Shown: one piece after another, positions 1 to 64,000 of the stretch
Layout: the number at the start of each line of letters is the position of its first letter
Numbering within the stretch: position 1 is the stretch's first letter
NCBI GenBank assembly: GCA_011390755.1
Contig: JAABRU010000002.1
Span: 1-64,000 of the forward strand
Direction of reading: 5' to 3'
Origin: Desulfobacteraceae bacterium
GTDB taxonomy: Bacteria > Desulfobacterota > Desulfobacteria > Desulfobacterales > Desulfococcaceae
DNA: 64,000 bases
Made by a program: the position numbers and the translations under genes
The notes under the pieces: model-generated
Told to the model about the DNA's origin: nothing
The model's input: the letters and a program-made list of their open reading frames with translations, nothing else
Database searches by the model: none

Positions 1-17
1 TACAAGCTTTACGATAA

Positions 18-181
18 CCTAAATTGAGCGGTTTCTTTCAGATAAACCGGCTGAATGTCCGGTAAGCGGAACTTTGCCTGTTTTGCGCTTTTCACCCGGC
101 GGGTGAAAAGCCGGAAACCGCTGAGCTCCTGATATTTCCGGCCGGAAATCATTTTCAGGTCTGAGAATCGCTCAATTTAGG
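18..181. repeat. MITE-like element with 13-bp perfect terminal inverted repeats
   Basis: The 13 bases at 18-30 (CCTAAATTGAGCG) recur as a perfect reverse complement at 169-181, bounding 164 bp without an ORF. Inside is a perfect 10-bp hairpin with a 3-nt loop (88-97 / 101-110). This is the architecture of a non-autonomous miniature inverted-repeat element. No matching transposase and no clear target duplication are visible here. Confidence 0.6.
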
Positions 182-242
182 GATAAATATACCGGACAGC
201 GAACCGGCCGGCTTTTGGGGAAGCTGTATCTTTCTGCTGCAT

Positions 243-416
243 TCATCCGCTCATTGCCACATAAATCCGCTTGTCCTGCTGACCTTTTCTGCGGCGAATA
301 ACATTACATACCGGCTTGTTCACCTGCGGTATTTCTTCAGTGCTTTTCTGTTTTACGCTCATTTCAATGAGTTTTCTAAGTTTTTTTTCAATTTCGTTTC
401 TTTTTTCAACGTCCAT
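243..416 (-). CDS. Small basic hypothetical protein (57 aa)
   Basis: A short ORF starting at ATG 416 with a good ribosome binding site (AGAAGGA, 6 nt upstream) and ending at TGA 243. The product is charged: an N-terminal Lys/Glu-rich helix (MDVEKRNEIEKKLRKLIEMS) is followed by a basic stretch RRRKGQQDKR. It has no signal peptide or membrane segment. I do not recognise the family. It lies alone between a MITE-like element and an empty stretch. The Shine-Dalgarno sequence and codon use make it credible; function unknown. Confidence 0.5.
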   Translation of the reverse strand: MDVEKRNEIEKKLRKLIEMSVKQKSTEEIPQVNKPVCNVIRRRKGQQDKRIYVAMSG

Positions 417-1204
417 GTGTTTCCTTCTACCTCAGCATAATTTATAAAGATAAGTGAAAAAACGATATGTCTGTGTATACAGATGAACTGCAGACAGATT
501 TTACAACACGCGGCTCCGGGATTCAGTAAACAGATATGGTGTTCTGCAAAACAGCGCAGTACTGTCTCCGCCTGTTTTCTGCCGAATATTTTCTTTACGG
601 TTTATACCTGCTTTCTGATAAACGTAAAAAATAACAGACAGAACAATTATGCGAAAAAAGATTGCAACCGTTTTATAATCTGATATGCTGATATAATATG
701 GCATCCGGGATAAAAAATTCAGACAATACAAACTGATATGTATTTTATAATTCCTTGAAAAATAAACGGGAAAACAAAAAAAGAATATCTGTTTTCCGGG
801 GGATTGATCCGTTTATCAGTCTTGAATGTAAAAACTTCTGCTCTGTGAATCGGGCAAATGCTGTCAACGTTCTTAACATTTCATATCATGAATATAATGG
901 TGAAAACATAATCGAAAATAATAGTTTTGTCAAATAATATTTGCAGATTTTTCACGATTTTTTTGTAAAAAGGGATTTCTCTGAAAGATGAATTCCCAAA
1001 ATATGAAACAGAAAACTGTCCGGGACTGCATCAATGGCATTGCCTTACCCCAGGTTGTTTTCTCCCCCCTTTGGAAGGGGCTTTGAAACGTAAGGGCTTT
1101 GACGCACGGCAGTGCGTTTCTGCTGTGTCAGCGGATTATCAGAAAACTGAATTTCCTGTGTACCGGGAAAAAACAGGGAAAAAATTATATAAGGAGTTGA
1201 AAAA
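417..1204. other. Intergenic stretch without a convincing gene
   Basis: About 790 bp of AT-rich DNA. The ORFs at 483-683 and 755-937 lack ribosome binding sites and have atypical composition, so they are not called. An inverted repeat, ACGCAC-GGCA-GTGCGT, lies near 1102-1117, and its counterpart follows the next gene at 1661-1680. Confidence 0.5.
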
Positions 1205-1636
1205 ATGAGAATATGGTCTATAGCTCCCTCTTATCTGGATGGGAAGGGGCTGGTTGCCCTGTGGCGGGAATCGCTTCTGATGCAAAAAGTGCTGCAGGGA
1301 CTGACCAAAGGATATACAAATCATCCCCAGTTAAAGCGATTTAAAAATACCACCGATCCTGTCGGAGCGATTGCCGACTATTTAAGGTCTGTCGCGGATG
1401 AAGCGGATAAAAGGGGTTATCATTTTGACAGGAGTAAAATTGTAAAGAAGAGTTTCGGTGATACAATACCCGTCACCCGCGGTCAGGTGGAATATGAATT
1501 CAGGCATCTTCTGAACAAACTGGAAAAAAGATCCCCGGACGTATATCGCCGCGTGAAGGGGGAAAAAAAGATCAGACTGCATCCGGAATTTACACAAATC
1601 AGCGGAGATGTGGAAGACTGGGAAGTTATCCGGTAA
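1205..1636 (+). CDS. Pyrimidine-dimer DNA glycosylase family protein (T4 endonuclease V-like)
   Basis: This 143-aa protein matches the Pyr_excise family in length and in its N-terminal signature: MRIWSIAPSYLDGKGLVALWR, then the Lys/Thr-rich segment LTKGYTNHPQLKRF. In T4 endonuclease V the N-terminal region carries the catalytic amine that attacks the sugar at a UV dimer; the bacterial homologues are commonly annotated the same way but are less well studied. The start follows AAGGAG, 8 nt upstream. The gene is monocistronic and bracketed by two copies of a small GACGCAC palindrome. A role in UV-damage repair is inferred from family only. Confidence 0.75.
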   Translation: MRIWSIAPSYLDGKGLVALWRESLLMQKVLQGLTKGYTNHPQLKRFKNTTDPVGAIADYLRSVADEADKRGYHFDRSKIVKKSFGDTIPVTRGQVEYEFRHLLNKLEKRSPDVYRRVKGEKKIRLHPEFTQISGDVEDWEVIR

Positions 1637-1660
1637 ATCGCTATAGATGCATGTCCGCAG

Positions 1661-1680
1661 AGACGCACTGCCGTGCGTCT
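1661..1680. repeat. Perfect short palindrome downstream of the glycosylase gene
   Basis: AGACGCAC-TGCC-GTGCGTCT has perfect 8-bp arms and lies 25 bp after the stop codon. The same core occurs upstream of the gene near 1102-1117. It could act as a weak hairpin at the transcript end, but no T-run follows. Confidence 0.45.
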
Positions 1681-1682
1681 TT

Positions 1683-1800
1683 ACTGATCTGTCAAATTTT
1701 GAATAACGGGTTACGTTGCTCTGTAAGGGGCGTATGCATACGCCCCGGATCTGCCCTATGGCGGGCATATGCAGTACGCCCCTGCGAAATTTCAGACAGT
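1683..1800. repeat. Degenerate inverted-repeat element with a GGGGCGTATGC palindrome
   Basis: It begins TGATCTGTCAAATTTT and ends with a partly complementary AAATTTCAGACAGTC. It contains the perfect 20-bp palindrome at 1727-1746 (GGGGCGTATG/CATACGCCCC). The layout resembles the better-preserved element at 52381-52529, which also starts TG...GTCAAA, continues with a GACGGGTTATG-like segment and carries a GGGCGTATGC core. Confidence 0.45.
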
Positions 1801-1854
1801 CCGGTAATGTGGCCAATTTTTTTCCGACCGGCTTTTTTCCGATCCCTCAGCTTT

Positions 1855-3123
1855 TCATTTTTCCAATATGAAATATTCCAGATTGGAATACCCGCTTCTT
1901 CCTTCCGCGTTATACGCCTGAACAATGACATAAAAAGCCGAACCCGCGGGCAGTTCACCGCTCAGGGAAGTCATATTGCCCATATCCCCGGAATAAACGG
2001 CGGATGCCGAAGGATAGGGCGCGTAATACAGCATATATCCTTCGGCCCCTTCCGTTTCTGTCCAGCTGAGGGACACGGTACTGCCGTCTGTATTTACCGT
2101 CAGTTCGGGAGGGTCAAGGACAGGCGGGATCATAAAGGACAGCACATCGGAAAATCCCATGCCTCCGGATTCATCATAGGCCTGAACCGCCACATAATAG
2201 GCATATCCGGGCGGCAGTTCCGCGGAAATATCCGTCAGATTTTTCATGTCTATGAAATTGACCGGGGACATTTCCGGGAAGGGGGCATAATACAGATAAT
2301 AACCGGCTGCCCCGGATACGGGTGTCCAGGCCAGATTCATCGTCCTCTCACTGACACCGACACTCAGCTCCGGGGAAATTTCATTCACTGTGATAAATAC
2401 AGTCGCAGGCGAAGAATCATTTTCCCCGTCACTGACTTTGTAGGAAAAACTGTCCGTACCGCTTGTACCGCTGAAATTCTCATCCGGTGTATAGACGAGA
2501 TCGGGAGGATTTCCCTCCAGTTTTCCGTGGGCAGGTTGGGAAAGAAGGAAATATGTCAGCGTGTCACCGTCCGGATCTGTGCCGCTCAGTTGAATCTCCG
2601 CTGCCTTTCCTTCGGAAACAGAGATATTTTTAGAGTCAGCGGAAGGCGGAGTATTCTCGTCCGGTGCGGGAATCAGCGGAAATATTTCAAAAACGCCGTT
2701 TTTCATGCTCCAACTTTTCACATCATCTTTCAGTTCTTTGATTGTCAGCACACTTCCCGTATTCCCTATCACTTTGAAGGTCAGCAGTATCAGGGAAGCG
2801 CTGCTGCCCTGCGGTATGGGATTTCCGCCAAAATCCAGCCCGCCGACCCGCAACTTTCCGCTTTCAACCTCATTCACATCAAACATGGCAAACCCCTTTT
2901 GCACCAGGGAGCCTTTTTCAAAATTCTGATATTCCAGAATTGCAGCATCAAAAAGAATATCAAAACCGAATGCCGACACCGCATTGGGGGCACTGTTCAC
3001 CGAAACGGTAAAGGTTACGTTTTCTCCCTGCTTTGCCTGCTGTGTGTCCAGTTCCAGATTCTCTGCATATACTGCTGATGTGAAAAACAGAAAGAGTAAA
3101 GTGATTGCTAAAATTTTTTTCAT
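1855..3123 (-). CDS. Secreted cohesin-domain protein with cadherin-like and two Fn3-like repeats
   Basis: A 422-aa protein. The start at 3123 follows AGGAGAAATC, which excludes the longer upstream extension. Residues 1-20 form a signal peptide ending AVYA. Residues about 22-150 are a cohesin-type fold (QGENVTFTVSVNSAPNAVSAFGFD..., GGLDFGGNPI, LKDDVKSW). Residues about 165-260 are a cadherin-like/Big domain (SGTDPDGDTLTY, YTPDENFSG, DSFSYKVSDG). Residues 270-422 hold two fibronectin III-like repeats, each with a GYxLYYAP strand. Cohesins bind dockerins in cellulosomes, but no catalytic domain is present here, so surface scaffolding or adhesion is inferred. There is no dockerin and no TGTAAGA/CGTAATACT motif upstream, unlike four of its paralogues in the window. 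Confidence 0.8.
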   Translation of the reverse strand: MKKILAITLLFLFFTSAVYAENLELDTQQAKQGENVTFTVSVNSAPNAVSAFGFDILFDAAILEYQNFEKGSLVQKGFAMFDVNEVESGKLRVGGLDFGGNPIPQGSSASLILLTFKVIGNTGSVLTIKELKDDVKSWSMKNGVFEIFPLIPAPDENTPPSADSKNISVSEGKAAEIQLSGTDPDGDTLTYFLLSQPAHGKLEGNPPDLVYTPDENFSGTSGTDSFSYKVSDGENDSSPATVFITVNEISPELSVGVSERTMNLAWTPVSGAAGYYLYYAPFPEMSPVNFIDMKNLTDISAELPPGYAYYVAVQAYDESGGMGFSDVLSFMIPPVLDPPELTVNTDGSTVSLSWTETEGAEGYMLYYAPYPSASAVYSGDMGNMTSLSGELPAGSAFYVIVQAYNAEGRSGYSNLEYFILEK

Positions 3124-3231
3124 GATTTCTCCTTTTTGAATCCTTAAAAAAATTATAATTCCTGTCGCTTCAATGAAAGACCGACTCAAAAAAAATTAAA
3201 AATTCCGGGCTATTATGTGTCGTCCCTATTA

Positions 3232-3765
3232 CAGCCACGAATTACACGAATTACACGAATTACGGCTTGTGCGATTCGTGCAGATTCGTGTAATTCGTGG
3301 CTAATTTTAGCAGCCACGAATTACACAGATTACGGTTTGTGCGATTCGTGCAGATTCGTGTAATTCGTGGCTAATTTTAGCAGCCACGAATCACACGAAT
3401 TACACAGATTACGGTTTGTGCGATTCGTGCAGATTCGTGTTATTCGTGGCTAATTTTAGCAGCCACGAATCACACGAATTACACAGATTACGGTTTGTGC
3501 GATTCGTGCAGATTCGTGTTATTCGTGGCTAATTTTAGCAGCCACGAATCACACGAATTACGGTTTGTGTGATTCGTGCAGATTCGTGTTATTCGTGGCT
3601 AATTTTAGCAGTCACGAATTACACGAATTACACAGATTACGGTTTGTGCGATTCGTGCAGATTCGTGTAATTCGTGGCTAATTTTAGCAGCCACGAATCA
3701 CACGAATTACACAGATTACGGTTTGTGCGATTCGTGCAGATTCGTGTTATTCGTGGCCAGTTTTA
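3232..3765. repeat. Seven tandem copies of a 70-79-bp palindromic repeat
   Basis: Units start at 3232, 3311, 3381, 3460, 3539, 3609 and 3688. Each reads CAGCCACGAATT... to ...ATTCGTGGCTAATTTTAG, and its two halves are inverted complements built on CACGAATTA. Unit lengths are 79 or 70 bp; the 9-bp difference is one ACACGAATT sub-repeat. Adjacent copies are nearly identical. There is no unique spacer, so this is not a CRISPR. The array lies between the 3' end of the CHAT gene (3832) and the 5' end of the cohesin gene (3123), so strong RNA or cruciform structure is expected there. Confidence 0.9.
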
Positions 3766-3831
3766 ATAATATCAATATGTTATTTTTTTTATCCTGTACA
3801 GTGCAAATCATCCAAAACCCTGAAAGGCATA

Positions 3832-5631
3832 TTATATTTTCTCCTGATATTTCTTCAAATGTGCAATCAGGTTTCCCGCAATTTTTTCTCTCTGCTCCAA
3901 TACCAGTGCGGAATCATCCAGGGTTTCCACAAACACGGCACTGACCTCCGAAGTGTTTTTCTTCACCAACTGCATCAGCACACAGGTTTGGGATGCGGAT
4001 TGGCTGACTTCCAGAAAAAGAAGCAGTTTGGGAAAACGGAGGGTAAAATCTTGCGGTTTCTCCCGGATCAGTTCTTCCAGGATTTTATCCAGAGATTTCC
4101 GGTGCAGCAGCACCAGTTCCGGCAGGGCTTCCCTGATCTGCGCCTGAAGCGCATGGGCCAGAATATTCCGGGTTTCATAATGCGGTATTTGGGAATCGAA
4201 CACCATTGCCAGGCTCAGTTCTTCAGAATTCTGTTCCGCACGGACAGGCCCGCCTGTGATTTTTTCCAGTTCTTTGTACAGGCGGTCTATGCGCTGCCGT
4301 TTCTGTTCCGCCCGTTCGCTGAGGATTTTCATGATTTCCGGGTCCGGGCTTTCCGGAGCCGATGCCTTTCCGGCCTGTATGCGGTGGATTGTAAGGACAG
4401 AGATTATTATCATCATCGCAAAAATCAGGGATATGGCAAATATCTTCCGGGCAGACAGATTCTCCTGTGACGGCCGCAGTGGGGAATCTGTTTTCATGGT
4501 GTCTGTTCCGCCCCGTGCCTGAAGGGATTTTGGGGAATCCCTTTCATTTTCCGAAGGGGAACAGGGAAGTGCGGCAGAAGGGGCCGGAGCTCCGTTCTGA
4601 AAATAAGAGGTTGAAGGATTTCCGTAGAGAAGATAATCCGCCCATCCGATATATCCGGGGCCGTATTCTTCTGCCAGCGTCTCTCTGGATAATCTTACTG
4701 ATTCTCCGATGCTTTTTCCTGCAAAAAGCTGCCGGTAAAATTCCTGTGCAAAACGGCTGCCGGGTTCATCCGCGATTTTCCAGAATGTTCCCAGATAATG
4801 CCGCACACCCGCCCGAAGAAATGAATTGGCCATATTAAAGGATTTATCGTGCCATTCATCGGTACGCGCGGACTCACAGGCATTGGAAAAAACAAAAAAA
4901 GGCATCTCCCCGCCGATCATTTCTGATATGTCCTGCGGTGTAAAAGAGCTGTGAAAGAATTTCCACCCGTTTTTACCCGGATCTTCCGAATCAAATTCCG
5001 CATGTCCGGAATAATGGACAAAATCAAAATTTCTTAGGGTCTCTTTTACTTTATCGGCATTGATTCTTGATTTCAGACATCTGGCAGATATATATTTTTT
5101 CCCTTTCATATCGCATAACCGCTCTATCAGCTTTCCCTCTTTTTCCGCATTTTCCAAATCATTTTCAGGATTGGCAAGTATCAGCATTTTCAATGATTCC
5201 GGCAGTTTTCTGCGGTTTTTTGCAAACCGGCAGCCTGTTCTCACAATGCGCCCCATGCTGAATCTGCGGCATAGAAATGTGTTTCCGATACAGAGCAGTT
5301 CCCATGGGATATGAACCAGATGATCGTCAATCTTTATTTCAAGAATTTTTTTCTCTGTATTTTCAATATACTCTATAATATCCTTTGTCAGAAGCCAGTC
5401 GCAGAGAAGTGTGCCTGTTGTTTTTATTTTTTCCAAAGCATCACGGTTTGTCCCTGTCCTGCATACCCTGCTGTTCAGGATTTCAGCTATCTCCCGGCAG
5501 TGTTTCCGCACGTCAGATTCAGGATATTTCTTCTCTTCGTGTAAAAAAAGGGAACCCTCATAATCTCCCAGGCTGAGTTTCAGAAGATTTCCTGTCAGAC
5601 CGGCTTCCAGATATATGGTATCAGCATTCAT
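3832..5631 (-). CDS. Membrane-anchored CHAT-family cysteine protease
   Basis: A 599-aa protein. Residues about 100-345 form a CHAT (caspase HetF-associated with TPRs) domain, with the catalytic pair visible as His210 in HYSGHAEFD and Cys252 in SNACESA, followed by the usual HYLGTFWKIAD and GWADYLLYGNPS segments. A Pro/Ser-rich linker (345-395) leads to one transmembrane helix at about 397-415, then a coiled coil and a 140-aa C-terminal domain that recalls the FlgO/CsgG-like end of the lipoprotein at 7348. The topology implies a cytoplasmic protease with a periplasmic sensor. The start overlaps the anti-sigma stop by 11 bp, so the two are translationally coupled. CHAT proteases cleave specific partners; the adjacent anti-sigma factor is the obvious candidate substrate (inference). 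Confidence 0.85.
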   Translation of the reverse strand: MNADTIYLEAGLTGNLLKLSLGDYEGSLFLHEEKKYPESDVRKHCREIAEILNSRVCRTGTNRDALEKIKTTGTLLCDWLLTKDIIEYIENTEKKILEIKIDDHLVHIPWELLCIGNTFLCRRFSMGRIVRTGCRFAKNRRKLPESLKMLILANPENDLENAEKEGKLIERLCDMKGKKYISARCLKSRINADKVKETLRNFDFVHYSGHAEFDSEDPGKNGWKFFHSSFTPQDISEMIGGEMPFFVFSNACESARTDEWHDKSFNMANSFLRAGVRHYLGTFWKIADEPGSRFAQEFYRQLFAGKSIGESVRLSRETLAEEYGPGYIGWADYLLYGNPSTSYFQNGAPAPSAALPCSPSENERDSPKSLQARGGTDTMKTDSPLRPSQENLSARKIFAISLIFAMMIIISVLTIHRIQAGKASAPESPDPEIMKILSERAEQKRQRIDRLYKELEKITGGPVRAEQNSEELSLAMVFDSQIPHYETRNILAHALQAQIREALPELVLLHRKSLDKILEELIREKPQDFTLRFPKLLLFLEVSQSASQTCVLMQLVKKNTSEVSAVFVETLDDSALVLEQREKIAGNLIAHLKKYQEKI

Positions 5632-6274
5632 GAATTCCGGCTCCGTTGATTTTGAAAGAAATAATATCTTCCTCCAGATTTTCTTTTCTGATAATCAGAT
5701 GGCAGATGCCAAAAGGAACTTTGTCAAATATCTCGGATTCTCCTCTGAAAGAACGTGAATCACCGCCGTTTTCCTCACTTTCCAGGGAAAGCCGGATCAC
5801 CCTCGCGGAATCCCCGGTGACAGAAACCGCAATATCGGCATGACTGTTTTCCCTTCTTTCCAATGAAAGCACGGTACGGAAAGTGTCAAATTCCTTTTCC
5901 AGCCGCATTTCCGGCTGCACGGAAGCAGAACTGCACAGAACCGCAGAACGCACAGTAGCCGGACGGGGCGGGAGAAATATTTCGGATAAAAAAACATATA
6001 TTCTTCTGAAAAAAGCCGTGAGACTGTTTTCCGCCGGGGGGGCGGAACAGGTTTTCTGTTTTTTCATGACAGACAGGGCCTCTGCTTCGGATGCGGGTTT
6101 GTATGCGGAAAGTTCCTCATCCGCCAGTATTTCCCCGGCAGTAATGAATGTATCCAGACAGTCATCACAGTCGGCAAAATGGGCTTCCATTTCCACTTTT
6201 TCCTTATCCGATATGCTTCCGCCGAAATATTTTGCAAGCATGAGGGTATCCGGGCAGTATTCTGTTGTTTTCAT
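5621..6274 (-). CDS. Zinc-finger (zf-HC2-type) anti-sigma factor
   Basis: A 217-aa protein. The N-terminus carries the anti-sigma zinc-binding pattern: Cys7, then His32-x3-Cys36-x2-Cys39 (AHFADCDDC). In ECF anti-sigma factors this binds the sigma and keeps it from RNA polymerase. There is no convincing transmembrane helix, only a mildly hydrophobic stretch near residues 85-105. The remaining 110 residues are a beta-rich region of unknown function. The gene overlaps the CHAT protease gene and sits about 500 bp downstream of the sigma gene, separated by a block of repeats. A TGTAAGA-N16-CGTATTACT promoter-like motif lies 70 bp before the start. The zinc-finger call is good; pairing with the sigma at 6770-7351 is inferred from proximity. 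Confidence 0.75.
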   Translation of the reverse strand: MKTTEYCPDTLMLAKYFGGSISDKEKVEMEAHFADCDDCLDTFITAGEILADEELSAYKPASEAEALSVMKKQKTCSAPPAENSLTAFFRRIYVFLSEIFLPPRPATVRSAVLCSSASVQPEMRLEKEFDTFRTVLSLERRENSHADIAVSVTGDSARVIRLSLESEENGGDSRSFRGESEIFDKVPFGICHLIIRKENLEEDIISFKINGAGIHEC

Positions 6275-6343
6275 GGTTTTCCTTCCTTTTCGGATTGTCA
6301 GCAGGGCTATCGTATGAATGTAAATATTATCGTTTTCTATTGC

Positions 6344-6375
6344 AGTAATACGAAAAAGATGAATGCTTTCTTACA
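6344..6375 (-). promoter_or_regulatory. ECF-type promoter motif upstream of the anti-sigma/CHAT operon
   Basis: On the minus strand: TGTAAGA, 16 nt, CGTATTACT, ending 70 bp before the anti-sigma start. The same two boxes with the same 16-nt spacing precede cohesin genes at five further sites (15066, 17294, 20496, 20673 and 23484). The arrangement resembles ECF sigma promoters with a TGT-type -35 and a CGT-type -10. Confidence 0.7.
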
Positions 6376-6384
6376 TAATTTTTT

Positions 6385-6768
6385 TGCATTACTCGTTACG
6401 GGGCGGAGCCTCAATGGCATTAAGTTAAGGATGGACGGATTTTGAAAAATCTGTCCCGTAGGGACAGAAAGAAAATAGCCCGGCAGTTTACTGCCGGGAA
6501 TGCGGAAAAAATATTCCGAGTCCCGTAGGGACGGAAGAATTCCGTCTGATTTTCTGCCGTCCCTACGGGACTGATTTTCATGACAATTCCGATCCCGGCA
6601 ATAAATTGCCGGGCTATTCTCTGACACCCCTACGGGGTTTATTCTTTTCAACTCGTTCCCAGGCTCTGCCTGGGAACGCATGGGATGAGGCTCTGCCTCA
6701 CACTGCCGGAGGCGGAGCCTCCGAAAAAATGCGTTCCCAGGCAGAGCCCGGGAACGAGTCCGGTCACC
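6385..6768. repeat. Cluster of short palindromic repeats between the sigma and anti-sigma genes
   Basis: Several hairpin families are packed together: GTCCCGTAGGGAC (6456-6550), CCCGGCAGTTTACTGCCGGG, and CGTTCCCAGGCTCTGCCTGG-type arms around 6650-6760. The segment AATGGCATTAAGTTAAG (near 6413) recurs inverted near 15142. No coding capacity is apparent; the minus ORF over this stretch is repeat-derived. Confidence 0.7.
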
Positions 6769-6769
6769 A

Positions 6770-7351
6770 TTACCCCAGAATTTTCCGGAGATTTTCCAGT
6801 GCCCTGTTTTTAATCTGATAGACATTGTTCACTGTTTTTCCGGTTATTTTACTGATTTCCTGCGGAGACAGTCCTTTGAAGTATTCCAGTTTCAGAACCA
6901 GTTTCTGATCCGGCGGAAGTTTTTCAATGGCATCGGCCATAATACACTGCGTTTCCGCATCTGTTCCGGCCCTTTTTTCCCCGGAAATCATGTCCATGTC
7001 TTCCACAGGAATGCGGATTTTTTCATCTGTGACATTCAGGAATTCCTTTTTTCTTCTGAAATAATCCAGAACCGTCTGCACTGCGATCAGCCGGATCCAT
7101 CCCTCAAACCGCAGACCATGCTGCGGATCATACTGCCGGAGTTTCTGTTTGTTGTATTTAAACAGAACCTCAAATACATCCTGCACCCGGTCTTCCATAT
7201 CCTGGGAAGTAAAAGGAATGTTTCTGCTCCGGTATATTTTTATGGCAATACTACGGATAAGATTCAGATATTGCCGGAAAATCCGGTAACATTCATCTTT
7301 TTCAACACATTCCCGCAGGATTTCCCTTTCCTGTTCCGCTGTGAGTTTCAT
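6770..7351 (-). CDS. RNA polymerase sigma factor, sigma-70/ECF-like
   Basis: A 193-aa protein with the two-domain ECF layout. Region 2 is at about 20-105 (DMEDRVQDVFEVLFKYNKQK, then FEGWIRLIAVQTVLDYFRRKK for -10 recognition). Region 4 is at about 138-190 (LPPDQKLVLKLEYFKGLSPQ, then EISKITGKTVNNVYQIKNRAL, a helix-turn-helix for the -35). The start overlaps the preceding lipoprotein stop as ATGA, so translation is coupled. A block of repeats separates it from the downstream anti-sigma/CHAT pair. It is the best candidate in this window to read the TGTAAGA/CGTAATACT motif, but this is inference. Confidence 0.85.
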   Translation of the reverse strand: MKLTAEQEREILRECVEKDECYRIFRQYLNLIRSIAIKIYRSRNIPFTSQDMEDRVQDVFEVLFKYNKQKLRQYDPQHGLRFEGWIRLIAVQTVLDYFRRKKEFLNVTDEKIRIPVEDMDMISGEKRAGTDAETQCIMADAIEKLPPDQKLVLKLEYFKGLSPQEISKITGKTVNNVYQIKNRALENLRKILG

Positions 7352-9351
7352 TGACTGATGATCCTGTCTCCGATCCGGGTTCCGGGGATAAAAGGGCTTT
7401 CATATCCCTCTGCTATGATACTGCTGATCCGGGAACTGCCGATAATGGCGGTATTGCAGTCCCCGGATGTGTTTTCCGGGCGATAGACCAGCACCGGCCA
7501 TTTTATTCTGTTTTTTCCTTTACAGGGCATCCATTTTTCAGTTTTTATCCGGATGGTATCCGCTATAATTTCCCTGACCGTTCCATCAGAGAGAGGAAAT
7601 TTTCTGTGAATTTTTTCCAAAAGTTTTCGGGCCAGTATTTCCGGCGCGTCATTTTTTCCCCTGCGGGCATATACATCTGCAAACTCAATGGATTCGGATG
7701 TTTTATCCGTAAACTCCGCCACAATCTCTGTTCCGTTTTTTGACTGATGCACAAAACCGAAGAGCAGGGCATGGGGCGGTCCGGGGGAACTGCGATCCGC
7801 TAATGCCGGAAAGGATTTCAGCATTTTCTGTATTTCATCCCGCATGAGCAGGGAGAATCTTTTCCGCTCCGCAAGTCCCTGCATCAGAAAATACTGAAAC
7901 TGCTTTGCGCTTTCCGATGTTTCCACTCCCTCAAAAGGATAAAGGGCCAGCCGGTAGCGGTTTTTCCAGTGAAAGGCCGCGGGGATTTTCCGTTCAATGA
8001 AAATTTCTTTCAGGGCTTCCGAATGTGCTTCATCTTTGGCAGTTATGACAATCTTGTTTTCTCCTTCCCCCAGTTTCAGGGAATGCGTGAAAAAAACAAT
8101 GGTTCCGGTCTGCTGTCCAACTGCATTCAGGACAGAGCTTCCGTTTATGCCCACTTCTTTAAGGGGTGAACTGCTTTTCACATGCCCCCGGAGGAAAATT
8201 CTGTCTGTGTAAACAGTTTCCCGGTCTGTAAATTTTTCCAGATAAATAAACGGTTTCGGCGAATAGGAAACCGGATTCATATCCGATACCGCATTTCCGT
8301 ATTCTGCAAGTAAGGGATTCGGAGTCTGATGCAGAATTCCGGCAGACAGGAAATCCGCTGTTTTTGCAATTGTCTGATTGCCCAGACAGTCAGTGGCGGT
8401 GAGTTGCGGATAAGGGAAGTCGGAAGTCAGGCGCATTTCAAAAATCCAATGATCTTCTGCTTTGCGGAGAGGGACGGTTTTACCGTTGATATTCAGGGAG
8501 ATTTCACCGGATTCATCATAAAGAGAACCTTTGATATATTCACCGGGCCGGAAGGTTTCCAATGCAATGACCGGCCCGATTCGGTCTGCATAAAGGCGGA
8601 ACTCCCGGACGCTCTGCCCGCCCTGAAGGTTTTCCGCGATAATGCGGATTTCATGTTCCCCCTGTTCCGGAGCCAGTTCTTCCCGGACTGCGGTTTTCTG
8701 TGCTGAAGATTCCAGAAACAGGTTTCGGATTTCCGTCCGCCCGGCAAAACGGTCTTCCAAAGTCAGGGAGGCGATATACTGCGGGTCTTCGGCATGGATT
8801 TGAACGGGGAAAAGAGCATTCCGGGTCCGGATTTTTCCCGTATCATCCGTATTTCCGGGAGTTCCTTCGGGAAAATCCACCCGGAGGACAGGAAGGGAAA
8901 GCGGCTGCCCGGCCTGTTCCATCAGTTTTATCCGGACTTCATCCAGCCAGATGAGGGCCTTGTCACTCCGGGCATAGTGAAGGGAAAGCTCCAGTTCCTT
9001 TTTGGCCTGTTCATAATCCCCCTGCAGATAGTGGATGATGCCTTTTTCCCGGTGCGGGAAATAATCCGTGAAATGAAAACCGTAGGTCTTGGCCATGCGT
9101 TCATCCCTGTCCCGCCTGCGGAGTGCCCGGGTCAGATCGGCCAGAGCCGCATCATAGCATTCCCCTTCCATGCAGGACAGCCCCCGTTCATAATAATCAA
9201 ACCACTTTCCCCCGAAAATGCCATCGGTTTGGCAGTACTGAATGCCCTGATTCTCACAGGCCGGACGCGGCGCGTGCTGGCAGGCGGTGAGGAGCAGCAG
9301 GAGCAAATTCACAACTATCAGAGGAACTGATATTTTGACTTTTGCATTCAT
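7348..9351 (-). CDS. Lipoprotein with TPR, Ig-like and FlgO/CsgG-like regions
   Basis: A 667-aa protein. A hydrophobic N-terminus and the lipobox LTAC (Cys24) mark it as a lipoprotein. Residues about 45-145 contain TPR-like helices (DYYERGLSCMEGECYDAALADLTRAL; YLQGDYEQAKKELELSLHYA). Residues about 180-450 are beta-rich Ig-like segments (FRLYADRIGPVIALE; LRGHVKSSSPLKEVGINGSSV). Residues 470-600 (LALYPFEG, FSLLMRDEIQKML) look like the FlgO/CsgG nucleotide-binding-like fold. It overlaps both neighbours by 4 bp (ATGA), forming a tight operon with the 81-aa gene and the sigma factor. It probably senses the envelope for this regulatory system (inference). Confidence 0.7.
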   Translation of the reverse strand: MNAKVKISVPLIVVNLLLLLLTACQHAPRPACENQGIQYCQTDGIFGGKWFDYYERGLSCMEGECYDAALADLTRALRRRDRDERMAKTYGFHFTDYFPHREKGIIHYLQGDYEQAKKELELSLHYARSDKALIWLDEVRIKLMEQAGQPLSLPVLRVDFPEGTPGNTDDTGKIRTRNALFPVQIHAEDPQYIASLTLEDRFAGRTEIRNLFLESSAQKTAVREELAPEQGEHEIRIIAENLQGGQSVREFRLYADRIGPVIALETFRPGEYIKGSLYDESGEISLNINGKTVPLRKAEDHWIFEMRLTSDFPYPQLTATDCLGNQTIAKTADFLSAGILHQTPNPLLAEYGNAVSDMNPVSYSPKPFIYLEKFTDRETVYTDRIFLRGHVKSSSPLKEVGINGSSVLNAVGQQTGTIVFFTHSLKLGEGENKIVITAKDEAHSEALKEIFIERKIPAAFHWKNRYRLALYPFEGVETSESAKQFQYFLMQGLAERKRFSLLMRDEIQKMLKSFPALADRSSPGPPHALLFGFVHQSKNGTEIVAEFTDKTSESIEFADVYARRGKNDAPEILARKLLEKIHRKFPLSDGTVREIIADTIRIKTEKWMPCKGKNRIKWPVLVYRPENTSGDCNTAIIGSSRISSIIAEGYESPFIPGTRIGDRIISQ

Positions 9352-9593
9352 CTGATTTTCGATACATGCAGCAGGGAAATTTTTACTTCATGCGGAACAG
9401 CAATGGCAACAAACCATTCAGCCGGATACAGGTAATCTTCTCCGCTTTCATCAATTATCCGGATATCTCCGTCCGGTTCCGCTTCCTCATCCGGGAGAAC
9501 ACGGTAGATTTTATGCCGTTCCAGAGAAGCCGGGTATTCATCATTCTGGATACATACAGCAAATCTGAGGGATCTATTGTTTTCTTTCATCAT
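9348..9593 (-). CDS. Conserved small hypothetical protein (81 aa)
   Basis: The core reads FAVCIQNDEYPASLERHKIYRVLPDE, then IRIIDESGEDYLYPAEWFVAI, a compact beta-rich pattern that I recall from conserved hypothetical proteins in cyanobacteria and Desulfobacterota, without known function. Two consecutive ATGs (9593, 9590) are possible starts; a longer frame to 9716 only reads through palindromic repeats, so it was trimmed. Its stop overlaps the lipoprotein start (ATGA), making it the first gene of the 81-aa/lipoprotein/sigma operon. No clear Shine-Dalgarno is seen. Confidence 0.6.
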   Translation of the reverse strand: MMKENNRSLRFAVCIQNDEYPASLERHKIYRVLPDEEAEPDGDIRIIDESGEDYLYPAEWFVAIAVPHEVKISLLHVSKIR

Positions 9594-9599
9594 TTTAAT

Positions 9600-9828
9600 C
9601 CGCGTATAAGCAAAGCCCCGAAGGGGCGAATTGATATAGCCCGGGGCGAAGCCCTGGGAAACAGAATTAACAAATGATATTAAGCCCTGAAAGGGCGTAT
9701 TCATATATAATTTCAAAATATCTTTTATTTCATAATCCGCCCTTTCAGGGCTGAGAATTGTGGGGTACTCCCGAATCCCAGGGCTTCACCCTGGGCTTTA
9801 GCAAATCGCCCTTTCAGGGCGAATAATT
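9600..9828. repeat. REP-like palindromic repeats (GCCCCGAAGGGGC family)
   Basis: Alternating hairpins CCCCGAAGGGG, AGCCC-GGGCGAAGCCC-GGG and GCCCTGAAAGGGC in two blocks. The same modules occur at 11690-11946, 12417-12694 and 17714-17913. They flank the tyrosine transposase at 11949-12401, so this is probably a REP family mobilised by that enzyme. Confidence 0.75.
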
Positions 9829-9830
9829 TT

Positions 9831-9906
9831 GTCTGAACCATGATTTGCATGATGAAAATGATTCGCATGATTTTAAAAAAATAATCCCGTGAATCCCGGT
9901 TCAGAC
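9831..9906. repeat. GTCTGAAC-type inverted-repeat element
   Basis: The termini GTCTGAACCATGATT and AATCCCGGTTCAGAC are imperfect inverted repeats bounding 76 bp. The right end lies 2 bp beyond the stop codon of the cohesin/dockerin gene. Relatives are at 17916-18014, 20323-20421 and 20570-20667. Confidence 0.65.
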
Positions 9907-9908
9907 CA

Positions 9909-11645
9909 TCAGTCCAGACAGCCGGGGCTTTCCAAGTATTTTTTGAAAATACAAAGCGCATCTGCCGGAGTGCAATGTCCGTCTTTGTTTACATCGCAGC
10001 AAATTGAATCCGGATTGAATCCGTATGTTGTTGGGCGTTTTTCAAAGTATGTATCAAAGGTTATCAGCGCATCCGCAGGAGTAATATCCTGGTCACAATT
10101 GATATCACCAGCACTAAGACACTGTTTCATCTCAATATCTACAGGAAAACTTTGATTATTTTCTGTAATTGTTATCTGATATTCCGATGCAATTATTTTT
10201 TCGGTTTTTATGATATATGCCGAAACCAGATAACCGGATTTTGAAGCTGTCAGAACGGAATTACCTGATATAGTTAAATTATAAATTCCACTGCTTTCTG
10301 TTGGAAGATCATCAGGATTATTGAAATCACATTGTCCCTGTTCCAAACATCTGATTTTTACTGTAACACCTTCCAGTGGTGCATTTGATATTGCTGATCT
10401 CACCACACCCGAAACCGTCCCCTGAATTTTTACACCACTTTTTGCCACCCCAAGATCATAGTCTGTATCTATTCCATAGTTATCATTGATATCAGCCACT
10501 TTCACATACAGAATGTCATTCTGAACCGCTTCCCATACCAAAGTTTCATCTTCACCGATTCCATTGCTGTTCTCTGTTTTTAACAAAGAAACAGTAACAT
10601 CACTTCTTTCTCCTTTACGCCTCAGATTATTTCCACCGCTGTAAAGTTCTATGATTATATCATTATTTATCCCCGTATTTTTTACTTCTACTGCATAAGA
10701 CTGCCCTGCCACTGCCTGAAATTTTACCCAATCCTGATCGCCCTGTGTTAAAAAACTATGACGCTGCGGCCTGAAATCAACAATAATCTTTCTCGCATTA
10801 TCAGAAGCATTATCATATTCATATGCATCGAATTCTGCGGGATATTCCACCGAAAGGTCATATCCCGTTCCCTCACCGAAAACATTGGGATTACTGTTTC
10901 TGATTTTGACAAAATAAATGGTATCCTGCGTACAGTTCCAGGTAACACTTTCACCAACTCCCGCACCCTTGCTGTTTTCAGACAGAATCAGGGTCTGACC
11001 GTCAATGGCGTAGAGTTCAATCACCGTATCACAGTTGGCTTCCGGGTTTCCGGTTCTGAGGGTATAGGATTTTCCGGCTGTGCCGTAAATCATGCCCCAG
11101 TCCGCATCTCCGGCTTCATGAAAATTATGACGCTGTACTTTGTCAATCACACCGGACTGGGGATAGAAATTATCCGGTTCATACGCGTCCTTGCTGAAAA
11201 TCTGTGCATCTGCTATTGTCCATGTTTCCATATCATCCATGCGGTTCCGGATACTGACCTGCGTATTTCCCGCATTCAGAACCCTGAAAGTGATATTCAC
11301 AATCGTTCCGGAAGCATTCTGGGCAATGATATTGGAGCCGGTATCCATTCCACCCACCCGGATATTTCCTGTGGAATAGGGATTGACTTCAGAATATTCA
11401 AAATTTTCTGCCAGGGAACCTGTGAAACTGTGGGATTTGTATTGCAGCATGGCCGCATCATAAGAAACATCAAATCCGAAAGAATAGACCGCATTGGGAG
11501 CATTATTGACTGAACAGGTAATGATAATATCCTGTTCTGCCTGCGCGGCAGGGGCGGTAATTTCCAGATCCGCCGCAAATACGTTAATACAGTATATCCA
11601 CGAAACTACAGTGAAAACCGCCACAGCTATAGAATTTCTTTTCAT
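9909..11645 (-). CDS. Secreted cohesin-dockerin protein with two PPC-like domains
   Basis: A 578-aa protein; the start at 11645 follows GGAGGAAAT. A signal peptide (1-24) precedes a cohesin domain (about 25-155: NAPNAVYSFGFDVSYDAAML, GGMDTGSN, MDDMETW). Two pre-peptidase C-terminal-like beta domains follow (DAYEPDNFYPQSG..., GDADWG; YEYDNASDNARKI..., GDQDWVKF), then a carboxypeptidase-regulatory-like domain (390-485) and a type I dockerin (about 490-578). The dockerin has two Ca-binding loops (GDINCDQDITPADAL; DVNKDGHCTPADALCIF) and ends SPGCLD. Cohesin plus dockerin on one chain permits self-assembly into polymers (inference). Its upstream region lacks the TGTAAGA/CGTAATACT motif. Confidence 0.85.
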   Translation of the reverse strand: MKRNSIAVAVFTVVSWIYCINVFAADLEITAPAAQAEQDIIITCSVNNAPNAVYSFGFDVSYDAAMLQYKSHSFTGSLAENFEYSEVNPYSTGNIRVGGMDTGSNIIAQNASGTIVNITFRVLNAGNTQVSIRNRMDDMETWTIADAQIFSKDAYEPDNFYPQSGVIDKVQRHNFHEAGDADWGMIYGTAGKSYTLRTGNPEANCDTVIELYAIDGQTLILSENSKGAGVGESVTWNCTQDTIYFVKIRNSNPNVFGEGTGYDLSVEYPAEFDAYEYDNASDNARKIIVDFRPQRHSFLTQGDQDWVKFQAVAGQSYAVEVKNTGINNDIIIELYSGGNNLRRKGERSDVTVSLLKTENSNGIGEDETLVWEAVQNDILYVKVADINDNYGIDTDYDLGVAKSGVKIQGTVSGVVRSAISNAPLEGVTVKIRCLEQGQCDFNNPDDLPTESSGIYNLTISGNSVLTASKSGYLVSAYIIKTEKIIASEYQITITENNQSFPVDIEMKQCLSAGDINCDQDITPADALITFDTYFEKRPTTYGFNPDSICCDVNKDGHCTPADALCIFKKYLESPGCLD

Positions 11646-11689
11646 ATTTCCTCCTTTTTCCATTATCATTTATGCTGCATGTATCTATT

Positions 11690-11946
11690 CACAGCCCCGA
11701 AGGGGCGAATTGGTAAAGCCCTGGGTGAAGCCCTGGGAAACGGAATTAACAAATAATATCAAGCCCTGAAAGGGCGGATTAGAAAATCCGGTCAAATGCC
11801 GAAAGCCCGAAGGGGCAAATCAGAAAATGATGCCAATTCTATAATCCGAAGCCCCGAAGGGGCGAATTGATAAAGCCCAGGGTGAAGCCCTGGGAAACGG
11901 AATTAACAAATAATATCAAGCCCTGAAAGGGCGGATTAGAAAATCC
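11690..11946. repeat. REP-like palindromic repeats on the 3' side of the transposase gene
   Basis: At least two full modules of CCCCGAAGGGGCGAATTG, GGGTGAAGCCCTGGG and GCCCTGAAAGGGCGGATT. The block ends 2 bp before the transposase stop codon. It mirrors the array on the other side of the gene (12417-12694). Confidence 0.8.
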
Positions 11947-11948
11947 CA

Positions 11949-12401
11949 TCAATCCCATAAGTACCGTTCATCGTATCCGATCTGATATTTCTTCAAAATA
12001 TCCCGCAATTCATCTTCAAATGTTCTGTGCTTATGATGTTCCTTCTGATTCACAATGTATTTTTTCAAAGCCGGAACATTTGAAAAACCGATGGAAAATG
12101 CTCCGTATCCGTTCTGCCAGAAAAATGTACGAAACAAATCGCCTTTACTTTTGATCCATTTGGACGATCCGCTTTTGATTTTTTCCACCAGCCTGCTGAC
12201 AGTAACGGTTCTTGAAAGTCGGGAAAGGATATGGATATGATTTTCCGTTCCCCCGATTTCCAGGGCCTGACAGTCAAGAGATTTGCATATGGTGGCAATA
12301 TACGGATATAATTCTTTTTCAGTTTCAGGATAAATCATATTTTCCCTGTTTTTGGTGCTGAATACAATGTGGAGTAATATGTTGGATAATGATTGGGACA
12401 T
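11949..12401 (-). CDS. REP-associated tyrosine transposase (IS200/Y1_Tnp family)
   Basis: A 150-aa protein matching the Y1 HUH transposase fold: the metal-binding His pair is in ENHIHIL, and the catalytic tyrosine is probably in the LKKYIVNQKEHH helix. The start at 12401 is preferred over 12407 because GGAG lies 8 nt upstream of it. The gene is tightly flanked on both sides by REP-like hairpins, has no IS605 TnpB partner and has no classical IS ends. That is the arrangement of RAYT genes, which are thought to spread REP sequences. It appears intact. Confidence 0.9.
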   Translation of the reverse strand: MSQSLSNILLHIVFSTKNRENMIYPETEKELYPYIATICKSLDCQALEIGGTENHIHILSRLSRTVTVSRLVEKIKSGSSKWIKSKGDLFRTFFWQNGYGAFSIGFSNVPALKKYIVNQKEHHKHRTFEDELRDILKKYQIGYDERYLWD

Positions 12402-12416
12402 GAACATATCTCCTTC

Positions 12417-12694
12417 TAATCCGCCCTTTCAGGGCTTGTATATGTTGGGGAATCCCGATTCCCAGGGCTTCACCCTGGGCTGTACCAATACGCCCCTTCG
12501 GGGCTTTTTAAAATCCGCCCTTTCAGGGCTTGTATATGTTGGGGAATCCCGGTTCCCAGGGCTTCACCCTGGGCTTTACCAATACGCCCCTTCGGGGCTT
12601 TTTAAAATCCGCCCTTTCAGGGCTTGTATATGTTGGGGGAATCCCGGTTCCCAGGGCTTCACCCTGGGCTGTACCAATACGCCCCTTCGGGGCT
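12417..12694. repeat. Three 94-bp tandem REP modules upstream of the transposase gene
   Basis: Units begin ATCCGCCC at 12419, 12513 and 12607 (94-bp period) and are almost identical. Each contains CCGCCCTTTCAGGGC, CCCAGGGCTTCACCCTGGG and GCCCCTTCGGGGC hairpins. The last hairpin ends in the stop codon of the FadL-like gene (12694-12696). High identity indicates recent amplification. Confidence 0.85.
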
Positions 12695-14058
12695 TAGAAT
12701 GAATAAACAATCAAAGACAGATAAAACATATGCTCCTGAACATCCTGTGAAAATTCCATTCCTTTTAAAATATATTCCCCCGTATCATTACCGTAACGGA
12801 ACTGGTAGGCCATATCCAGGGAAAACCTGTTGTTCAAAGTAAATCCGGAACCGATGGAAAATCCGTAATAATCATCCGGGCTGTTTTCTGCGGGAGCCGG
12901 ATCATAAAACAGTCCGCAGCGGACGGGGACAACCATTCCCCTTTTCTCATCCTTAAACAGCAGGTATTCGGCTCCCAGTCGGACCTGATATGTGGGATCA
13001 GTGCGGGATTCCTCCATCGGCTTTCCGGTCAGAGGAGATGTCTTTCTTCCCTTTTCATCTGTATATTCAAAATCATCCCAATGGGTTTTGTAAATATCCC
13101 CGGAAAAGGCCAGTTCTTCTGAAAAATGATATACGACTCCGATACCGTAGGACATGGGCATTTCCAGTTCTTCATCGTTTTCGTATTCACCTGCATTAAT
13201 TATCGGGATTTCAGATCTTTCCGGATAATATTTTTCTGAATAAGCATGACGTTTGTAAGTTACGTCTGCTGTAAAAGGTGTTTTCAAAACTGCCCCGATA
13301 CGCCACTTATCATTGATATCCCAGAGAATCCCCAGATTGATATTGAATCCGCTGAAAGTATAGGATTCAGTTCTGTTATAATGTTCTGTAAAAGGTTCAC
13401 TGTTTGAGGCTGTCGGTATATCTGCCGCTGATAATAACCCCTGCCGTATCTTTTTATATTTCTGCTCCCATTCATTATCAGTAATGCTGTCCTCCCAGAA
13501 ATTCAGGGTAAAACCCGCTGAAAGATGTTCCGGTATCACCTGAACACAATAGGAAAACCCGACAGCCGAAAGACTGCCGCTCTGCTCATACTGCCATGCG
13601 TCCCGGTAGGAGGTGGGGCCGACTCTGCCGGTGAGAAGAAAATCCCATTCACGGGAAAAATCAAAAAGGTGCTGGTAACTCAGGGAGACAATCATATTGT
13701 AATTCAGCAGTTCAAAAGGCCAGGCTGCGCTCAGGTAGTTGATATTGGCTCCGGATACAGTATTGGAACCGGATGCTTCCGGGTGGGTTCCGAAATTCAG
13801 ATCCTCCCCGCGGTAAAAACCGCTTGTTACAAGGGATAACTCCGGTTTCCGCAACTGGATCAGCCCTCCCGGATTCCAGGAAGCCGCCGTGGCATCATCG
13901 GCCACGGCAATGAATGCGCCTCCCGTTCCCATCGCCCTTGCGCCCGACCCCACCGGATTAAAGGTGGATGGAATTTCTATGGGGCCTGCAAGAGCTTCGG
14001 AAAGAAAACAAAGGACAATCCCGATAATAGCGATATTTTTTATGTGTTTGGAATTCAT
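12694..14058 (-). CDS. FadL/OmpP1-family outer-membrane beta-barrel protein
   Basis: A 454-aa protein with a signal peptide (1-24). The conserved FadL N-terminal plug segment follows: NPVGSGARAMGTGGAFIAVA, then DDATAASWNPGGL. The rest alternates beta strands with aromatic girdles and ends LSLIVYSF, a terminal Phe typical of outer-membrane barrels. FadL-family proteins transport hydrophobic molecules such as long-chain fatty acids or aromatics. The start codon overlaps the stop of the upstream cohesin gene (ATGA), so the two are co-translated, suggesting the cohesin protein works with this porin at the cell surface (inference). A broken copy of its N-terminus lies at 15290-15425. Confidence 0.85.
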   Translation of the reverse strand: MNSKHIKNIAIIGIVLCFLSEALAGPIEIPSTFNPVGSGARAMGTGGAFIAVADDATAASWNPGGLIQLRKPELSLVTSGFYRGEDLNFGTHPEASGSNTVSGANINYLSAAWPFELLNYNMIVSLSYQHLFDFSREWDFLLTGRVGPTSYRDAWQYEQSGSLSAVGFSYCVQVIPEHLSAGFTLNFWEDSITDNEWEQKYKKIRQGLLSAADIPTASNSEPFTEHYNRTESYTFSGFNINLGILWDINDKWRIGAVLKTPFTADVTYKRHAYSEKYYPERSEIPIINAGEYENDEELEMPMSYGIGVVYHFSEELAFSGDIYKTHWDDFEYTDEKGRKTSPLTGKPMEESRTDPTYQVRLGAEYLLFKDEKRGMVVPVRCGLFYDPAPAENSPDDYYGFSIGSGFTLNNRFSLDMAYQFRYGNDTGEYILKGMEFSQDVQEHMFYLSLIVYSF

Positions 14059-14960
14059 TGTATTCCTGCAACATCCCGTAAAATATGGATGGCTTCTTCC
14101 ATTCCAATTCTGAAATCCTTATTCACATCCGCTGCAAGACTGATACTGTCGCTCTGAATTCCGGTAAAAATCTGCAGGCTCAGTATCCCGTCCCGCAGAT
14201 CGGTTTTGCAGTCATTATTGACATTTCCCTTAACTGTTTTTTCCGTATTTACAGTGACAGTTGTTTCTGTGCTTCCGGTGCATCCGGAAACAAGGATTTT
14301 CAGCAAATATGGGGATGAACAGTTCAGTTTGCTGCTGTCCCTCACGGTAATCAGACCGGAACTGTTTATGGCAAAAACACTGTCTGTATTGCCATCAGTA
14401 ATGCTGAAGGAAAGGGTCTGATTATTGTCCTCCGTCACAGAAACCATTCCGACCACTGTTCCGTTTGTACTGTTCCCTTTAACGGTGAAAGACTGACCGT
14501 CCGAAACTTTCGGCACAATGGGCGGATTGGCAGGCCAGCACTTGAAATCATCGGCCAGATTGCTGAATGTGCTGCCGCAGTCACCCTTTGCTTTTACCTG
14601 AAAAGTCAGATGGAGAAATTCTCCGCTGACACCTGCTGGTAAGGAAGCTGACCCGGTTTCAAATCCGCCGCATCTCAGATTGCCGGAAGACTGTTCATTT
14701 ACTTCAAAAAAAGCGAACCTGTTTTCGGCAAGTGTCCCTTTTGTAAAAGAGATATAAGATAATACATCAGGATTATACAAAAGGTCAAATCCGAAAGTTG
14801 CCACCTCATTGGGAGCGGAATTCATGGACACGGTGCAGCTTATCTCACTTCCCACAGCCGCATTGGCACAGTCCCCGCAGGATATTTCCAGCGCAGCCCC
14901 ATAAGCACTGCCTGCGGATATACAGACCAGAACCAGCAGAATCCCCAACATTTTTTTCAT
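14055..14960 (-). CDS. Secreted cohesin protein with cadherin-like repeat and dockerin-like C-terminus
   Basis: A 301-aa protein. A signal peptide (1-21, AYGA) precedes a cohesin domain (22-150: NSAPNEVATFGFDLLYN, KGTLAENRFAFF, LADDFKCW). One cadherin-like repeat follows (about 150-240, SFSITDGNTDSVFAINSSG), then a dockerin-like segment with two Ca-loop motifs (NVNNDCKTDLRDGILSL; ADVNKDFRIGMEEAIHIL). The first 120 residues are almost identical to the paralogue at 15426-17186, showing a recent duplication. It is coupled by ATGA to the FadL-like gene and preceded by a TGTAAGA-N16-CGTAATACT motif at 15066-15097. Confidence 0.82.
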   Translation of the reverse strand: MKKMLGILLVLVCISAGSAYGAALEISCGDCANAAVGSEISCTVSMNSAPNEVATFGFDLLYNPDVLSYISFTKGTLAENRFAFFEVNEQSSGNLRCGGFETGSASLPAGVSGEFLHLTFQVKAKGDCGSTFSNLADDFKCWPANPPIVPKVSDGQSFTVKGNSTNGTVVGMVSVTEDNNQTLSFSITDGNTDSVFAINSSGLITVRDSSKLNCSSPYLLKILVSGCTGSTETTVTVNTEKTVKGNVNNDCKTDLRDGILSLQIFTGIQSDSISLAADVNKDFRIGMEEAIHILRDVAGIQ

Positions 14961-15065
14961 TTTTCACCTCTGTTATCATTTTTTAATATCCTCTCCTTCC
15001 CGGCCAAAGCATCGGTGCTAAAAGGTTGCCTCCCTCTTATCATAAAACATCAGAACTTTCATAAC

Positions 15066-15097
15066 AGTATTACGAAAACGGGGTGAAAAATCTTACA
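15066..15097 (-). promoter_or_regulatory. ECF-type promoter motif of the cohesin/FadL operon
   Basis: On the minus strand: TGTAAGA, 16 nt, CGTAATACT, ending 106 bp before the cohesin start at 14960. It is identical in boxes and spacing to the motif before the paralogous cohesin gene (17294-17325). Confidence 0.7.
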
Positions 15098-15186
15098 AAT
15101 TTTTTGAAAATTATTTTTTAAAAGGGTTTTTGGGAAAAAATTCTTAACTTAATGCCATTGACGCGGAGCCTGGGAACAAGAACGGG

Positions 15187-15291
15187 GGTTTTCCCGGAAG
15201 AAATCGAAGACTGCCTGAAAAAAATGCGGAAAACGAAGAAAAAGCGGAAAGCATAATCTCCATGTCCTGCACACATGAGGATTACACCTCC
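15187..15291 (+). pseudogene. Rearranged fragments of an Rpn-like gene
   Basis: The plus strand reads FPEEIEDCLKKMRKTKK...KA-stop up to 15256, matching the C-terminus of the intact gene at 21584-22426 (SPEEIEAVLKKMRKPKT). The next bases (15256-15291, SMSCTHEDYTS) match an earlier part of the same gene (TMSYTLEDYRRD). The two pieces are thus in permuted order, which indicates rearrangement rather than simple truncation. Confidence 0.6.
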
Positions 15292-15425
15292 CGCCCTCTG
15301 GCCCTTGCGCCGAACCCACCTGGTTAAAGGTGGAAGGGATTTCAATGGGATCTGTAGGGATACGAATAGAAAAAAACATAAAAAAATTATCCAAAGGACA
15401 TTCAGATATTTTTTATATGCTGAAT
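15290..15425 (-). pseudogene. Truncated FadL/OmpP1 remnant
   Basis: The minus strand encodes DPIEIPSTFNQVGS and a frameshifted continuation, matching GPIEIPSTFNPVGSGARAMG at the start of the intact FadL gene (12694-14058). The remnant lies just downstream of the second cohesin gene, the position of the intact FadL relative to the first. An ancestral cohesin-FadL pair was therefore duplicated and this FadL copy destroyed, apparently by insertion of the Rpn-like fragments. Confidence 0.7.
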
Positions 15426-17186
15426 TTATTTTATATTTGCAATATCCCGTAAAATATAGATGACTTCTTCCAATCCGATCCTGCCGTCATTGTTTATATC
15501 AGCCTCAGGATTGATTGCTTCGGTCTGAATCCCGGTAAGGATTTGCAGACTCAGTATCGCGTCCTGCAAATCGGTTTTGCAGTCATCGTTGACATTTCCC
15601 TTAACCGGTTTTTCAATATTCACAGTGACAGTTGTTTCTGTACTCCCGCCGGGTCCGGAAACCTGAACTTTGAGAGAATAAATCGGATTCAGACAGAAAT
15701 CCAGTTTTGTGTTGTCAGTTACGGTAATTACCCCTGCATCGCTGATGGCAAACACTTCCTGGGCATCCCCGCCGATAATGCCAAAGGTCAGGGATTCATG
15801 ATTGCCTTCTGTTACAATAACTGTTCCAACCACTGTGCTGTTTGCAATATTCTCCGGAATGCTGAAGGATTGATTGGATGGTACAACCGGTGCAGTTCCT
15901 GTGACATTCACGGTCACATTACTTTCAGATGATCCGAAACATCCGGAAACAAGGATTTTCAGAGAATAAGGAGAAACGGAACAGTCCAGTTTTGTGCTGT
16001 CAGTTACGGAAATGACTCCGGAATTACTGACAGCAAAAATATCGTTTCCGCCTTCAATGCTGAATGTCATGGTTTGGCTTCCGCCTGTCACGGCAACCGT
16101 GCCGACCGCTGTGCCGTTTGCACTGTTTTCCGGAATGGTAAAAGACTGACCGGACTGTATGACAGGTAATGTTCCTGTGACATTCACAGTCATATCTGCT
16201 TCCGCAGAACCCGAACATCCGGAAACACGGACTTTCAGGGAATAAACTGATATTGCGGAACAGTCCAGTCTGCTGCTGTCATTTACCGTAATCACTCCGG
16301 AACTGCTGACGGCAAAGGCACTGTCCGTATTTCCGGAAACAATGCTGAATGTCATGGTTTTGCTGCCGCCTGTCACGGCAACCGTGCCGACCGCTGTGCC
16401 GTTTGCACTGCTCTCACGTATGGTAAAAGACTGACCGGACTGTATGACAGGTAATGCTCCTGTGACATTCACAGTCATATCTGCTTCCGCAAAACCCGAA
16501 CATCCGGAAACACGGACTTTCAGGGAATAAACTGATATTGCGGAACAGTCCAGCCCGCTGCTGTCATTTACCGTAATCTCTCCGGAACTGCTGACGGCAA
16601 AGGCACTGTCCGTATTTCCGGAAACAATGCTGAATGTCAGACTTTCATTATTGTCATCCGTAACAGAAACCATACCGACCGTTGTTCCGTTTGTGCTGTT
16701 TTCATTAACAGAGAAAGACTGGCCGGGTGGAATTACCGGAACTATAGCGGGATTTGTGGGCCAGCATTTGAAATCATCGGTCAGATTGCTGAATTTTGCT
16801 CCGCAGGCTCCTTTTGCCATAACCTGAAAGGTAAGAAGGAGAAAATCTCCGCCGGAACCCGAAGGAAGCGGGTTGGTTCCGATTTCAAATCCGCCGATCC
16901 GCAGATGACCGGAACCCTGTTGGTTTACACCAAAAAAATCGAACCGGTTCTGTGCAAGCGTTCCTTTTGTAAAAGAGATGTAAGACAATACATCCGGATT
17001 ATACAAAAGGTCAAATCCGAAAGTTGCCACCTCATTGGGAGTGGAATTCATGGAAACGGTGCATGTTATTTCACTCCCCACAGCCGCATTTGCACAGTCC
17101 CCGCAGGATATTTCCAGCGCAGCCCCATAAGCACTGCCTGCGGACATACAGACCAGAACCAGCAGAATCCCCAACATTTTTTTCAT
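15426..17186 (-). CDS. Secreted cohesin protein with four cadherin-like repeats and dockerin-like C-terminus
   Basis: A 586-aa paralogue of the 301-aa protein. The signal peptide and cohesin (1-148) are nearly identical to it, but four cadherin-like repeats of about 90 aa follow (each with GQSF, GTAVGTVAVTGG, SIVSGNTDSAFAVSSSGVI, LDCS...YSLKVRVSGC). A dockerin-like tail ends the protein (NVNDDCKTDLQDAILSLQIL; DINNDGRIGLEEVIYIL). Repeats 2 and 3 are almost identical in DNA, so copy number probably varies by recombination. Each repeat carries a conserved Cys pair. It is preceded by the TGTAAGA/CGTAATACT motif at 17294. Its FadL partner survives only as a remnant. Confidence 0.82.
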   Translation of the reverse strand: MKKMLGILLVLVCMSAGSAYGAALEISCGDCANAAVGSEITCTVSMNSTPNEVATFGFDLLYNPDVLSYISFTKGTLAQNRFDFFGVNQQGSGHLRIGGFEIGTNPLPSGSGGDFLLLTFQVMAKGACGAKFSNLTDDFKCWPTNPAIVPVIPPGQSFSVNENSTNGTTVGMVSVTDDNNESLTFSIVSGNTDSAFAVSSSGEITVNDSSGLDCSAISVYSLKVRVSGCSGFAEADMTVNVTGALPVIQSGQSFTIRESSANGTAVGTVAVTGGSKTMTFSIVSGNTDSAFAVSSSGVITVNDSSRLDCSAISVYSLKVRVSGCSGSAEADMTVNVTGTLPVIQSGQSFTIPENSANGTAVGTVAVTGGSQTMTFSIEGGNDIFAVSNSGVISVTDSTKLDCSVSPYSLKILVSGCFGSSESNVTVNVTGTAPVVPSNQSFSIPENIANSTVVGTVIVTEGNHESLTFGIIGGDAQEVFAISDAGVITVTDNTKLDFCLNPIYSLKVQVSGPGGSTETTVTVNIEKPVKGNVNDDCKTDLQDAILSLQILTGIQTEAINPEADINNDGRIGLEEVIYILRDIANIK

Positions 17187-17293
17187 TTTTCACCTCATTG
17201 CGTTTTTTATGATCCTCCCACTCCCGGATAAAAATATTGATGGTGAAGGGTTGCCTCCCTTATATAACAGAAATCTCCAAAGTCTTTAATAGG

Positions 17294-17325
17294 AGTATTA
17301 CGAAAGGGGATGTAAAAATCTTACA
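17294..17325 (-). promoter_or_regulatory. ECF-type promoter motif of the 586-aa cohesin gene
   Basis: On the minus strand: TGTAAGA, 16 nt, CGTAATACT, ending 108 bp before the start at 17186. The boxes and distance are the same as for the paralogous gene. Confidence 0.7.
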
Positions 17326-17373
17326 GATATATTTTTTTGAAAATAATAATTCTCTGTACTTCCGGAATACTAT

Positions 17374-17402
17374 TTGAATTATTTATAAAATTCAGATATA
17401 AT
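17374..17402 (+). promoter_or_regulatory. Sigma70-type promoter candidate for the HicB-like gene
   Basis: TTGAAT at 17374-17379, 17-nt spacer, TATAAT at 17397-17402. It lies 60 bp upstream of the ATG at 17462. Confidence 0.5.
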
Positions 17403-17461
17403 TTGTTATACAGAGAAGCAGTATTCTCTGTAACATATTCAAAGAATGAGGTAAAAAATCT

Positions 17462-17670
17462 ATGGAACAGATTATCAATATTCACATAGAAAAATTACCG
17501 GAAGGGGTCTGTCTCGCAACATCCGAAGATGTTCCAGGTCTTGTCGCCCAGGGCAGGACAGTAACTGAAACACTTGAGATTGCAAGAGATGTGGCAAAAA
17601 AATAATGGAAGCAGGAATATCCCGGTGCTGTAACCCACGAAGATCAGGAAATTTGACATTTCCCGGTTAA
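17462..17670 (+). pseudogene. HicB-like antitoxin, frameshifted after 47 codons
   Basis: The ATG at 17462 follows GAGGT. The product MEQIINIHIEKLPEGVCLAT, then SEDVPGLVAQGRTVTETLEI and ARDVAKK, is the typical N-terminal half of HicB-family antitoxins. It stops at TAA 17603-17605 right after a run of seven A. Removing the effect of one base in that run restores an open frame (KIMEAGIS...) to 17670. It is therefore either a slippage frameshift or a truncated orphan. No HicA toxin gene is seen next to it. Confidence 0.55.
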
Positions 17671-17713
17671 ATGCCTTTATTTTCGGAATGTCGGTTTGTG
17701 AGAAAAGTATTTT

Positions 17714-17913
17714 CAGCCCCAAAGGGGCGAAATAATACAGCCCAGGGTGAAGCCCTGGGGAAAGATAGAACCCAAAAAAAATAGCCCTGAAGGGGCGGAT
17801 TACAGAATGATTTTGAAGCCAGGTCCTAATCCGCCCTTTCATGGCTTATATATTTTTTTTCTGTGTTCCCAGGGCTTTGCCCTGGGCTATATCAATTCGC
17901 CCCGTTGGGGCTT
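17714..17913. repeat. REP-like palindromic repeats
   Basis: GCCCCAAAGGGGCG, GCCCAGGGTGAAGCCCTGGG and CCGCCCTTTCATGGC modules in two inverted blocks. They belong to the family bracketing the transposase at 11949-12401. Confidence 0.75.
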
Positions 17914-17915
17914 TT

Positions 17916-18014
17916 TCTGAACAGGATTTTACGGACTTGAAAAACGGACAGGATTCTCCTGAAAATATCTGAAAAATCCTGTCCATCCTGTGAATCCTTC
18001 AAATCATGTTCAGA
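17916..18014. repeat. TCTGAAC-type inverted-repeat element
   Basis: The termini TCTGAACAGGATTT and AAATCATGTTCAGA are inverted. The interior carries CAGGATT/AATCCTG sub-repeats. The right end lies 3 bp beyond the stop codon of the 742-aa gene, as with the copy at 9831-9906. Confidence 0.6.
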
Positions 18015-18017
18015 CCA

Positions 18018-20246
18018 CTAATCCAGGCAGCCCGGCTGGCCCAGGTATTTGCGGAAGATGCAGAGGGCATCTGCCGGGGAATCCTGACCATCCTGATTCA
18101 CATCCGCACAGAAAGAATCGCAGTCCAGACCCGAAGATGTGGGGCACATGAGCATGTATTTCTGGAAGGCGTTCAATGCATCAGCGGGTGTGATCTGACC
18201 GTCTTTGTTGGTGTCGCCGTTGCAACCTCCATCACATCCCGGAGTACCAAACCAAGCGGCAATGTCGTCCTTCAGTTCGCTCAGGCTTATTTTCTGAGGA
18301 CTTATAAAAGTATTGGACACATCAAAGGTGATTTTGACAATCTCACCGGATGCTCCTGCGGCAATCACATCCGTGCCGCTGACTTTGTATGCTCCGCAGC
18401 GCAGGGTATTGGCGGAGATGACGTTTACATCCAGCAGATAACCCGATGGAACCAGAGAACCTTTTTCAAAGCCGGTGTAGGTCAGGCCGTCCGGGACGGT
18501 GATGTCAAATCCCATTGCTTCCACGTTATTGGGAGCATTCTGTATCCGTACCGAGGCAGTACCGGGGCCGCCCGGAGTAACGCTATAAGAGGGAATATCA
18601 ATGTCGCCGGTGTCGTCTTCAATACAAGGCGGCACTTCATCATAAGTGATTTTAATATCATCAATCCAAATCTTTCCGGCTCTGTAAATAGACCATATGA
18701 GGGTAGATTTATCTTGATTAGGAATCGGAAAAGTAAGCTCTGTCCAGCAATTTTCCACGTCAAATGATTTGTTGAGAGCTATCAGAGGGACATCGTTAAT
18801 ACCGAAATACATGGCAGGTGTCTCGTTATATGCATTTCCGTCAATCTGGATTTTAAATGAAACAGATACGGCATTGGTAACATCCAAAGAAATATCGGCC
18901 ATTTCACTACTGTCACTATGAATTGAGCTTGAAGAATTATATCCCTTTGTTGTATCAATCGTCCAGGTTCCGGATTGCGTAAATTCTGAAGGTACACTTG
19001 TTTCGTCTTCAAAGTTATAGTTTGTTGAACTCGAACCTGAGATCGAAACCGGTTTTGCAGTTGTTTTGACTTCTCCGATTGTGAGAAAAGCCGAAGCTGA
19101 ATAATTATCATAAATATCAAATAAAAAGTTTGCGCTGTCAATGAATTCAGCTTCATTGCTTGTCATGGTATCAGAGTTGGTGTGAATTATACTGCCGCCA
19201 TTTACATCGTAGTCCCCGGTTGATGTTATTGCCGTATATGTTCCATCACCATTTACCACATAACGTGTATAATACCAAATATCCTCAGAGATAACTATGG
19301 AATCCCGCCATGAATGATTCGTTGAGAAACTTCCTGCCACGATAACATAAGGGGATTGAATTCCTATCTGGAATACAGAATATGCATTTCCTGCATGAGG
19401 TTTCCATTTAACAAATGATTCAGTATTTCTGAAGTCATACAGAGTGTCCGACATTATTTCTGTAGTAGCATTCAGGTAAGACGGATACAGTATTAAGCCT
19501 TCGGGTGATTCTTCAATTTTTGCACATTGTCCCTGAGTCCAATTATCTATCGTTAAAGAAACTGTATTACATTCCGGGCAGGGATCGGTCTGTTCCTGCT
19601 CAATGGTGATATAATCCATTTCAATATAATGACCTGTGTACCAGCCATATGAATCCATATGAATAGAAATTGAGGAATCTGTAAATACTTTATATGTATA
19701 TGATACTGGATTCCTGTTATTCAGACTGTATGTCATTTCACCTGTTTTGGGGTCAAATGTCAATTCTTCTTCAAACCATTCATCCCAGACAGGTTCAAGT
19801 AAATCAAACTGTTCTCCAATCCTAAACCCGAATCCAACTGCTGTAGTTTGATAATAATAATTCATATAATAAATTCCACCGAAAAAACTATTATCAGAGC
19901 CATTGTGTATTGAAATCCTTCCATAGTAATAGTTGTTAGCATAATGAACCTTAGCTCTTCTCTTTATAATTATTTTTCCTGAAGAGTTAATATCTAAAGG
20001 AATAGAATATACATATCCTCCCCAATCTGTAGAATTCTGAGAAATTTTCAGTATCCCATTTGCCTCCTCAACAGTATCTCCTACGCCGGCAGCAAGATTT
20101 GGCTGTGTAACACCAAGTTTCCATTTGGAAGTTTCCAATACCCCGTCATTAAAATCATCCTCCAGCAGCATTTTCGTTGCAGCACTTGCCATGTTGCCAA
20201 AAAGCAATGCCATAAGCATAAACGAACAAACCAGAATCTTTCTCAT
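18018..20246 (-). CDS. Secreted multidomain cohesin-dockerin protein with LamG-like regions
   Basis: A 742-aa protein with a signal peptide (1-22). Residues about 23-225 and 226-410 are concanavalin/LamG-like beta sandwiches rich in aromatic residues (LLEDDFNDGVLETSKWKLGV; FVKWKPHAGNAYSVFQIGIQ), probable carbohydrate binders. Residues about 415-590 form a third beta region (TNYNFEDETSVPSEFTQSGT). A cohesin follows (about 600-690: NAPNNVEAMGFDITVPDG, LKDDIAAW), then a type I dockerin with loops DTNKDGQITPADALNAF and DVNQDGQDSPADALCIF ending QPGCLD. The C-terminal tail matches that of the 9909 gene. Two tandem TGTAAGA/CGTAATACT-type motifs lie upstream (20496, 20673). Confidence 0.82.
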   Translation of the reverse strand: MRKILVCSFMLMALLFGNMASAATKMLLEDDFNDGVLETSKWKLGVTQPNLAAGVGDTVEEANGILKISQNSTDWGGYVYSIPLDINSSGKIIIKRRAKVHYANNYYYGRISIHNGSDNSFFGGIYYMNYYYQTTAVGFGFRIGEQFDLLEPVWDEWFEEELTFDPKTGEMTYSLNNRNPVSYTYKVFTDSSISIHMDSYGWYTGHYIEMDYITIEQEQTDPCPECNTVSLTIDNWTQGQCAKIEESPEGLILYPSYLNATTEIMSDTLYDFRNTESFVKWKPHAGNAYSVFQIGIQSPYVIVAGSFSTNHSWRDSIVISEDIWYYTRYVVNGDGTYTAITSTGDYDVNGGSIIHTNSDTMTSNEAEFIDSANFLFDIYDNYSASAFLTIGEVKTTAKPVSISGSSSTNYNFEDETSVPSEFTQSGTWTIDTTKGYNSSSSIHSDSSEMADISLDVTNAVSVSFKIQIDGNAYNETPAMYFGINDVPLIALNKSFDVENCWTELTFPIPNQDKSTLIWSIYRAGKIWIDDIKITYDEVPPCIEDDTGDIDIPSYSVTPGGPGTASVRIQNAPNNVEAMGFDITVPDGLTYTGFEKGSLVPSGYLLDVNVISANTLRCGAYKVSGTDVIAAGASGEIVKITFDVSNTFISPQKISLSELKDDIAAWFGTPGCDGGCNGDTNKDGQITPADALNAFQKYMLMCPTSSGLDCDSFCADVNQDGQDSPADALCIFRKYLGQPGCLD

Positions 20247-20322
20247 TTTCCTCTCCTTTCGGTTTTGTGTAAAAAATAAAAAAACTCAATACATCCGTTC
20301 TCAAAAAAATCCATCTCCTTTA

Positions 20323-20421
20323 CAGAACAGGATTTAAAGGATTTTCAGGATGGACAGGATTGTTCTGAAACTCTGAATAAATCCTGCCCATCCTGAAAAT
20401 CCTGAAAAATCGTGTTCAGAC
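20323..20421. repeat. GAACAGGATTT / GTTCAGAC inverted-repeat element
   Basis: An imperfect inverted repeat with interior AGGATTTTCAGGATGGACAG and its complement. It is related to the element at 17916-18014. Confidence 0.55.
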
Positions 20422-20495
20422 AACCCTCACCTCCTTTTCCCAATCCGATTTACTGTTTTCCGGGTTACAGTCTCTTTGTCGTCTGTCTTTAAAAA

Positions 20496-20527
20496 AGTAT
20501 TACGGAACCGGACGCGGGTTTCTTACA
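20496..20527 (-). promoter_or_regulatory. ECF-type promoter motif (proximal) of the 742-aa cohesin gene
   Basis: On the minus strand: TGTAAGA, 16 nt, CGTAATACT, 250 bp upstream of the start at 20246. An inverted-repeat element lies between it and the gene. Confidence 0.65.
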
Positions 20528-20569
20528 GAACCTCAATTTTTTTCTGCATTTTTTTCTGAACAGACGGAC

Positions 20570-20667
20570 TGTCTGAACTGTGATTTTTATGATTTCAGTG
20601 ATTTCCATGATTGCCGGTGACATTCATCACAGCAGTCATCCGGATCACACAGATCACAGTTCAGACA
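20570..20667. repeat. Inverted-repeat element with perfect 15-bp ends
   Basis: TGTCTGAACTGTGAT at 20570-20584 is perfectly complementary to 20653-20667, bounding 98 bp. This is the best-preserved member of the GTCTGAAC family. It lies exactly between two copies of the TGTAAGA/CGTAATACT promoter motif. Confidence 0.75.
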
Positions 20668-20672
20668 AAAGA

Positions 20673-20703
20673 AGTATACGAAAGAGGGCTTGGGAATCTT
20701 ACA
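20673..20703 (-). promoter_or_regulatory. ECF-type promoter motif (distal) upstream of the 742-aa cohesin gene
   Basis: On the minus strand: TGTAAGA, 16 nt, CGTATACT (one base shorter than the other -10 boxes). It is a tandem duplicate of the motif at 20496, separated from it by the 98-bp element. Activity is uncertain because of the missing base. Confidence 0.55.
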
Positions 20704-20764
20704 GAATTTTTCAGGATTTTTTTGAATGGAATAAAATTATCAGTGGAATCAGGTAAAAAAAGTA

Positions 20765-21151
20765 TCACCATCTGACATCAGTATCATAAAGATCAAACAG
20801 AGGATCGCATGACAGCAAAACAAGTGACTCTGTAGCGGCCTGAGCGATAATCATCCGGTCAAAAGGATCTTTGTGGTGACGGGGAAGCTGACCGGCATAA
20901 AAAGCATGTCTGTCTGTAATCGGCAGAGACTCAATTCTGTTTTTCTCAAGTTCTTTTGGGAGAAATATTTCCGGTTTATCCGGAAGGGGAAGGCGACCCA
21001 AAGCATATTTGATGGCAACCTCCCATGAAGATGCAGAACTCCAATACAGACTGTTTTTACTGTTTCTGATAATGTTCCGGGCAGTTTCTGACAGTTGGGG
21101 CGCATCCGTAATCCACCAGAGAAAAGCGTGAGTATCAAGAAGGATTTTCAT
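20765..21151 (-). CDS. vapC: VapC-like PIN-domain toxin
   Basis: A 128-aa PIN-domain ribonuclease. Acidic residues lie where the fold needs them: Asp6 in MKILLDTHAFLWW, Glu44 in SSWEVAIKY, and Asp96 and Asp99 in HKDPFDRMIIAQA. SCDPLFDLYDTDV supplies the last acidic position. VapC toxins cleave RNA, often tRNA, and are silenced by their antitoxin. The start overlaps the upstream antitoxin stop by 4 bp, the usual antitoxin-first order. Confidence 0.88.
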   Translation of the reverse strand: MKILLDTHAFLWWITDAPQLSETARNIIRNSKNSLYWSSASSWEVAIKYALGRLPLPDKPEIFLPKELEKNRIESLPITDRHAFYAGQLPRHHKDPFDRMIIAQAATESLVLLSCDPLFDLYDTDVRW

Positions 21152-21381
21152 TGTTCAAAGGCATTGACAATATCATCCGGAAGCGGTTCAAAAAATTCAG
21201 GGGGCACTGTAAACTTTCCTTTGGCGGAACCGGGGGTACGGGGAACGTCAGGTTTCCGGAAAGGCACAAGTCTTGCCACCGGCTCACCATAACGGGCAAT
21301 GATGACTTCTTCCCCTTTTTCAACAGAGGCTATCAGTTTGGAAAACTGCGTCTTTGCCTGTAATATACCTATCTGCTGCAT
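21148..21381 (-). CDS. Phd/YefM-type antitoxin
   Basis: A 77-aa protein. Its N-terminus (MQQIGILQAKTQFSKLIASV, then EKGEEVIIARYGEPVARLVP) is the classic prevent-host-death fold, which binds DNA and represses its own operon. The Pro-rich C-terminus probably wraps the toxin. A GGAGG-type ribosome site precedes the ATG. Co-transcribed with the PIN toxin gene. Confidence 0.88.
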   Translation of the reverse strand: MQQIGILQAKTQFSKLIASVEKGEEVIIARYGEPVARLVPFRKPDVPRTPGSAKGKFTVPPEFFEPLPDDIVNAFEQ

Positions 21382-21583
21382 GGCAGACCTCCTTTTTTGT
21401 ATTTGAAGTCAATACAGATCGGATCAAGTGTAACTCAGGGACAGTCCGGTGTCAAGACCTGATCAATCAATAATAACAGAGAAAATAAAGCCTTATTGTA
21501 ATAAATTTCCTGCATTTTTTCGTTTGACAGCAGACTGCTGATTGATTAAAATCAGAATATCAGAACATATTAAGGACGGATAT

Positions 21584-22426
21584 ATGAAACTTACGGACTG
21601 GCACCGGCTGTTCGGGATGACCCTGACCGATTTTTTCACAGGCACAGATTATGCTGTGGAACTGGAAAAGGACCTGTCCCTGAAACAGCAGATTCTGGAT
21701 GTGGTTATTATTGAAAAAACAGAGGGAACCCCGCCGGAGGCACTGCCCGACGGGCTGGAAAATCTGGGGAAACACAATCTGCTTTCCTACAAATCCATGC
21801 GGGAGTCCTTCAACGCCTGGGCCGTTGAGGAACTGATCGGGCATTTTGTCAATTACCGCAAGCAGAGCAGTCCCTCGCTGAAAAAACTGCTGCCGGAAAA
21901 GGATTTCCGGCTGTATGCGGTCTGCACCCGATATCCGGCAAAACTGGCAAAACAGATTCCTCTGAAACAGGTGAAAACAGGGGTTTACGATTTCCGCTGG
22001 GGGCTGCGGGACATACGGCTTGTTGTCACCGGTCAGATTGAGAAAAAAGAGAGAAACGCCGTCTGGCTCATGTTCAGCGCGGTGGGGGAAAATGTGCATT
22101 ACGGTTTTTCCCGTTACAGCGGGAAACTGGATGAAATGAGCATAACCATAAACGATCTGCTTGCAGCATATCAGAAAGAGGGGGTAATCACCATGTCCTA
22201 CACACTTGAGGATTACAGAAGGGATATAAAGGAACGGGCACTGAAAATGATGACACCGGAGGATGTTCTGAAGGCATTTCCCCCGCAGGAACTGCTCAAA
22301 GGAATACCCGCTGAGGAGATATTCAGAAGATTTTCCCCGGAGGAAAGACTCAGAGGGCTTTCCCCGGAAGAAATCGAGGCCGTCCTGAAAAAGATGCGGA
22401 AACCGAAAACAAAGGGGAAAGAATAG
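21584..22426 (+). CDS. Rpn/YhgA-like conserved hypothetical protein
   Basis: A 280-aa protein from the ATG at 21584, preferred over 21542 because AAGGA lies just upstream and homologues that I recall begin near this point. The body (LKQQILDVVIIEK, LPDGLENLGKHNLLSYKS, HFVNYRKQ, FRLYAVCTRYP) fits a widespread family annotated as Rpn-like PD-(D/E)XK nuclease or transposase-related. The C-terminus has short degenerate repeats (TPEDVLKAFPPQELLKGIPA, SPEERLRGLSPEEIE) before a basic tail, as is common in that family. Such genes are mobile and multicopy; fragments of a relative occur at 15187-15291. It is convergent with the cohesin gene, with 1 bp between stops. Confidence 0.65.
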   Translation: MKLTDWHRLFGMTLTDFFTGTDYAVELEKDLSLKQQILDVVIIEKTEGTPPEALPDGLENLGKHNLLSYKSMRESFNAWAVEELIGHFVNYRKQSSPSLKKLLPEKDFRLYAVCTRYPAKLAKQIPLKQVKTGVYDFRWGLRDIRLVVTGQIEKKERNAVWLMFSAVGENVHYGFSRYSGKLDEMSITINDLLAAYQKEGVITMSYTLEDYRRDIKERALKMMTPEDVLKAFPPQELLKGIPAEEIFRRFSPEERLRGLSPEEIEAVLKKMRKPKTKGKE

Positions 22427-22427
22427 T

Positions 22428-23465
22428 TTATCTTTTCCCCAAAATCCGCTTTATCCCCATTATCTGCCAGAATATGCCCAGCAGCACGGCCAGAATCAGT
22501 GTCAGAACAATAAGGACTGACCAATGCCATATTCCTGTCCCCGGATTTCCGGATTCCGTGTCCGCTGCTCCGTCATTTTTTTGGAAATCCGGGAGACGGA
22601 CAGATTGCGGCAGATTCCGAATGCCTGTTTCTTTTTCATCCGCCTGATTTAACCGAAGGGGAACGGAGATGTTGCTGTCCGGTATGGGAACTGTCTGCCC
22701 TTTGTATGTTTTCGCTGATCCGCTTTCCTCTTGCGGAACTGCTTTTTCTTCTGTCATATTTCCGCTTTTGTTACTGACCGGTCTGACGTTCCCAATCTTT
22801 TCATCTGCCGGTTCCGGAGCCGATGCCGGTCTGAAATCCGGGGAAGGGGCAGCATTATTTTCCATGCTGTTCAGCGTATCCGCGTAAAGCGGGACACTTT
22901 CCTCACTGCTGACGGATTCCCCGGTTTCCGCATTCTCCGGCTCTTTTACTGTATTATCCGCATCTTTTTCCCCATCGTCTTTCCCGTCATCCGGCTCCTC
23001 ATCCGGAATTCCGGAAAAAGAGCCGTCTCCCGCAGACCATCCCTTGACATCATCCAGGAGATTCCGGATTTGCAATGCACAGTTTTTTGCATCCGCCACT
23101 TCAAAATCCATCCGCAGCAGAACTCCGGACGAGCCCTGCTGAATCGGATTCTCCCCCGCATCAAATCCGCCGATTCTCACGGTTCCGAAATCCGTATTAT
23201 TGGCACTGAAGTGGGTAAATTTCTGCGTCAGGGAACCGGGGGAGAATCCCCGGAATTGCAGAACCGTGGCATCATACACCACCTCAAAACCCAAAGCCTG
23301 TACCGTATCGGACACATCCGCAGCCGATACGGTAAAAGAAACTGTTTCCCCCGTTCCGGCGGATTTTCTGTCAATGCGGATGACAGATGCGCTGACAGCA
23401 TGAGTTGAAATACAAAAAATGCACCACATAAGAAACCATATTTTTTTCCCGGTCTGATCTTCCAT
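22428..23465 (-). CDS. Membrane-anchored cohesin protein
   Basis: A 345-aa protein. A signal peptide (about 1-26) precedes a cohesin domain (27-150: SAGTGETVSFTVSAADVSDT, ALGFEVVYDATVLQFRG, GGFDAGENPIQQGSSG, LLDDVKGW). A long acidic Pro/Glu/Ser-rich stalk (150-310) leads to one transmembrane helix (about 312-335, WSVLIVLTLILAVLLGIFW) and a short basic tail. It has no dockerin. This resembles anchoring scaffoldins that hold dockerin-bearing proteins on the cell, here in the inner membrane with a spacer across the periplasm (inference). A TGTAAGA/CGTATTACT motif lies 19 bp before the start, and AAAGGAG precedes the ATG. Confidence 0.8.
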   Translation of the reverse strand: MEDQTGKKIWFLMWCIFCISTHAVSASVIRIDRKSAGTGETVSFTVSAADVSDTVQALGFEVVYDATVLQFRGFSPGSLTQKFTHFSANNTDFGTVRIGGFDAGENPIQQGSSGVLLRMDFEVADAKNCALQIRNLLDDVKGWSAGDGSFSGIPDEEPDDGKDDGEKDADNTVKEPENAETGESVSSEESVPLYADTLNSMENNAAPSPDFRPASAPEPADEKIGNVRPVSNKSGNMTEEKAVPQEESGSAKTYKGQTVPIPDSNISVPLRLNQADEKETGIRNLPQSVRLPDFQKNDGAADTESGNPGTGIWHWSVLIVLTLILAVLLGIFWQIMGIKRILGKR

Positions 23466-23483
23466 AATTTTCTCCTTTAAAAC

Positions 23484-23515
23484 AGTAATACGGAAAAGCG
23501 GAAGATTTTCTTACA
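23484..23515 (-). promoter_or_regulatory. ECF-type promoter motif of the membrane-anchored cohesin gene
   Basis: On the minus strand: TGTAAGA, 16 nt, CGTATTACT, ending 19 bp before the ATG. Transcription would start inside a very short leader that still contains the ribosome binding site. Confidence 0.7.
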
Positions 23516-23679
23516 TCAGCAGATCAAAAAATTTCCGCAGTCCGGGACAGTCCTGAAACCGCATCCGGGGAAAAGTTTTTCGATCTGTCTGCCCGTTCCC
23601 CTTTTGTTTTTCAAAAACAGTCCCCGGGTTCCGCAATTTTCATTGACACTTTCCGTCTCCTTATATAAGACTCCGAACC

Positions 23680-24546
23680 ATGATAAAAATCAGAAATCTG
23701 ACAAAATATTATAAAAATATCCATGCACTCAAAGGGATCTGCCTGCATGTGCCCGAAGGGGAGCTGTTTGCCTATCTGGGGCCCAACGGTGCGGGAAAAA
23801 CCACAACCATCCGGATTCTGACGGGTTTGACCCAACTGTCTTCGGGAGATGCCTGGCTGAACGGTTTTCATATTCATCAGCATACTCTGGATGCCAAACG
23901 CCAGTGCGGCCTGGTTCCCCAGTCCGTAAATCTGGACCAGGAACTGACTGTATATGAAAATCTGGATGTGCACGGACGGCTTTTTCATATGCCATCGGAA
24001 AAAAGGAAAGAGAAAATTCATGAACTGCTGACCTATATTGATATGGAAGATCGGAAAGATACCCCGGCCAGACAGCTTTCGGGCGGCATGAAGCGGCGGG
24101 TCATGATTGCCCGTTCCCTGGTGCATTCTCCCAAAGTCCTGTTTCTGGATGAACCCACGGTGGGGCTGGATGCGGGGATTCGCAGGCGAATCTGGGCTTT
24201 GATAAAAAAGATACAGCAAAACGGCACAACAATTTTTTTAACCACGCATTATATTGAAGAAGCCGAATTTCTGGCCGACCGTGTGGCTTTTCTGGATGAA
24301 GGAAAGATTGTGGCAAATGACACACCGCAGAAACTCATGGCGCGGCTGGGGGAATGGGCCATTGACAGAATTGCAGATAATGAGATGAATACGGTTTATT
24401 TTGAAACAAGGGAAGCGGCCGGCACTTATTCCCCGGAGCAGCATGAAAGTTTCACACTCCGCCGGGTCAATCTGGAAGATGCTTTCCTGTCGCTGACCGG
24501 AAAAAAAGTAAGCGGAAAAGCCCCGGGCCAAAAGGAGAAGTCATAA
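23680..24546 (+). CDS. ABC-2 type exporter ATP-binding protein
   Basis: A 288-aa ATPase with Walker A GPNGAGKT (34-41), Q-loop VPQSVN (79-84), signature LSGGMKRR (133-140), Walker B VLFLDEPT (153-160) and H-loop TTHYIEEAE. It resembles the DrrA/NatA/CcmA class that drives export by ABC-2 permeases. The start has no Shine-Dalgarno. A possible promoter (TTGACA at 23643, TATAAG at 23664) would place the transcript start only a few bases before the ATG, so the message may be almost leaderless. The stop overlaps the permease start by one base (TAATG). Confidence 0.9.
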   Translation: MIKIRNLTKYYKNIHALKGICLHVPEGELFAYLGPNGAGKTTTIRILTGLTQLSSGDAWLNGFHIHQHTLDAKRQCGLVPQSVNLDQELTVYENLDVHGRLFHMPSEKRKEKIHELLTYIDMEDRKDTPARQLSGGMKRRVMIARSLVHSPKVLFLDEPTVGLDAGIRRRIWALIKKIQQNGTTIFLTTHYIEEAEFLADRVAFLDEGKIVANDTPQKLMARLGEWAIDRIADNEMNTVYFETREAAGTYSPEQHESFTLRRVNLEDAFLSLTGKKVSGKAPGQKEKS

Positions 24547-25280
24547 TGAAGGGATGGAGTGCGGTGTATTACCGGGAACTGCTGATTCTCCGGCGCAGGC
24601 TGTCCCGGATGCTGGCCTCCATGTCGGTCTCGCCCCTGCTTTATCTCATTGCTTTCGGTTACGCGATGGGCGGGCATGTGCGGGTGGAGGGATATTCCTA
24701 TACAGAATTCCTTATTCCCGGGCTGGTGGCCATGAGCAGCATGACCCAGGCTTTCGGGATTGCCAGCGAAATCAATATTTCCCGTTTTTACTGGCATATT
24801 TTTGAAGAATTCCAGGCCGCGCCCATCAGCAACCGGGCCTATGTGTGCGGGGAAGTGCTGGCGGGTATGACGCGTGCTTTGATTGCCGTGGCGGTGATTC
24901 TGACACTGGGGCTGTTTTTCGGGGTCTTTCTTTCTTATACCCCCCTTTTCTGGCTGGCCGTGCTGTTAAACAGTTTTATTTTTGCATCCCTTGCCGTGGC
25001 CGTTGCCATGCTGGTCAAATCCCATGCGGATCAGGCCATGGTGAGCAATTTCATTATTACCCCCATGGCTTTTCTGGGCGGCACCTTTTTTCCGGTGGAA
25101 CGTCTGCCCGAATGGGCACAGGGAATCCTCTTTCTTCTGCCCCTGACCCATGCGGCCAAATCTGTGCGGGCCGCGGCCTTTGGGCAGACTCCTTCTTTAT
25201 TTTCCTATCTGCTGCTCTTTCTTGCGGGATGCATCTGCTTCACAATCGCGCTGCGCTGTGTGAACCGGGCCAGGGATTAG
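24546..25280 (+). CDS. ABC-2 type transporter permease
   Basis: A 244-aa membrane protein with six predicted hydrophobic helices (for example PLLYLIAFGYAMGG; ALIAVAVILTLGLFFGVFL; LAVLLNSFIFASLAVAVAML). It carries the ABC-2 signature region YTEFLIPGLVAMSSMTQAFG and the conserved FLGGTFFPVERLPEWAQ before the last helices, as in NodJ/DrrB-type permeases. It is coupled to the ATPase gene. The substrate cannot be told from sequence; the class exports polysaccharides, drugs or lipids. Confidence 0.9.
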   Translation: MKGWSAVYYRELLILRRRLSRMLASMSVSPLLYLIAFGYAMGGHVRVEGYSYTEFLIPGLVAMSSMTQAFGIASEINISRFYWHIFEEFQAAPISNRAYVCGEVLAGMTRALIAVAVILTLGLFFGVFLSYTPLFWLAVLLNSFIFASLAVAVAMLVKSHADQAMVSNFIITPMAFLGGTFFPVERLPEWAQGILFLLPLTHAAKSVRAAAFGQTPSLFSYLLLFLAGCICFTIALRCVNRARD

Positions 25281-25453
25281 GATGGGGATGAGCGAAGAAA
25301 ACAATATTCATTCTGCGTATCATTTTTTGGTAATGGGCCGGAAAGGCTGATTTCCCTGCCGGGGCGTACCGCTTATGCCCCTGCTGAAAAATCAACGGAT
25401 TTGCCCCATTGGCCATTTTTTTATTGTATAGGAAATTATATAAAATCATTCGT

Positions 25454-25495
25454 GCAGAGACCTCCGGGGTTTTGGAAACCCCGGAAGGTCTCTGC
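25454..25495. repeat. Long near-perfect hairpin upstream of ftsY
   Basis: GCAGAGACCTCCGGGGTTT and its complement, with one bulged base, around a TGG loop. There is no T-run on the plus strand. It lies 40 bp before the ftsY ribosome binding site. The outer arm GCAGAGAC also begins the palindromes near 49540 and 49662. It may be a dispersed repeat or an attenuator. Confidence 0.6.
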
Positions 25496-25534
25496 ATCGG
25501 TTTTTTGCTCTGTTTGTAAAAGGAGGTTTTGTTT

Positions 25535-26692
25535 ATGGCCTGGTTCGGCAGGAAAAAAAAGAACAAAGAAAAAAAAGACACCCTGCAAAAGGATGAAAGG
25601 ATGCCGGATGTTTCAGGTGAAGAAAAATCCGGAACAGAAATTACGGAAAACGGAACATCAGAAAAGGAAGCAGGAAAAGATGCCCCTGCCCCGAATCCGG
25701 AAACAGATGCACCGGAACCGGCTGCCGCAGAAGCAGAATCTCCCGCATCCGATCCGGCGCTGACGGAAGAAATGCCGCAGCAGGAGGAAAAAACCGGTCT
25801 GCTTTTCCGTCTGAAAAAAGGACTTTCCAAAACCCGTGAAGTACTGACCACGGATATTGACGATCTTTTTCTCGGCAGAAAACCGGATGAGGAACTGCTG
25901 GAAGATATTGAGGAACTGCTGATCACTTCCGATATGGGGGTGCAGACCACCATGAAGCTGATGGAAAAAGTGGGGAAAAGATCCGCCGGAATCTCCAACG
26001 CCAAAGAACTGAAGCAGGTATTGAAATCGGAAATCTGCGCGCTGATAAAAAAAAGGGAACCGCTTTCCCAAAATGCAGTAAAACCCTGTGTTATCATGGT
26101 CATCGGTGTCAACGGTGTGGGAAAAACCACAACCATCGGCAAACTGGCGGCCCGTTTTTCCGCGGAGGGAAAAAAAGTGCTGGTGGCAGCCGCGGACACT
26201 TTCCGGGCAGCGGCCGTGGAGCAGTTAAGCATCTGGGCGGAAAGAAGCGGGGCGGATATTGTAAAACACCGGGAAAATGCGGATCCGGCTGCCGTGGCCT
26301 TTGACGCGGTGCAGGCCGCAGCTGCCAGGGACAAAGATATTGTCATTGTGGATACGGCCGGACGACTGCATACCAAAGTGAATCTGATGGAAGAATTGAA
26401 GAAAATCCGCCGGGCCCTCAGCAAGGTCATTCCGGATGCCCCCCATGAAATTCTGCTGGTGCTGGATGCCACAACAGGTCAGAATGCCCTGTCCCAGGCC
26501 AGAATGTTTCATAAGGAAATGGGGGTGACCGGGCTGATTCTGACCAAACTGGACGGAACCGCCAAGGGCGGATTTGTGATAAGCATCTGTGATAGTTTGG
26601 ATATTCCAATACATTATATCGGAGTGGGGGAACAGACGGATGATTTGCAGCCTTTTGATCCCGGTCGTTACGCGGATGCCCTCTTCAGTTGA
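25535..26692 (+). CDS. ftsY: Signal recognition particle receptor FtsY
   Basis: A 385-aa GTPase. The ATG at 25535 is chosen because AGGAGG lies 9 nt upstream; an earlier in-frame TTG is too close to it. The N-terminal third is a charged, acidic A domain starting AWFGRKKKNK, an amphipathic membrane contact. The NG domain follows with G1 GVNGVGKTTTIGKLA, G2 DTFRAAAVEQL, G3 DTAGR, G4 TKLDGTAKGG and the closing GVGEQTDDLQPFDP. It docks ribosome-SRP complexes at the inner membrane for co-translational insertion. Confidence 0.97.
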   Translation: MAWFGRKKKNKEKKDTLQKDERMPDVSGEEKSGTEITENGTSEKEAGKDAPAPNPETDAPEPAAAEAESPASDPALTEEMPQQEEKTGLLFRLKKGLSKTREVLTTDIDDLFLGRKPDEELLEDIEELLITSDMGVQTTMKLMEKVGKRSAGISNAKELKQVLKSEICALIKKREPLSQNAVKPCVIMVIGVNGVGKTTTIGKLAARFSAEGKKVLVAAADTFRAAAVEQLSIWAERSGADIVKHRENADPAAVAFDAVQAAAARDKDIVIVDTAGRLHTKVNLMEELKKIRRALSKVIPDAPHEILLVLDATTGQNALSQARMFHKEMGVTGLILTKLDGTAKGGFVISICDSLDIPIHYIGVGEQTDDLQPFDPGRYADALFS

Positions 26693-26791
26693 TATGAAAG
26701 GTTTTTGCCAAGGCGTACTCTTCCGAGTGCCCATGAAAAAAGGTCTGAGAAGAAAAAAAATTAAAAAAGTCTTGATTCATGCGGATTTATG

Positions 26792-26820
26792 TTGACATTG
26801 AAAATAAAGTCCGGTATTGA
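26792..26820 (+). promoter_or_regulatory. Sigma70-type promoter of the HU gene
   Basis: TTGACA at 26792-26797, a 17-nt spacer, then TATTGA at 26815-26820. It lies about 55 bp upstream of the HU ATG. Confidence 0.6.
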
Positions 26821-26874
26821 GCCTGTAAACACCTTGTGTTTATGAACCTACAACAAAAAAAGGGGGAAGAAACA

Positions 26875-27147
26875 ATGACAAAATCCGAACTGGTAGACAA
26901 AATGGCAGAGGATGCGGAAATTCCCAAAACTGCGGCAGCAAAAGCACTGGATTCTTTCATGGAAGGTGTAACCCAGGCCCTGAAGAAAAAAGACGGCAAG
27001 GTTACACTGGTAGGCTTCGGCACTTTTTCAAAGGTACGGCGCAAAGCCCGTAAAGGCCGGAATCCGCAGACAGGTGAAGAGATTAAAATCAAGGCCTGCA
27101 ATGTGGTCAAATTCAAACCCGGCAAAAAACTGAAAGATGCAGTCTGA
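26875..27147 (+). CDS. HU-family nucleoid protein
   Basis: A 90-aa DNABII protein: MTKSELVDKMAEDAEIPKTA for the helical dimer core, then VTLVGFGTFSKVRRKARKGR and NPQTGEEIKIKACNVVKFKP, with the beta-arm tip carrying the conserved NPxTGE (NPQTGE). It bends and compacts DNA non-specifically and supports recombination and replication. The ATG at 26875 is chosen because it gives the standard HU length and follows GGGGGAAG. It has its own promoter and a downstream hairpin with a T-run. Confidence 0.95.
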   Translation: MTKSELVDKMAEDAEIPKTAAAKALDSFMEGVTQALKKKDGKVTLVGFGTFSKVRRKARKGRNPQTGEEIKIKACNVVKFKPGKKLKDAV

Positions 27148-27163
27148 TAAAAATCTCTGAAAG

Positions 27164-27194
27164 GGTGTCCCGCATCCCTGCAGGACACCTTTTT
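27164..27194. terminator. Rho-independent terminator between HU and acylphosphatase genes
   Basis: GGTGTCC (27164-27170) pairs with GGACACC (27183-27189), followed by TTTTT. It lies 16 bp after the HU stop and abuts the acylphosphatase stop from the opposite strand. Confidence 0.65.
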
Positions 27195-27481
27195 CAGTAT
27201 CGGATCTGAAAATCGCCGAATGTTCCGGAATACTCCTGCCATGTGACATCTGTTTTTTCCACTTTTGACAGGGGGGAGCCTTTTTTGCACCATTCCAGCA
27301 TGGAAACCACCCGGTTTTCCTTTCCTTCAAATACCGCCTCCACTGTTTTGTCACTTTTATTGCGCACCCAGCCGCTGACACCGCCGAGCTGCTGTGCGGC
27401 TTTCTGCGTTTCGGCTCTGAACCATACGCCCTGCACTTTGCCGCTGATAATGACATGGGCACTGACTTTTTTTTCTGACAT
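27194..27481 (-). CDS. acyP: Acylphosphatase
   Basis: A 95-aa protein from ATG 27481 (GGAGGTAATC upstream). It has the acylphosphatase signature VIISGKVQGVWFRAETQKAA, with the catalytic Arg in the VQGVWFR loop, and the second motif GWVRNKSDKTVEAVFEG, whose Asn positions the attacking water. It hydrolyses the carboxyl-phosphate bond of acyl phosphates in the cytosol. Length and motifs are standard. It is convergent with the HU gene. Confidence 0.93.
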   Translation of the reverse strand: MSEKKVSAHVIISGKVQGVWFRAETQKAAQQLGGVSGWVRNKSDKTVEAVFEGKENRVVSMLEWCKKGSPLSKVEKTDVTWQEYSGTFGDFQIRY

Positions 27482-27817
27482 GATTACCTCCTTTATCGCA
27501 CATTCCACACCCAAACCGCACTTTTTGTTATTTTTTTCTCATAATCCGGTCCTGATTTCTATCCGCCGGGATTCACAAAAATTTCCGGGTTAATATCAAG
27601 GGCATTCAGATACGCCTTCTGCTGACTGGTCAGAGGTTGTTTAACGTTCGGGCCTGACCGATTTTAATTACTGTGATTCCGATAAATTTCGTTACAGGCA
27701 TGAAAAATGCCGGGTGTTTTGTCCTTCGATTTTTCCATCCGGCAGATCCCGACCTGTCACTTCCGGATACAGTCGCAAAGAACTTTCAATGAGCCGCCGT
27801 ATGAGAAGCGAATCAAT

Positions 27818-27943
27818 AATACTAACCCAAGTTGCCACCTGTCGGGGCAGCAACCAAAAATCAGGCAGTTACAGGATACTTAAAAATTACCGGAACGAAA
27901 AATCAGCAGGTTACGTTTATAAGTGGCAACCTGAGTTAATACT
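27818..27943. repeat. MITE-like element with TIRs and 6-bp flanking duplication
   Basis: AACCCAAGTTGCCAC (27824-27838) and GTGGCAACCTGAGTT (27923-27937) are inverted with 13 of 15 matches, bounding 114 bp. AATACT occurs directly on both sides (27818-27823 and 27938-27943), consistent with a target-site duplication. There is no ORF inside. Confidence 0.7.
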
Positions 27944-27997
27944 AAAGCATGTATCATATGACTTTGCGGTATTCTTGTCCAGACAGCCTTGATGAAT

Positions 27998-28093
27998 ATG
28001 TGAAAAGTCCGAAATCCGGGTTTTTCGGCAATTTAACATGCTGATTTTATGAAGACTGAATTCCGGAAAAATGACTTTTTACCGGTTCATCAG
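27998..28093. repeat. AAAAGTCCGAAA / GACTTTTTACCGGTTCATC inverted-repeat element
   Basis: The ends AAAAGTCCGAAATCCGG and TGACTTTTTACCGGTTCATC are inverted and imperfect, bounding about 95 bp. Related copies are at 34603-34692, and as a half-element near 52190. Confidence 0.55.
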
Positions 28094-28600
28094 TCTTGAT
28101 TTAAAAGATGTTACAACCAAATTCCACCGCAGGGTCAAATGAAACAGACTAAAATCCAGAGTGAAAATACTTTGAATTTCTGACGGATTTTTTCATAGAT
28201 TCTGCTCCCTAAAAAAATTATGGAAAAAAGCACATACAAATGACAGGAAAATCAGCAGCAGCAGAAACGCGGCCGTGCAGATTGCAGGGGGCGCAGACTG
28301 ATTCCGGGAGTTCCCAAAGACCTTAAAAACAGTGCAGCAGCTTTTCTTTCCGGTAAGGAGGGGGAGGTTTAGGGAGCCTGGAAATCTGACATTTTTTCAC
28401 CCTCCCCTGCCCCTTCCTCAGGGGAGGGTAAAAAAATGTACCAAAGGAGTGCCGAACGTAAAAGACTTCGGCGGGTTCAGCCGGAGCGTCCGGCAGTGCC
28501 TGACAGCGGACAGCCCGGTCACAGACTTTCAGTCTGCGGTTCCTTCAGAAGCGGTATATTCATATTGGGAAACCGCCTTATTAAGGAAAGGGCATGGATG

Positions 28601-30262
<1,662 letters not shown>

Positions 30263-30408
30263 TCAGGAAAATTCTGTTATATCCGGGCGCATCGTTTATA
30301 TTTCAAAAATCCTATAAGAAATCAGAAAGTCTGTAAATTAGTATATTTCTGATTCTGCTGTAAGAAATTTACTTACATTCTGTTTTGTCCTGCTCCCCTT
30401 TGAAAAAA

Positions 30409-31866
30409 TTATAGGTCTTCCGCGATTTCCTTGCGGAATCTTTCCGCGCCCATAATGTATCCGGCAGTATGAAAGGAGCCCATGACTGTTCCCAGAATTC
30501 CGGGGGCCATCACATTCTGACCTGCCAGAAACAGTCCTTTGACAGCGGTACGGTTGAGCATGGAAGCGGCCAGCAGCTGATCACAGGATCGCATGATTCC
30601 GTAAGCTGCCCCTCCTGGACTGCTGACCCTGTCCCGGATGGAAAGAGGCGTATAAGTGTCCAGAAGACGGCAGTCATAAAGCGGGCCCAGTATGCTTTCG
30701 GATTCTGCAATCAGCTGTTTTGCCATTTTTTCTTTTGCTTCAGTATAATCCTTTCCCCTGCGCCCGCTTTGCGTTTTTTCCCATTTTTGCCAGTGTTCCG
30801 GCCGGCCGGATGTGAGTATGGAGAAAAGGAGTTTATCCGGCACACTGCTTTTGCGTAACTGATAATATTTCAGATCGGAAATTTCCCCCTTTTCACAGGA
30901 ATCCATTTTAAAAATATTATAGGGAATTTCATCATGACGGGAAGCATCCACCGTCGCATGAAGGGCAAAAATACTGTGGGTATCTTTCAGCCGGGAAATC
31001 CGTTTCCGGTATAAGGGGCGGACTTCTTTTGCAGGGAGCATGGAGAGGATGACTTTGGGATGCACCGCCCCGATAAGCAAAGGTGCTGCCAGTTCCCTGC
31101 CGGACAGCAGCCGCAGCCCTTTTACTTCGCGGTTTTCCGCAAGGATTGCCGCTGCCCCGTCTCCGCAGATCAGTTCCCCGCCCAGGGATATAAGACGATT
31201 TGCAAACACATCGGCCATCTGCATGTTTTCTTTTAATCGCCAGGAAGAAAGCAGATAACTGGCGAGGGCAGTATTATGATAAAAGGCAGGACACTGATCC
31301 GGGGGCACTCCGATCCAGCAGGAGGGAACCGACAAAACCGCTTTCAGACCCGGAGAACATCCCAGTTCATCCAGAATTTCCCCGACGGGGCGGAAATCTT
31401 CGGGAGATGCGGCATACCTGTGTTCGGCAAAGAGAAAATCCGGGGAACTGATTTTTTCCACTGCCGGTTTCAGCATTGCCATAATGCCGTCAATCTGTTT
31501 CTGTTCACGGGGAAAAACAGATCGCAGATTGCTTTCATAGGCATCGGCCCCTTCCGGAAGGTCAAAAAGGAAATCATTGAAAATATAGCGATCAATAATC
31601 CCCTTTTTTCCCATCCTTTCCAGGGAAATATCCGCTGTAATGCCCAGCCAGTCAAAAAAACGTCGCAGTATCTGGCCTTTGGCCAAAGCCCCCAGATAAT
31701 GAATGCCCGTATGGCAGGTTATTCCCTTCCGGATATAAGAGCGCATCATACCGCCGGGGAAGCGGTTTTTCTCAATCACCCTTACAGAAAAACCGCATTT
31801 GGCAAGTATGATTGCCATGGAGAGTCCCCCGGCACCGGCACCGATGATAATGACCCTATGTTTCAT
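30409..31866 (-). CDS. FAD-dependent oxidoreductase of the phytoene desaturase/retinol saturase type
   Basis: A 485-aa protein with a dinucleotide-binding N-terminus ([20 protein letters not shown], then [12 protein letters not shown]). The C-terminal FAD segment is [20 protein letters not shown]. This matches the CrtI/CrtISO/RetSat superfamily of desaturases and isomerases acting on isoprenoid-like lipids. No carotenoid genes are nearby, so the substrate is unknown. The start overlaps the clpB stop by 11 bp, so it is probably read as the second gene of a clpB transcript. Confidence 0.8.
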
Positions 31867-34459
31867 CTTTTACTGCTGTTTTAAAACTGAACACAATCTG
31901 TTCTCCTTCGGCACGGGCTTCTATCCGGCTGTCTTCATTTACATTTCCTTTGAGGATTTCCAGGGCCAGGGGATTTTCAATATATTTCTGTATGGCCCGT
32001 TTTAAGGGACGTGCACCGTATACCCGGTCATATCCTTTTTCCGCCAGAAATGCCCTGGCACTTTCCGACATTTCCAGATGCATCTGCTTTTCCGCCAGGC
32101 GCCTGCGCAGTCGCTGCATCTGGATTTCCACAATATCACCGATCTGCTCTCTGGAGAGATTGTGAAAGATGATGGTTTCATCCACCCGGTTTAAAAATTC
32201 CGGTTTAAAACTTGCCCGCAGGGTATCTGTGACCCGTTTTTCCATTTTCGCCCGATCCTGTTCTCCCATCTCCCGGATCCACTGACTGCCGATATTGGAG
32301 GTCATGATAATCAGGGTATTTTTAAAATTCACGGTTCTGCCGTGACCGTCGGTCATGCGTCCGTCATCCAGTATCTGGAGCAGGATATTGAATACTTCGG
32401 GATGGGCCTTTTCGATTTCGTCAAAAAGAATCACGGAATAGGGCCGTCTGCGCACGGCTTCGGTCAGATACCCCCCTTCCTCGTATCCCACATAACCGGG
32501 GGGCGCGCCGATAAGCCGGGCAACCGCGTGTTTTTCCATATATTCCGACATATCCACCCGGATAATGGCCTGTTCACTGTCAAACAGAAATTCGGCCAGG
32601 GCCTTGGCAAGCTCGGTTTTTCCCACACCGGTAGGCCCCATGAAAATAAAGGAACCCACGGGACGGTTGGGATCCTGCAGGCCGGAGCGTGCGCGGCGCA
32701 CGGCATTGGCCACCGCGCGGATGGCATCATCCTGTCCGATGACTCTTTTTTTCAGCCGTTCTTCAGTATGCACCAGTTTTTCCCGCTCCCCCTCCAGCAT
32801 TTTGCTCACGGGAATGCCGGTCCAGCGGGATACGACGGCGGCGATGTCTTCATCATCCACCTCTTCTTTGAGCATTTTTTTGTCTGCCTGCAGCTCCGCC
32901 AGTTTCTGCTTGGTATCCGCCAGTTTTTTCCGAAGTTCCGCCTGTTTGCCGTAACGGATTTCCGCAACCCGTTCAAAATTGCCCTCCCGTTCCGCCTGCT
33001 GTTCGGCAATGCCGGTCTGCTCAATTTCCTCTTTGACGGCGCTGATATTCCGGATCAGATCTTTCTCATTCTGCCAGTGTCCTTTCATTTCCAGAATATC
33101 TTCGTTCAGCCGGGCCAGCTCGGCCTCCAGCTTTTCCAGTCTCTCCAGCGAGCCTTTGTCTTTTTCTTTTTTCAACGCCTGGCGTTCGATTTCCGCCTGG
33201 GTGATCTTGCGTTGAATCTCATCAATTTCCGCGGGCATACTGTCAATTTCAATGCGGAGTTTGGATGCGCATTCGTCAATCAGATCAATGGCCTTGTCCG
33301 GCAGAAAGCGGTCGGAAATATAGCGGTCGGACAGGGTGGCGGCGGCAATGATGGCAGAATCCTTGATCCGCACCCCGTGATGCACCTCGTATTTTTCCTT
33401 GAGTCCCCGGAGTATGGATATGCTGTCCTGCACATTGGGTTCCCGTACCAGCACGGGCTGGAACCGCCGTTCCAGGGCAGCATCCTTTTCTATATATTTC
33501 CGGTATTCATTCAAAGTGGTCGCGCCCACACAGCGGAGGGTGCCGCGCGCCAGAGCCGGCTTGAGCATGTTGGAGGCATCCATCGCGCCTTCGGCGGCCC
33601 CGGCCCCCACCAGGGTATGAAGTTCATCTATAAAAAGAATGACTTCCCCTTCTGCCCGCTCCACTTCCCTGAGCACGGCCTTGAGACGGTCTTCAAATTC
33701 GCCCCGGTATTTGGCCCCGGCAATAAGGGACCCCATATCCAGCGCCACCAGTCTGCGGTTTTTCAGGCTTTCGGACACATCCCCCTCTGCAATGCGCCGG
33801 GCCAGTCCTTCCACAATGGCTGTTTTGCCCACGCCCGGCTCACCGATAAGCACCGGATTGTTTTTGGTCCGCCGGGAAAGCACCTGGGCAATGCGCCGGA
33901 TTTCATCATCCCTGCCGATAACCGGGTCCAGTTTTCCCAGCCGGGCCAGTTCCGTCAGATCCCGGCTGAATTTATCCAAAGCCTGGTATTTTTCTTCGGG
34001 ATTGGGATCCTGAATACTCTGATTTCCCCGGATATCCATCAGTACACGGAGCACAGCATCCCGGCTCACACCGTAAGGGCGGAGAATATCCCCGGCATTC
34101 CCCTTTTTTTCCTCGGCAATGGCAAGCAGAATATGCTCAATGCTCACATACTGGTCTTTCATTCTGGCGGCCTCGGCAAAGGCTGCATCCAGAACCGCTT
34201 TGCTTCGCGGAGAAATATACGGTTCCCCTGCCCCGCTGACTTTGGGGAATTTATCCAGTGCCGCCTGCAGCTCCCGGTCAATAGCCTGGGGGGAAACACC
34301 GAGTTTGCGGAGCATATTGTTGCTGATTCCCTGGGAATCACTCAGCATGGCGGCCAGCAGATGTTCCGGTTCAATCTGCTGATGACTGAGACCGGCAGCC
34401 AGACTTTGGGCATTCTGCAGCAGTTCCTGGGATTTTATTGTAAATTTATCAAAACGCAT
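31856..34459 (-). CDS. clpB: ATP-dependent disaggregase ClpB
   Basis: An 867-aa protein of full ClpB length. Two Clp-N repeats (1-145) precede AAA-1 with Walker A GEPGVGKT, Walker B VILFIDE and the pore loop [12 protein letters not shown]. The long coiled-coil middle domain (about 410-525) carries regulation by DnaK. AAA-2 has Walker A GPTGVGKT and the pore loop [13 protein letters not shown]. The hexamer threads aggregated protein with DnaK/DnaJ during heat stress. The start follows AAGGAG. The downstream oxidoreductase gene overlaps it. Confidence 0.97.
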
Positions 34460-34602
34460 GGGAATCTCCTTATATTACTTTTTAGTTAAAATAAAAATAG
34501 TCATATTATGTTTTAATCAAAAAGTAATCATCTGCATTTTGATGTCAAAGGTGTGCATGGAGATTTTCAAAAAAAAAATACTCCCTTACCTGACGGTTTC
34601 GT

Positions 34603-34692
34603 AAAAAGTCCGAAAATCAGGTTTTGATACATATTAATGCTCTGGTTTTATTAACAGCGTTTTTTGAGATTCGGACTTTTTACCGATTCATC
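34603..34692. repeat. Inverted-repeat element (GTAAAAAGTCCGAAA family)
   Basis: CGTAAAAAGTCCGAAAATC and GATTCGGACTTTTTACCG are inverted ends bounding about 90 bp. It is related to the element at 27998-28093 and lies 4 bp before the element at 34697. Confidence 0.6.
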
Positions 34693-34696
34693 CTAC

Positions 34697-34797
34697 TGCT
34701 TTGTCAGAGCTAAAAATTAGGGCTGGGCATCGCATAATTTATTTACACAATTATAAGCTGAAATCCGTTTATCCTAAAATTAAGCTATGACAATGCA
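34697..34797. repeat. 101-bp MITE, copy 1, abutting a stop codon, with 4-bp target duplication
   Basis: It begins TGCTTTGTCAGAGCTAAAA and ends with the inverted TTAAGCTATGACAATGCA. It is about 95% identical to 47238-47338. CTAC flanks both sides (34693-34696 and 34798-34801). On the minus strand the right-hand duplicate supplies the TAG stop of the regulator gene at 34798. Confidence 0.85.
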
Positions 34798-35796
34798 CTA
34801 CTTTACATTTTTTTCAGCCAGTTCCGCCTCTTTTTTCAGGCGTTTGCTCAGTGCGGGCTGGGAAATGCCCAGCATTCTGGCAGCAATGGACTGATTACCG
34901 TTGGCCCGTCTCATGGCCTCATGCACCAGCAGACGTGTAATCCCTTTAATGGTGGGCAGTTCCCGCAGGGATTTAAAAGGGGAGTTTTCATCCGGATCCA
35001 AATCAGTAATGATACGGTAGCCCCGGTGTTCCCGGTCTATGCAGGATTTAAAGACATCCAGGGACAGCACTTTGGATTTATGACGGTTGACGGCCTCAAA
35101 CACCATATCCCGCAGTTCCCGCACATTACCGGGAAATGAATAGGTTTTCAGCAGGGTAAAGAGTTCTTTGGGAGGTGTCGGTCTTTTTTTGCGCAGGGTC
35201 CGGGCCGCTTCATTCAGAAAAAAATTGACCAGCAGGGGAATATCTTCGGGCCGTTCCCGCAGCGAGGGAACATGGATGTGGTGGGCACGGAGTTTGAAAT
35301 TGAGTTCCTTGCGGAATCTTCCGGTGCGCTGCAGTCCCCAGAGATCCGTACTGGTGGCCGCCAGAAAATCAATATTGACGGGTTTGGGATGTTTTTTATC
35401 GGGCGGCAGGTATTCTTCATCCAGAAAATCCAGCAGATCCGCCTGGGAAACCGGCCCGAGCAGACCGATTTCATCCAGAAACAGGGTTCCGTTTGCGGCT
35501 TCTTCAATCATGCCGTGGCGGAAAGAACCGTCTTCTTCGGTTTTTCCGAACAAAATCTCTGTAAAAACCGAATCATCAAAGCTGGAACCGTTAATGGCCA
35601 GCAGTCTTCCCTGCCGCCCTCTGACAGCATGAATGGATCTGGCAATCAGTTCCTTCCCCACCCCGTTTTCCCCTGTAATCAGAACCGGATGATCGGTTCC
35701 GGCAAGTGATTCAATATATTCGAAAATGGAAAGCATTTCCGAATTGCAGGTGATAATCTGGGCAAAAACATCTTTATATCGGAGGGTATCTTCCAT
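34798..35796 (-). CDS. AAA+ regulator of the NtrC type lacking the GAFTGA loop
   Basis: A 332-aa protein with no receiver or sensor domain. The AAA+ core has Walker A GENGVGKE (42-49), Walker B GTLFLDEI (103-110) and the sensor/R-finger region SLRERPEDIPLLVNFFLNEA, then FPGNVRELRDM. A Fis-type helix-turn-helix closes the protein (about 290-325, ANGNQSIAARMLGISQPALS). The segment that normally reads GAFTGA, which contacts sigma54, is replaced by GKTEEDGSFRHG (84-95). It may therefore bind DNA and ATP but not open sigma54 promoters, acting more like TyrR-type proteins (inference). Its stop codon lies in the target duplication of a MITE. Confidence 0.8.
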   Translation of the reverse strand: MEDTLRYKDVFAQIITCNSEMLSIFEYIESLAGTDHPVLITGENGVGKELIARSIHAVRGRQGRLLAINGSSFDDSVFTEILFGKTEEDGSFRHGMIEEAANGTLFLDEIGLLGPVSQADLLDFLDEEYLPPDKKHPKPVNIDFLAATSTDLWGLQRTGRFRKELNFKLRAHHIHVPSLRERPEDIPLLVNFFLNEAARTLRKKRPTPPKELFTLLKTYSFPGNVRELRDMVFEAVNRHKSKVLSLDVFKSCIDREHRGYRIITDLDPDENSPFKSLRELPTIKGITRLLVHEAMRRANGNQSIAARMLGISQPALSKRLKKEAELAEKNVK

Positions 35797-36141
35797 GGCC
35801 TGTTTTCATCTCCTTGTAATTTTTATTATAACCCCAAAATCCGGGCATGTCTGCCGGCCGGAGTTTTACAGATTCAGAACACGTTTTATGGTTTTCCGGG
35901 CCGAAAAAATGAAATCATTATAACCTGATCTATAGTTCACTAAAGTGAAAGAAAAATCAAGTAAATTTCTTATAAAATGAAAAATCTTATGATCTTCCGG
36001 GGCAAAAGGCAAAAGCAAAAATCTTGACACATTCGGATGTACATGATATTTCTTGAAAAAAATATGATATACATCCGGATTGTCAGAGATAATATATTTC
36101 AAAAAAAGCAAAAATTCAACAGACTCGGAAAGCGGGGGGGC

Positions 36142-38298
36142 ATGAAAGAAAATACAGACAGAGATTCCACTGATAAAAAAACTCCGGGACCGGATTTGAA
36201 AACGCCGGATGAGGATATGGTAAAGCCCCCTGATTTTTTCAGGCCGGACAATCCGGATAATGATATGGCAGACAGCGGAACCCTTCTGCTTTCCGAACTG
36301 GAAGCGGAAGAGCAGAAAGGGGCGGGCGGTCCTGCTGCTGCAAAAGATGCACTGCCGGAAGATATATTCCTGAAAGATGCATTTATTGATCCGGATGCCA
36401 CGACGCTGAGAGATCTGAAAAAAACGCAGAATTCCTCTGAATCCGGAGCGGGAAAAAAGAAAGATCTTTCTTTTGACAGCGGTACGGTGTTTGCGCCCGG
36501 CGGCGATCTGGATGCCATAAATCTGGAAGATATTTCCCTGGAGGATATTGTTTCCGATGATGATATTCCCGGGGATATATTCAGAGACAGTGATAATATT
36601 GCGGATGCGGAAACAATCGTAATGACGGACGGGCCTTTTGGGAAACAGAACAGTGAATCTGTGCCGGAAAAAACGGACGAACCCTCTTTTCTCTCGGATA
36701 TGCCGGATATTCTTTCTTCAGGTGATGATCTGGACTTTGATTTTGTCAGCAGAGAAGATGAAGGGATTTTGGCAGAAGAGGATGAAGACAGAGAGGAAGA
36801 TATTGACAAAGATGCCCGGACGGTTTTTGCTCCTGTTCCGGGAAATTTTGACAGAAATCTGAAAACAGAACAGCCGGAGAATGCGGCAGAAGAATCTGAT
36901 AACAGCGGTATCACCATGTTTCATCCGGATGCGGAAACCTTAATTGACACAGAAGATGAAAATATCACTGACAATATGATCCTTTCCCCGGATGATCCGG
37001 AAATCCTTTCCCCGGATGCGGACGATATTCCGGATCAACCGGATACGGAAAAGGAGACAATCCGTAATATAGAAAAAAATATTGAGGATGCAACGGTTTT
37101 TAATTTCACAGAAAGCAGCGCAGCAGTATCTCCGGAATCTGAAATCCCGGATGGACATTCCGTGAAAAATGACAGGGAAACAATGGAAGAGGATTCTTTT
37201 CGGGATGCCAGCACGATCATTGTTTCGGAAGCGGAGTTCCGGGATACGGATTTGGCTGATACGGACAAAGAAGATTTCCGGGATGCCCAAACCCTTATTG
37301 CCGCAGAAGCGGATATCATAAAAGAAGGAAAGCCGGAACAGTCTGCCCCGGAAAATGAAGAAGATATTATTTTTGAACTGGGGGAGGATGCCATCATTGA
37401 GCTGGATGAAGATGAAATTGTTCTGGATGCGGATGATATCATAACGGATACAAAAACACCTGATCCCGGTACCGAAGAAGATATATATGATCCCGATGCG
37501 GAAACAGTCATTGCACCAGCAGCGGCTCCGGCAGTTCCCGGAAGCGGGGAAAGAGAAAGGGCAGAAAAGGATTCTGTGATTTCTCTGGCGGAAGCAGATG
37601 AAAGGGCAGGGGAAGATACAATTCTGCTGCCCGCTGATGAAACCGAAGAACTCCCTGATTTGGACAGTATCACAGGGGATTCGGATACAGATAAGACCAT
37701 TCCGGATTTTCCGCGGCAGTCTGATGAAGCAGAAAGCACTGCTTCGGATGATTCTGATATTACAGATATTCAGAGTATTCTCAATGAACTGAAAGCAGCG
37801 GATCTTGGGAACACCCGGGAAAAGAAAGACAGCGCGGCTGACCGCGGTGATGACACCATCGGACTGCTCAATGCAATGGAAGAAGAGATAGGGCAGCAGG
37901 GGCCGGAAGAAGATGATTTTTTCACCCTGCCGGATATGGACAGCGAAACAGAACCGCCCGCGCCTCCCGATAATTTTTCCGCAAATATCAAAAAAGAAAA
38001 AAAGGAAAGCACCCCCGAAATTCCATCGGAAGCAGTTGCGGACAATGCAGCAGGTGACGTGCCCCCGGAGATAAAAACAGGCAATGCGAAAAAGGAGGCC
38101 GAATCTGAAGATAGTGCAGAAAAACATTATTTTTCCGTATCCCCCGGCCAGATTGAAAGCGCGATAGAACGGGTAATCAACAGAATTTTTACAGAAAGAA
38201 TCGAAGCTGTGGTAAAAGAGGTTATTGAAAAGGCGGTGGAAGAGGAAATGAAAAAATTCAGAGAGTTTTTCATCGAGGATGTTTCCGGGGGGGAATGA
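36142..38298 (+). CDS. Large, extremely acidic hypothetical protein
   Basis: A 718-aa protein from the ATG at 36142 (GGGGGG close upstream); the frame before it is AT-rich and was left out. Residues 1-640 are low-complexity and dominated by Asp/Glu, with recurring units such as DAxTLIxAEAD, DADTVIAPA and DADDI that look like degenerate repeats. The last 60 residues form an amphipathic helix (SPGQIESAIERVINRIFTER, IEAVVKEVIEKAVEEEMKKF), probably a coiled-coil or docking segment. I recall similar C-terminal helices in Desulfobacterales proteins with zinc ribbons, but none is visible here. No signal peptide, no known enzyme domain. Function unknown. Confidence 0.65.
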   Translation: MKENTDRDSTDKKTPGPDLKTPDEDMVKPPDFFRPDNPDNDMADSGTLLLSELEAEEQKGAGGPAAAKDALPEDIFLKDAFIDPDATTLRDLKKTQNSSESGAGKKKDLSFDSGTVFAPGGDLDAINLEDISLEDIVSDDDIPGDIFRDSDNIADAETIVMTDGPFGKQNSESVPEKTDEPSFLSDMPDILSSGDDLDFDFVSREDEGILAEEDEDREEDIDKDARTVFAPVPGNFDRNLKTEQPENAAEESDNSGITMFHPDAETLIDTEDENITDNMILSPDDPEILSPDADDIPDQPDTEKETIRNIEKNIEDATVFNFTESSAAVSPESEIPDGHSVKNDRETMEEDSFRDASTIIVSEAEFRDTDLADTDKEDFRDAQTLIAAEADIIKEGKPEQSAPENEEDIIFELGEDAIIELDEDEIVLDADDIITDTKTPDPGTEEDIYDPDAETVIAPAAAPAVPGSGERERAEKDSVISLAEADERAGEDTILLPADETEELPDLDSITGDSDTDKTIPDFPRQSDEAESTASDDSDITDIQSILNELKAADLGNTREKKDSAADRGDDTIGLLNAMEEEIGQQGPEEDDFFTLPDMDSETEPPAPPDNFSANIKKEKKESTPEIPSEAVADNAAGDVPPEIKTGNAKKEAESEDSAEKHYFSVSPGQIESAIERVINRIFTERIEAVVKEVIEKAVEEEMKKFREFFIEDVSGGE

Positions 38299-38424
38299 CA
38301 TCTGTTCCGCCATATTCCATAATCATATCAGCCCTTCAGGCTTCGTACCGCCCGACTCCTAATTGGCATTTTTATTATTCCACAGCAATTAGCAGATAAG
38401 CGTATTTTCTGGAGATTGAATATT

Positions 38425-38895
38425 ATGAATAAAGAGAATAAAACAGTTCCGGATGAATATCTTAATCATATTTCAGAATGTTATTCTATGGTTGCGGAAT
38501 GGTTACATAAAAAATCTCTTTCCTGTAAAGAAAGTGAATATTCGGTACATGAGAAAGCATCCGGCGAATATATAACGAAAAAACTGCATATTTATAAGGA
38601 CAGAAATCATCAGATTGCAGAACTCCTTCCTGTGGGGGCTTGGATAATCGGTGCTGACGGACGCATTGATTTAATCGGAGACTTTGACCAGCAGATTCTT
38701 GTTTATTTGAAAAATGATATTAAAACAGTATCTTCTGTAAACTAGGGCGCATCAGAAAACGGTAATTCTCTTTATAAAGGCTTTGAACAGGAAGGATGGT
38801 ACTGGATTGAAGATAAAAAATTTGGGAAAGCCCATGCATTAAACAAAGACCTGTTCTTTGATTTATTGTCGGAGGTATCGGATGAAGAGTTCTGA
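38425..38895 (+). pseudogene. Conserved hypothetical gene interrupted by an in-frame amber codon
   Basis: The frame opens at ATG 38425 (GGAG upstream) and runs 106 codons to TAG 38743-38745, then stays open in the same frame for 49 more codons to TGA 38893. The second part (GFEQEGWYWIEDKKFGKAHA, then LNKDLFFDLLSEVSDEEF) looks like genuine protein and is what I would expect as the C-terminus of this small family (first part: AELLPVGAWIIGADGRIDLI). A nonsense mutation is the simplest reading; stop-codon readthrough is possible. It is at the left edge of a defence/toxin island. Confidence 0.6.
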
Positions 38896-38986
38896 AACTC
38901 CGATTGACCCGATATGGGAATCTTATCAGGTGATTCCGGTTGCTGCTTTCCTTTTACCCTTTGTGCAAGCGAGGATAATGATATAA
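38882..38986 (+). CDS. Short ORF (34 aa), probably a truncated partner gene
   Basis: MKSSETPIDPIWESYQVIPV, then AAFLLPFVQARIMI. It overlaps the end of the interrupted gene and its stop overlaps the next start (TAATG). The sequence looks like the first third of a larger soluble protein cut short. No family is recognised. It may only serve translational coupling of the nuclease gene. Confidence 0.35.
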   Translation: MKSSETPIDPIWESYQVIPVAAFLLPFVQARIMI

Positions 38987-40212
38987 TGAGCGATAATATG
39001 GAAGAACTGAAAAAACTTCTTGAAGAAGTCAGATTGATTCACTTTAAATATGAAAAAATATTAAAATCGGATGAAAATGACTTTAATATTTTTTCAATAT
39101 TGCGCAATGACAGTGATGAAGTCAATCTCCATTCCAGATTCATATATGAAATTCTGAACCCTGCCGGAGTTCACCACAAGGAAGGAATATTTCTTGAATT
39201 ATTTTTGGAAACTGTCGGTATTTCAGATTTTGCAATGGAGGATGTAATTGTAAAAAGAGAATATAAAAAGATTGATATATGTATAACAAATAAAAATCGT
39301 CAGGCAATCATCATAGAAAATAAAATATATGCGGAAGATCAGGATAAACAGATTCAAAGATATTATGAAACTATGCAGCAGGAAGGCTTTGAGGATATTA
39401 AAATCATCTATCTAACTCTTCATGGTGATGAGCCAAGCAGTCAGAGCATGGGAACATTGGAGAATAATAAAGACGAACTCATTTCAACTATGTCTTATCG
39501 TAACGATGTGGATAACTGGCTCAATAAATGTATTAAAGATGCAGCAACATTTCCAACTTTACGGGAAACATTTGTCCAGTACAGAACATTAATCCAAAAA
39601 TTGACCGGTCAATATCATATAAAGGGATATATCATGGAAATTAAAGATTTGCTTATGGATGAAAAAAATATTCGTCTCGCAACGGATATAAGTCAGGCAT
39701 TGACCGAGGTACAAATAGAAATACAGTATCAATTCTGGAAGGAACTTGAATCCTGTCTGGAGAATAAAAATTATCATATTCAAAATGAAAGTAAAGTTTC
39801 GAGAAAGCATGTTGAATCATATTATACTAAGTCAAAAATGAATAAAGGTTATGGTATAAATATCAATTTGAGCGATATTTATAATAATGAAAAACTGCTA
39901 TTTCAAATATTGGTTCACAATAATGTTTATTATGGATTTTTTGTAGAAAAAAATGGGAAAAGTTATAACATTGATTCAAAATATGGTAATCTATTTAATA
40001 TAATAAATGAAATTTATAGTAACTTTCAAATAAGTGAAGGATCTTTTTGCTGGCGATATCCAACTCGTAAGTTTGAATTCAATAATGTTAATGATGAAAA
40101 TGTGTTTGCACTTGCAGATGATTCAACAAGAGAAAAATATGTAATGGCATTGGCAGATGAAATTGACAATATAATTATATCCTTCAAAAAAGAATACAAT
40201 GCCCAACTGTAA
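38986..40212 (+). CDS. PD-(D/E)XK nuclease-family protein
   Basis: A 408-aa protein from ATG 38986, coupled to the preceding stop as TAATG. The N-terminal domain has the PD-(D/E)XK pattern: an early helix NLHSRFIYEILNP, then YKKIDICITNKNRQAIIIEN followed by K (Asp ... Glu-x-Lys), and QIQRYYETM. This resembles the PF14281-type nuclease group found in defence islands. The C-terminal half is a separate alpha/beta region without an obvious motif. Codon use is more AT-rich than in the housekeeping genes, a sign of transfer. It is likely part of an anti-phage or mobile-element module; exact activity unknown. Confidence 0.65.
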   Translation: MSDNMEELKKLLEEVRLIHFKYEKILKSDENDFNIFSILRNDSDEVNLHSRFIYEILNPAGVHHKEGIFLELFLETVGISDFAMEDVIVKREYKKIDICITNKNRQAIIIENKIYAEDQDKQIQRYYETMQQEGFEDIKIIYLTLHGDEPSSQSMGTLENNKDELISTMSYRNDVDNWLNKCIKDAATFPTLRETFVQYRTLIQKLTGQYHIKGYIMEIKDLLMDEKNIRLATDISQALTEVQIEIQYQFWKELESCLENKNYHIQNESKVSRKHVESYYTKSKMNKGYGININLSDIYNNEKLLFQILVHNNVYYGFFVEKNGKSYNIDSKYGNLFNIINEIYSNFQISEGSFCWRYPTRKFEFNNVNDENVFALADDSTREKYVMALADEIDNIIISFKKEYNAQL

Positions 40213-40278
40213 ACCTCTTTTTCACTGTGAAAAGCAGGGACGCAATATTATCTGTGAATCTGAAGAGGACGTTGAAAA

Positions 40279-40527
40279 ATGGAACATGCTGTAGGTATTG
40301 GAGAAAAAATTGAGAAACGGTTTTCCCAGCTTCCTCCGGAAGAAAAAGCTGCCGTGATAAGCCACGGTGCCGCAGTCCGGTTTTCCGACCTGAACAATCG
40401 GCTCTTTCTGGCTCTCAGTAAAATCCGTTTTTTTGAAGAAAAGTACCATATGAAACTGTCAGAACCGGAGGAAAAAGGACTGCCTGATAATGCGGATTTC
40501 GAAATGCACGAGGACGATAGTATTTAA
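40279..40527 (+). CDS. Small antitoxin-like protein, C-terminus cut by a MITE
   Basis: An 82-aa protein (IGEKIEKRFSQLPPEEKAAV; RFSDLNNRLFLALSKIRFFE; GLPDNADFEMHEDDSI). A second copy at 41444 continues past MHED as YIMWHHWSEPAEKTGKQIEA, the ending expected for the family. Here that ending is lost where the element at 40519 begins, so the last residues and stop come from the insertion. The family resembles small helical antitoxins, and helices with MHEDY are common in such proteins. It may still fold, since the core is intact. Confidence 0.55.
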   Translation: MEHAVGIGEKIEKRFSQLPPEEKAAVISHGAAVRFSDLNNRLFLALSKIRFFEEKYHMKLSEPEEKGLPDNADFEMHEDDSI

Positions 40528-40654
40528 GAAAATATTTTTGAGGTTTCCTGTAGTTTCCTGTAGCCTGGGGTGAGGAACTAACACCAACAGATTCAGTATG
40601 TTGGGGTTCACTGCGTTCACCCCAACCTACCCCAAAACTATTATCTTAAACACT
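40519..40654. repeat. AGTATTTAAGAAAA / TTATCTTAAACACT inverted-repeat element
   Basis: Terminal inverted repeats AGTATTTAAGA and TCTTAAACACT bound 136 bp. The interior has a GGGGTGAGGAAC segment and a GTTGGGGTTCACTGCGTTCA palindrome. A related 85-bp copy lies at 53243-53327. This copy truncates the gene at 40279-40527. Confidence 0.6.
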
Positions 40655-40776
40655 ATATATCTGCAATCTGAAAACAACAAAATAAATATTGTTACAAGGG
40701 TATAACCCAACGCTTCAGCGGATTCGGTTTTGCTCCGCGATGCTCCCCAAAACCGAACATCTGAGATTGTCGTTAT

Positions 40777-41097
40777 ATGAACAGATTCAAAGAAGAAGTA
40801 TTGGCCGCATTTCATAAAGAAGTGCTGTTCACCTCACATGCGTTGCATCAGATGAATCTTCCTGAAAGGATGATTACCAAACAGGAAGTAAAGGAGACTG
40901 TTCTGTACGGAGAGATTATTGAAGATTACCTGCATGATATACGGGGACACAGTTGTCTGTTCATGCGGGCAGTCAGTCTTAACCGAATAATCCATGTTGT
41001 CTGTTCTCCCAAAAAAGATTATCTGACCATTGTTTCCGCATATGTTCCAAGCAGTGAAAAATGGGAATCAGACTGGAAAACAAGAAAAATTTTGTAA
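40777..41097 (+). CDS. DUF4258-family protein, likely toxin
   Basis: A 106-aa protein (FTSHALHQMNLPERMITKQE; LHDIRGHSCLFMRAVSLNRI; VVCSPKKDYLTIVSAYVPSS). The order H...R...GH...V.C.P....LxIxTxY fits DUF4258, a compact RelE/BrnT-like fold usually encoded beside YgiT-type zinc-finger proteins. It is 12 bp upstream of such a gene, so a toxin-antitoxin pair is inferred, with the toxin first as in mqsRA. RNA cleavage is probable but unproven. Confidence 0.7.
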   Translation: MNRFKEEVLAAFHKEVLFTSHALHQMNLPERMITKQEVKETVLYGEIIEDYLHDIRGHSCLFMRAVSLNRIIHVVCSPKKDYLTIVSAYVPSSEKWESDWKTRKIL

Positions 41098-41109
41098 AAG
41101 AGATAAAAT

Positions 41110-41379
41110 ATGGAATGCTATTATTGCAAAGGCGATCTTCAGGAAGGGGTTGTTCCCTATTTTGTAAAACGGAAAGGTTACCAGATTGTTATTGACAGAG
41201 TACCGGCATATATCTGCAGTCAGTGCGGTGAATATATGTTTCGGGAAAAAGAGGTTGACCTGATTCAGGAAATCATTTCCCTTCTGGAACAAAAAATAGC
41301 CATGATAATACCTGAAAATCTCAATCATGCCTATATCTGTAATGATTCTTCTGATATTCCGATTCATCATGCTTTATAG
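41110..41379 (+). CDS. YgiT-type zinc-finger antitoxin
   Basis: An 89-aa protein with two CxxC knuckles: CYYC at 3-6 and CSQC about 34 residues later (PAYICSQCGEYMF), the MqsA/YgiT N-terminal zinc-binding domain. The C-terminal helix (REKEVDLIQEIISLLEQKI) then ends early, without a full DNA-binding HTH, as in short YgiT proteins. It directly follows the DUF4258 gene and presumably neutralises it. Confidence 0.75.
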   Translation: MECYYCKGDLQEGVVPYFVKRKGYQIVIDRVPAYICSQCGEYMFREKEVDLIQEIISLLEQKIAMIIPENLNHAYICNDSSDIPIHHAL

Positions 41380-41443
41380 CAAAAAACCTAAGCAGTCATT
41401 CAAGCGGACAGAACTATCGCCCTGCCGCTTAATTCGGTGATAT

Positions 41444-41763
41444 ATGGAATACGCTTCCGGCATCACTGAAAAAATTGAAAAGCGGTTTTCCCAGCTTCCG
41501 GCAGAGGAAAAAGCAGCCGTGATAAGCCACGGTGCCGCAGTCCGATTATCAGATTTGAACAATCGGCTCTTTCTGGCTCTCAGTAAAATCTGTTTTTTGA
41601 AGAAAAGTACCAAATGAAGTTGTCGGAACCGGAAGAAAAAGGACTGCCTGATAATGCGGATTTCGAAATGCACGAAGATTATATTATGTGGCATCATTGG
41701 AGTGAACCTGCCGAAAAAACAGGTAAACAGATAGAGGCACTGGAACTTCCGGCTTTTACCTGA
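41444..41763 (+). pseudogene. Second copy of the small antitoxin-like gene, frameshifted
   Basis: ATG 41444 opens a frame matching the gene at 40279 (MEYASGITEKIEKRFSQLPA). At the T-run (6 T here, 7 T in the other copy) the frame slips by one base and stops early. The rest reads on in the other frame as MKLSEPEEKGLPDNADFEMH, EDYIMWHHWSEPAEKTGKQI, EALELPAFT, stop at 41761. So this copy keeps the family C-terminus and loses the frame, while the other keeps the frame and loses the C-terminus. Confidence 0.75.
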
Positions 41764-41824
41764 ATGATGGGGAAAAATGAAATTCTAACTGCTTACGAGA
41801 GCATCAATTTTATAAAAGTATAAA

Positions 41825-43624
41825 ATGAAAAATAAAGATTTGGCAAATCTCCATGAAGAATTACTGCATTTCCTGCTTAACTACAGGAACGAGTCGAAAT
41901 ATGCGGATAAACCCAATTTCCTGTTTCGACCTGCAAATGATACAGAAGCACTGAAGGAGGGACGCTGGTTTTATGACAGTCCTGATTCCGGATGGGTGAA
42001 TATTTATTTTGCCAAAAATGATCAGAAAAAATATTATGAGAATAATTTACAGTTTGGAATCAATCTCAACGGAGAGTGGAATATCAGTTTTTATGTGGCT
42101 AATTTTTCTCAGGTAAGAGATATGCCGCAGATTTGGGAATCGCCCATCAGAAATTTTTCCAATATTGCAAAGCGGCAGCCGGACAGATTTTCTGAGCGTT
42201 TTGATTCTAAACGGATTATTTTTTATCCCATTGATAAAAATTACCGAACAGGTCTTCCCGAAGCTATCAATTCTTTGCTTCAATTCTTCAGACAAGAACG
42301 AGAGTATATCGAATCTGCTGACAAAATAAATATTCCTCTGTCAATCATTCCGGAAGATATTTTTCAAAAATCGTTACAGGCGGTAAATGAATACAGAAAC
42401 CAACAGAAGGTTAAAAGAGTATATCTGAATGGATTTCATATAAAAAATTATCAGGGAATCAAAGACACTCAGATTGATGGTTTGTCTCAGAATCCATCGT
42501 GGATATTTCTTACCGGAGAAAACGGTTTTGGCAAAACCTGTCTGCTGAAAGCCCTGGCAACCGGTCTGTACGGAGACGAGGAAGATATAATTGTTCCGAG
42601 AAACAAAGAGTCAGGAATCAGGCTGAACTATACCTGTGTCAGTCAGTCAGAAAGAACTATCGAAATAAATAATGATATTAAACATCCCCTGTTTTTCCGG
42701 CCCTTGCAGGCATTGGCGGCTTATGGTCCATCCCGCCTGGAAATTCAGGCGCAGGACAGTCATATGCAGCAGGTCAGAAACAGTACAGCCACCTATAATC
42801 TGTTTCATACGGATGGGATATTGAAAAACATTGAGTCGGAACTGCTTATATCCTATTATGATGCACCGGCCAGATTTGATGAATTATGCAGCATGTTAAA
42901 AGCACTCATTCCTTCTTTGGATAGGATAGAACTGGATAAAAACCGGAGAAAGATTTTATACTACGAAAAGGCAAAAACCGATAAAGAACAGACCGGTATT
43001 TTCGACCCCATCGGATACGAACATCTGGCATCAGGTGTAAAAAGTATAGTGGCTATGGCCGGAGATATTTATCTGAGATTGTCGGATGCCCGGCAGAAAA
43101 TGCGTATTTATCTGCTGAAAAAAGCAGGACTGGAAAAAGACAACGATGATTATCCCGTTTATACGCCGGAAGAATTATTCGGGATTGTCATTATTGATGA
43201 ACTGGATTTGCATCTTCACCCCAAATGGCAAAGAGAACTGCCATCTTTATTGACAAAAGTATTTCCCAATGTCCAGTTTATTGCTTCAACGCACAGCCCG
43301 ATACCATTGCTTGGTGCCCCCCCTCACTCCGTTTTTCTGAAAGTTGACAGAACCATAGAGAAAGGTATTGATGTAAAACGATTGACTGCATTGGAAAAAA
43401 GCATCAGTAACCTCTTACCAAATTCTATTTTGACTTCGCCGATTTTCGATATGGAGGAGTTTTTTCCGCTTACGCATGACCGCAATGAACCCATAGAAAC
43501 AGCAGATTATTATCAAACGATTTTGGAGAGAGAATCTCTTGAAGACGAACTTCACCTGCTGGCACAAAAGTTTAAATTTCCTGAAAATTTATTAAAAAAA
43601 GAAGACAATGAGAAAGGTGAATAA
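41825..43624 (+). CDS. Septu-like (PtuA-type) AAA ATPase with N-terminal extension
   Basis: A 599-aa protein. Residues 1-195 are an unassigned N-terminal domain ([20 protein letters not shown]). The ATPase is of the SMC/RecF/OLD type: [10 protein letters not shown], Walker A GENGFGKT (231-238), ABC-like signature LASGVKS (401-407), Walker [15 protein letters not shown] (453-466) and H-loop ASTHSP (487-492). The next gene, overlapping by 17 bp, encodes an HNH nuclease. ATPase plus HNH is the layout of Septu (PtuA/PtuB) and of the retron Ec78 effectors, which act against phages. No reverse transcriptase is present. The long N-terminal domain is unusual for PtuA. Confidence 0.75.
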
Positions 43625-44537
43625 AGATTTTAATGCCCCTCCCCCTGCTTTGCAACAGGGTTTTGAGGATGAAAAAGAAGATTTGCTGACAAAGAAATCT
43701 GATCATCGCTTTAATTCCTATATTTACAACAATGCCGTAAAGGAGGAACTCAAAGAACTGTATCACAACAAATGCGCTTATTGCGAAAGCTTTATGAGCG
43801 ATGATACTTTTACAGTAGAGCATTATCGCCCCAAAAAGGGAGACGGAGACTACAGTTATTATTGGCTAGGCTATGAATGGAGTAACTTATTGCCTGTTTG
43901 TAAAAAGTGTAACAATAAGAAACGAGGACAATTTCCTGTCGCAGTTCCTTCACAGTTTTTGCCAAATTCCGGTAAAAAATGCAGGGTGAAAATTCCCCAA
44001 TTGCTTCCAAACGGGGATTTGGATATGGAGGCAATGAAAGCCAATCATCCGTATTTACTTGATGAAAAGCCATATCTGCTTCATCCTGAAATTGATGAAC
44101 CCAAAGAGTATCTGTTTGTTAAAATTACCGGAGAATTGGAATCCCAAATTGGAAAAGAGGTAAATGAATATCATTATAAAAGAGTGGAAAAGACGATTCA
44201 ACTAACCAATCTTAATCGAGATGTTTTAATAACAAACAGAAGGAGAATTATCGAAGATTTTGAACATTTGCTTAGGATACAGATTGTTAATTTTTTAAAA
44301 TTCTCAGAAGAAAACAAACCGGATAATTTGTCTTCAGTTGTTAAACTGGCTTTTTTTGTAATATTTGAAATCATTGAAAATCAATTCAAAGATGATCAGG
44401 AATATACGCTTACAGGCTGGTCGGTATGGAAGAATATCAAAGAAATACTGTTTAAAGAAATTTATAAAGATAATCAAGAAATTGAAAAACTGCTGGATTA
44501 TGCCTTGGCTTTATATATAGAATCAAAAGATCAGTAA
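43608..44537 (+). CDS. HNH endonuclease, PtuB-like effector
   Basis: A 309-aa protein. The HNH zinc/metal motif is clear: CAYCES (Cys56, Cys59), VEHYRPK (His72), [18 protein letters not shown] (Cys98, Cys101, Asn102). This matches the HNH proteins of Septu and retron Ec78 systems. The C-terminal 150 residues are helical and Lys/Glu-rich, a likely ATPase contact. It overlaps the ATPase gene and is followed 39 bp later by valS. AT-rich codon use contrasts with valS and supports acquisition. It probably degrades DNA or tRNA when the ATPase senses infection (inference from relatives). Confidence 0.78.
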
Positions 44538-44576
44538 TATGCTGATTTATAAAAAGATTAACCAGGAGAGAAAATA

Positions 44577-47237
44577 ATGAGTACCGAACTTGACAAAGGC
44601 TATGAACCCCATGATGTGGAAAAACGCTGGTATGAATTCTGGCAGAAGGAAGGGCTGTTTGCCGCCAAAGATCAAAGTGAACAGAAGGCCTATTCCATTG
44701 TCATTCCGCCCCCCAATGTGACGGGCGTTCTGCATATGGGGCATGCGCTGAACAATACCCTGCAGGATATTTTATGCCGTTACCGGAGACTGAAAGGCGA
44801 CAATGTTCTCTGGATGCCCGGAACCGACCACGCGGGAATTGCCACGCAGAATGTGGTGGAACGGCAGCTTGCCAGCGAAGGCACGGACCGTCACCAACTG
44901 GGCCGGGAGAAATTTATCGAACGGGTATGGGAATGGCGGAAAGACTCCGGCGGAAAAATTATTCATCAGCTGAAAAGTATGGGAGCCTCCTGCGACTGGG
45001 ATCGGGAAAGATTCACAATGGATGAGGGACTTTCCAAAGCCGTGCGCAAAGTCTTTGTGCAGCTTTATGAAGACGGCCTGATTTACCGGGGAAATTATAT
45101 CATCAACTGGTGTCCCCGCTGCCATACGGCCCTGGCCGACCTGGAAGTGGAACATGAGGAAAAGGATTCCCATCTCTGGTATGTGCGTTATCCCTTCCCG
45201 GACGGCAGCAGCGGTATCACCATCGCCACCACCCGGCCAGAAACCATGCTGGGGGATACGGCGGTTGCCGTGAATCCCGAAGATGAACGCTATCAGAATC
45301 TTCCGGCAGAGGAGGTGCTGCTCCCCCTGCTGAACAAAAGGATTCCCATTATCCGGGACAGCTATGTGGACATGAGTTTCGGAACCGGCGGCCTGAAAGT
45401 CACCCCTGCCCATGATCCCAATGACTTTGAAATCGGAAAACGGCATAACCTTCCCTCGGTCAAGGCCATCGGCGATGACGGAAAAATGACCGCGGAAGCC
45501 GGGAAATATGAAGGCATGGACCGCTTTGAATGCAGGAAGGCCGTACTGAAGGACCTGGAGGAACAGGGGCTTCTCGTTAAAACCGAAGACCTGAAACACA
45601 GCGTGGGCCACTGTTACCGCTGCCATACCGTCATTGAACCCAATCTGTCCCTGCAATGGTTTGTAAAAGCCAAACCCCTGGCCGATAAAGCCCTGGCTGC
45701 GGTAAAAGACGGACGGACGAAGATTATCCCGGAGATGTGGAAAAACACCTACTATGAATGGCTGGAAAATATCCGGGACTGGTGCATCTCCCGTCAGATA
45801 TGGTGGGGACATCAGATTCCGGCCTGGACCTGTGAGGACTGCAGGGAAATGATCGTGGCAATGGATGATCCGGTCAGTTGTCCCAAATGCGGCAGTACAA
45901 AACTGCTGCAGGAAACCGATGTACTGGATACCTGGTTCAGTTCCGCGCTCTGGCCTTTTTCCACCATGGGATGGCCGGAGGAAACCCGGCTGCTGAAAAC
46001 CTTTTATCCCACTTCCGCACTGGTGACCGGATTTGATATTCTCTTTTTCTGGGTGGCGCGTATGATGATGATGGGCCTCCATTTCATGAAAGATGTGCCT
46101 TTCCGGGATGTCTATGTCCATGCCCTGGTGCGGGATGAGGACGGGCAGAAGATGAGCAAGTCCAAGGGGAACGTCATTGATCCCCTGCTTGTCATAGACA
46201 ATTACGGAACCGATGCCTTCCGCTTTACCCTTGCGGCCTTTGCCGCGCAGGGCCGGGATGTGAAAATGTCGGAAAAACGGGTGGAGGGATACCGGCATTT
46301 CATCAACAAACTCTGGAATGCGGCCCGTTTCTCCCTCATGCATCTGGAGCAGTCCTGTCCGGAAATCAAAGGGGAACTCTCCCTGCCGGATCAGTGGATT
46401 CTCTCCCGCCTGGCCCGGGTAACACAGTCTGTGGAAAAACAGCTGGATGCATATTATTTCAACGATGCGGCCAGCGGCCTGTATCAGTTTGTCTGGCATG
46501 AATTCTGCGACTGGTATCTGGAAGCCGCGAAACCGGCTCTTTACGGTCAGTCGGGCGAGGAAGCGCAGGAAAGCAGCCGGGCCGTACTCTGGCGGGTGCT
46601 GCGGGACAGTCTGATCCTGCTTCATCCCTTTATTCCCTTTGTGACCGAGGAAATCTGGCATAAACTGCCGGGAACCCGCGGTTCTGTCATGAGGGCAGTC
46701 TATCCTTCGGGAGACGGGGAAACAGCGGGGATTGCTCCGGATGCGGAAAGTGAGGCCCGCATGGAGACCGTCATGGGAGTCATTACAGGAGTGCGCAATA
46801 TCCGCGGAGAAATGAATATCCGGCCTTCCATGAGTCTGGATGCCCGGGTGCAGTCTCCGGATGAAGCTGTTCGGGCTTTGATTGAAAAAGAAAAAGAACT
46901 GATTTCCGATCTGGCCCGGCTGAAATCCCTGACAGTGGAAACACCCGGAGAAAAACCCCCGTCCTCTGCCACGGCCATTCTTGACAAATCGCTTATCTTT
47001 GTCCCTCTGGAAGGGATTATTGATTTTGAAAAAGAGGCTGCACGGCTGGAAAAAGAGCTGGTCAAACTGGAAAAAGAAATCAGCGGTCTTTCCAAAAAAC
47101 TCAATAATGAGGATTTTCTGGCAAAGGCTCCGGATGATGTTGTGGCAAAAGTAAAAGAAAAGCACAGCGGACTTTCGGAAAAACACCTGAAAATCCGCAG
47201 CAATCTGGAAAAAATTCAACAGGCCAAAACAGCATAG
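44577..47237 (+). CDS. valS: Valyl-tRNA synthetase
   Basis: An 886-aa class I synthetase. Motifs: PPPNVTGVLHMGHALN (HIGH box as HMGH), the CP1 editing domain with TTRPETMLGDTAVAV and THAHDPNDFE-like TPAHDPNDFEIG, zinc-knuckle cysteines (CEDC, CPKC), and KMSKSKGNVIDP (KMSKS box). A C-terminal coiled coil (EKEAARLEKELVKLEKEISG) contacts the tRNA. The start follows AGGAG. It charges tRNA-Val and is essential. The stop TAG is immediately followed by a 101-bp MITE, so the insertion left the coding sequence intact. Confidence 0.97.
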   Translation: MSTELDKGYEPHDVEKRWYEFWQKEGLFAAKDQSEQKAYSIVIPPPNVTGVLHMGHALNNTLQDILCRYRRLKGDNVLWMPGTDHAGIATQNVVERQLASEGTDRHQLGREKFIERVWEWRKDSGGKIIHQLKSMGASCDWDRERFTMDEGLSKAVRKVFVQLYEDGLIYRGNYIINWCPRCHTALADLEVEHEEKDSHLWYVRYPFPDGSSGITIATTRPETMLGDTAVAVNPEDERYQNLPAEEVLLPLLNKRIPIIRDSYVDMSFGTGGLKVTPAHDPNDFEIGKRHNLPSVKAIGDDGKMTAEAGKYEGMDRFECRKAVLKDLEEQGLLVKTEDLKHSVGHCYRCHTVIEPNLSLQWFVKAKPLADKALAAVKDGRTKIIPEMWKNTYYEWLENIRDWCISRQIWWGHQIPAWTCEDCREMIVAMDDPVSCPKCGSTKLLQETDVLDTWFSSALWPFSTMGWPEETRLLKTFYPTSALVTGFDILFFWVARMMMMGLHFMKDVPFRDVYVHALVRDEDGQKMSKSKGNVIDPLLVIDNYGTDAFRFTLAAFAAQGRDVKMSEKRVEGYRHFINKLWNAARFSLMHLEQSCPEIKGELSLPDQWILSRLARVTQSVEKQLDAYYFNDAASGLYQFVWHEFCDWYLEAAKPALYGQSGEEAQESSRAVLWRVLRDSLILLHPFIPFVTEEIWHKLPGTRGSVMRAVYPSGDGETAGIAPDAESEARMETVMGVITGVRNIRGEMNIRPSMSLDARVQSPDEAVRALIEKEKELISDLARLKSLTVETPGEKPPSSATAILDKSLIFVPLEGIIDFEKEAARLEKELVKLEKEISGLSKKLNNEDFLAKAPDDVVAKVKEKHSGLSEKHLKIRSNLEKIQQAKTA

Positions 47238-47338
47238 TGCTTTGTCAGAGCTAAAAATCAGGGTTGGGCATCGCATAATTTATTTACACAATTATAAACT
47301 GAAATCCGTTTACCCTAAAATTAAGCTATGACAATGCA
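47238..47338. repeat. 101-bp MITE, copy 2, inserted at the valS stop codon
   Basis: It has the same length and ends as 34697-34797 (TGCTTTGTCAGAG ... TATGACAATGCA). ATAG flanks both sides (47234-47237 and 47339-47342), so the target duplication includes the valS TAG stop. Confidence 0.85.
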
Positions 47339-47685
47339 ATAGGGGATTTTCCCAAAAACAAATCCCCTTTTTGGGATCGTGGGGGAAATTTCCTGATGAC
47401 CGTCTCTCCTCCCCTGAGGACAATGCTGCTGACCTAAGGCAACGGAGTGTCAAACTTACAGTTTGACATGCTGAAATTATTTAAAAAAAACGTGATAAAC
47501 TGTAAGTTCGGCACTCCGGTTTCTTTTAAGGCAACAGTATTGTCCCCTGAGGGAGGGGGGTCTTAAGTCAACAGCATTGCCATTGGGGGGAGGGGAATTT
47601 TCAACCCATTTGATTCACTGCCCATTTTTACACTCCGGGACAGTTGTGAAACTGCATCCGGGAAAACATTTTTGATCTGCTGATA
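47339..47685. other. Repeat-filled intergenic region
   Basis: No gene. It holds the inverted element at 47444-47517 and two CTCCCCTGAGG-type segments (near 47408 and 47547) that also occur near 28420, 55180 and 59850. Confidence 0.6.
47444..47517. repeat. GGAGTGTCAAACTTACAGTT inverted-repeat element
   Basis: Imperfect 24-bp inverted ends around an AT-rich centre, 74 bp in all. A second copy in opposite orientation lies at 55419-55491. Both copies lie next to a CCTGAGG...CAATGCTGCTG segment, so the composite was copied together. Confidence 0.65.
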
Positions 47686-49407
47686 ATGGAAAAAAATCAT
47701 AAAAACAGCATACTGATTATAGAGGATGACCGGGACAGCATCGGCATTCTTCTGGATGCCCTGACGGGGAAAAATTTCAGGGTATTTGTCGCGGAAAACG
47801 GGAGCGAAGGTATTCAGGCGGGATACCGGATCCGGCCGGATATCATCCTTCTGGGTCTGAGGCTGCCGGATACAGACGGCTTTGAAGTCTGCCGGATATT
47901 AAAGGATCATCCGGAAACTGAAAATATTCCGATTATCTTTATCACCGGAGCGGCGGAAACCGCGGAAAGAATCAGATGCTTTGATTTTGGAGCTGCGGAT
48001 TATATCACAAAACCCTTTGACTGTGCCCGGGTGCCGGCACGGATTCAGATACAACTGGACATGCGGCTGCTTCGGGAATCCATCCGGCAGGAGCGCGACC
48101 GCTTCCGGATGCTGGCAGAAGTAACATCCGAAGGAATTGTTTTTCATGACAGGGGACAGATTGCAGAGACAAACCCGGCAATGGAAGACATCAGCGGTTA
48201 TTCATCCGCGGAACTGAACCGTATGCATATTTCCGAACTTTTCCCTCCGGAATTCCACCCCCTCCTGTCTGAGGAAATGGCAGATGACAGCGGGCAGACT
48301 CATGAAGTGCGCGGGAGAAAAAAAAACGGAAGTTTCTCTGTGCTGCGGATTCGGCAGAAAACCGTGCAGTACAAAGGGAAAAATTTCAAAATGCTGGCTG
48401 TCCGCGATATTTCTGAAAAAAAGAAACCGGAGCCGGAAAACCGGGTTCTCTGTCTGCCCCTGAGGCGTTCCGGACATTTCGGAGATATGGTGGGAGAAAG
48501 TGCCGCAATGCAAAAGGTTTACAAAAAAATCACACAGATTGCCCAGTCGGACGAATCTGTGATGATATGCGGCGAAACCGGAACCGGAAAGGAGCTGACA
48601 GCCCGGATGATTTTCAGACTGGACAAAAATTATAAACGGGTATTTATTGCGGTCAACTGTGCTTCGGTTCCGGCAACCCTGTTTGAAAGCCAGTTTTTCG
48701 GTTATTGCAAAGGCGCTTTTACCGGTGCATCCTGCAATATGCCGGGTTTTTTTCAGCAGGCAGAAGGCGGCATTCTGTTTCTGGATGAAGTCGGGGAACT
48801 GACACCGGAAATGCAGAGCAAACTGCTGCGGGTTCTGGAAAGCGGTGAATACATACCGGTGGGCACCACTGTGCCCCGTCTGGCGGATGTGCGGATTATT
48901 GCGGCAACAAACCGGAACATGCGGGAAATGGTGTCACAGGGAAAAATGCGGGCCGATTTTTTTCACCGCCTGAATGTCATCCGTCTGAATCTTCCTCCTC
49001 TGCGGGAACGCAGAGAGGATATTCCGCTTCTTGCAGAATTTTTTCTGGCTGAAACCGCCGGGCCGGACGGGCTGCCCCCGTCCCTTTCACCGCAGTTTCT
49101 GGAGCAGTTGCAGACATATGACTGGCCCGGCAATGTGCGGGAACTTTTCAATGTGCTGCGGCGGTTCCGGGTAAACGGCACCGTGACCCCCGAAGCATCC
49201 TCCCTGCTGCCGGAACCGGATACCCTCCCTTTTCTGCCGGAAGATGCACCATTGCGGGAAGCGGTGGAAGCATTTGAAAAGTATTATATCCGGCGGATTC
49301 TTAACCGGTACCGGGGCAGAAAAAGACAGACAGCGGAAATTCTGGGGATAAACCGCAGAACCCTGTATAATAAACTCAATACAATTTTTCCGATCAGCAA
49401 AAAATAA
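47686..49407 (+). CDS. Sigma54-dependent regulator (receiver-PAS-AAA+-Fis) lacking the phosphoacceptor Asp
   Basis: A 573-aa protein. Receiver domain at 9-125 with acidic pocket EDDRDS, Lys in YITKPF, but Gly57 (PDIILLGLRLPDTDG) where the phosphorylated Asp is expected. PAS domain at about 132-250. AAA+ at about 265-490 with Walker A GETGTGKE, GAFTGAS loop for sigma54, Walker B GGILFLDEV and FPGNVREL-type WPGNVRELFNV. Fis-type HTH at about 530-570 (GRKRQTAEILGINRRTLYNK). It is a paralogue of the protein at 53411, which keeps the Asp. Control may therefore come from the PAS domain or a partner instead of phosphorylation (inference). Confidence 0.88.
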   Translation: MEKNHKNSILIIEDDRDSIGILLDALTGKNFRVFVAENGSEGIQAGYRIRPDIILLGLRLPDTDGFEVCRILKDHPETENIPIIFITGAAETAERIRCFDFGAADYITKPFDCARVPARIQIQLDMRLLRESIRQERDRFRMLAEVTSEGIVFHDRGQIAETNPAMEDISGYSSAELNRMHISELFPPEFHPLLSEEMADDSGQTHEVRGRKKNGSFSVLRIRQKTVQYKGKNFKMLAVRDISEKKKPEPENRVLCLPLRRSGHFGDMVGESAAMQKVYKKITQIAQSDESVMICGETGTGKELTARMIFRLDKNYKRVFIAVNCASVPATLFESQFFGYCKGAFTGASCNMPGFFQQAEGGILFLDEVGELTPEMQSKLLRVLESGEYIPVGTTVPRLADVRIIAATNRNMREMVSQGKMRADFFHRLNVIRLNLPPLRERREDIPLLAEFFLAETAGPDGLPPSLSPQFLEQLQTYDWPGNVRELFNVLRRFRVNGTVTPEASSLLPEPDTLPFLPEDAPLREAVEAFEKYYIRRILNRYRGRKRQTAEILGINRRTLYNKLNTIFPISKK

Positions 49408-49493
49408 ACGGAATCCGGAATCTCTGCCGGAAAGCCGGTTTTCCGGATACTGCTGCAAAGGGATTTTTAGGGACGCAGAGCACTACTACTGAC

Positions 49494-49615
49494 TGCTTTG
49501 TCATTGCTTAATTTCAGGGTTGTCATTTCATTGCAGGGACGCAGAGACAGGGCATGCCCTGTCTCTGCCCCCAAATGAAATCAGGCAGATCCTGATTTTC
49601 AGATTTGACAAAGCA
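49494..49615. repeat. TGCTTTGTCA-ended element carrying a GCAGAGACAGGGCATG palindrome
   Basis: TGCTTTGTCATTGCTT at the left and ATTTGACAAAGCA at the right are inverted ends bounding 122 bp, related to the 34697/47238 and 52381 families. Inside is the palindrome GCAGAGACAGGGCATG/CCCTGTCTCTGC, repeated once more outside the element near 49662. No clear target duplication. Confidence 0.55.
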
Positions 49616-49728
49616 CTGCACTGTTTCACAGATTTGTACACAGTTGATGATGTGTATCCGGTGCAGAGACAGGGCATGCCCTGTCTCTACGGGTGTGTAC
49701 GAACTTATGATTGGGTGTACTGCTGCTT

Positions 49729-51072
49729 TCAGCCATTCTGTTTTCCGGAACCGATAAGCACAACCAGCTTTTTCACATAGGAATTCATGGATTCGAGCTG
49801 GCGGATAATCTCCCGGATAGATTCCGATATTTCTTCCGCACCTGATGCATTTTCATGGGCAACCTGTTTTACATGATTCATCGCATTGCCCACCTGATAA
49901 ATTCCCTGCGTCTGCTCCCGGGAACACCGGGCGGATTCATCAAACAGTTCCGCAATTTTCAGGATGCGGCCCGCGACTTCTTTAAATACCTCCCCTGTGC
50001 CGGAGACTCCTTCAATACCCTGCTGCATTTTGCTGACGGATTCATCTATTAACAAACCGGTATTTCCGGCAGCTTCGCTGGATCTTTTTGCCAAATTTCT
50101 GACTTCACCTGCAACAACCGCAAATCCGGCACCGGCTTCCCCTGCCCGGGCCGCCTCCACGGAAGCATTCAACGCAAGCAAATTGGTCTGAAAAGCAATT
50201 TCATCAATAATTTTAATGATTTTCTGGGTCTTTTTCCCGGTATCCGCGATATCGTTTATCAGGACAATCAGCTTATCCATAGACTGCTCTGCCTGTTCTA
50301 TTACACTGCCTGTCTCCTTCATCAGAGCGTCAGCCCGGGATCTGATGTTGTTGCTTTGCTGAGTTATGGCTGCATTGTTTTCAATTGAAGCGGATGTTTT
50401 TTCCACATCGGCGACCTGTGTGTATGCGGCCTGCGATAATTGCCCAATGGCTGCTGCAATCCTCTCCGTTGTAAAGCCCACCTCGTTTCCGACCCTTCTC
50501 AGCCCTGATACAACTTCGGATAAGGGGTTTATCAGGCAGAACTTTCCGATAAGCAGCAGCACTGCCACCATTATAATGCTGGTGAAAAACACCCTGACAG
50601 CCATAATAATTGCTGTCTGTCTGAGCGATTCATCCATAAACTGTGTTGTGGGATAGAGTTCCAGTCTGCCGATTATTTCGTTCTGATATCTTATATCCGC
50701 CTGCCGAACCCCGAAGTCCCCCTTAATATTCCCGTCAGATTCGATAATTTTCCAATTACTGTCCCTCGCCCTGGCGCAGAATAAGGCACTATCCTTCTCT
50801 TTGACAACCGCCGCATAAATCCGTCTGTTTTTCATTTCGGATTCAACAACCTGAACTGCCTGAACCACATCGCTTATCCAGATGGGATTTTGCAGGTTGT
50901 GGGTAAGGCGTTCTGTTATCAGGGTGATATCCTCTTCAAAATCCTGTCTGAGCCGGGAACGTTCCATTGCGAAATCGAAAAAGCTGAATCCGGTGGAAAT
51001 GGCAAAAGAAACGACGATCATGATTATCGTAATTTTTCCGGTTCGCTGTATATTCTTATCGGAATTCATCAT
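49729..51072 (-). CDS. Methyl-accepting chemotaxis protein
   Basis: A 447-aa protein. TM1 is at about 13-34 and TM2 at about 150-177, flanking a small periplasmic domain of about 115 aa. The cytoplasmic signalling hairpin contains KIIKIIDEIAFQTNLLALNA, then SVEAARAGEAGAGFAVVAGE and VRNLAKRSSEAA, the most conserved CheA/CheW-contacting region. No clear HAMP is visible, which is short for the class. It follows the binding-protein gene by 19 bp on the same strand, so the two are one operon and the binding protein may feed ligands to it. Confidence 0.88.
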   Translation of the reverse strand: MMNSDKNIQRTGKITIIMIVVSFAISTGFSFFDFAMERSRLRQDFEEDITLITERLTHNLQNPIWISDVVQAVQVVESEMKNRRIYAAVVKEKDSALFCARARDSNWKIIESDGNIKGDFGVRQADIRYQNEIIGRLELYPTTQFMDESLRQTAIIMAVRVFFTSIIMVAVLLLIGKFCLINPLSEVVSGLRRVGNEVGFTTERIAAAIGQLSQAAYTQVADVEKTSASIENNAAITQQSNNIRSRADALMKETGSVIEQAEQSMDKLIVLINDIADTGKKTQKIIKIIDEIAFQTNLLALNASVEAARAGEAGAGFAVVAGEVRNLAKRSSEAAGNTGLLIDESVSKMQQGIEGVSGTGEVFKEVAGRILKIAELFDESARCSREQTQGIYQVGNAMNHVKQVAHENASGAEEISESIREIIRQLESMNSYVKKLVVLIGSGKQNG

Positions 51073-51091
51073 AGCCGGAACCCCATACTCT

Positions 51092-51886
51092 TTATTTGGC
51101 CTGCCAGTCCTGCATGCCGTATTTACTCATAATTTTATTCAGTTCTCCGGTTTTTCGCAAACTCTCCACCCCGTCTGACAATATACGGGCATATTTCCGG
51201 GATTCGGCAATTGCCGGTGAGAAGCCGATATAGACCTGGCTTTCCTCTCCCATCAGACCCGCATCAGCCAACTCATTTTCAAGACCGTTTTTCAGCAGAC
51301 AGTATTGTAATACAGATCTGTCATCAACGACTGCCTGAATACGATCCATGGTTATCATTTTCAAAAGTCTTTCCAAAGGAGCTGTACCTGTCATAACGGT
51401 TACAGTTTCAGGCGACTGGGAAGCTATATATTCCGTAAAATCCTTGTCAGCATAATCATAGCCTTTAATCACTCCCAGTCTGATTTTTTTTAAGGATTCA
51501 ACCCCGGAATATTTCCATGAAAAACCTTTTTTTGTAACAAACATGATCACACTGACTCCCAATGATGTCTGAGGGAATACAAAATCGGGGGCATCGGCTC
51601 TGTACATTCCGATTGTTCCATGCTGCCTACCCGCTTCGGTCTCTTTAAGATTTCTGGTAAAAGCCTGGTTTTCGATAGTTAACGTATAACCTTCTTTTTC
51701 AAATACGGATCTCAAAATATCAGCCAAATATCCCTCTTTTCCATTTTCGTTTTCCGGATCGCAAACATAAGGACACCAGTCCCCGCCTCCCATTTTCAGC
51801 GTTTCCGCATTGAGATAAGGGCTTAGTCCTAAAACAATAATCAACACAACTGCATACCGCCACTTTTTTGATTTGTCTGATTTCAT
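51092..51886 (-). CDS. Periplasmic substrate-binding protein (SBP_bac_3 type)
   Basis: A 264-aa protein from ATG 51886, chosen for its AGGGAG ribosome site and the signal peptide that follows (KKWRYAVVLIIVLGLSPYLN, AETL). The body resembles family 3 solute-binding proteins: GGGDWCPYVC, GYLADILRSVFEKEGYTLTI, GTIGMYRADAPDFVFPQ, LGVIKGYDYADKDFTEYI, GFSPAIAESRKYARILSDGV. No transporter permease is nearby; the partner is the chemoreceptor downstream. It probably binds an amino acid or similar small molecule for sensing (inference). Confidence 0.8.
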   Translation of the reverse strand: MKSDKSKKWRYAVVLIIVLGLSPYLNAETLKMGGGDWCPYVCDPENENGKEGYLADILRSVFEKEGYTLTIENQAFTRNLKETEAGRQHGTIGMYRADAPDFVFPQTSLGVSVIMFVTKKGFSWKYSGVESLKKIRLGVIKGYDYADKDFTEYIASQSPETVTVMTGTAPLERLLKMITMDRIQAVVDDRSVLQYCLLKNGLENELADAGLMGEESQVYIGFSPAIAESRKYARILSDGVESLRKTGELNKIMSKYGMQDWQAK

Positions 51887-52189
51887 AATTTTTCTCCCTG
51901 ATGATTGTGAATTGTAATGTTTAAGGCGATTCGGAAAAAAATAAATATCCTGCCGACCGCCACCTGCACCTGGTGTAAAAATCTGTTTCGGAGGTTTCCG
52001 GATAGTGCATTGTCTGGTTTGAAATTCTGACTTCAGGTACACAGAAAAATCGGCTTTTTTGAAAAAATCCGGTTTTTAACTTATAATTTCAAAGTTGACA
52101 GTGCAATAGGTTCCTGCGTTTTCGAAAAACAGATTATGGCTTTGGTACATATTTTGCATTTTAAAATAAAAACACCTGAAATAATTAAG

Positions 52190-52217
52190 ATGAACCCGTA
52201 AAAAGTCAGATTTTTGG
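52190..52217. repeat. Half of a GATGAACCCGTAAAAAGTC element
   Basis: It matches one end of the family at 27998-28093 and 34603-34692 but is cut off where the next element starts at 52218. Confidence 0.45.
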
Positions 52218-52380
52218 GTAGTGGGTCAAACCGGTTGATTTTTATAACCACAGAGAACACAGGGTTTTCACAGAGAGGCACAGAGATATCTCTGACCCTT
52301 TGTCTTCTCTGCGTCCTCTGTGTTTTACCACAGAGAGGATTCTGTTTCTGAATGACAGATCAACGGATTTGACCCACTAC
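52218..52380. repeat. GTAGTGGGTCAAA-ended element, copy 1
   Basis: GTAGTGGGTCAAACCGGTTG at the left and CAACGGATTTGACCCACTAC at the right are inverted ends. The interior has ACCACAGAG/CTCTGTGGT-type inverted segments. Related elements are at 59676-59910, 60406-60552 and 60667-60836. The right end abuts the element at 52381. Confidence 0.75.
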
Positions 52381-52529
52381 TGCTTTGTCAAAGTTAAACT
52401 GACGGGTTATGTCACTCCTGCAGGGGCGCACTGCACAGGCCATAAAGCCGCTCATACCGGGCGTATGCAATACGCCCTTACGGTTTGGCAGATGTTCCGG
52501 ATACCCGTCATTTTAATGTTGACAGAACA
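52381..52529. repeat. MITE with 27-bp imperfect TIRs and 4-bp target duplication
   Basis: Starts TGCTTTGTCAAAGTTAAA and ends TTAATGTTGACAGAACA; the inverted ends extend about 27 bp with few mismatches. CTAC flanks both sides (52377-52380 and 52530-52533). The ends and the target resemble the 101-bp family, so the same transposase could move both. It is inserted at the very end of the element at 52218-52380. Confidence 0.8.
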
Positions 52530-52533
52530 CTAC

Positions 52534-53242
52534 CGATTTTTGAAAATCGTTGTTAATAAAACCTTGTCATACTTTCTGTCAGATGCAAAATTTTGCACAT
52601 GGAAAATGCAGAATCGCGACATGATGCAGATACTCAGTTTGTATAAAATCAAAGGTGGATATTTCATCATTAGATGACACAATGACGCATAACACCAAAT
52701 CTTGCAGCATAACACCAAATCTTGCAAATGGATTCATGGCCTATCTGTTATATTTGATCATGCCATGAAGACAAATCTTAAAACAATTTGCCTGACTGTT
52801 CTGTACCACAGTGATAGGGTCATCATAAAATTTCCCAGAGATTTGAGAATTTATTATAAAAACAGGTCTGAAAAAAATGATGCCCCGGGTTCGCCGTAAA
52901 GATTATGTCTGCAAGCCAAAGTCCGGGTTGGCAATAGTAGAAATGGTTGAAGATGCCTTGCAAAAGGGTTTCCCTGCGGTTCACGGAAAACCTGAAGGTG
53001 TTCTTATAATAAAGCATATAATTTTTCAATAACTTATTTCCGACAGGTCTGTAATGCCGCTTTGACAGATTAAGATGCAAGCTGTTGATTTTATTAAATA
53101 TACAGAAATGTATTGTTTTTAGTATGCGCAATAAAATCAAACGGTTAAGAAACTGTTTTATAAATCCCCGCAGGGTATTTGCCTTTGCGGGATGTTTTTG
53201 ATTGTTAAAAAATTAAGCATCTGATATTAAAATAACTTCTAT
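52534..53242. other. Intergenic region without a supported gene
   Basis: About 700 bp of AT-rich DNA. It includes a perfect tandem duplication of the 20-mer GCATAACACCAAATCTTGCA at 52687-52726. A hairpin CCCGCA/TGCGGG followed by TTTTT lies at 53167-53199 and looks like a terminator, although no gene before it is recognised. Short ORFs lack ribosome sites. Confidence 0.5.
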
Positions 53243-53327
53243 AGTGTTTAAGAAAACAGACTTGGGGGTTCCGGCAGCCCGGGGTGAGGAACGCCCCGGC
53301 TGCCCCAAAATAATTATCTTACACATT
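53243..53327. repeat. AGTGTTTAAG-ended inverted-repeat element
   Basis: 85 bp with ends AGTGTTTAAGAAAA and TTATCTTACACATT, and interior CGGGGTGAGGAACGCCCCGG. It is a shorter relative of the element at 40519-40654. Confidence 0.6.
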
Positions 53328-53410
53328 ATAATATCCAGGTTGCCGGATTTGCACGGCCGCACCTTGCGTTTCCCTTATGCAGAAATACAATGATTTCGGA
53401 GGTAAACTGA

Positions 53411-55111
53411 GTGATACAACAAAACTGCGAACCGCTTCTTCTGCTGGTGGACAATGATAGGAACAGTCTTGACAATATTTTTCCCGTCCTGAAGAATGAA
53501 AAATGCAAAATTGCTGTTGCGGCAAACGGCAGAAATGCTGTCCGCATGGCTGAAAAGCTGCTGCCGGATATGATCCTGCTGGATGTGCAGCTGCCGGATA
53601 CTGACGCTTTTACAGTCTGCCGAAAATTGAAAAGCAGCGCGGAAACAGAAAAAATTCCGGTTATGTTCATGAGCTCCCCCTGTGAAACAGTGGATACAGC
53701 GGAAGGTTTTCAGTCCGACGGTATTGACTGTATTACCAAACCCTTTGAAACTGATGAACTGACAATCCGGATACGGACACATCTGGAGATGAAAAAGCTG
53801 CAGGAAGAACTGCGCGAAGAGCGGAACCGTTTCCTCTGTCTGACCGAAATGACTTCCGAAGGTATTGTGATTCATGATAAGGGGTATATTACAGAAATCA
53901 GCAGGACAGCGGAAAAAATCACCGGTTACAGTATCCGGGACCTGAAGAACAAAAAGATTTATGAACTTTTTATGCCGGAATTCCGTGATCTCCTCCATGA
54001 AAGCATGGGAACAGAAAGTGAGCAGGTCTATGAAGCTCCGGGCAGAAAAAAAGACGGAACTTCTGTCTGCCTGAGAGTAAAAGCCAAAAAAATGCTGCAC
54101 CGGGGAAAAGAAATCAGTATCCTGGTTCTCAGGGATATCCGTCATGAAAAAAAAACGGAGATTGAAAACCCGAAACTCAGATCAATGGTGCAGGCAGGAC
54201 GTTTCGGTGATATGGTGGGAACCAGCCCGGTAATGAAAAAGGTATATGAAGAAATCATACGGGCATCGCTGTCGGATGAAACCCTTATGATTTCCGGTGA
54301 AACCGGAACGGGAAAAGAGCTGGCAGCCCGTATGGTTTTTCAGATCAGCAAAAAATATAAACGGACTTTTGTAAGCGTCAACTGCGCATCGGTTCCGGAA
54401 TCTCTGTTTGAAAGCCAGTTTTTCGGATACTGCAAAGGGGCTTTTACGGGCGCGGACCGGGATATGCCGGGTTTTATTGAACAGGCCAGGGCAGGTACCC
54501 TGTTTCTGGATGAAATCGGTGAACTGAAACCGCAGATGCAGGCAAAACTGCTGAGAGTGATTCAGAACGGGGAATATATGCCCGTAGGTTCTTCCTCCGC
54601 CAGCAGAGCCGATATCCGTATCATTGCCGCAAGCAACCGGGATATCGGGAAAATGGTGCGGGAAGGAAATATGCGCGCTGATTTTTTTCACCGTCTGAAT
54701 GTGATTCATCTGACCATGCCGCCTTTGCGGAATCGCAAAGAAGATATTCCCATGCTGGTTGAATCTTTCCTGTCCCAAAAAATCCGGCCCGGAAACTCTC
54801 CGCTGCATATATCCGAAAAAACAATCCGTCAGCTTTACGACTATGACTGGCCCGGCAATGTGCGGGAACTGTTCAATGTGCTGCGCCGTTACCGGGTGGA
54901 AGGCCGACTGAATCCCGGAGACAGCATCTCCCCGGCAGAATCGGATATTCCCTTTCTTGCAAAAGAACTGCCCCTGAAGGAAGCCGTGGAAGCATTTGAA
55001 GAATTCTATATCAGACGGATTCTTGACCGCTGCAAAGGAAAGAAAAAACAGGCTGCCGAAATTCTGAATCTGAACCGGAGAACCTTATATAATAAATTAA
55101 ACAAATCCTGA
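53411..55111 (+). CDS. Sigma54-dependent response regulator (receiver-PAS-AAA+-Fis)
   Basis: A 566-aa paralogue of the protein at 47686. The GTG start at 53411 follows GGAGG by 8 nt. Receiver domain at 8-125 with Asp58 intact (PDMILLDVQLPDTDA) and Lys in CITKPF. PAS at about 133-250. AAA+ at about 262-490 with GETGTGKE, GAFTGAD, GTLFLDEI and WPGNVREL. Fis HTH at about 525-566 (GKKKQAAEILNLNRRTLYNK). It should activate sigma54 promoters on phosphorylation. No histidine kinase gene is adjacent. It is the nearest upstream gene of the biosynthetic cluster and may control it (inference). Confidence 0.9.
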   Translation: MIQQNCEPLLLLVDNDRNSLDNIFPVLKNEKCKIAVAANGRNAVRMAEKLLPDMILLDVQLPDTDAFTVCRKLKSSAETEKIPVMFMSSPCETVDTAEGFQSDGIDCITKPFETDELTIRIRTHLEMKKLQEELREERNRFLCLTEMTSEGIVIHDKGYITEISRTAEKITGYSIRDLKNKKIYELFMPEFRDLLHESMGTESEQVYEAPGRKKDGTSVCLRVKAKKMLHRGKEISILVLRDIRHEKKTEIENPKLRSMVQAGRFGDMVGTSPVMKKVYEEIIRASLSDETLMISGETGTGKELAARMVFQISKKYKRTFVSVNCASVPESLFESQFFGYCKGAFTGADRDMPGFIEQARAGTLFLDEIGELKPQMQAKLLRVIQNGEYMPVGSSSASRADIRIIAASNRDIGKMVREGNMRADFFHRLNVIHLTMPPLRNRKEDIPMLVESFLSQKIRPGNSPLHISEKTIRQLYDYDWPGNVRELFNVLRRYRVEGRLNPGDSISPAESDIPFLAKELPLKEAVEAFEEFYIRRILDRCKGKKKQAAEILNLNRRTLYNKLNKS

Positions 55112-55201
55112 AAAGCATATGCCTTTCGACAGTTTTGGGGATAACACTATAGTCAATGCCGTTTCCGAAGACTCCCCTCCCCTGAGGGAGGGTGAAAGAA
55201 A

Positions 55202-55353
55202 GGTGTCAGGTGTTCGGTGTCAGGTGTTCGGTGTCAGGTGTTCGGTGTCAGGTGTTCGGTGTCAGGTGTTCGGTGTCAGGTGGTCGGTGTCGGGTGGTCG
55301 GTGTCGGGTGGTCGGTGTCAGGTGGTCGGTGTCAGGTGGTCGGTGTCAGGTGT
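55202..55353. repeat. 14-bp minisatellite (GTGTCAGGTGTTCG)
   Basis: About eleven tandem copies of a 14-bp unit; the later ones read GTGTCAGGTGGTCG or GTGTCGGGTGGTCG. ORFs across it encode only the repetitive VSGVRCQVFGVRC and are not genes. Copy number is probably variable. Confidence 0.9.
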
Positions 55354-55418
55354 CAAATTTCCGGAATTTTTAAGACTCCCCTCCCCCTGAGGGCAATGCT
55401 GCTGCCTTAAGAAAAACC

Positions 55419-55491
55419 GGAGTGCTGAACTTACAGTTTAGCACGTCTTTTATAATAATTTCAGCCTGTCAAACTGTAAGTTTGACACTCC
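55419..55491. repeat. GGAGTGCTGAACTTACAGTT inverted-repeat element, second copy
   Basis: Inverted orientation of the element at 47444-47517, with the same AT-rich centre and AAACTGTAAGTTTGACACTC end. Confidence 0.65.
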
Positions 55492-56098
55492 TCCGATGGA
55501 AAATATTTATATCCTATTGTTTTTTTATATTTTTTTTGCATACTCCCTGTGTTTCGCGGTTTACTGTAAAAAAATGCAAAAATACAAATTTTATACACAA
55601 TATACGGTGTATCGTCCGATGAATTGTTTTGGGAAAAAAGCGGGAATATATATTCCCATTGTCCAATTTATTTCCCAAGTCAGAGATAAGTTGTTTAAAT
55701 GATACTGCTTAACCTTATTATATATTTTTTTATGTGAATTTTATTTCCCGTTTTTATATGTCAGTATTTTTCCATTTTTCCGCACTGATATTTTAAATCA
55801 AATTAAATCAAATAGTTTTATTTATTTTTTATATCCTGGCATTAAATTTGCTTTCAATTATGATACACGGCAGAAAATAAATATTTATAATATTTGGAAT
55901 TGGTTTTTTATGGCACAAATTTGATGATCCCGAAAAAAAGTCAGAACCGAAAATTTTGACCGCATTATCATGCGGCAGATTTTTTCCCTGACGGTTTTTT
56001 TTACAGGTTCAGCAAATTTGCAACCCTCTCTGAAACACGCTTTTTCAGGCCGGATTCACAGGTTTTCCAACCGGAAAATACTGTTAGGGGAATCAGGT
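55492..56098. other. AT-rich intergenic region before the biosynthetic cluster
   Basis: About 600 bp, strongly AT-rich, without a convincing gene. Its length and composition suit a regulatory region for the genes that follow, but no sigma54 box could be fixed by eye. Confidence 0.45.
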
Positions 56099-56293
56099 AT
56101 GAATGATAATTTTGAAAATAAAAACCAGGACCATCCCTATAACCTTCAGAAAGCAGTGGAAAGATTTGAAAGCGGGTACCTGGCCAATGTCCTTCAGCTG
56201 TGCGAAGGGGATAAAAAAAAGACTGCTGAACTGCTTGGCATCCAAAACAGAATACTTGAGCAGAAAATCCGGAAATACGGAATAATGATCTGA
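56099..56293 (+). CDS. Orphan Fis-type DNA-binding protein (64 aa)
   Basis: From ATG 56099 the product is NDNFENKNQDHPYNLQKAVE, RFESGYLANVLQLCEGDKKK, TAELLGIQNRILEQKIRKYG. It aligns with the C-terminal Fis helix-turn-helix of NtrC proteins, including the two regulators in this window (EAVEAFEEFYIRRILDRCKG, then KKKQAAEILNLNRRTLYNK). There is no AAA+ or receiver domain. It is either a small stand-alone regulator or a stub left from a larger activator. Position at the head of the cluster suggests local control. Confidence 0.65.
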   Translation: MNDNFENKNQDHPYNLQKAVERFESGYLANVLQLCEGDKKKTAELLGIQNRILEQKIRKYGIMI

Positions 56294-56412
56294 AGAACAA
56301 AAAACCGGCTGAAAAAATCCGAGTGTCCGGAAAAATCGGATTTCTGCCGGATCCGGATATTTATCATATTCTTAATTATTAATAAAAAATGCATGAACAG
56401 GAGAGACCGAAA

Positions 56413-57105
56413 ATGGACAGCACGGGAAACGAAAACGTATTAGAAGGAACAGCGGTAAATGTATCAGCAGAATACCTGGACAAACTGATCCGCCGTCATG
56501 TCTGGGCAGCTATGGGAATCGGTCTTGTTCCGCTTCCGATTGCAGATATGATCGGTCTGACAGCGATTCAGTTGAATCTTGTCAGGAAAATTGCAAAGGC
56601 CTACGAAATCCCCTTTCTCAAAGACAAAGTCAAAAACACACTGATCACCCTGCTCGGAAGTGCAATTCCTTCCGCAACCGGTCTTCCCCTGGCAGTCAGC
56701 ATCAGCAAAACCGTTCCGGTCATCGGCTGGACTGCCGGAGCCGTGTCCATGCCGATTGTTGCCGGAGCCGCCACATATGCGGTCGGCAGGGTTTTTGTCC
56801 AGCACTTTGCCTCCGGAGGCACTTTTCTTACTTTTGATCCGGATAAAGTAAAAGATTACTTTGCAAAAATGTTTGACAAAGGAAAAGAGATGGTTTCCGG
56901 AGAAAACGGTAAAACAGCGGCGGATGCAGAGAAAATCAGGGAGGATCAGGTAAAAGAGCATCAGGAAGAAGGGAATCAGGAAACAAAAGAAGAGAAAAAA
57001 AGCAGCGGCAAAGCCGATAAAAATGACCGGGGCATCCGGCAGACAGAGAAAAAAACAGATGAGGGAGCAGATAAAAAAACGGAAACGGAGAAAAAAGGAA
57101 AGTGA
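56413..57105 (+). CDS. DUF697-family membrane protein with charged tail
   Basis: A 230-aa protein from ATG 56413, which has AGGAGAG 8 nt upstream (an ATG at 56389 would give 238 aa). Residues about 20-145 are the DUF697 region (IRRHVWAAMGIGLVPLPIAD, MIGLTAIQLNLVRKIAKAYE), with Gly/Ala-rich hydrophobic hairpins (TGLPLAVSISKTVPVIGWTA) likely in the membrane. Residues 160-230 are a Lys/Glu-rich tail. The DUF697 role is unknown; it often accompanies GTPases or stress proteins. Its stop overlaps the radical SAM start as GTGA. Confidence 0.72.
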   Translation: MDSTGNENVLEGTAVNVSAEYLDKLIRRHVWAAMGIGLVPLPIADMIGLTAIQLNLVRKIAKAYEIPFLKDKVKNTLITLLGSAIPSATGLPLAVSISKTVPVIGWTAGAVSMPIVAGAATYAVGRVFVQHFASGGTFLTFDPDKVKDYFAKMFDKGKEMVSGENGKTAADAEKIREDQVKEHQEEGNQETKEEKKSSGKADKNDRGIRQTEKKTDEGADKKTETEKKGK

Positions 57106-58394
57106 TTAATGCACAGGAACCCATAGCTGATAAAAAGAGTTCACTGCCCCCGCCTTCCCGGAAGGGATTTGTTACAAACTACCCTCCTTTCCGGCAGTGG
57201 AAAAACACGGAGGGCGAAGAAATATCACCCGCGGCCCCCATAAATATTTATGTGCATATCCCCTTCTGCCTTCAGCGATGTGCATACTGTTATTATAAAA
57301 CCAATGAACTGAGGGATAAAAGGTCATATCTTGACAGATACGTCAATGCTGTCTGCCGGGAAATCGGACTGGCTGCTTCTCAGTTTCATTTGGGAGAAAG
57401 GTCTGTGGCATCGGTCTATTTCGGAGGCGGAACCCCTACTGTTTTGAAACAGGAGCAGTTAGAGCAGATCACAGAATGCCTTCATCAGCATTTGAATATC
57501 GGCACACCGGAATTTACTGTTGAGGCTGAACCTGTCACACTTACACAGAAAAAGGCAGATACTTTAAAAAAACTCGGAGTCAACCGAATCAGTCTGGGGG
57601 TGCAGTCTTTCAGTGATGAAATCCTTGGTATCTGCAACCGTCTGGATAATGAGGAAAAGGTACGCAAATCCATAGACCTGGCGCAGGGAACCGGTGCGGC
57701 GGTAAATATTGATCTTCTGAGCGGACTTGCAGGCGAAAGCACTGAGACATGGAAATACACCATAGATCGTGCGCTTGCAGCCGGTGCTGAAAGCATAACC
57801 GTCTATAAAATGGAACTTTATGCCAACACGGATTATTACAAAAGCCTTCGCAGAAAGGAAATCGTGCTTCCTTCTGATGAGCAGGAACTTGAGTTCATGC
57901 GCTATGCCCTGGACCGGTTTGCACAGGCCCGGTATCTTCCCTGGTGTTTTTTTACATTTACCAAAAACGGGCAGTATAAAAATATATACGCTTCCACTCT
58001 CTGGCAGGGGGCGGACTGTTATGCTTTTGGTGCATCGGGTTTTGGAAACATGGGCAGTTATCTGTATCAGAATACAAATGATGACAAAAAATACATGGAA
58101 CTTGCGGAAGCAGGAATACTGCCCGTTAACCGGGGGTACCGCATGACAGGTCTGGATGAAATCATACGGACGGTCATGCTTGGAATGAAACTGGTGCAGT
58201 TTGACCTGAAAGCATTTCAGCGTAAATACGGTTTCAGGCTGGAATCCCTGTGTTTTTCAGTCCTGGAAAAGCTTGCATCAGAGAATTTTATCACCTTATC
58301 CGAAGACGAAATCAGTTTAACGGAAAAAGGCATATTATACGGAGATTATACAGGAAAATGTCTTGCCGGACCGCTCATGGATATGAAGCAGTGA
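57102..58394 (+). CDS. Radical SAM enzyme, HemN/HemW-like
   Basis: A 430-aa protein with a GTG start overlapping the preceding stop (GTGA). The 4Fe-4S motif is CLQRCAYC (Cys56, Cys60, Cys63), followed by FGGGTPT, the E/S-rich SAM-binding segments FTVEAEPVTL and NRISLGVQSFSDEIL, and the HemN-type C-terminal region (DEIIRTVMLGMKL, FITLSEDEISLTEKG). HemN-like enzymes outside haem synthesis catalyse radical methylations, cyclopropanations and similar steps in natural-product pathways. In this cluster a tailoring role on a polyketide or lipid is inferred. Its stop overlaps the sulfotransferase start. Confidence 0.82.
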   Translation: MINAQEPIADKKSSLPPPSRKGFVTNYPPFRQWKNTEGEEISPAAPINIYVHIPFCLQRCAYCYYKTNELRDKRSYLDRYVNAVCREIGLAASQFHLGERSVASVYFGGGTPTVLKQEQLEQITECLHQHLNIGTPEFTVEAEPVTLTQKKADTLKKLGVNRISLGVQSFSDEILGICNRLDNEEKVRKSIDLAQGTGAAVNIDLLSGLAGESTETWKYTIDRALAAGAESITVYKMELYANTDYYKSLRRKEIVLPSDEQELEFMRYALDRFAQARYLPWCFFTFTKNGQYKNIYASTLWQGADCYAFGASGFGNMGSYLYQNTNDDKKYMELAEAGILPVNRGYRMTGLDEIIRTVMLGMKLVQFDLKAFQRKYGFRLESLCFSVLEKLASENFITLSEDEISLTEKGILYGDYTGKCLAGPLMDMKQ

Positions 58395-59659
58395 AACAAA
58401 ACGATTTCCGCTTTCTGACTATCGGGGAAATTGATGAAATGACCGCCGATATTCTTTCAGGTGCGGAAAAGGCAATGATGCCTGAGCATGAATTTTCCCA
58501 CCTGACCCGCAGTGTCAGGGATCTGCGGCAGCAATGGGAAAGCACATATTCCCGATTTCAAAATGATGCATCCGCGGAGCTGATCTGCAGAGATTTGCTT
58601 CTGAGATTTTATGAGAAAATCTCGAACCATATCCCCAGGTACCTTTCTGATAATAAAAATGGCGGAAAAGCCGTCCTGTCAATTCGCTCGATGCTGTTTA
58701 CAAAACCTTCGGGGAAAATACGAATCAGCAGAAAGGAAATTGAAAGACAAAAGCGGAAAACCGAATCAGGCGGGGCAGAAAAAAAAATCCGGGTGCCGGA
58801 TTTTGAAAAACCGGTTTTTATCATTTCCGCCCCCAGAGCAGGCAGTACACTTTTATTTGAAACTTTGTCGCAATTCCCGGATATGTGGACTATCGGCCGG
58901 GAGAGCCATGATACGATTGAAGGGATTCCCGGTCTTCATCCATCGGCAAAGGATTACGCCTCAAACCGCCTGACACAGTCAGATCTTAGCCCGGACATTG
59001 CATCCCTTCTCCGGGAACGGTTTGCCCTGCAGTTGGAAGACAGGGAGGGGCGGGCTTTTTTTGATATTCCGGCCTGTCATCAGTCTGAAAAAGTCCGGTT
59101 TGTTGAAAAAACGCCTAAAAACGCTCTTCGCATACCTTTCCTCAGGGCAGCGTTTCCCGAAGCCCTGTTTATCATTTTGTACAGGGAAGCAAAGGAGAAC
59201 ATAAGCAGTCTTATGCAGGGGTGGCGGTCGCGCCGCTTTGTGGCCTATCGGGATATTCCGGGCTGGCCTTACAAAGAATGGAGCTTTCTTCTGGTCCGGG
59301 GCTGGCAGTCCATGAAAGACCGTTCCCTGGCAGAAATCGCAGCTTTTCAGTGGAAAACAGCAAACAGCTGTATTCTGGAGGATTTGAAAAATCTGCCCGC
59401 TTCTTCATGGTATCCGGTATGCTATGCCGATCTGATTCGGGAGCAGAAAAAAACCGTGGAAGGCATTGCAGAATTTGCAGGACTTCAGTGGGACAGGCAT
59501 ATTAAAGAGATCATTTCCCGGCCTCTGCCGGTATCCAGACTGTCTTTGTCTGCCCCGGCCCCGGACAAGTGGAGGAAGAATGAAGAAGCAGTTACTGCGG
59601 TCCTGCCTTCGGTGCAGTCTGTTGAAAGCAGCCTGAAAAAACTGAACAGTTACAGGTGA
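58391..59659 (+). CDS. Sulfotransferase-family protein
   Basis: A 422-aa protein. GTG 58391 overlaps the radical SAM stop as GTGA and is preferred to a longer frame inside that gene. The PAPS-binding loop is FIISAPRAGSTLLFETLSQF, and the second PAPS contact is probably in VEKTPKNALRIPFLRAAFPE and ALFIILYREAKENI. The first 140 residues are an extra helical region. Such enzymes transfer sulfate to hydroxyls, and in PKS lines can also trigger terminal-alkene formation. Here it presumably tailors the cluster product (inference). Confidence 0.8.
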   Translation: MKQNDFRFLTIGEIDEMTADILSGAEKAMMPEHEFSHLTRSVRDLRQQWESTYSRFQNDASAELICRDLLLRFYEKISNHIPRYLSDNKNGGKAVLSIRSMLFTKPSGKIRISRKEIERQKRKTESGGAEKKIRVPDFEKPVFIISAPRAGSTLLFETLSQFPDMWTIGRESHDTIEGIPGLHPSAKDYASNRLTQSDLSPDIASLLRERFALQLEDREGRAFFDIPACHQSEKVRFVEKTPKNALRIPFLRAAFPEALFIILYREAKENISSLMQGWRSRRFVAYRDIPGWPYKEWSFLLVRGWQSMKDRSLAEIAAFQWKTANSCILEDLKNLPASSWYPVCYADLIREQKKTVEGIAEFAGLQWDRHIKEIISRPLPVSRLSLSAPAPDKWRKNEEAVTAVLPSVQSVESSLKKLNSYR

Positions 59660-59675
59660 TTTTCTGAAAAAATGG

Positions 59676-59910
59676 GTAGTGGCTCAAATCCGCTGATTCC
59701 CCTGCCCTCCCCCGGTGGGAGGGGCAATGCTGTTGACTTAAGCAAAAAACTCCCTCCCCCGGCGGGGGAGGGGTGGGGAGGGGGAGAAACAGGCTGTTGT
59801 AAATACAGTCTGTTTCCACCCTCCCCCTGCCCCTCCCTCAAGGGAGGGGAGTTTTAAGGCAACAGCATTGGGTGGGAGGGGAGACCTTATCAGGGGATTT
59901 GACCCACTAC
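59676..59910. repeat. GTAGTGG(C)TCAAA-ended element, copy 2, with nested G/C-rich palindromes
   Basis: The ends GTAGTGGCTCAAATCC and GGATTTGACCCACTAC are inverted. The interior is filled with CCCTCCCC/GGGGAGGG palindromes like those near 28400, 47550 and 55180. It lies between the sulfotransferase and carrier-protein genes of the cluster. Confidence 0.7.
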
Positions 59911-59946
59911 CATATAATAAAATGGAAAGGGAGTAAGAGAATTCAT

Positions 59947-60204
59947 ATGGATGATAAAATTATCAGCAGGTTAAAAAAAATTATTGCAGAAGAGCTGGAT
60001 GTAAATATTCGTGTGGAAGACATTGATGAGAATGCCTCTTTATTTGAGGAGGGGCTGGGCCTGGATTCTGTTGTTATTGTGGAACTGATAACTTTAATTG
60101 AAAAACATTTTCAGTTTCAGTTTTCAGAAGAGGAATTAGGTATGGAGCAGTTCCGGAATCTGCGGACAATAGCCCGGGTCATTTCAGACCATCAGGCGCA
60201 GTGA
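59947..60204 (+). CDS. Acyl carrier protein
   Basis: An 85-aa protein from ATG 59947. The fold is typical: DKIISRLKKIIAEELDVNIR, then EEGLGLDSVVIVELITLIEK, with Ser41 in the LDSV motif as the phosphopantetheine site, and FSEEELGMEQFRNLRTIARV at the end. A free-standing carrier of this type in a PKS/NRPS cluster loads or transfers acyl groups to the assembly line. The frame before the ATG reads through repeats and was excluded. Confidence 0.9.
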   Translation: MDDKIISRLKKIIAEELDVNIRVEDIDENASLFEEGLGLDSVVIVELITLIEKHFQFQFSEEELGMEQFRNLRTIARVISDHQAQ

Positions 60205-60405
60205 AAGCCCTTTTTTTGTTTTTACCTGATATTCAATGTCATTGACTTATTAAGGAACGGGTACGAAATAAGGGACTCAGAAAAAGATAATTCCCCCGGT
60301 TCGTCCCGTCAGCAGAGACGAAACAAAGGTTTGGCATATTTCTGCCGGACAGTTTCAGAGGGTTTATTTTTTGCCGAGTACCTAACCTGACCATTTGAAA
60401 ATCGG

Positions 60406-60552
60406 GTAGCGGGTCAGACCGGTTGATTTTTATAACCACAGAGAACACAGGGTTTTCACAGAGAGACACAGGGAAAAACTCTTTTACATCCCTCCGACCC
60501 TCTGTGTCTTCTCTGTTTCCTGATGACAGATCAGCGGATCTGACCCCCTGCC
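60406..60552. repeat. GTAG(C)GGGTCAGA-ended element, copy 3
   Basis: Starts GTAGCGGGTCAGACCGGTTG and ends near CGGATCTGACCCCCTGCC. It carries the same ACCACAGAGAACACAGGGTT interior as the copies at 52218 and 60667. Flanking sequence (AAGGAACGGGTACGAAAT, CATTTGAAAATCGG) is shared with copy 4, so a larger segment was duplicated. Confidence 0.7.
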
Positions 60553-60666
60553 GGAAACCGGCACATCCGTTTTTCAGGGGATCCGCAGGATGAAATGAGC
60601 AACTTATTTCGGACTCATTCCTTATTAAGGAACGGGTACGAAATAACCTGAGCATTTGAAAATCGG

Positions 60667-60836
60667 GTAGCGGGTCAGACCGGTTGATTTTTATAACCAC
60701 AGAGAACACAGGGTTTTCACAGAGAGGCACAGAGAAAAACTCACACATCCCTCTGTGTCTTCTCTGTGTCCCCTGTGTTTTACCGCAGGGAGGATTCTGT
60801 TTCCTGATGACAGATCAGCGGATCTGACCCACTGCC
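60667..60836. repeat. GTAG(C)GGGTCAGA-ended element, copy 4
   Basis: Nearly identical to copy 3, ending CGGATCTGACCCACTGCC. The two lie in a tandem duplication of about 260 bp that fills the gap between the carrier protein and the outer-membrane gene. Confidence 0.7.
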
Positions 60837-60950
60837 GAAAATCGGCACATCCGTTTTTCAAGGAAACGGTATTGTGCATACGCCCTTTACGGAATCAGAG
60901 GGGGACGGATTACATAAAGTGGTGTGACAGGTATATGTAAGGAGAAAAAA

Positions 60951-61928
60951 ATGAAGATTTTTTCAAAAAATGCGGTTTTTTTTCTGATGATCTCAATGAT
61001 ATCAATGATCTCAGTGTTTTTTGTACAGACATCATTCGGCAGTGATGATCAGCAGGCGGGTCAGCAGACGCAGAAGGTTTCAAATGAGAGCTGGATTTCC
61101 AATGGTGAGGAACTGGGCGAGGACTGGTGGCTTAAAAATGCGAAAAAATATGCACCGCTGCCCCGGCCCCTGCTCTATCATTTTGAAGGAAGCTATGCCT
61201 ATTCGGAACAGGGCGGAAATGTAGATGCAAAAAAGCATAAAGGTGAAACTGAACTGACATTAAGAAAAAATTTATTCACAGGTATTACAACCTATACCAT
61301 AGGTAAAACCGAAACGACGATTAATCTCCTTGAAAAAAACACCTCTTTGGACAATCAGAGCTTCCGTCAGGCACTAAGATATGCGATTACAGACAGAATA
61401 TCAGCGACTGCCGGTATTTCATGGGAGAGAAATGAAACAAAATATCTGAAAGACCGTTTTGTATATTTCGGGGGATTAAGGGCCATGATCGTTGATATGC
61501 CCAAACTGGATATAATGGTGGGGGGATTTTACAGTTATACAGACACATCATATCTGAACGAAAACATACAGGATATAAAAAAATATGCCAAATTTCCATC
61601 CCAGGAGGATTACAGGTCTGATGCTCTGTATTTTAGTCAGAAATTACGATGGAAAATAACTGACAAAATCAGTTTTTCAGAACGGGCGGATTATATGATG
61701 TTTTTGGATGATACGGAATACTATTTCTGGAAGCTGGACCTGTCTCTGAATTTTAAACTGACAAAATCCGTTTCTTTTTTCACATCATATTCAGTTAATT
61801 ATGATAATAATTCCTTTGTTGAAGCAGTTCAGGATTATCTTGCCGCTGTCGAAGCATCGGGTACGAGTGCCGGTAAAATGGAAACAACGGATACGTCACT
61901 TAATATTGGAATCAGATTTGAATTTTAA
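60951..61928 (+). CDS. Probable outer-membrane beta-barrel protein
   Basis: A 325-aa protein from ATG 60951 (AAGGAG upstream). A signal peptide (about 1-30, ending SFGS) precedes a polar segment and then about 12 alternating amphipathic strands (HFEGSYAYSEQGG; ITTYTIGKTETTINLL; LRYAITDRISATAGISWERN). It ends NIGIRFEF with the C-terminal Phe of outer-membrane barrels. It recalls DUF481-like proteins but no family is certain. It lies inside the biosynthetic cluster, 17 bp before the condensation gene, and may export or anchor the product. Confidence 0.65.
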   Translation: MKIFSKNAVFFLMISMISMISVFFVQTSFGSDDQQAGQQTQKVSNESWISNGEELGEDWWLKNAKKYAPLPRPLLYHFEGSYAYSEQGGNVDAKKHKGETELTLRKNLFTGITTYTIGKTETTINLLEKNTSLDNQSFRQALRYAITDRISATAGISWERNETKYLKDRFVYFGGLRAMIVDMPKLDIMVGGFYSYTDTSYLNENIQDIKKYAKFPSQEDYRSDALYFSQKLRWKITDKISFSERADYMMFLDDTEYYFWKLDLSLNFKLTKSVSFFTSYSVNYDNNSFVEAVQDYLAAVEASGTSAGKMETTDTSLNIGIRFEF

Positions 61929-61945
61929 AATAAAAGAGGGGTGCC

Positions 61946-63805
61946 ATGCCGGAACAGGCAGTAAAACAAACTTCGGCTTTCTGGAAAACTGTCAGGGCCA
62001 ATATAAGATCACAGCACCAGGCGGTCTCTGTTACACCGGTTCCGCGGAATGGAAGCATCCCCCTGTCTTTCGGGCAGGAACGTTTGTGGTCTGTTGAGCA
62101 GATGCAGCCCGGAACCGCTGTCCATAACCTGCGCGCGGTATTTTACCTCAATGGTCCGCTTAACGCGGCGATTCTGGAAAAGAGTTTGCAAAAGATTGTG
62201 CAGCGACATGAAATTCTGCGAACCTCATTTCCTGCTGTGAATGGGCAGCCGGTTCAGATCATTTCAGAAAATACTGATTTTCACCTGCCGGTCTCAGATA
62301 TGGTAAAACTTCCTGAACAGCAGCAGGAAAAAGAGATGCTGCGGCTGGCTGCGGAAGAAGCACAGCAACCTTTTGATGTAAGATCCGGATCACTTTTACG
62401 GATAAAACTTCTGCGCCTGTCCCCGGAAAAACATGTGCTCATCAGGACGGTACATCATATTATATTTGACAGATGGTCTGACAGTGTGTTTATGCGGGAA
62501 CTGGCATCGCTTTACAATGCATTCTCTGACGGAAAGCCTTCGCCGCTTCCGGATATGCCTGTCCAGTATGCAGACTTTGTCCAATTCCAGCGCAGACACC
62601 TGGAAGGTGAAGTGCTGAAAACCCGAATTGCCTACTGGAAGCAGCAGTTAAACGGCAAACCTTCCCTGTCCGCACCTCAACTGCCCGCAGACTATCCTTT
62701 TTCAGGGGTTTCAGGGGTTTCAGGGGTTTCAGGGGTTTCAGGGGCTTCAGGGGGCCTGAGCTATAAAGGCGCGTCTCAGTTCCTGATGTTATCCGAATCT
62801 CTGAGCAGTGCTCTTACAAAACTGAGTTACCGGGAAGGGCTTTCCCTGTATGTTGTTTTGCTGGCAGTTTTTAAAATATTACTCTGCCGGTATTCAGGGC
62901 ATGAGGATATTGTGGTATGCTCGCCAGTTGCCGGCCGGAACCGGGTTGAAACAAAAAATCTTATCGGATATTTCAATAATCTTATTCTCATGAGAACCTG
63001 GCTGGGGGGAAATCCGAATTTCCGGGAACTGGCAAACCGGGTCGGCAAAGTGGTCGCAGATGCTCATGAGCATCAGGATTTACCGCTTCAGCATCTGGCA
63101 GAATCGCTGAATATACCCGGCACCATTTTTTCCCGTGCCGCATTTGCCCTGCAGAATGTCCCGGCCCATCCCCTGAAAATGGCAGATATCAGTGTGGAGC
63201 ACATGGATATTGAAGAAGGAACAGCAAATTTTGATATATTCCTGTCCATGAAAAAAAAGGGGGACAAATTAAAAGGAATTCTGCGCTACAAAACGGATAT
63301 TTTTAAAGAAAATACAATTATCCGACTGCTGGAAAATTTTAGAATTCTGCTTGGGGAAATCGTCCGTAATCCGGAAATACATCTTTCAGACCTGCCGCGT
63401 TTCAGTGAGGAAAAACCGTTTCAGGCATTTCATCAGCCTGAAAAACCTGATGATACAGCTCCGGGGAAAAAGATTGAACAGACAATTGCAAATGTCTGGA
63501 AAGAAGCACTTCAGGTGGACAAAGTGGGCATCCATACCCGTTTTTCCGATATTGGCGGCGGTTCGCTTACCCTGGTCAGGATATGCAGCAGACTGCGGGA
63601 AGTACTGGGCCGGGAAATTTCAGTGGCAGAATTATTTAAATATCCGACCATAAGCGGGATGGCGCGCTATCTCAGCAGTCCCGGCAAAGAAAACAATGAA
63701 GAACAAAGTGACTGCAGACAGATTCATGAGCGCAGTCAAAAACAGAAACAGGCAATCATGCGGCAAAGACAGCGGAAAATACGAAGGATAAAATCAGATG
63801 AATGA
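61946..63805 (+). CDS. Stand-alone NRPS condensation-carrier (C-PCP) protein
   Basis: A 619-aa protein. Condensation domain at about 35-480: IPLSFGQERLWSVEQM, HEILRTSF, the catalytic motif HHIIFDRWS (170-178; His171 and Asp175 present, the usual Gly is Arg176), GYFNNLILMR and HQDLPLQHL. A carrier domain at about 505-580 has Ser540 in DIGGGSLTLVRI. There is no adenylation domain. A linker at 252-270 is an unstable VSG repeat encoded by 9-bp units. It probably joins an amine or hydroxyl partner to an acyl chain from carrier proteins in trans (inference). Its stop overlaps the ketosynthase start by 8 bp. Confidence 0.88.
   Translation: MPEQAVKQTSAFWKTVRANIRSQHQAVSVTPVPRNGSIPLSFGQERLWSVEQMQPGTAVHNLRAVFYLNGPLNAAILEKSLQKIVQRHEILRTSFPAVNGQPVQIISENTDFHLPVSDMVKLPEQQQEKEMLRLAAEEAQQPFDVRSGSLLRIKLLRLSPEKHVLIRTVHHIIFDRWSDSVFMRELASLYNAFSDGKPSPLPDMPVQYADFVQFQRRHLEGEVLKTRIAYWKQQLNGKPSLSAPQLPADYPFSGVSGVSGVSGVSGASGGLSYKGASQFLMLSESLSSALTKLSYREGLSLYVVLLAVFKILLCRYSGHEDIVVCSPVAGRNRVETKNLIGYFNNLILMRTWLGGNPNFRELANRVGKVVADAHEHQDLPLQHLAESLNIPGTIFSRAAFALQNVPAHPLKMADISVEHMDIEEGTANFDIFLSMKKKGDKLKGILRYKTDIFKENTIIRLLENFRILLGEIVRNPEIHLSDLPRFSEEKPFQAFHQPEKPDDTAPGKKIEQTIANVWKEALQVDKVGIHTRFSDIGGGSLTLVRICSRLREVLGREISVAELFKYPTISGMARYLSSPGKENNEEQSDCRQIHERSQKQKQAIMRQRQRKIRRIKSDE
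62701..62749. repeat. 9-bp coding microsatellite (TTCAGGGGT)
   Basis: About five tandem units inside the condensation gene encode Val-Ser-Gly repeats in a surface linker between the two halves of the domain. Unit length is a multiple of three, so copy changes keep the frame. Confidence 0.8.
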
Positions 63806-64000
63806 ATTGGAAACTCAGGAATACTCCTATGATATAGCCATAATCGGTATGGCCGGCCGTTTTCCGGGGGCTAAGAATGTTGATGAATTTTGGGAAAATA
63901 TCCGGGACGGTGTTGAGTCCATTACTTTTTTCAGCGATGAGGATGCCCTGGCCGCAGGTGTAAACCCTGAATTACTGAAAAAGCCTGATTTTGTCAAAGC
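63798..64000 (+). CDS. Modular polyketide synthase, ketosynthase N-terminus (partial at window edge)
   Basis: ATG 63798 overlaps the end of the condensation gene. The 67 visible codons read NELETQEYSYDIAIIGMAGR, FPGAKNVDEFWENIRDGVES, ITFFSDEDALAAGVNPELLK, the unmistakable start of a type I ketosynthase (IAIIGMAGRFPGA...FWENI). The catalytic Cys-His-His lie beyond the window. The gene continues past base 64000 and is presumably the main PKS of the cluster. Confidence 0.92.
   Translation, partial: MNELETQEYSYDIAIIGMAGRFPGAKNVDEFWENIRDGVESITFFSDEDALAAGVNPELLKKPDFVK

Follow-up and report, generated by a model that had tools for sequence, protein, structure and literature searches.

Two described systems come closest to the locus studied here. 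One is the type III-E CRISPR 'CASP' system, made up of CASP-sigma, the anti-sigma Csx30, the CHAT protease Csx29 and Cas7-11, in which a CHAT protease cuts the inhibitor that restrains an ECF-like sigma factor, and sigma motifs lie within the system's own locus (PMC10028731). The other is the Myxococcus xanthus ECF sigma factor DdvS with its anti-sigma DdvA (PDB 8rot, 8rlz; PMC4374960, PMC12288465), where a zinc-type anti-sigma is tied to a CHAT domain and to the membrane. The RseA/DegS/RseP and RsiW systems, as outlined in PMC10028731, run from an envelope signal through a protease and an anti-sigma to an ECF sigma factor; in them the anti-sigma spans the membrane.

A CHAT-linked ECF sigma module

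We compared these systems with a window of 64,000 nucleotides (the whole stretch of DNA analysed) from a Desulfobacteraceae bacterium of uncultured type, related to Desulfonema; it contains the genes and sites listed in Table 1. A first-pass annotation of this DNA had placed an ECF-like sigma factor here; indeed, the product of the gene concerned contains sigma-70 regions 2 and 4 and no region 3, as expected of an ECF sigma factor. The CHAT protein, recognized by a domain match at 6.8e-25 together with a His-Cys dyad, has one predicted transmembrane segment (about residues 397–420) and a C-terminal domain (about 473–598) weakly like PelC/CsgG, which is homologous to the C-terminal domain of the lipoprotein (hhalign 96.7%, E 3.7e-10). 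In fold searches, the CHAT model resembled Csx29, whose chains were its best Foldseek matches, as well as separase and gingipain, and its tail weakly resembled PelC/CsgG (E 0.001–0.003). The anti-sigma and CHAT genes overlap (5621/5631). The anti-sigma scored 19.8 with Pfam (ZAS/zf-HC2), under the cut-off of 22.2, and was nonetheless accepted on the basis of its HxxxCxxC motif; its profile matches include 3hug, RsiW, ChrR, DdvA and RsrA (E 0.52), and a fold search with it returned nothing under E 0.001. The model predicts an N-terminal helical domain bearing HxxxCxxC, a low-confidence linker (residues 101–118, pLDDT <50) containing Arg109, and a C-terminal beta-sandwich.

Table 1 Features of the window; distances given for the sites are measured between second-box end and start codon
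Feature	Coordinates	Strand	Details
Cohesin-Big_9-fn3 gene	1855..3189	-	without motif site
CHAT (caspase-like) protein	3832..5631	-	protease domain about 1–340, His210/Cys252, then linker
Predicted soluble zinc anti-sigma factor	5621..6274	-	HxxxCxxC (H32, C36, C39)
Putative ECF-type promoter	6344..6375	-	TGTAAGA-N16-CGTATTACT; 69 nt before anti-sigma/CHAT operon; held-out score 15.9
ECF-type sigma factor, regions 2 and 4	6770..7351	-	TIGR02937, 5.5e-27
TPR-containing predicted lipoprotein (Cys24)	7348..9351	-	shares a homologous C-terminal domain with the CHAT protein
Cohesin-dockerin gene	9909..11669	-	without motif site
PorV/FadL-like outer-membrane barrel	12694..14058	-	overlaps 3' end of cohesin gene 14055–14960
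Predicted secreted cohesin protein	14055..14960	-	dockerin-like C-terminus, in which a pattern finds two EF-type loops
Putative ECF-type promoter	15066..15097	-	105 nt before cohesin gene 14055–14960
Predicted secreted cohesin-cadherin protein	15426..17186	-	dockerin-like C-terminus; paralogue of 14055–14960
Putative ECF-type promoter	17294..17325	-	107 nt before cohesin gene 15426–17186
Predicted secreted cohesin-dockerin protein	18018..20246	-	
Putative ECF-type promoter	20496..20527	-	249 nt before cohesin-dockerin gene 18018–20246
Degenerate second site	20673..20703	-	TGTAAGA-N16-CGTATACT; also before 18018–20246
Predicted secreted cohesin protein	22428..23465	-	C-terminal membrane segment
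Putative ECF-type promoter	23484..23515	-	18 nt before cohesin gene 22428–23465

Judged by sequence or gene layout, both of the closest precedents are different from this module. Profiles of its sigma, anti-sigma, CHAT and lipoprotein families scored at most 2.2 bits against CASP-sigma, Csx30, Csx31 and Csx29, and the window sigma is only 13% identical to CASP-sigma; moreover, in a further difference from the CASP system, a membrane segment is predicted in the window CHAT protein, and a zinc anti-sigma serves as the window inhibitor, its cleavage being inferred. Given these scores, and no PADLOC match (four window proteins only, with no genome-wide search for Cas7-11), we do not assign the module to type III-E CASP. 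One genome (G146), which we take to be that of D. ishimotonii, carries both kinds of system. DdvA was detected weakly by the window-family anti-sigma and CHAT profiles (E 0.0049 and 0.036, respectively), and by Foldseek with the CHAT model (E 1.4e-8). However, DdvA is a single chain of 991 residues with its anti-sigma match at 7–39 and its CHAT match at 906–988, whereas the window has two overlapping genes and a CHAT domain N-terminal of the membrane segment, and so does not qualify as encoding a DdvA-type anti-sigma (one chain, CHAT C-terminal). Furthermore, whereas DdvS controls an antiphage island according to a passage in a review, the window sites precede surface-protein genes. The RseA and RsiW route, too, is an inference for the window, where it is the candidate protease, and not the anti-sigma, that has a predicted membrane segment. 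The first-pass annotation knew of no described regulon of this composition; a limited full-text literature search agrees, but the architecture does have close analogues in CASP-sigma/Csx30/Csx29 and DdvS/DdvA.

Box-pair sites in the window and its genome

The five exact copies of TGTAAGA-N16-CGTAWTACT reported by that annotation, and a sixth site one base short, were all recovered, every one of them on the minus strand (Table 1); the shortened site, picked up by our scan as 20672–20703 with 3 mismatches, is possibly weak or decayed, which is an inference. At up to 3 mismatches the window has 7 matches, whereas 100 dinucleotide shuffles averaged 0.33 and never exceeded 2; one of the 7, at 62787, looks like background. 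A genome-wide search, which the annotation had called for, found exactly five exact copies in the 6.9 Mb genome (91% complete), all of them the window sites, all within the cluster and upstream of genes; the reversed pattern had none. At up to 3 mismatches there were 56 matches genome-wide versus 117 for the reversed pattern, so no relaxed sites stand out beyond the cluster. Outside it there was no match with 1 mismatch and there were two with 2 mismatches (on C75 and C186), neither of which had an ORF of more than 76 codons downstream in the stretch that we looked at. The exact N16 motif was absent from all 290 other genomes of the same order that we searched, a set drawn from a larger group.

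As had been claimed, the genes that follow the sites are the anti-sigma/CHAT operon and four of the six cohesin genes (Pfam Cohesin), with two sites at one gene. For the gene at 18018–20246 the Cohesin match was obtained only as a sub-sequence and exactly at the cut-off of 24.1 bits. Within 450 nt of 1855–3189 and of 9909–11669 there is no site; the nearest approaches to the motif there have 5 and 6 mismatches, respectively. Two of the four genes with sites are paralogues with look-alike sites; because the spacers at 15066 and 17294 are similar and the downstream genes are paralogous, these two sites may have originated in one duplication and would then not be fully independent. The other spacers differ, with the spacing constant at 16 in all exact sites.

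In cellulosomal assemblies, cohesin and dockerin modules are carried by secreted proteins. The window proteins likewise have such modules on predicted secreted proteins, but here cohesin and dockerin-like parts share one protein in four of the six, and no catalytic domain exceeds the Pfam cut-off on any of them.

The module and its motif in other genomes

The TPR lipoprotein, ECF sigma, zinc anti-sigma and one-TM CHAT protein, often with a PorV-like barrel, form a recurrent module. Among 35 same-order loci with the sigma (the window included), 32 have the anti-sigma, 32 the CHAT protein, 33 the lipoprotein and 19 the PorV-like barrel. The CHAT His210 is kept in 32/32 and Cys252 in 31/32, the exception being a truncated copy; the anti-sigma H/C/C residues are kept in 32/32, and none of the 32 anti-sigmas has a predicted transmembrane segment. 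Of CHAT copies longer than 450 residues, 27/28 have one such segment, located after the CHAT domain. An Arg occupies the position of Arg109 in 38 of 39 anti-sigmas, a count that depends on the alignment (27/29 in an alternative one, with Lys in L077). The source genome itself holds two further modules with sigma homologues (C229 and C33). A sigma search of named genomes yielded only 1 distant locus, which was left out of later analyses.

When the DNA preceding the anti-sigma gene was searched de novo in 25 other modules, the motif TGTAAGAA-N13-GTGTATT emerged. The search used intergenic DNA only and left out the window, as well as sigma/anti-sigma gaps under 42 nt and L080 and L081 (near-copies of L079, also omitted from the Mantel analysis below). 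It replaced a run whose upstream regions had included sigma coding sequence, and in which a second motif came close to the first (135.7 vs 139.1); we read that second motif as conserved coding sequence, with no test behind this reading. The log-likelihood of the motif was 119.8 (1108 starts) versus 50.8–52.9 in 4 mononucleotide-shuffled sets, which were run with fewer starts (173–194 each).

In a 531 kb scan there were 28 matches scoring at least 16, mostly at training loci, versus 0 in reversed sequence; outside the order, the whole scan gave 6 versus 1 at a score of at least 14 and 1 versus 1 at a score of at least 16. Of six held-out modules from outside the order, three matched (L188, 15.9; L189, 21.6; L191, 13.6), one of them weakly, and the motif was absent from the other three. 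Within the order, the score before the anti-sigma gene fell below 12.5 in 9/32 modules, two of which (L062 and L066) reach 14.0 and 17.5 once the scanned DNA is extended back into the sigma gene's end; most, though not all, of the absences are at modules with little or no intergenic gap. Neither the C229 nor the C33 module has a site scoring at least 14; at C229, where no motif was found, a minisatellite occupies most of the sigma/anti-sigma gap. The window sites have a spacing one base longer than is usual in the family and a -10 (CGTAWTACT) that differs from the consensus, and therefore the family matrix gives four of the five exact copies a score below 14.

A relaxed pattern, partly chosen from the same genomes, matched 33 times versus 10 for its reverse in 19 genomes holding the sigma family, and 4 times versus 4 in 19 genomes picked from 272 without it. 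By this enrichment and the held-out matches, we take the motif to co-occur with the sigma family, which, together with the similar box pair before the anti-sigma gene in other modules, supports the earlier proposal of ECF promoters forming a regulon; its limits are that dependence on the sigma factor is inferred from sequence, that no transcript start has been mapped, and that only part of the local cohesin set has sites. Downstream of the sites there are often predicted secreted products, including a cadherin/dockerin-like protein and PEP-CTERM-type ones. At 9 of 37 sites there is no ORF of at least 70 codons within 350 nt (for some of them the contig or the retrieved sequence stops there), and a number of the ORFs that follow sites seem unrelated (L157 is one example, and genomes lacking the module provide others). 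In a Mantel analysis of 21 modules, sigma divergence correlated with divergence of the boxes (r 0.49) and of the spacer (0.45), and not with that of 17 nt upstream (-0.03); with another set of 21 promoters, an earlier run had given 0.63. Because the spacer correlates about as well as the boxes, common descent may explain the correlation, and box-specific co-evolution with the sigma factor finds no support.

A possible cleavage switch and its alternatives

Sequence and comparison establish the sites and their restriction to the cluster, the module and its motif, the conserved catalytic and zinc residues and the predicted topology. On balance we favour, with some reserve, the reading that the sites are -35/-10 promoter elements read by the neighbouring ECF sigma factor, and that the regulon they define is local and autoregulated, taking in the anti-sigma, the CHAT protease, a PorV-like barrel and the cohesin surface proteins, under a switch in which the CHAT protease cleaves the anti-sigma. 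At rest, the sigma factor would be held by the soluble zinc anti-sigma, and the CHAT protein would be an inner-membrane protein whose protease domain faces the cytoplasm and whose PelC/CsgG-like domain faces the periplasm. From the lipoprotein, which has the homologous domain, it would receive an envelope or surface signal. The activated protease would cut the anti-sigma at the near-invariant Arg of the linker between the sigma-binding and beta-sandwich domains (Arg109 is the proposed site, without cleavage data), the freed sigma factor would transcribe the regulon, and new anti-sigma and CHAT protein made from the same promoter would reset the switch or make it sharper. What is inferred, in the absence of transcript, binding or cleavage data, is the dependence on the sigma factor, the direct cleavage and where it falls, the signal and its route, and surface assembly of the cohesin proteins. 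Counting against this reading, beside the weak or missing motif sites of other modules, the deviating boxes of the window and the alignment-dependent Arg count, are the two cohesin genes of the cluster without a site, an Asn in place of Asp two positions ahead of the catalytic Cys, and the fact that known CHAT enzymes are not all Arg-specific.

The boxes might be ECF promoters even if the CHAT protein does not cut the anti-sigma, acting instead on another target, such as an effector or an envelope protein, or drawing the anti-sigma off as an allosteric partner, with the anti-sigma sensing the signal itself. We think this unlikely, though it deserves serious consideration: ChrR and RsrA, both of which sense directly, are among the zinc anti-sigmas of solved structure that the profile search brought up, and the role of the C-terminal beta-sandwich is unknown. 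Several Arg-specific clan CD enzymes have Asp where the window protein has Asn, which also favours an uncut anti-sigma. Set against it are the conserved His and Cys, the gene overlap, a predicted topology compatible with cleavage, and the near-invariant Arg in a low-confidence linker.

That the box pairs are operators or transcription-factor sites, with transcription beginning elsewhere, is improbable. No transcript start has been mapped and some sites are distant from the start codon, as before 18018–20246, but all window sites are oriented toward a gene, the motif co-occurs with the sigma family, and among the five module families tracked only the sigma factor binds DNA. Moreover, the 15–16 nt from TGTAAGA to the CGTA-like box are as in ECF promoters of the SigW type. 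We give still less weight to the idea that another ECF sigma factor, such as the C229 or C33 paralogue, reads these promoters while the local one reads different sites; the two additional modules make it conceivable, but all five exact copies fall in a stretch of about 17 kb to which the local sigma gene belongs, and none lies near the paralogues. Hardly credible, finally, is that the sites are dispersed or duplicated DNA copied along with tandem cohesin genes and without regulatory meaning. The 15066 and 17294 pair would fit such copying, but the remaining spacers differ, and a similar motif occurs in other genera, outside the order and before non-cohesin genes; conservation in other genomes, as far as sequences can tell, already disfavours it.

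We suggest only tentatively, being slightly more inclined to doubt than to accept it, that a CRISPR-free module is spread through the phylum in which an inner-membrane CHAT protein links an envelope signal to transcription, by one cut at the near-invariant Arg of a soluble anti-sigma that releases a dedicated ECF sigma factor for building a cohesin-dockerin surface assembly, and that each copy may have its own promoter dialect. The switch makes a prediction that can be tested directly on a single Arg and a single Cys, and the analysis also supplies a promoter sequence. If the switch is real, caspase-like proteases would have a part in everyday gene control across the membrane, away from CRISPR and cell death, as a simpler analogue of the Csx29/Csx30/CASP-sigma logic, and would provide a regulatory handle on why such bacteria carry cohesin-dockerin proteins.

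Repeated motif sites in the window and their downstream genes

A scan of the window for TGTAAGA-N16-CGTAWTACT identified five exact sites, at 6344, 15066, 17294, 20496 and 23484, and a variant one base shorter at 20673, all on the minus strand; the repeated motif reported in the first-pass annotation is thus real. With up to three mismatches allowed, the window contained 7 matches, versus a mean of 0.33 in shuffled windows. The annotation had also proposed a whole-genome search (6.9 Mb, 91% complete), in which exact copies were confined to the five sites in the window and the reversed pattern was absent. When up to three mismatches were tolerated, 56 matches were counted genome-wide versus 117 for the reversed control pattern, and we therefore regard matches beyond the window cluster as background. 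A search of 290 further genomes of the order yielded no copy of the exact N16 form. Sites 15066 and 17294 have similar spacers and paralogous genes downstream, and so are perhaps not independent. (At several window sites the −35 box is preceded by A-tracts and the −10 box followed by a TAAAG-like stretch, reminiscent of UP elements and of a start region, with no statistics behind their recurrence.)

As had been claimed, sites precede the anti-sigma/CHAT operon and four of the six cohesin genes, the cohesin genes at 1855–3189 and 9909–11669 being those without a motif site. All six cohesin proteins have N-terminal hydrophobic segments. At the C-terminus, four carry dockerin-like loops (recognised by pattern) and one a membrane segment. 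The whole genome contains nine cohesin-domain matches, of which five lie in the window and two are adjacent to a second module, at C229; the cohesin of 18018–20246 was detected only as a sub-sequence. A PIN-domain protein (20765–21151, minus strand), a candidate VapC-like toxin, is encoded directly upstream of the double motif site. An IS200/Y1-type transposase gene (11949–12407, minus strand) adjoins short palindromic repeats of CGCCCTTTCAGGGC type, near 9351 and 11669, an arrangement that we take to resemble RAYT/REP.

Genes associated with motif sites in the window
Feature	Coordinates	Relation
Zinc anti-sigma gene	5621-6274	Begins 69 nt after the 6344 site
CHAT gene	3832-5631	Overlapped by the anti-sigma gene (5621-6274)
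Cohesin gene with site upstream	14055-14960	End overlaps the PorV-like gene (12694-14058)
PorV-like gene	12694-14058	Overlaps the end of the cohesin gene (14055-14960)
Cohesin gene with site upstream	15426-17186	
Cohesin gene with site upstream	18018-20246	
Cohesin gene with site upstream	22428-23465	

The module and its probable promoter motif in related genomes

Homologues of the ECF sigma factor (E ≤ 1e-20) were present in 19 of 291 same-order genomes, the window's own included. We took 34 loci around these homologues, two of them from the window's genome; together with the window, the resulting 35 loci contained genes for sigma (35), anti-sigma (32), CHAT (32), TPR lipoprotein (33) and PorV-like (19) proteins. 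Neither an anti-sigma nor a CHAT gene was found in loci L064, L069 and L095, and in L064 and L095 the sigma gene lies near a contig end. Across the phylum, the lipoprotein profile matched 24 of 395 genomes, in some cases through the C-terminal part alone, and sigma and anti-sigma genes occurred together in 6 of the 23 loci around the stronger matches. One locus, L087, has its CHAT gene in two frames (11381–12742 and 12739–13479, within 11381–13479), and this copy may be broken or frameshifted.

De novo motif discovery in 25 intergenic stretches upstream of the relatives' anti-sigma genes, the window being excluded, returned TGTAAGAA-N13-GTGTATT with a log-likelihood of 119.8, versus 50.8–52.9 in four shuffled sets, which were given fewer starts. 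When the 35 loci (531 kb) were scanned with the resulting matrix, 42 matches scored at least 14 versus 4 in reversed sequence, and 28 scored at least 16 versus none, most matches falling in loci on which the matrix had been trained. The site that precedes the window's anti-sigma gene, held out of training, scored 15.9, and a score of at least 12.5 was reached before the anti-sigma gene in 23 of 32 modules, window included. Outside the order, the motif preceded the anti-sigma gene in three of six modules (L188, 15.9; L189, 21.6; L191, 13.6); the scan there (315 kb) gave 6 matches versus 1 reversed at 14 or above, and 1 versus 1 at 16 or above. A relaxed pattern matched 33 times versus 10 reversed in the 19 genomes with the sigma factor, and 4 times versus 4 in 19 selected genomes that lack it.

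Individual loci vary. At the module on C229 (L065), the gap between the sigma and anti-sigma genes (10229–10585) is largely taken up by tandem repeats, some of 15-nt units and others with a spacing in multiples of 7, which may have disrupted or moved the promoter. The four modules of genome G115 (L067, L085, L086 and L087) have differing −35 boxes, TGTAAGAA, TGAAAGAA, TGTATAAA and TATAAGAA, which could insulate paralogous sigmas. In L073 (6095–13598), from the genome recognised as Desulfonema ishimotonii, five sites scoring at least 14 lie within 8 kb, two of them ahead of PEP-CTERM-type proteins.

Predicted secreted proteins are often encoded downstream of relaxed-pattern matches. Among them is a small, predicted secreted family of about 106–109 residues with a GTG start and the motif upstream, with one member locus in each of six genomes (L064, L067, L158, L169, L172 and L173). 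The two PEP-CTERM-type proteins of L073, one of them Pfam-tested, also lie downstream of matches, and a cadherin/dockerin-like protein lies downstream of a match in L175, its dockerin match being below the cut-off. For 9 of 37 sites no ORF of at least 70 codons was found within 350 nt, and several ORFs downstream of the 37 sites look unrelated.

A possible protease step

The CHAT catalytic dyad is conserved (His210 in 32 of 32 proteins, Cys252 in 31, the exception being truncated), as is HxxxCxxC in all 32 anti-sigma proteins. By hydropathy, none of the 32 anti-sigma proteins has a membrane segment; among the 28 CHAT proteins of more than 450 residues, 27 have one following the CHAT domain. 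The Lys/Arg flanks of this segment favour an inside N-terminal side in 19 of the 28 and the reverse orientation in 5. In the CHAT structure model (pLDDT 78.8), a caspase-like domain is joined through a linker of low confidence to a helix that coincides with the membrane segment, and a C-terminal domain follows. Among solved folds the model is closest to Csx29 and separase, with further matches to gingipain and DdvA. The CHAT tail is homologous to the lipoprotein C-terminal domain (hhalign 96.7%, E 3.7e-10) and weakly matches PelC and CsgG (E 0.001–0.003).

In the anti-sigma model (pLDDT 81.1), a helical domain at the N-terminus and a beta-sandwich are connected by a linker modelled with low confidence (101–118). 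An Arg in the linker is shared by 38 of 39 homologues, a set that takes in the seven from beyond the order, and the single exception has an Arg two residues earlier; another alignment gave 27 of 29, L077 having Lys and L084 His at this position. On the basis of this conserved residue we propose that the CHAT protease cuts the anti-sigma there. Cleavage, cut place and signal are all inferred, and this step is the least certain part of the proposal.

The D. ishimotonii CHAT protease Csx29 is reported to cleave Csx30, an inhibitor of CASP-sigma, and CASP-sigma motifs sit in CASP-sigma's own locus (PMC10028731). Genome G146, recognised as D. ishimotonii by a gRAMP/Cas7-11 gene at the published coordinates, carries two of the present modules besides this gene. 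The module profiles reach at most 2.2 bits against CASP proteins. In Myxococcus, DdvA is an anti-sigma that carries a CHAT domain at its C-terminal end (PMC4374960, PMC12288465). Full-text searches of the literature on CHAT with sigma and anti-sigma factors, and on cohesin with ECF sigma factors, which covered few subscription papers, yielded no description that we recognised as the module.

The reading of the sites as promoters, advanced in the first-pass annotation, is well supported by comparison with relatives' modules, not by experiment. The finding itself is real, and we class the system with protease-controlled ECF signalling, as a novel variant.
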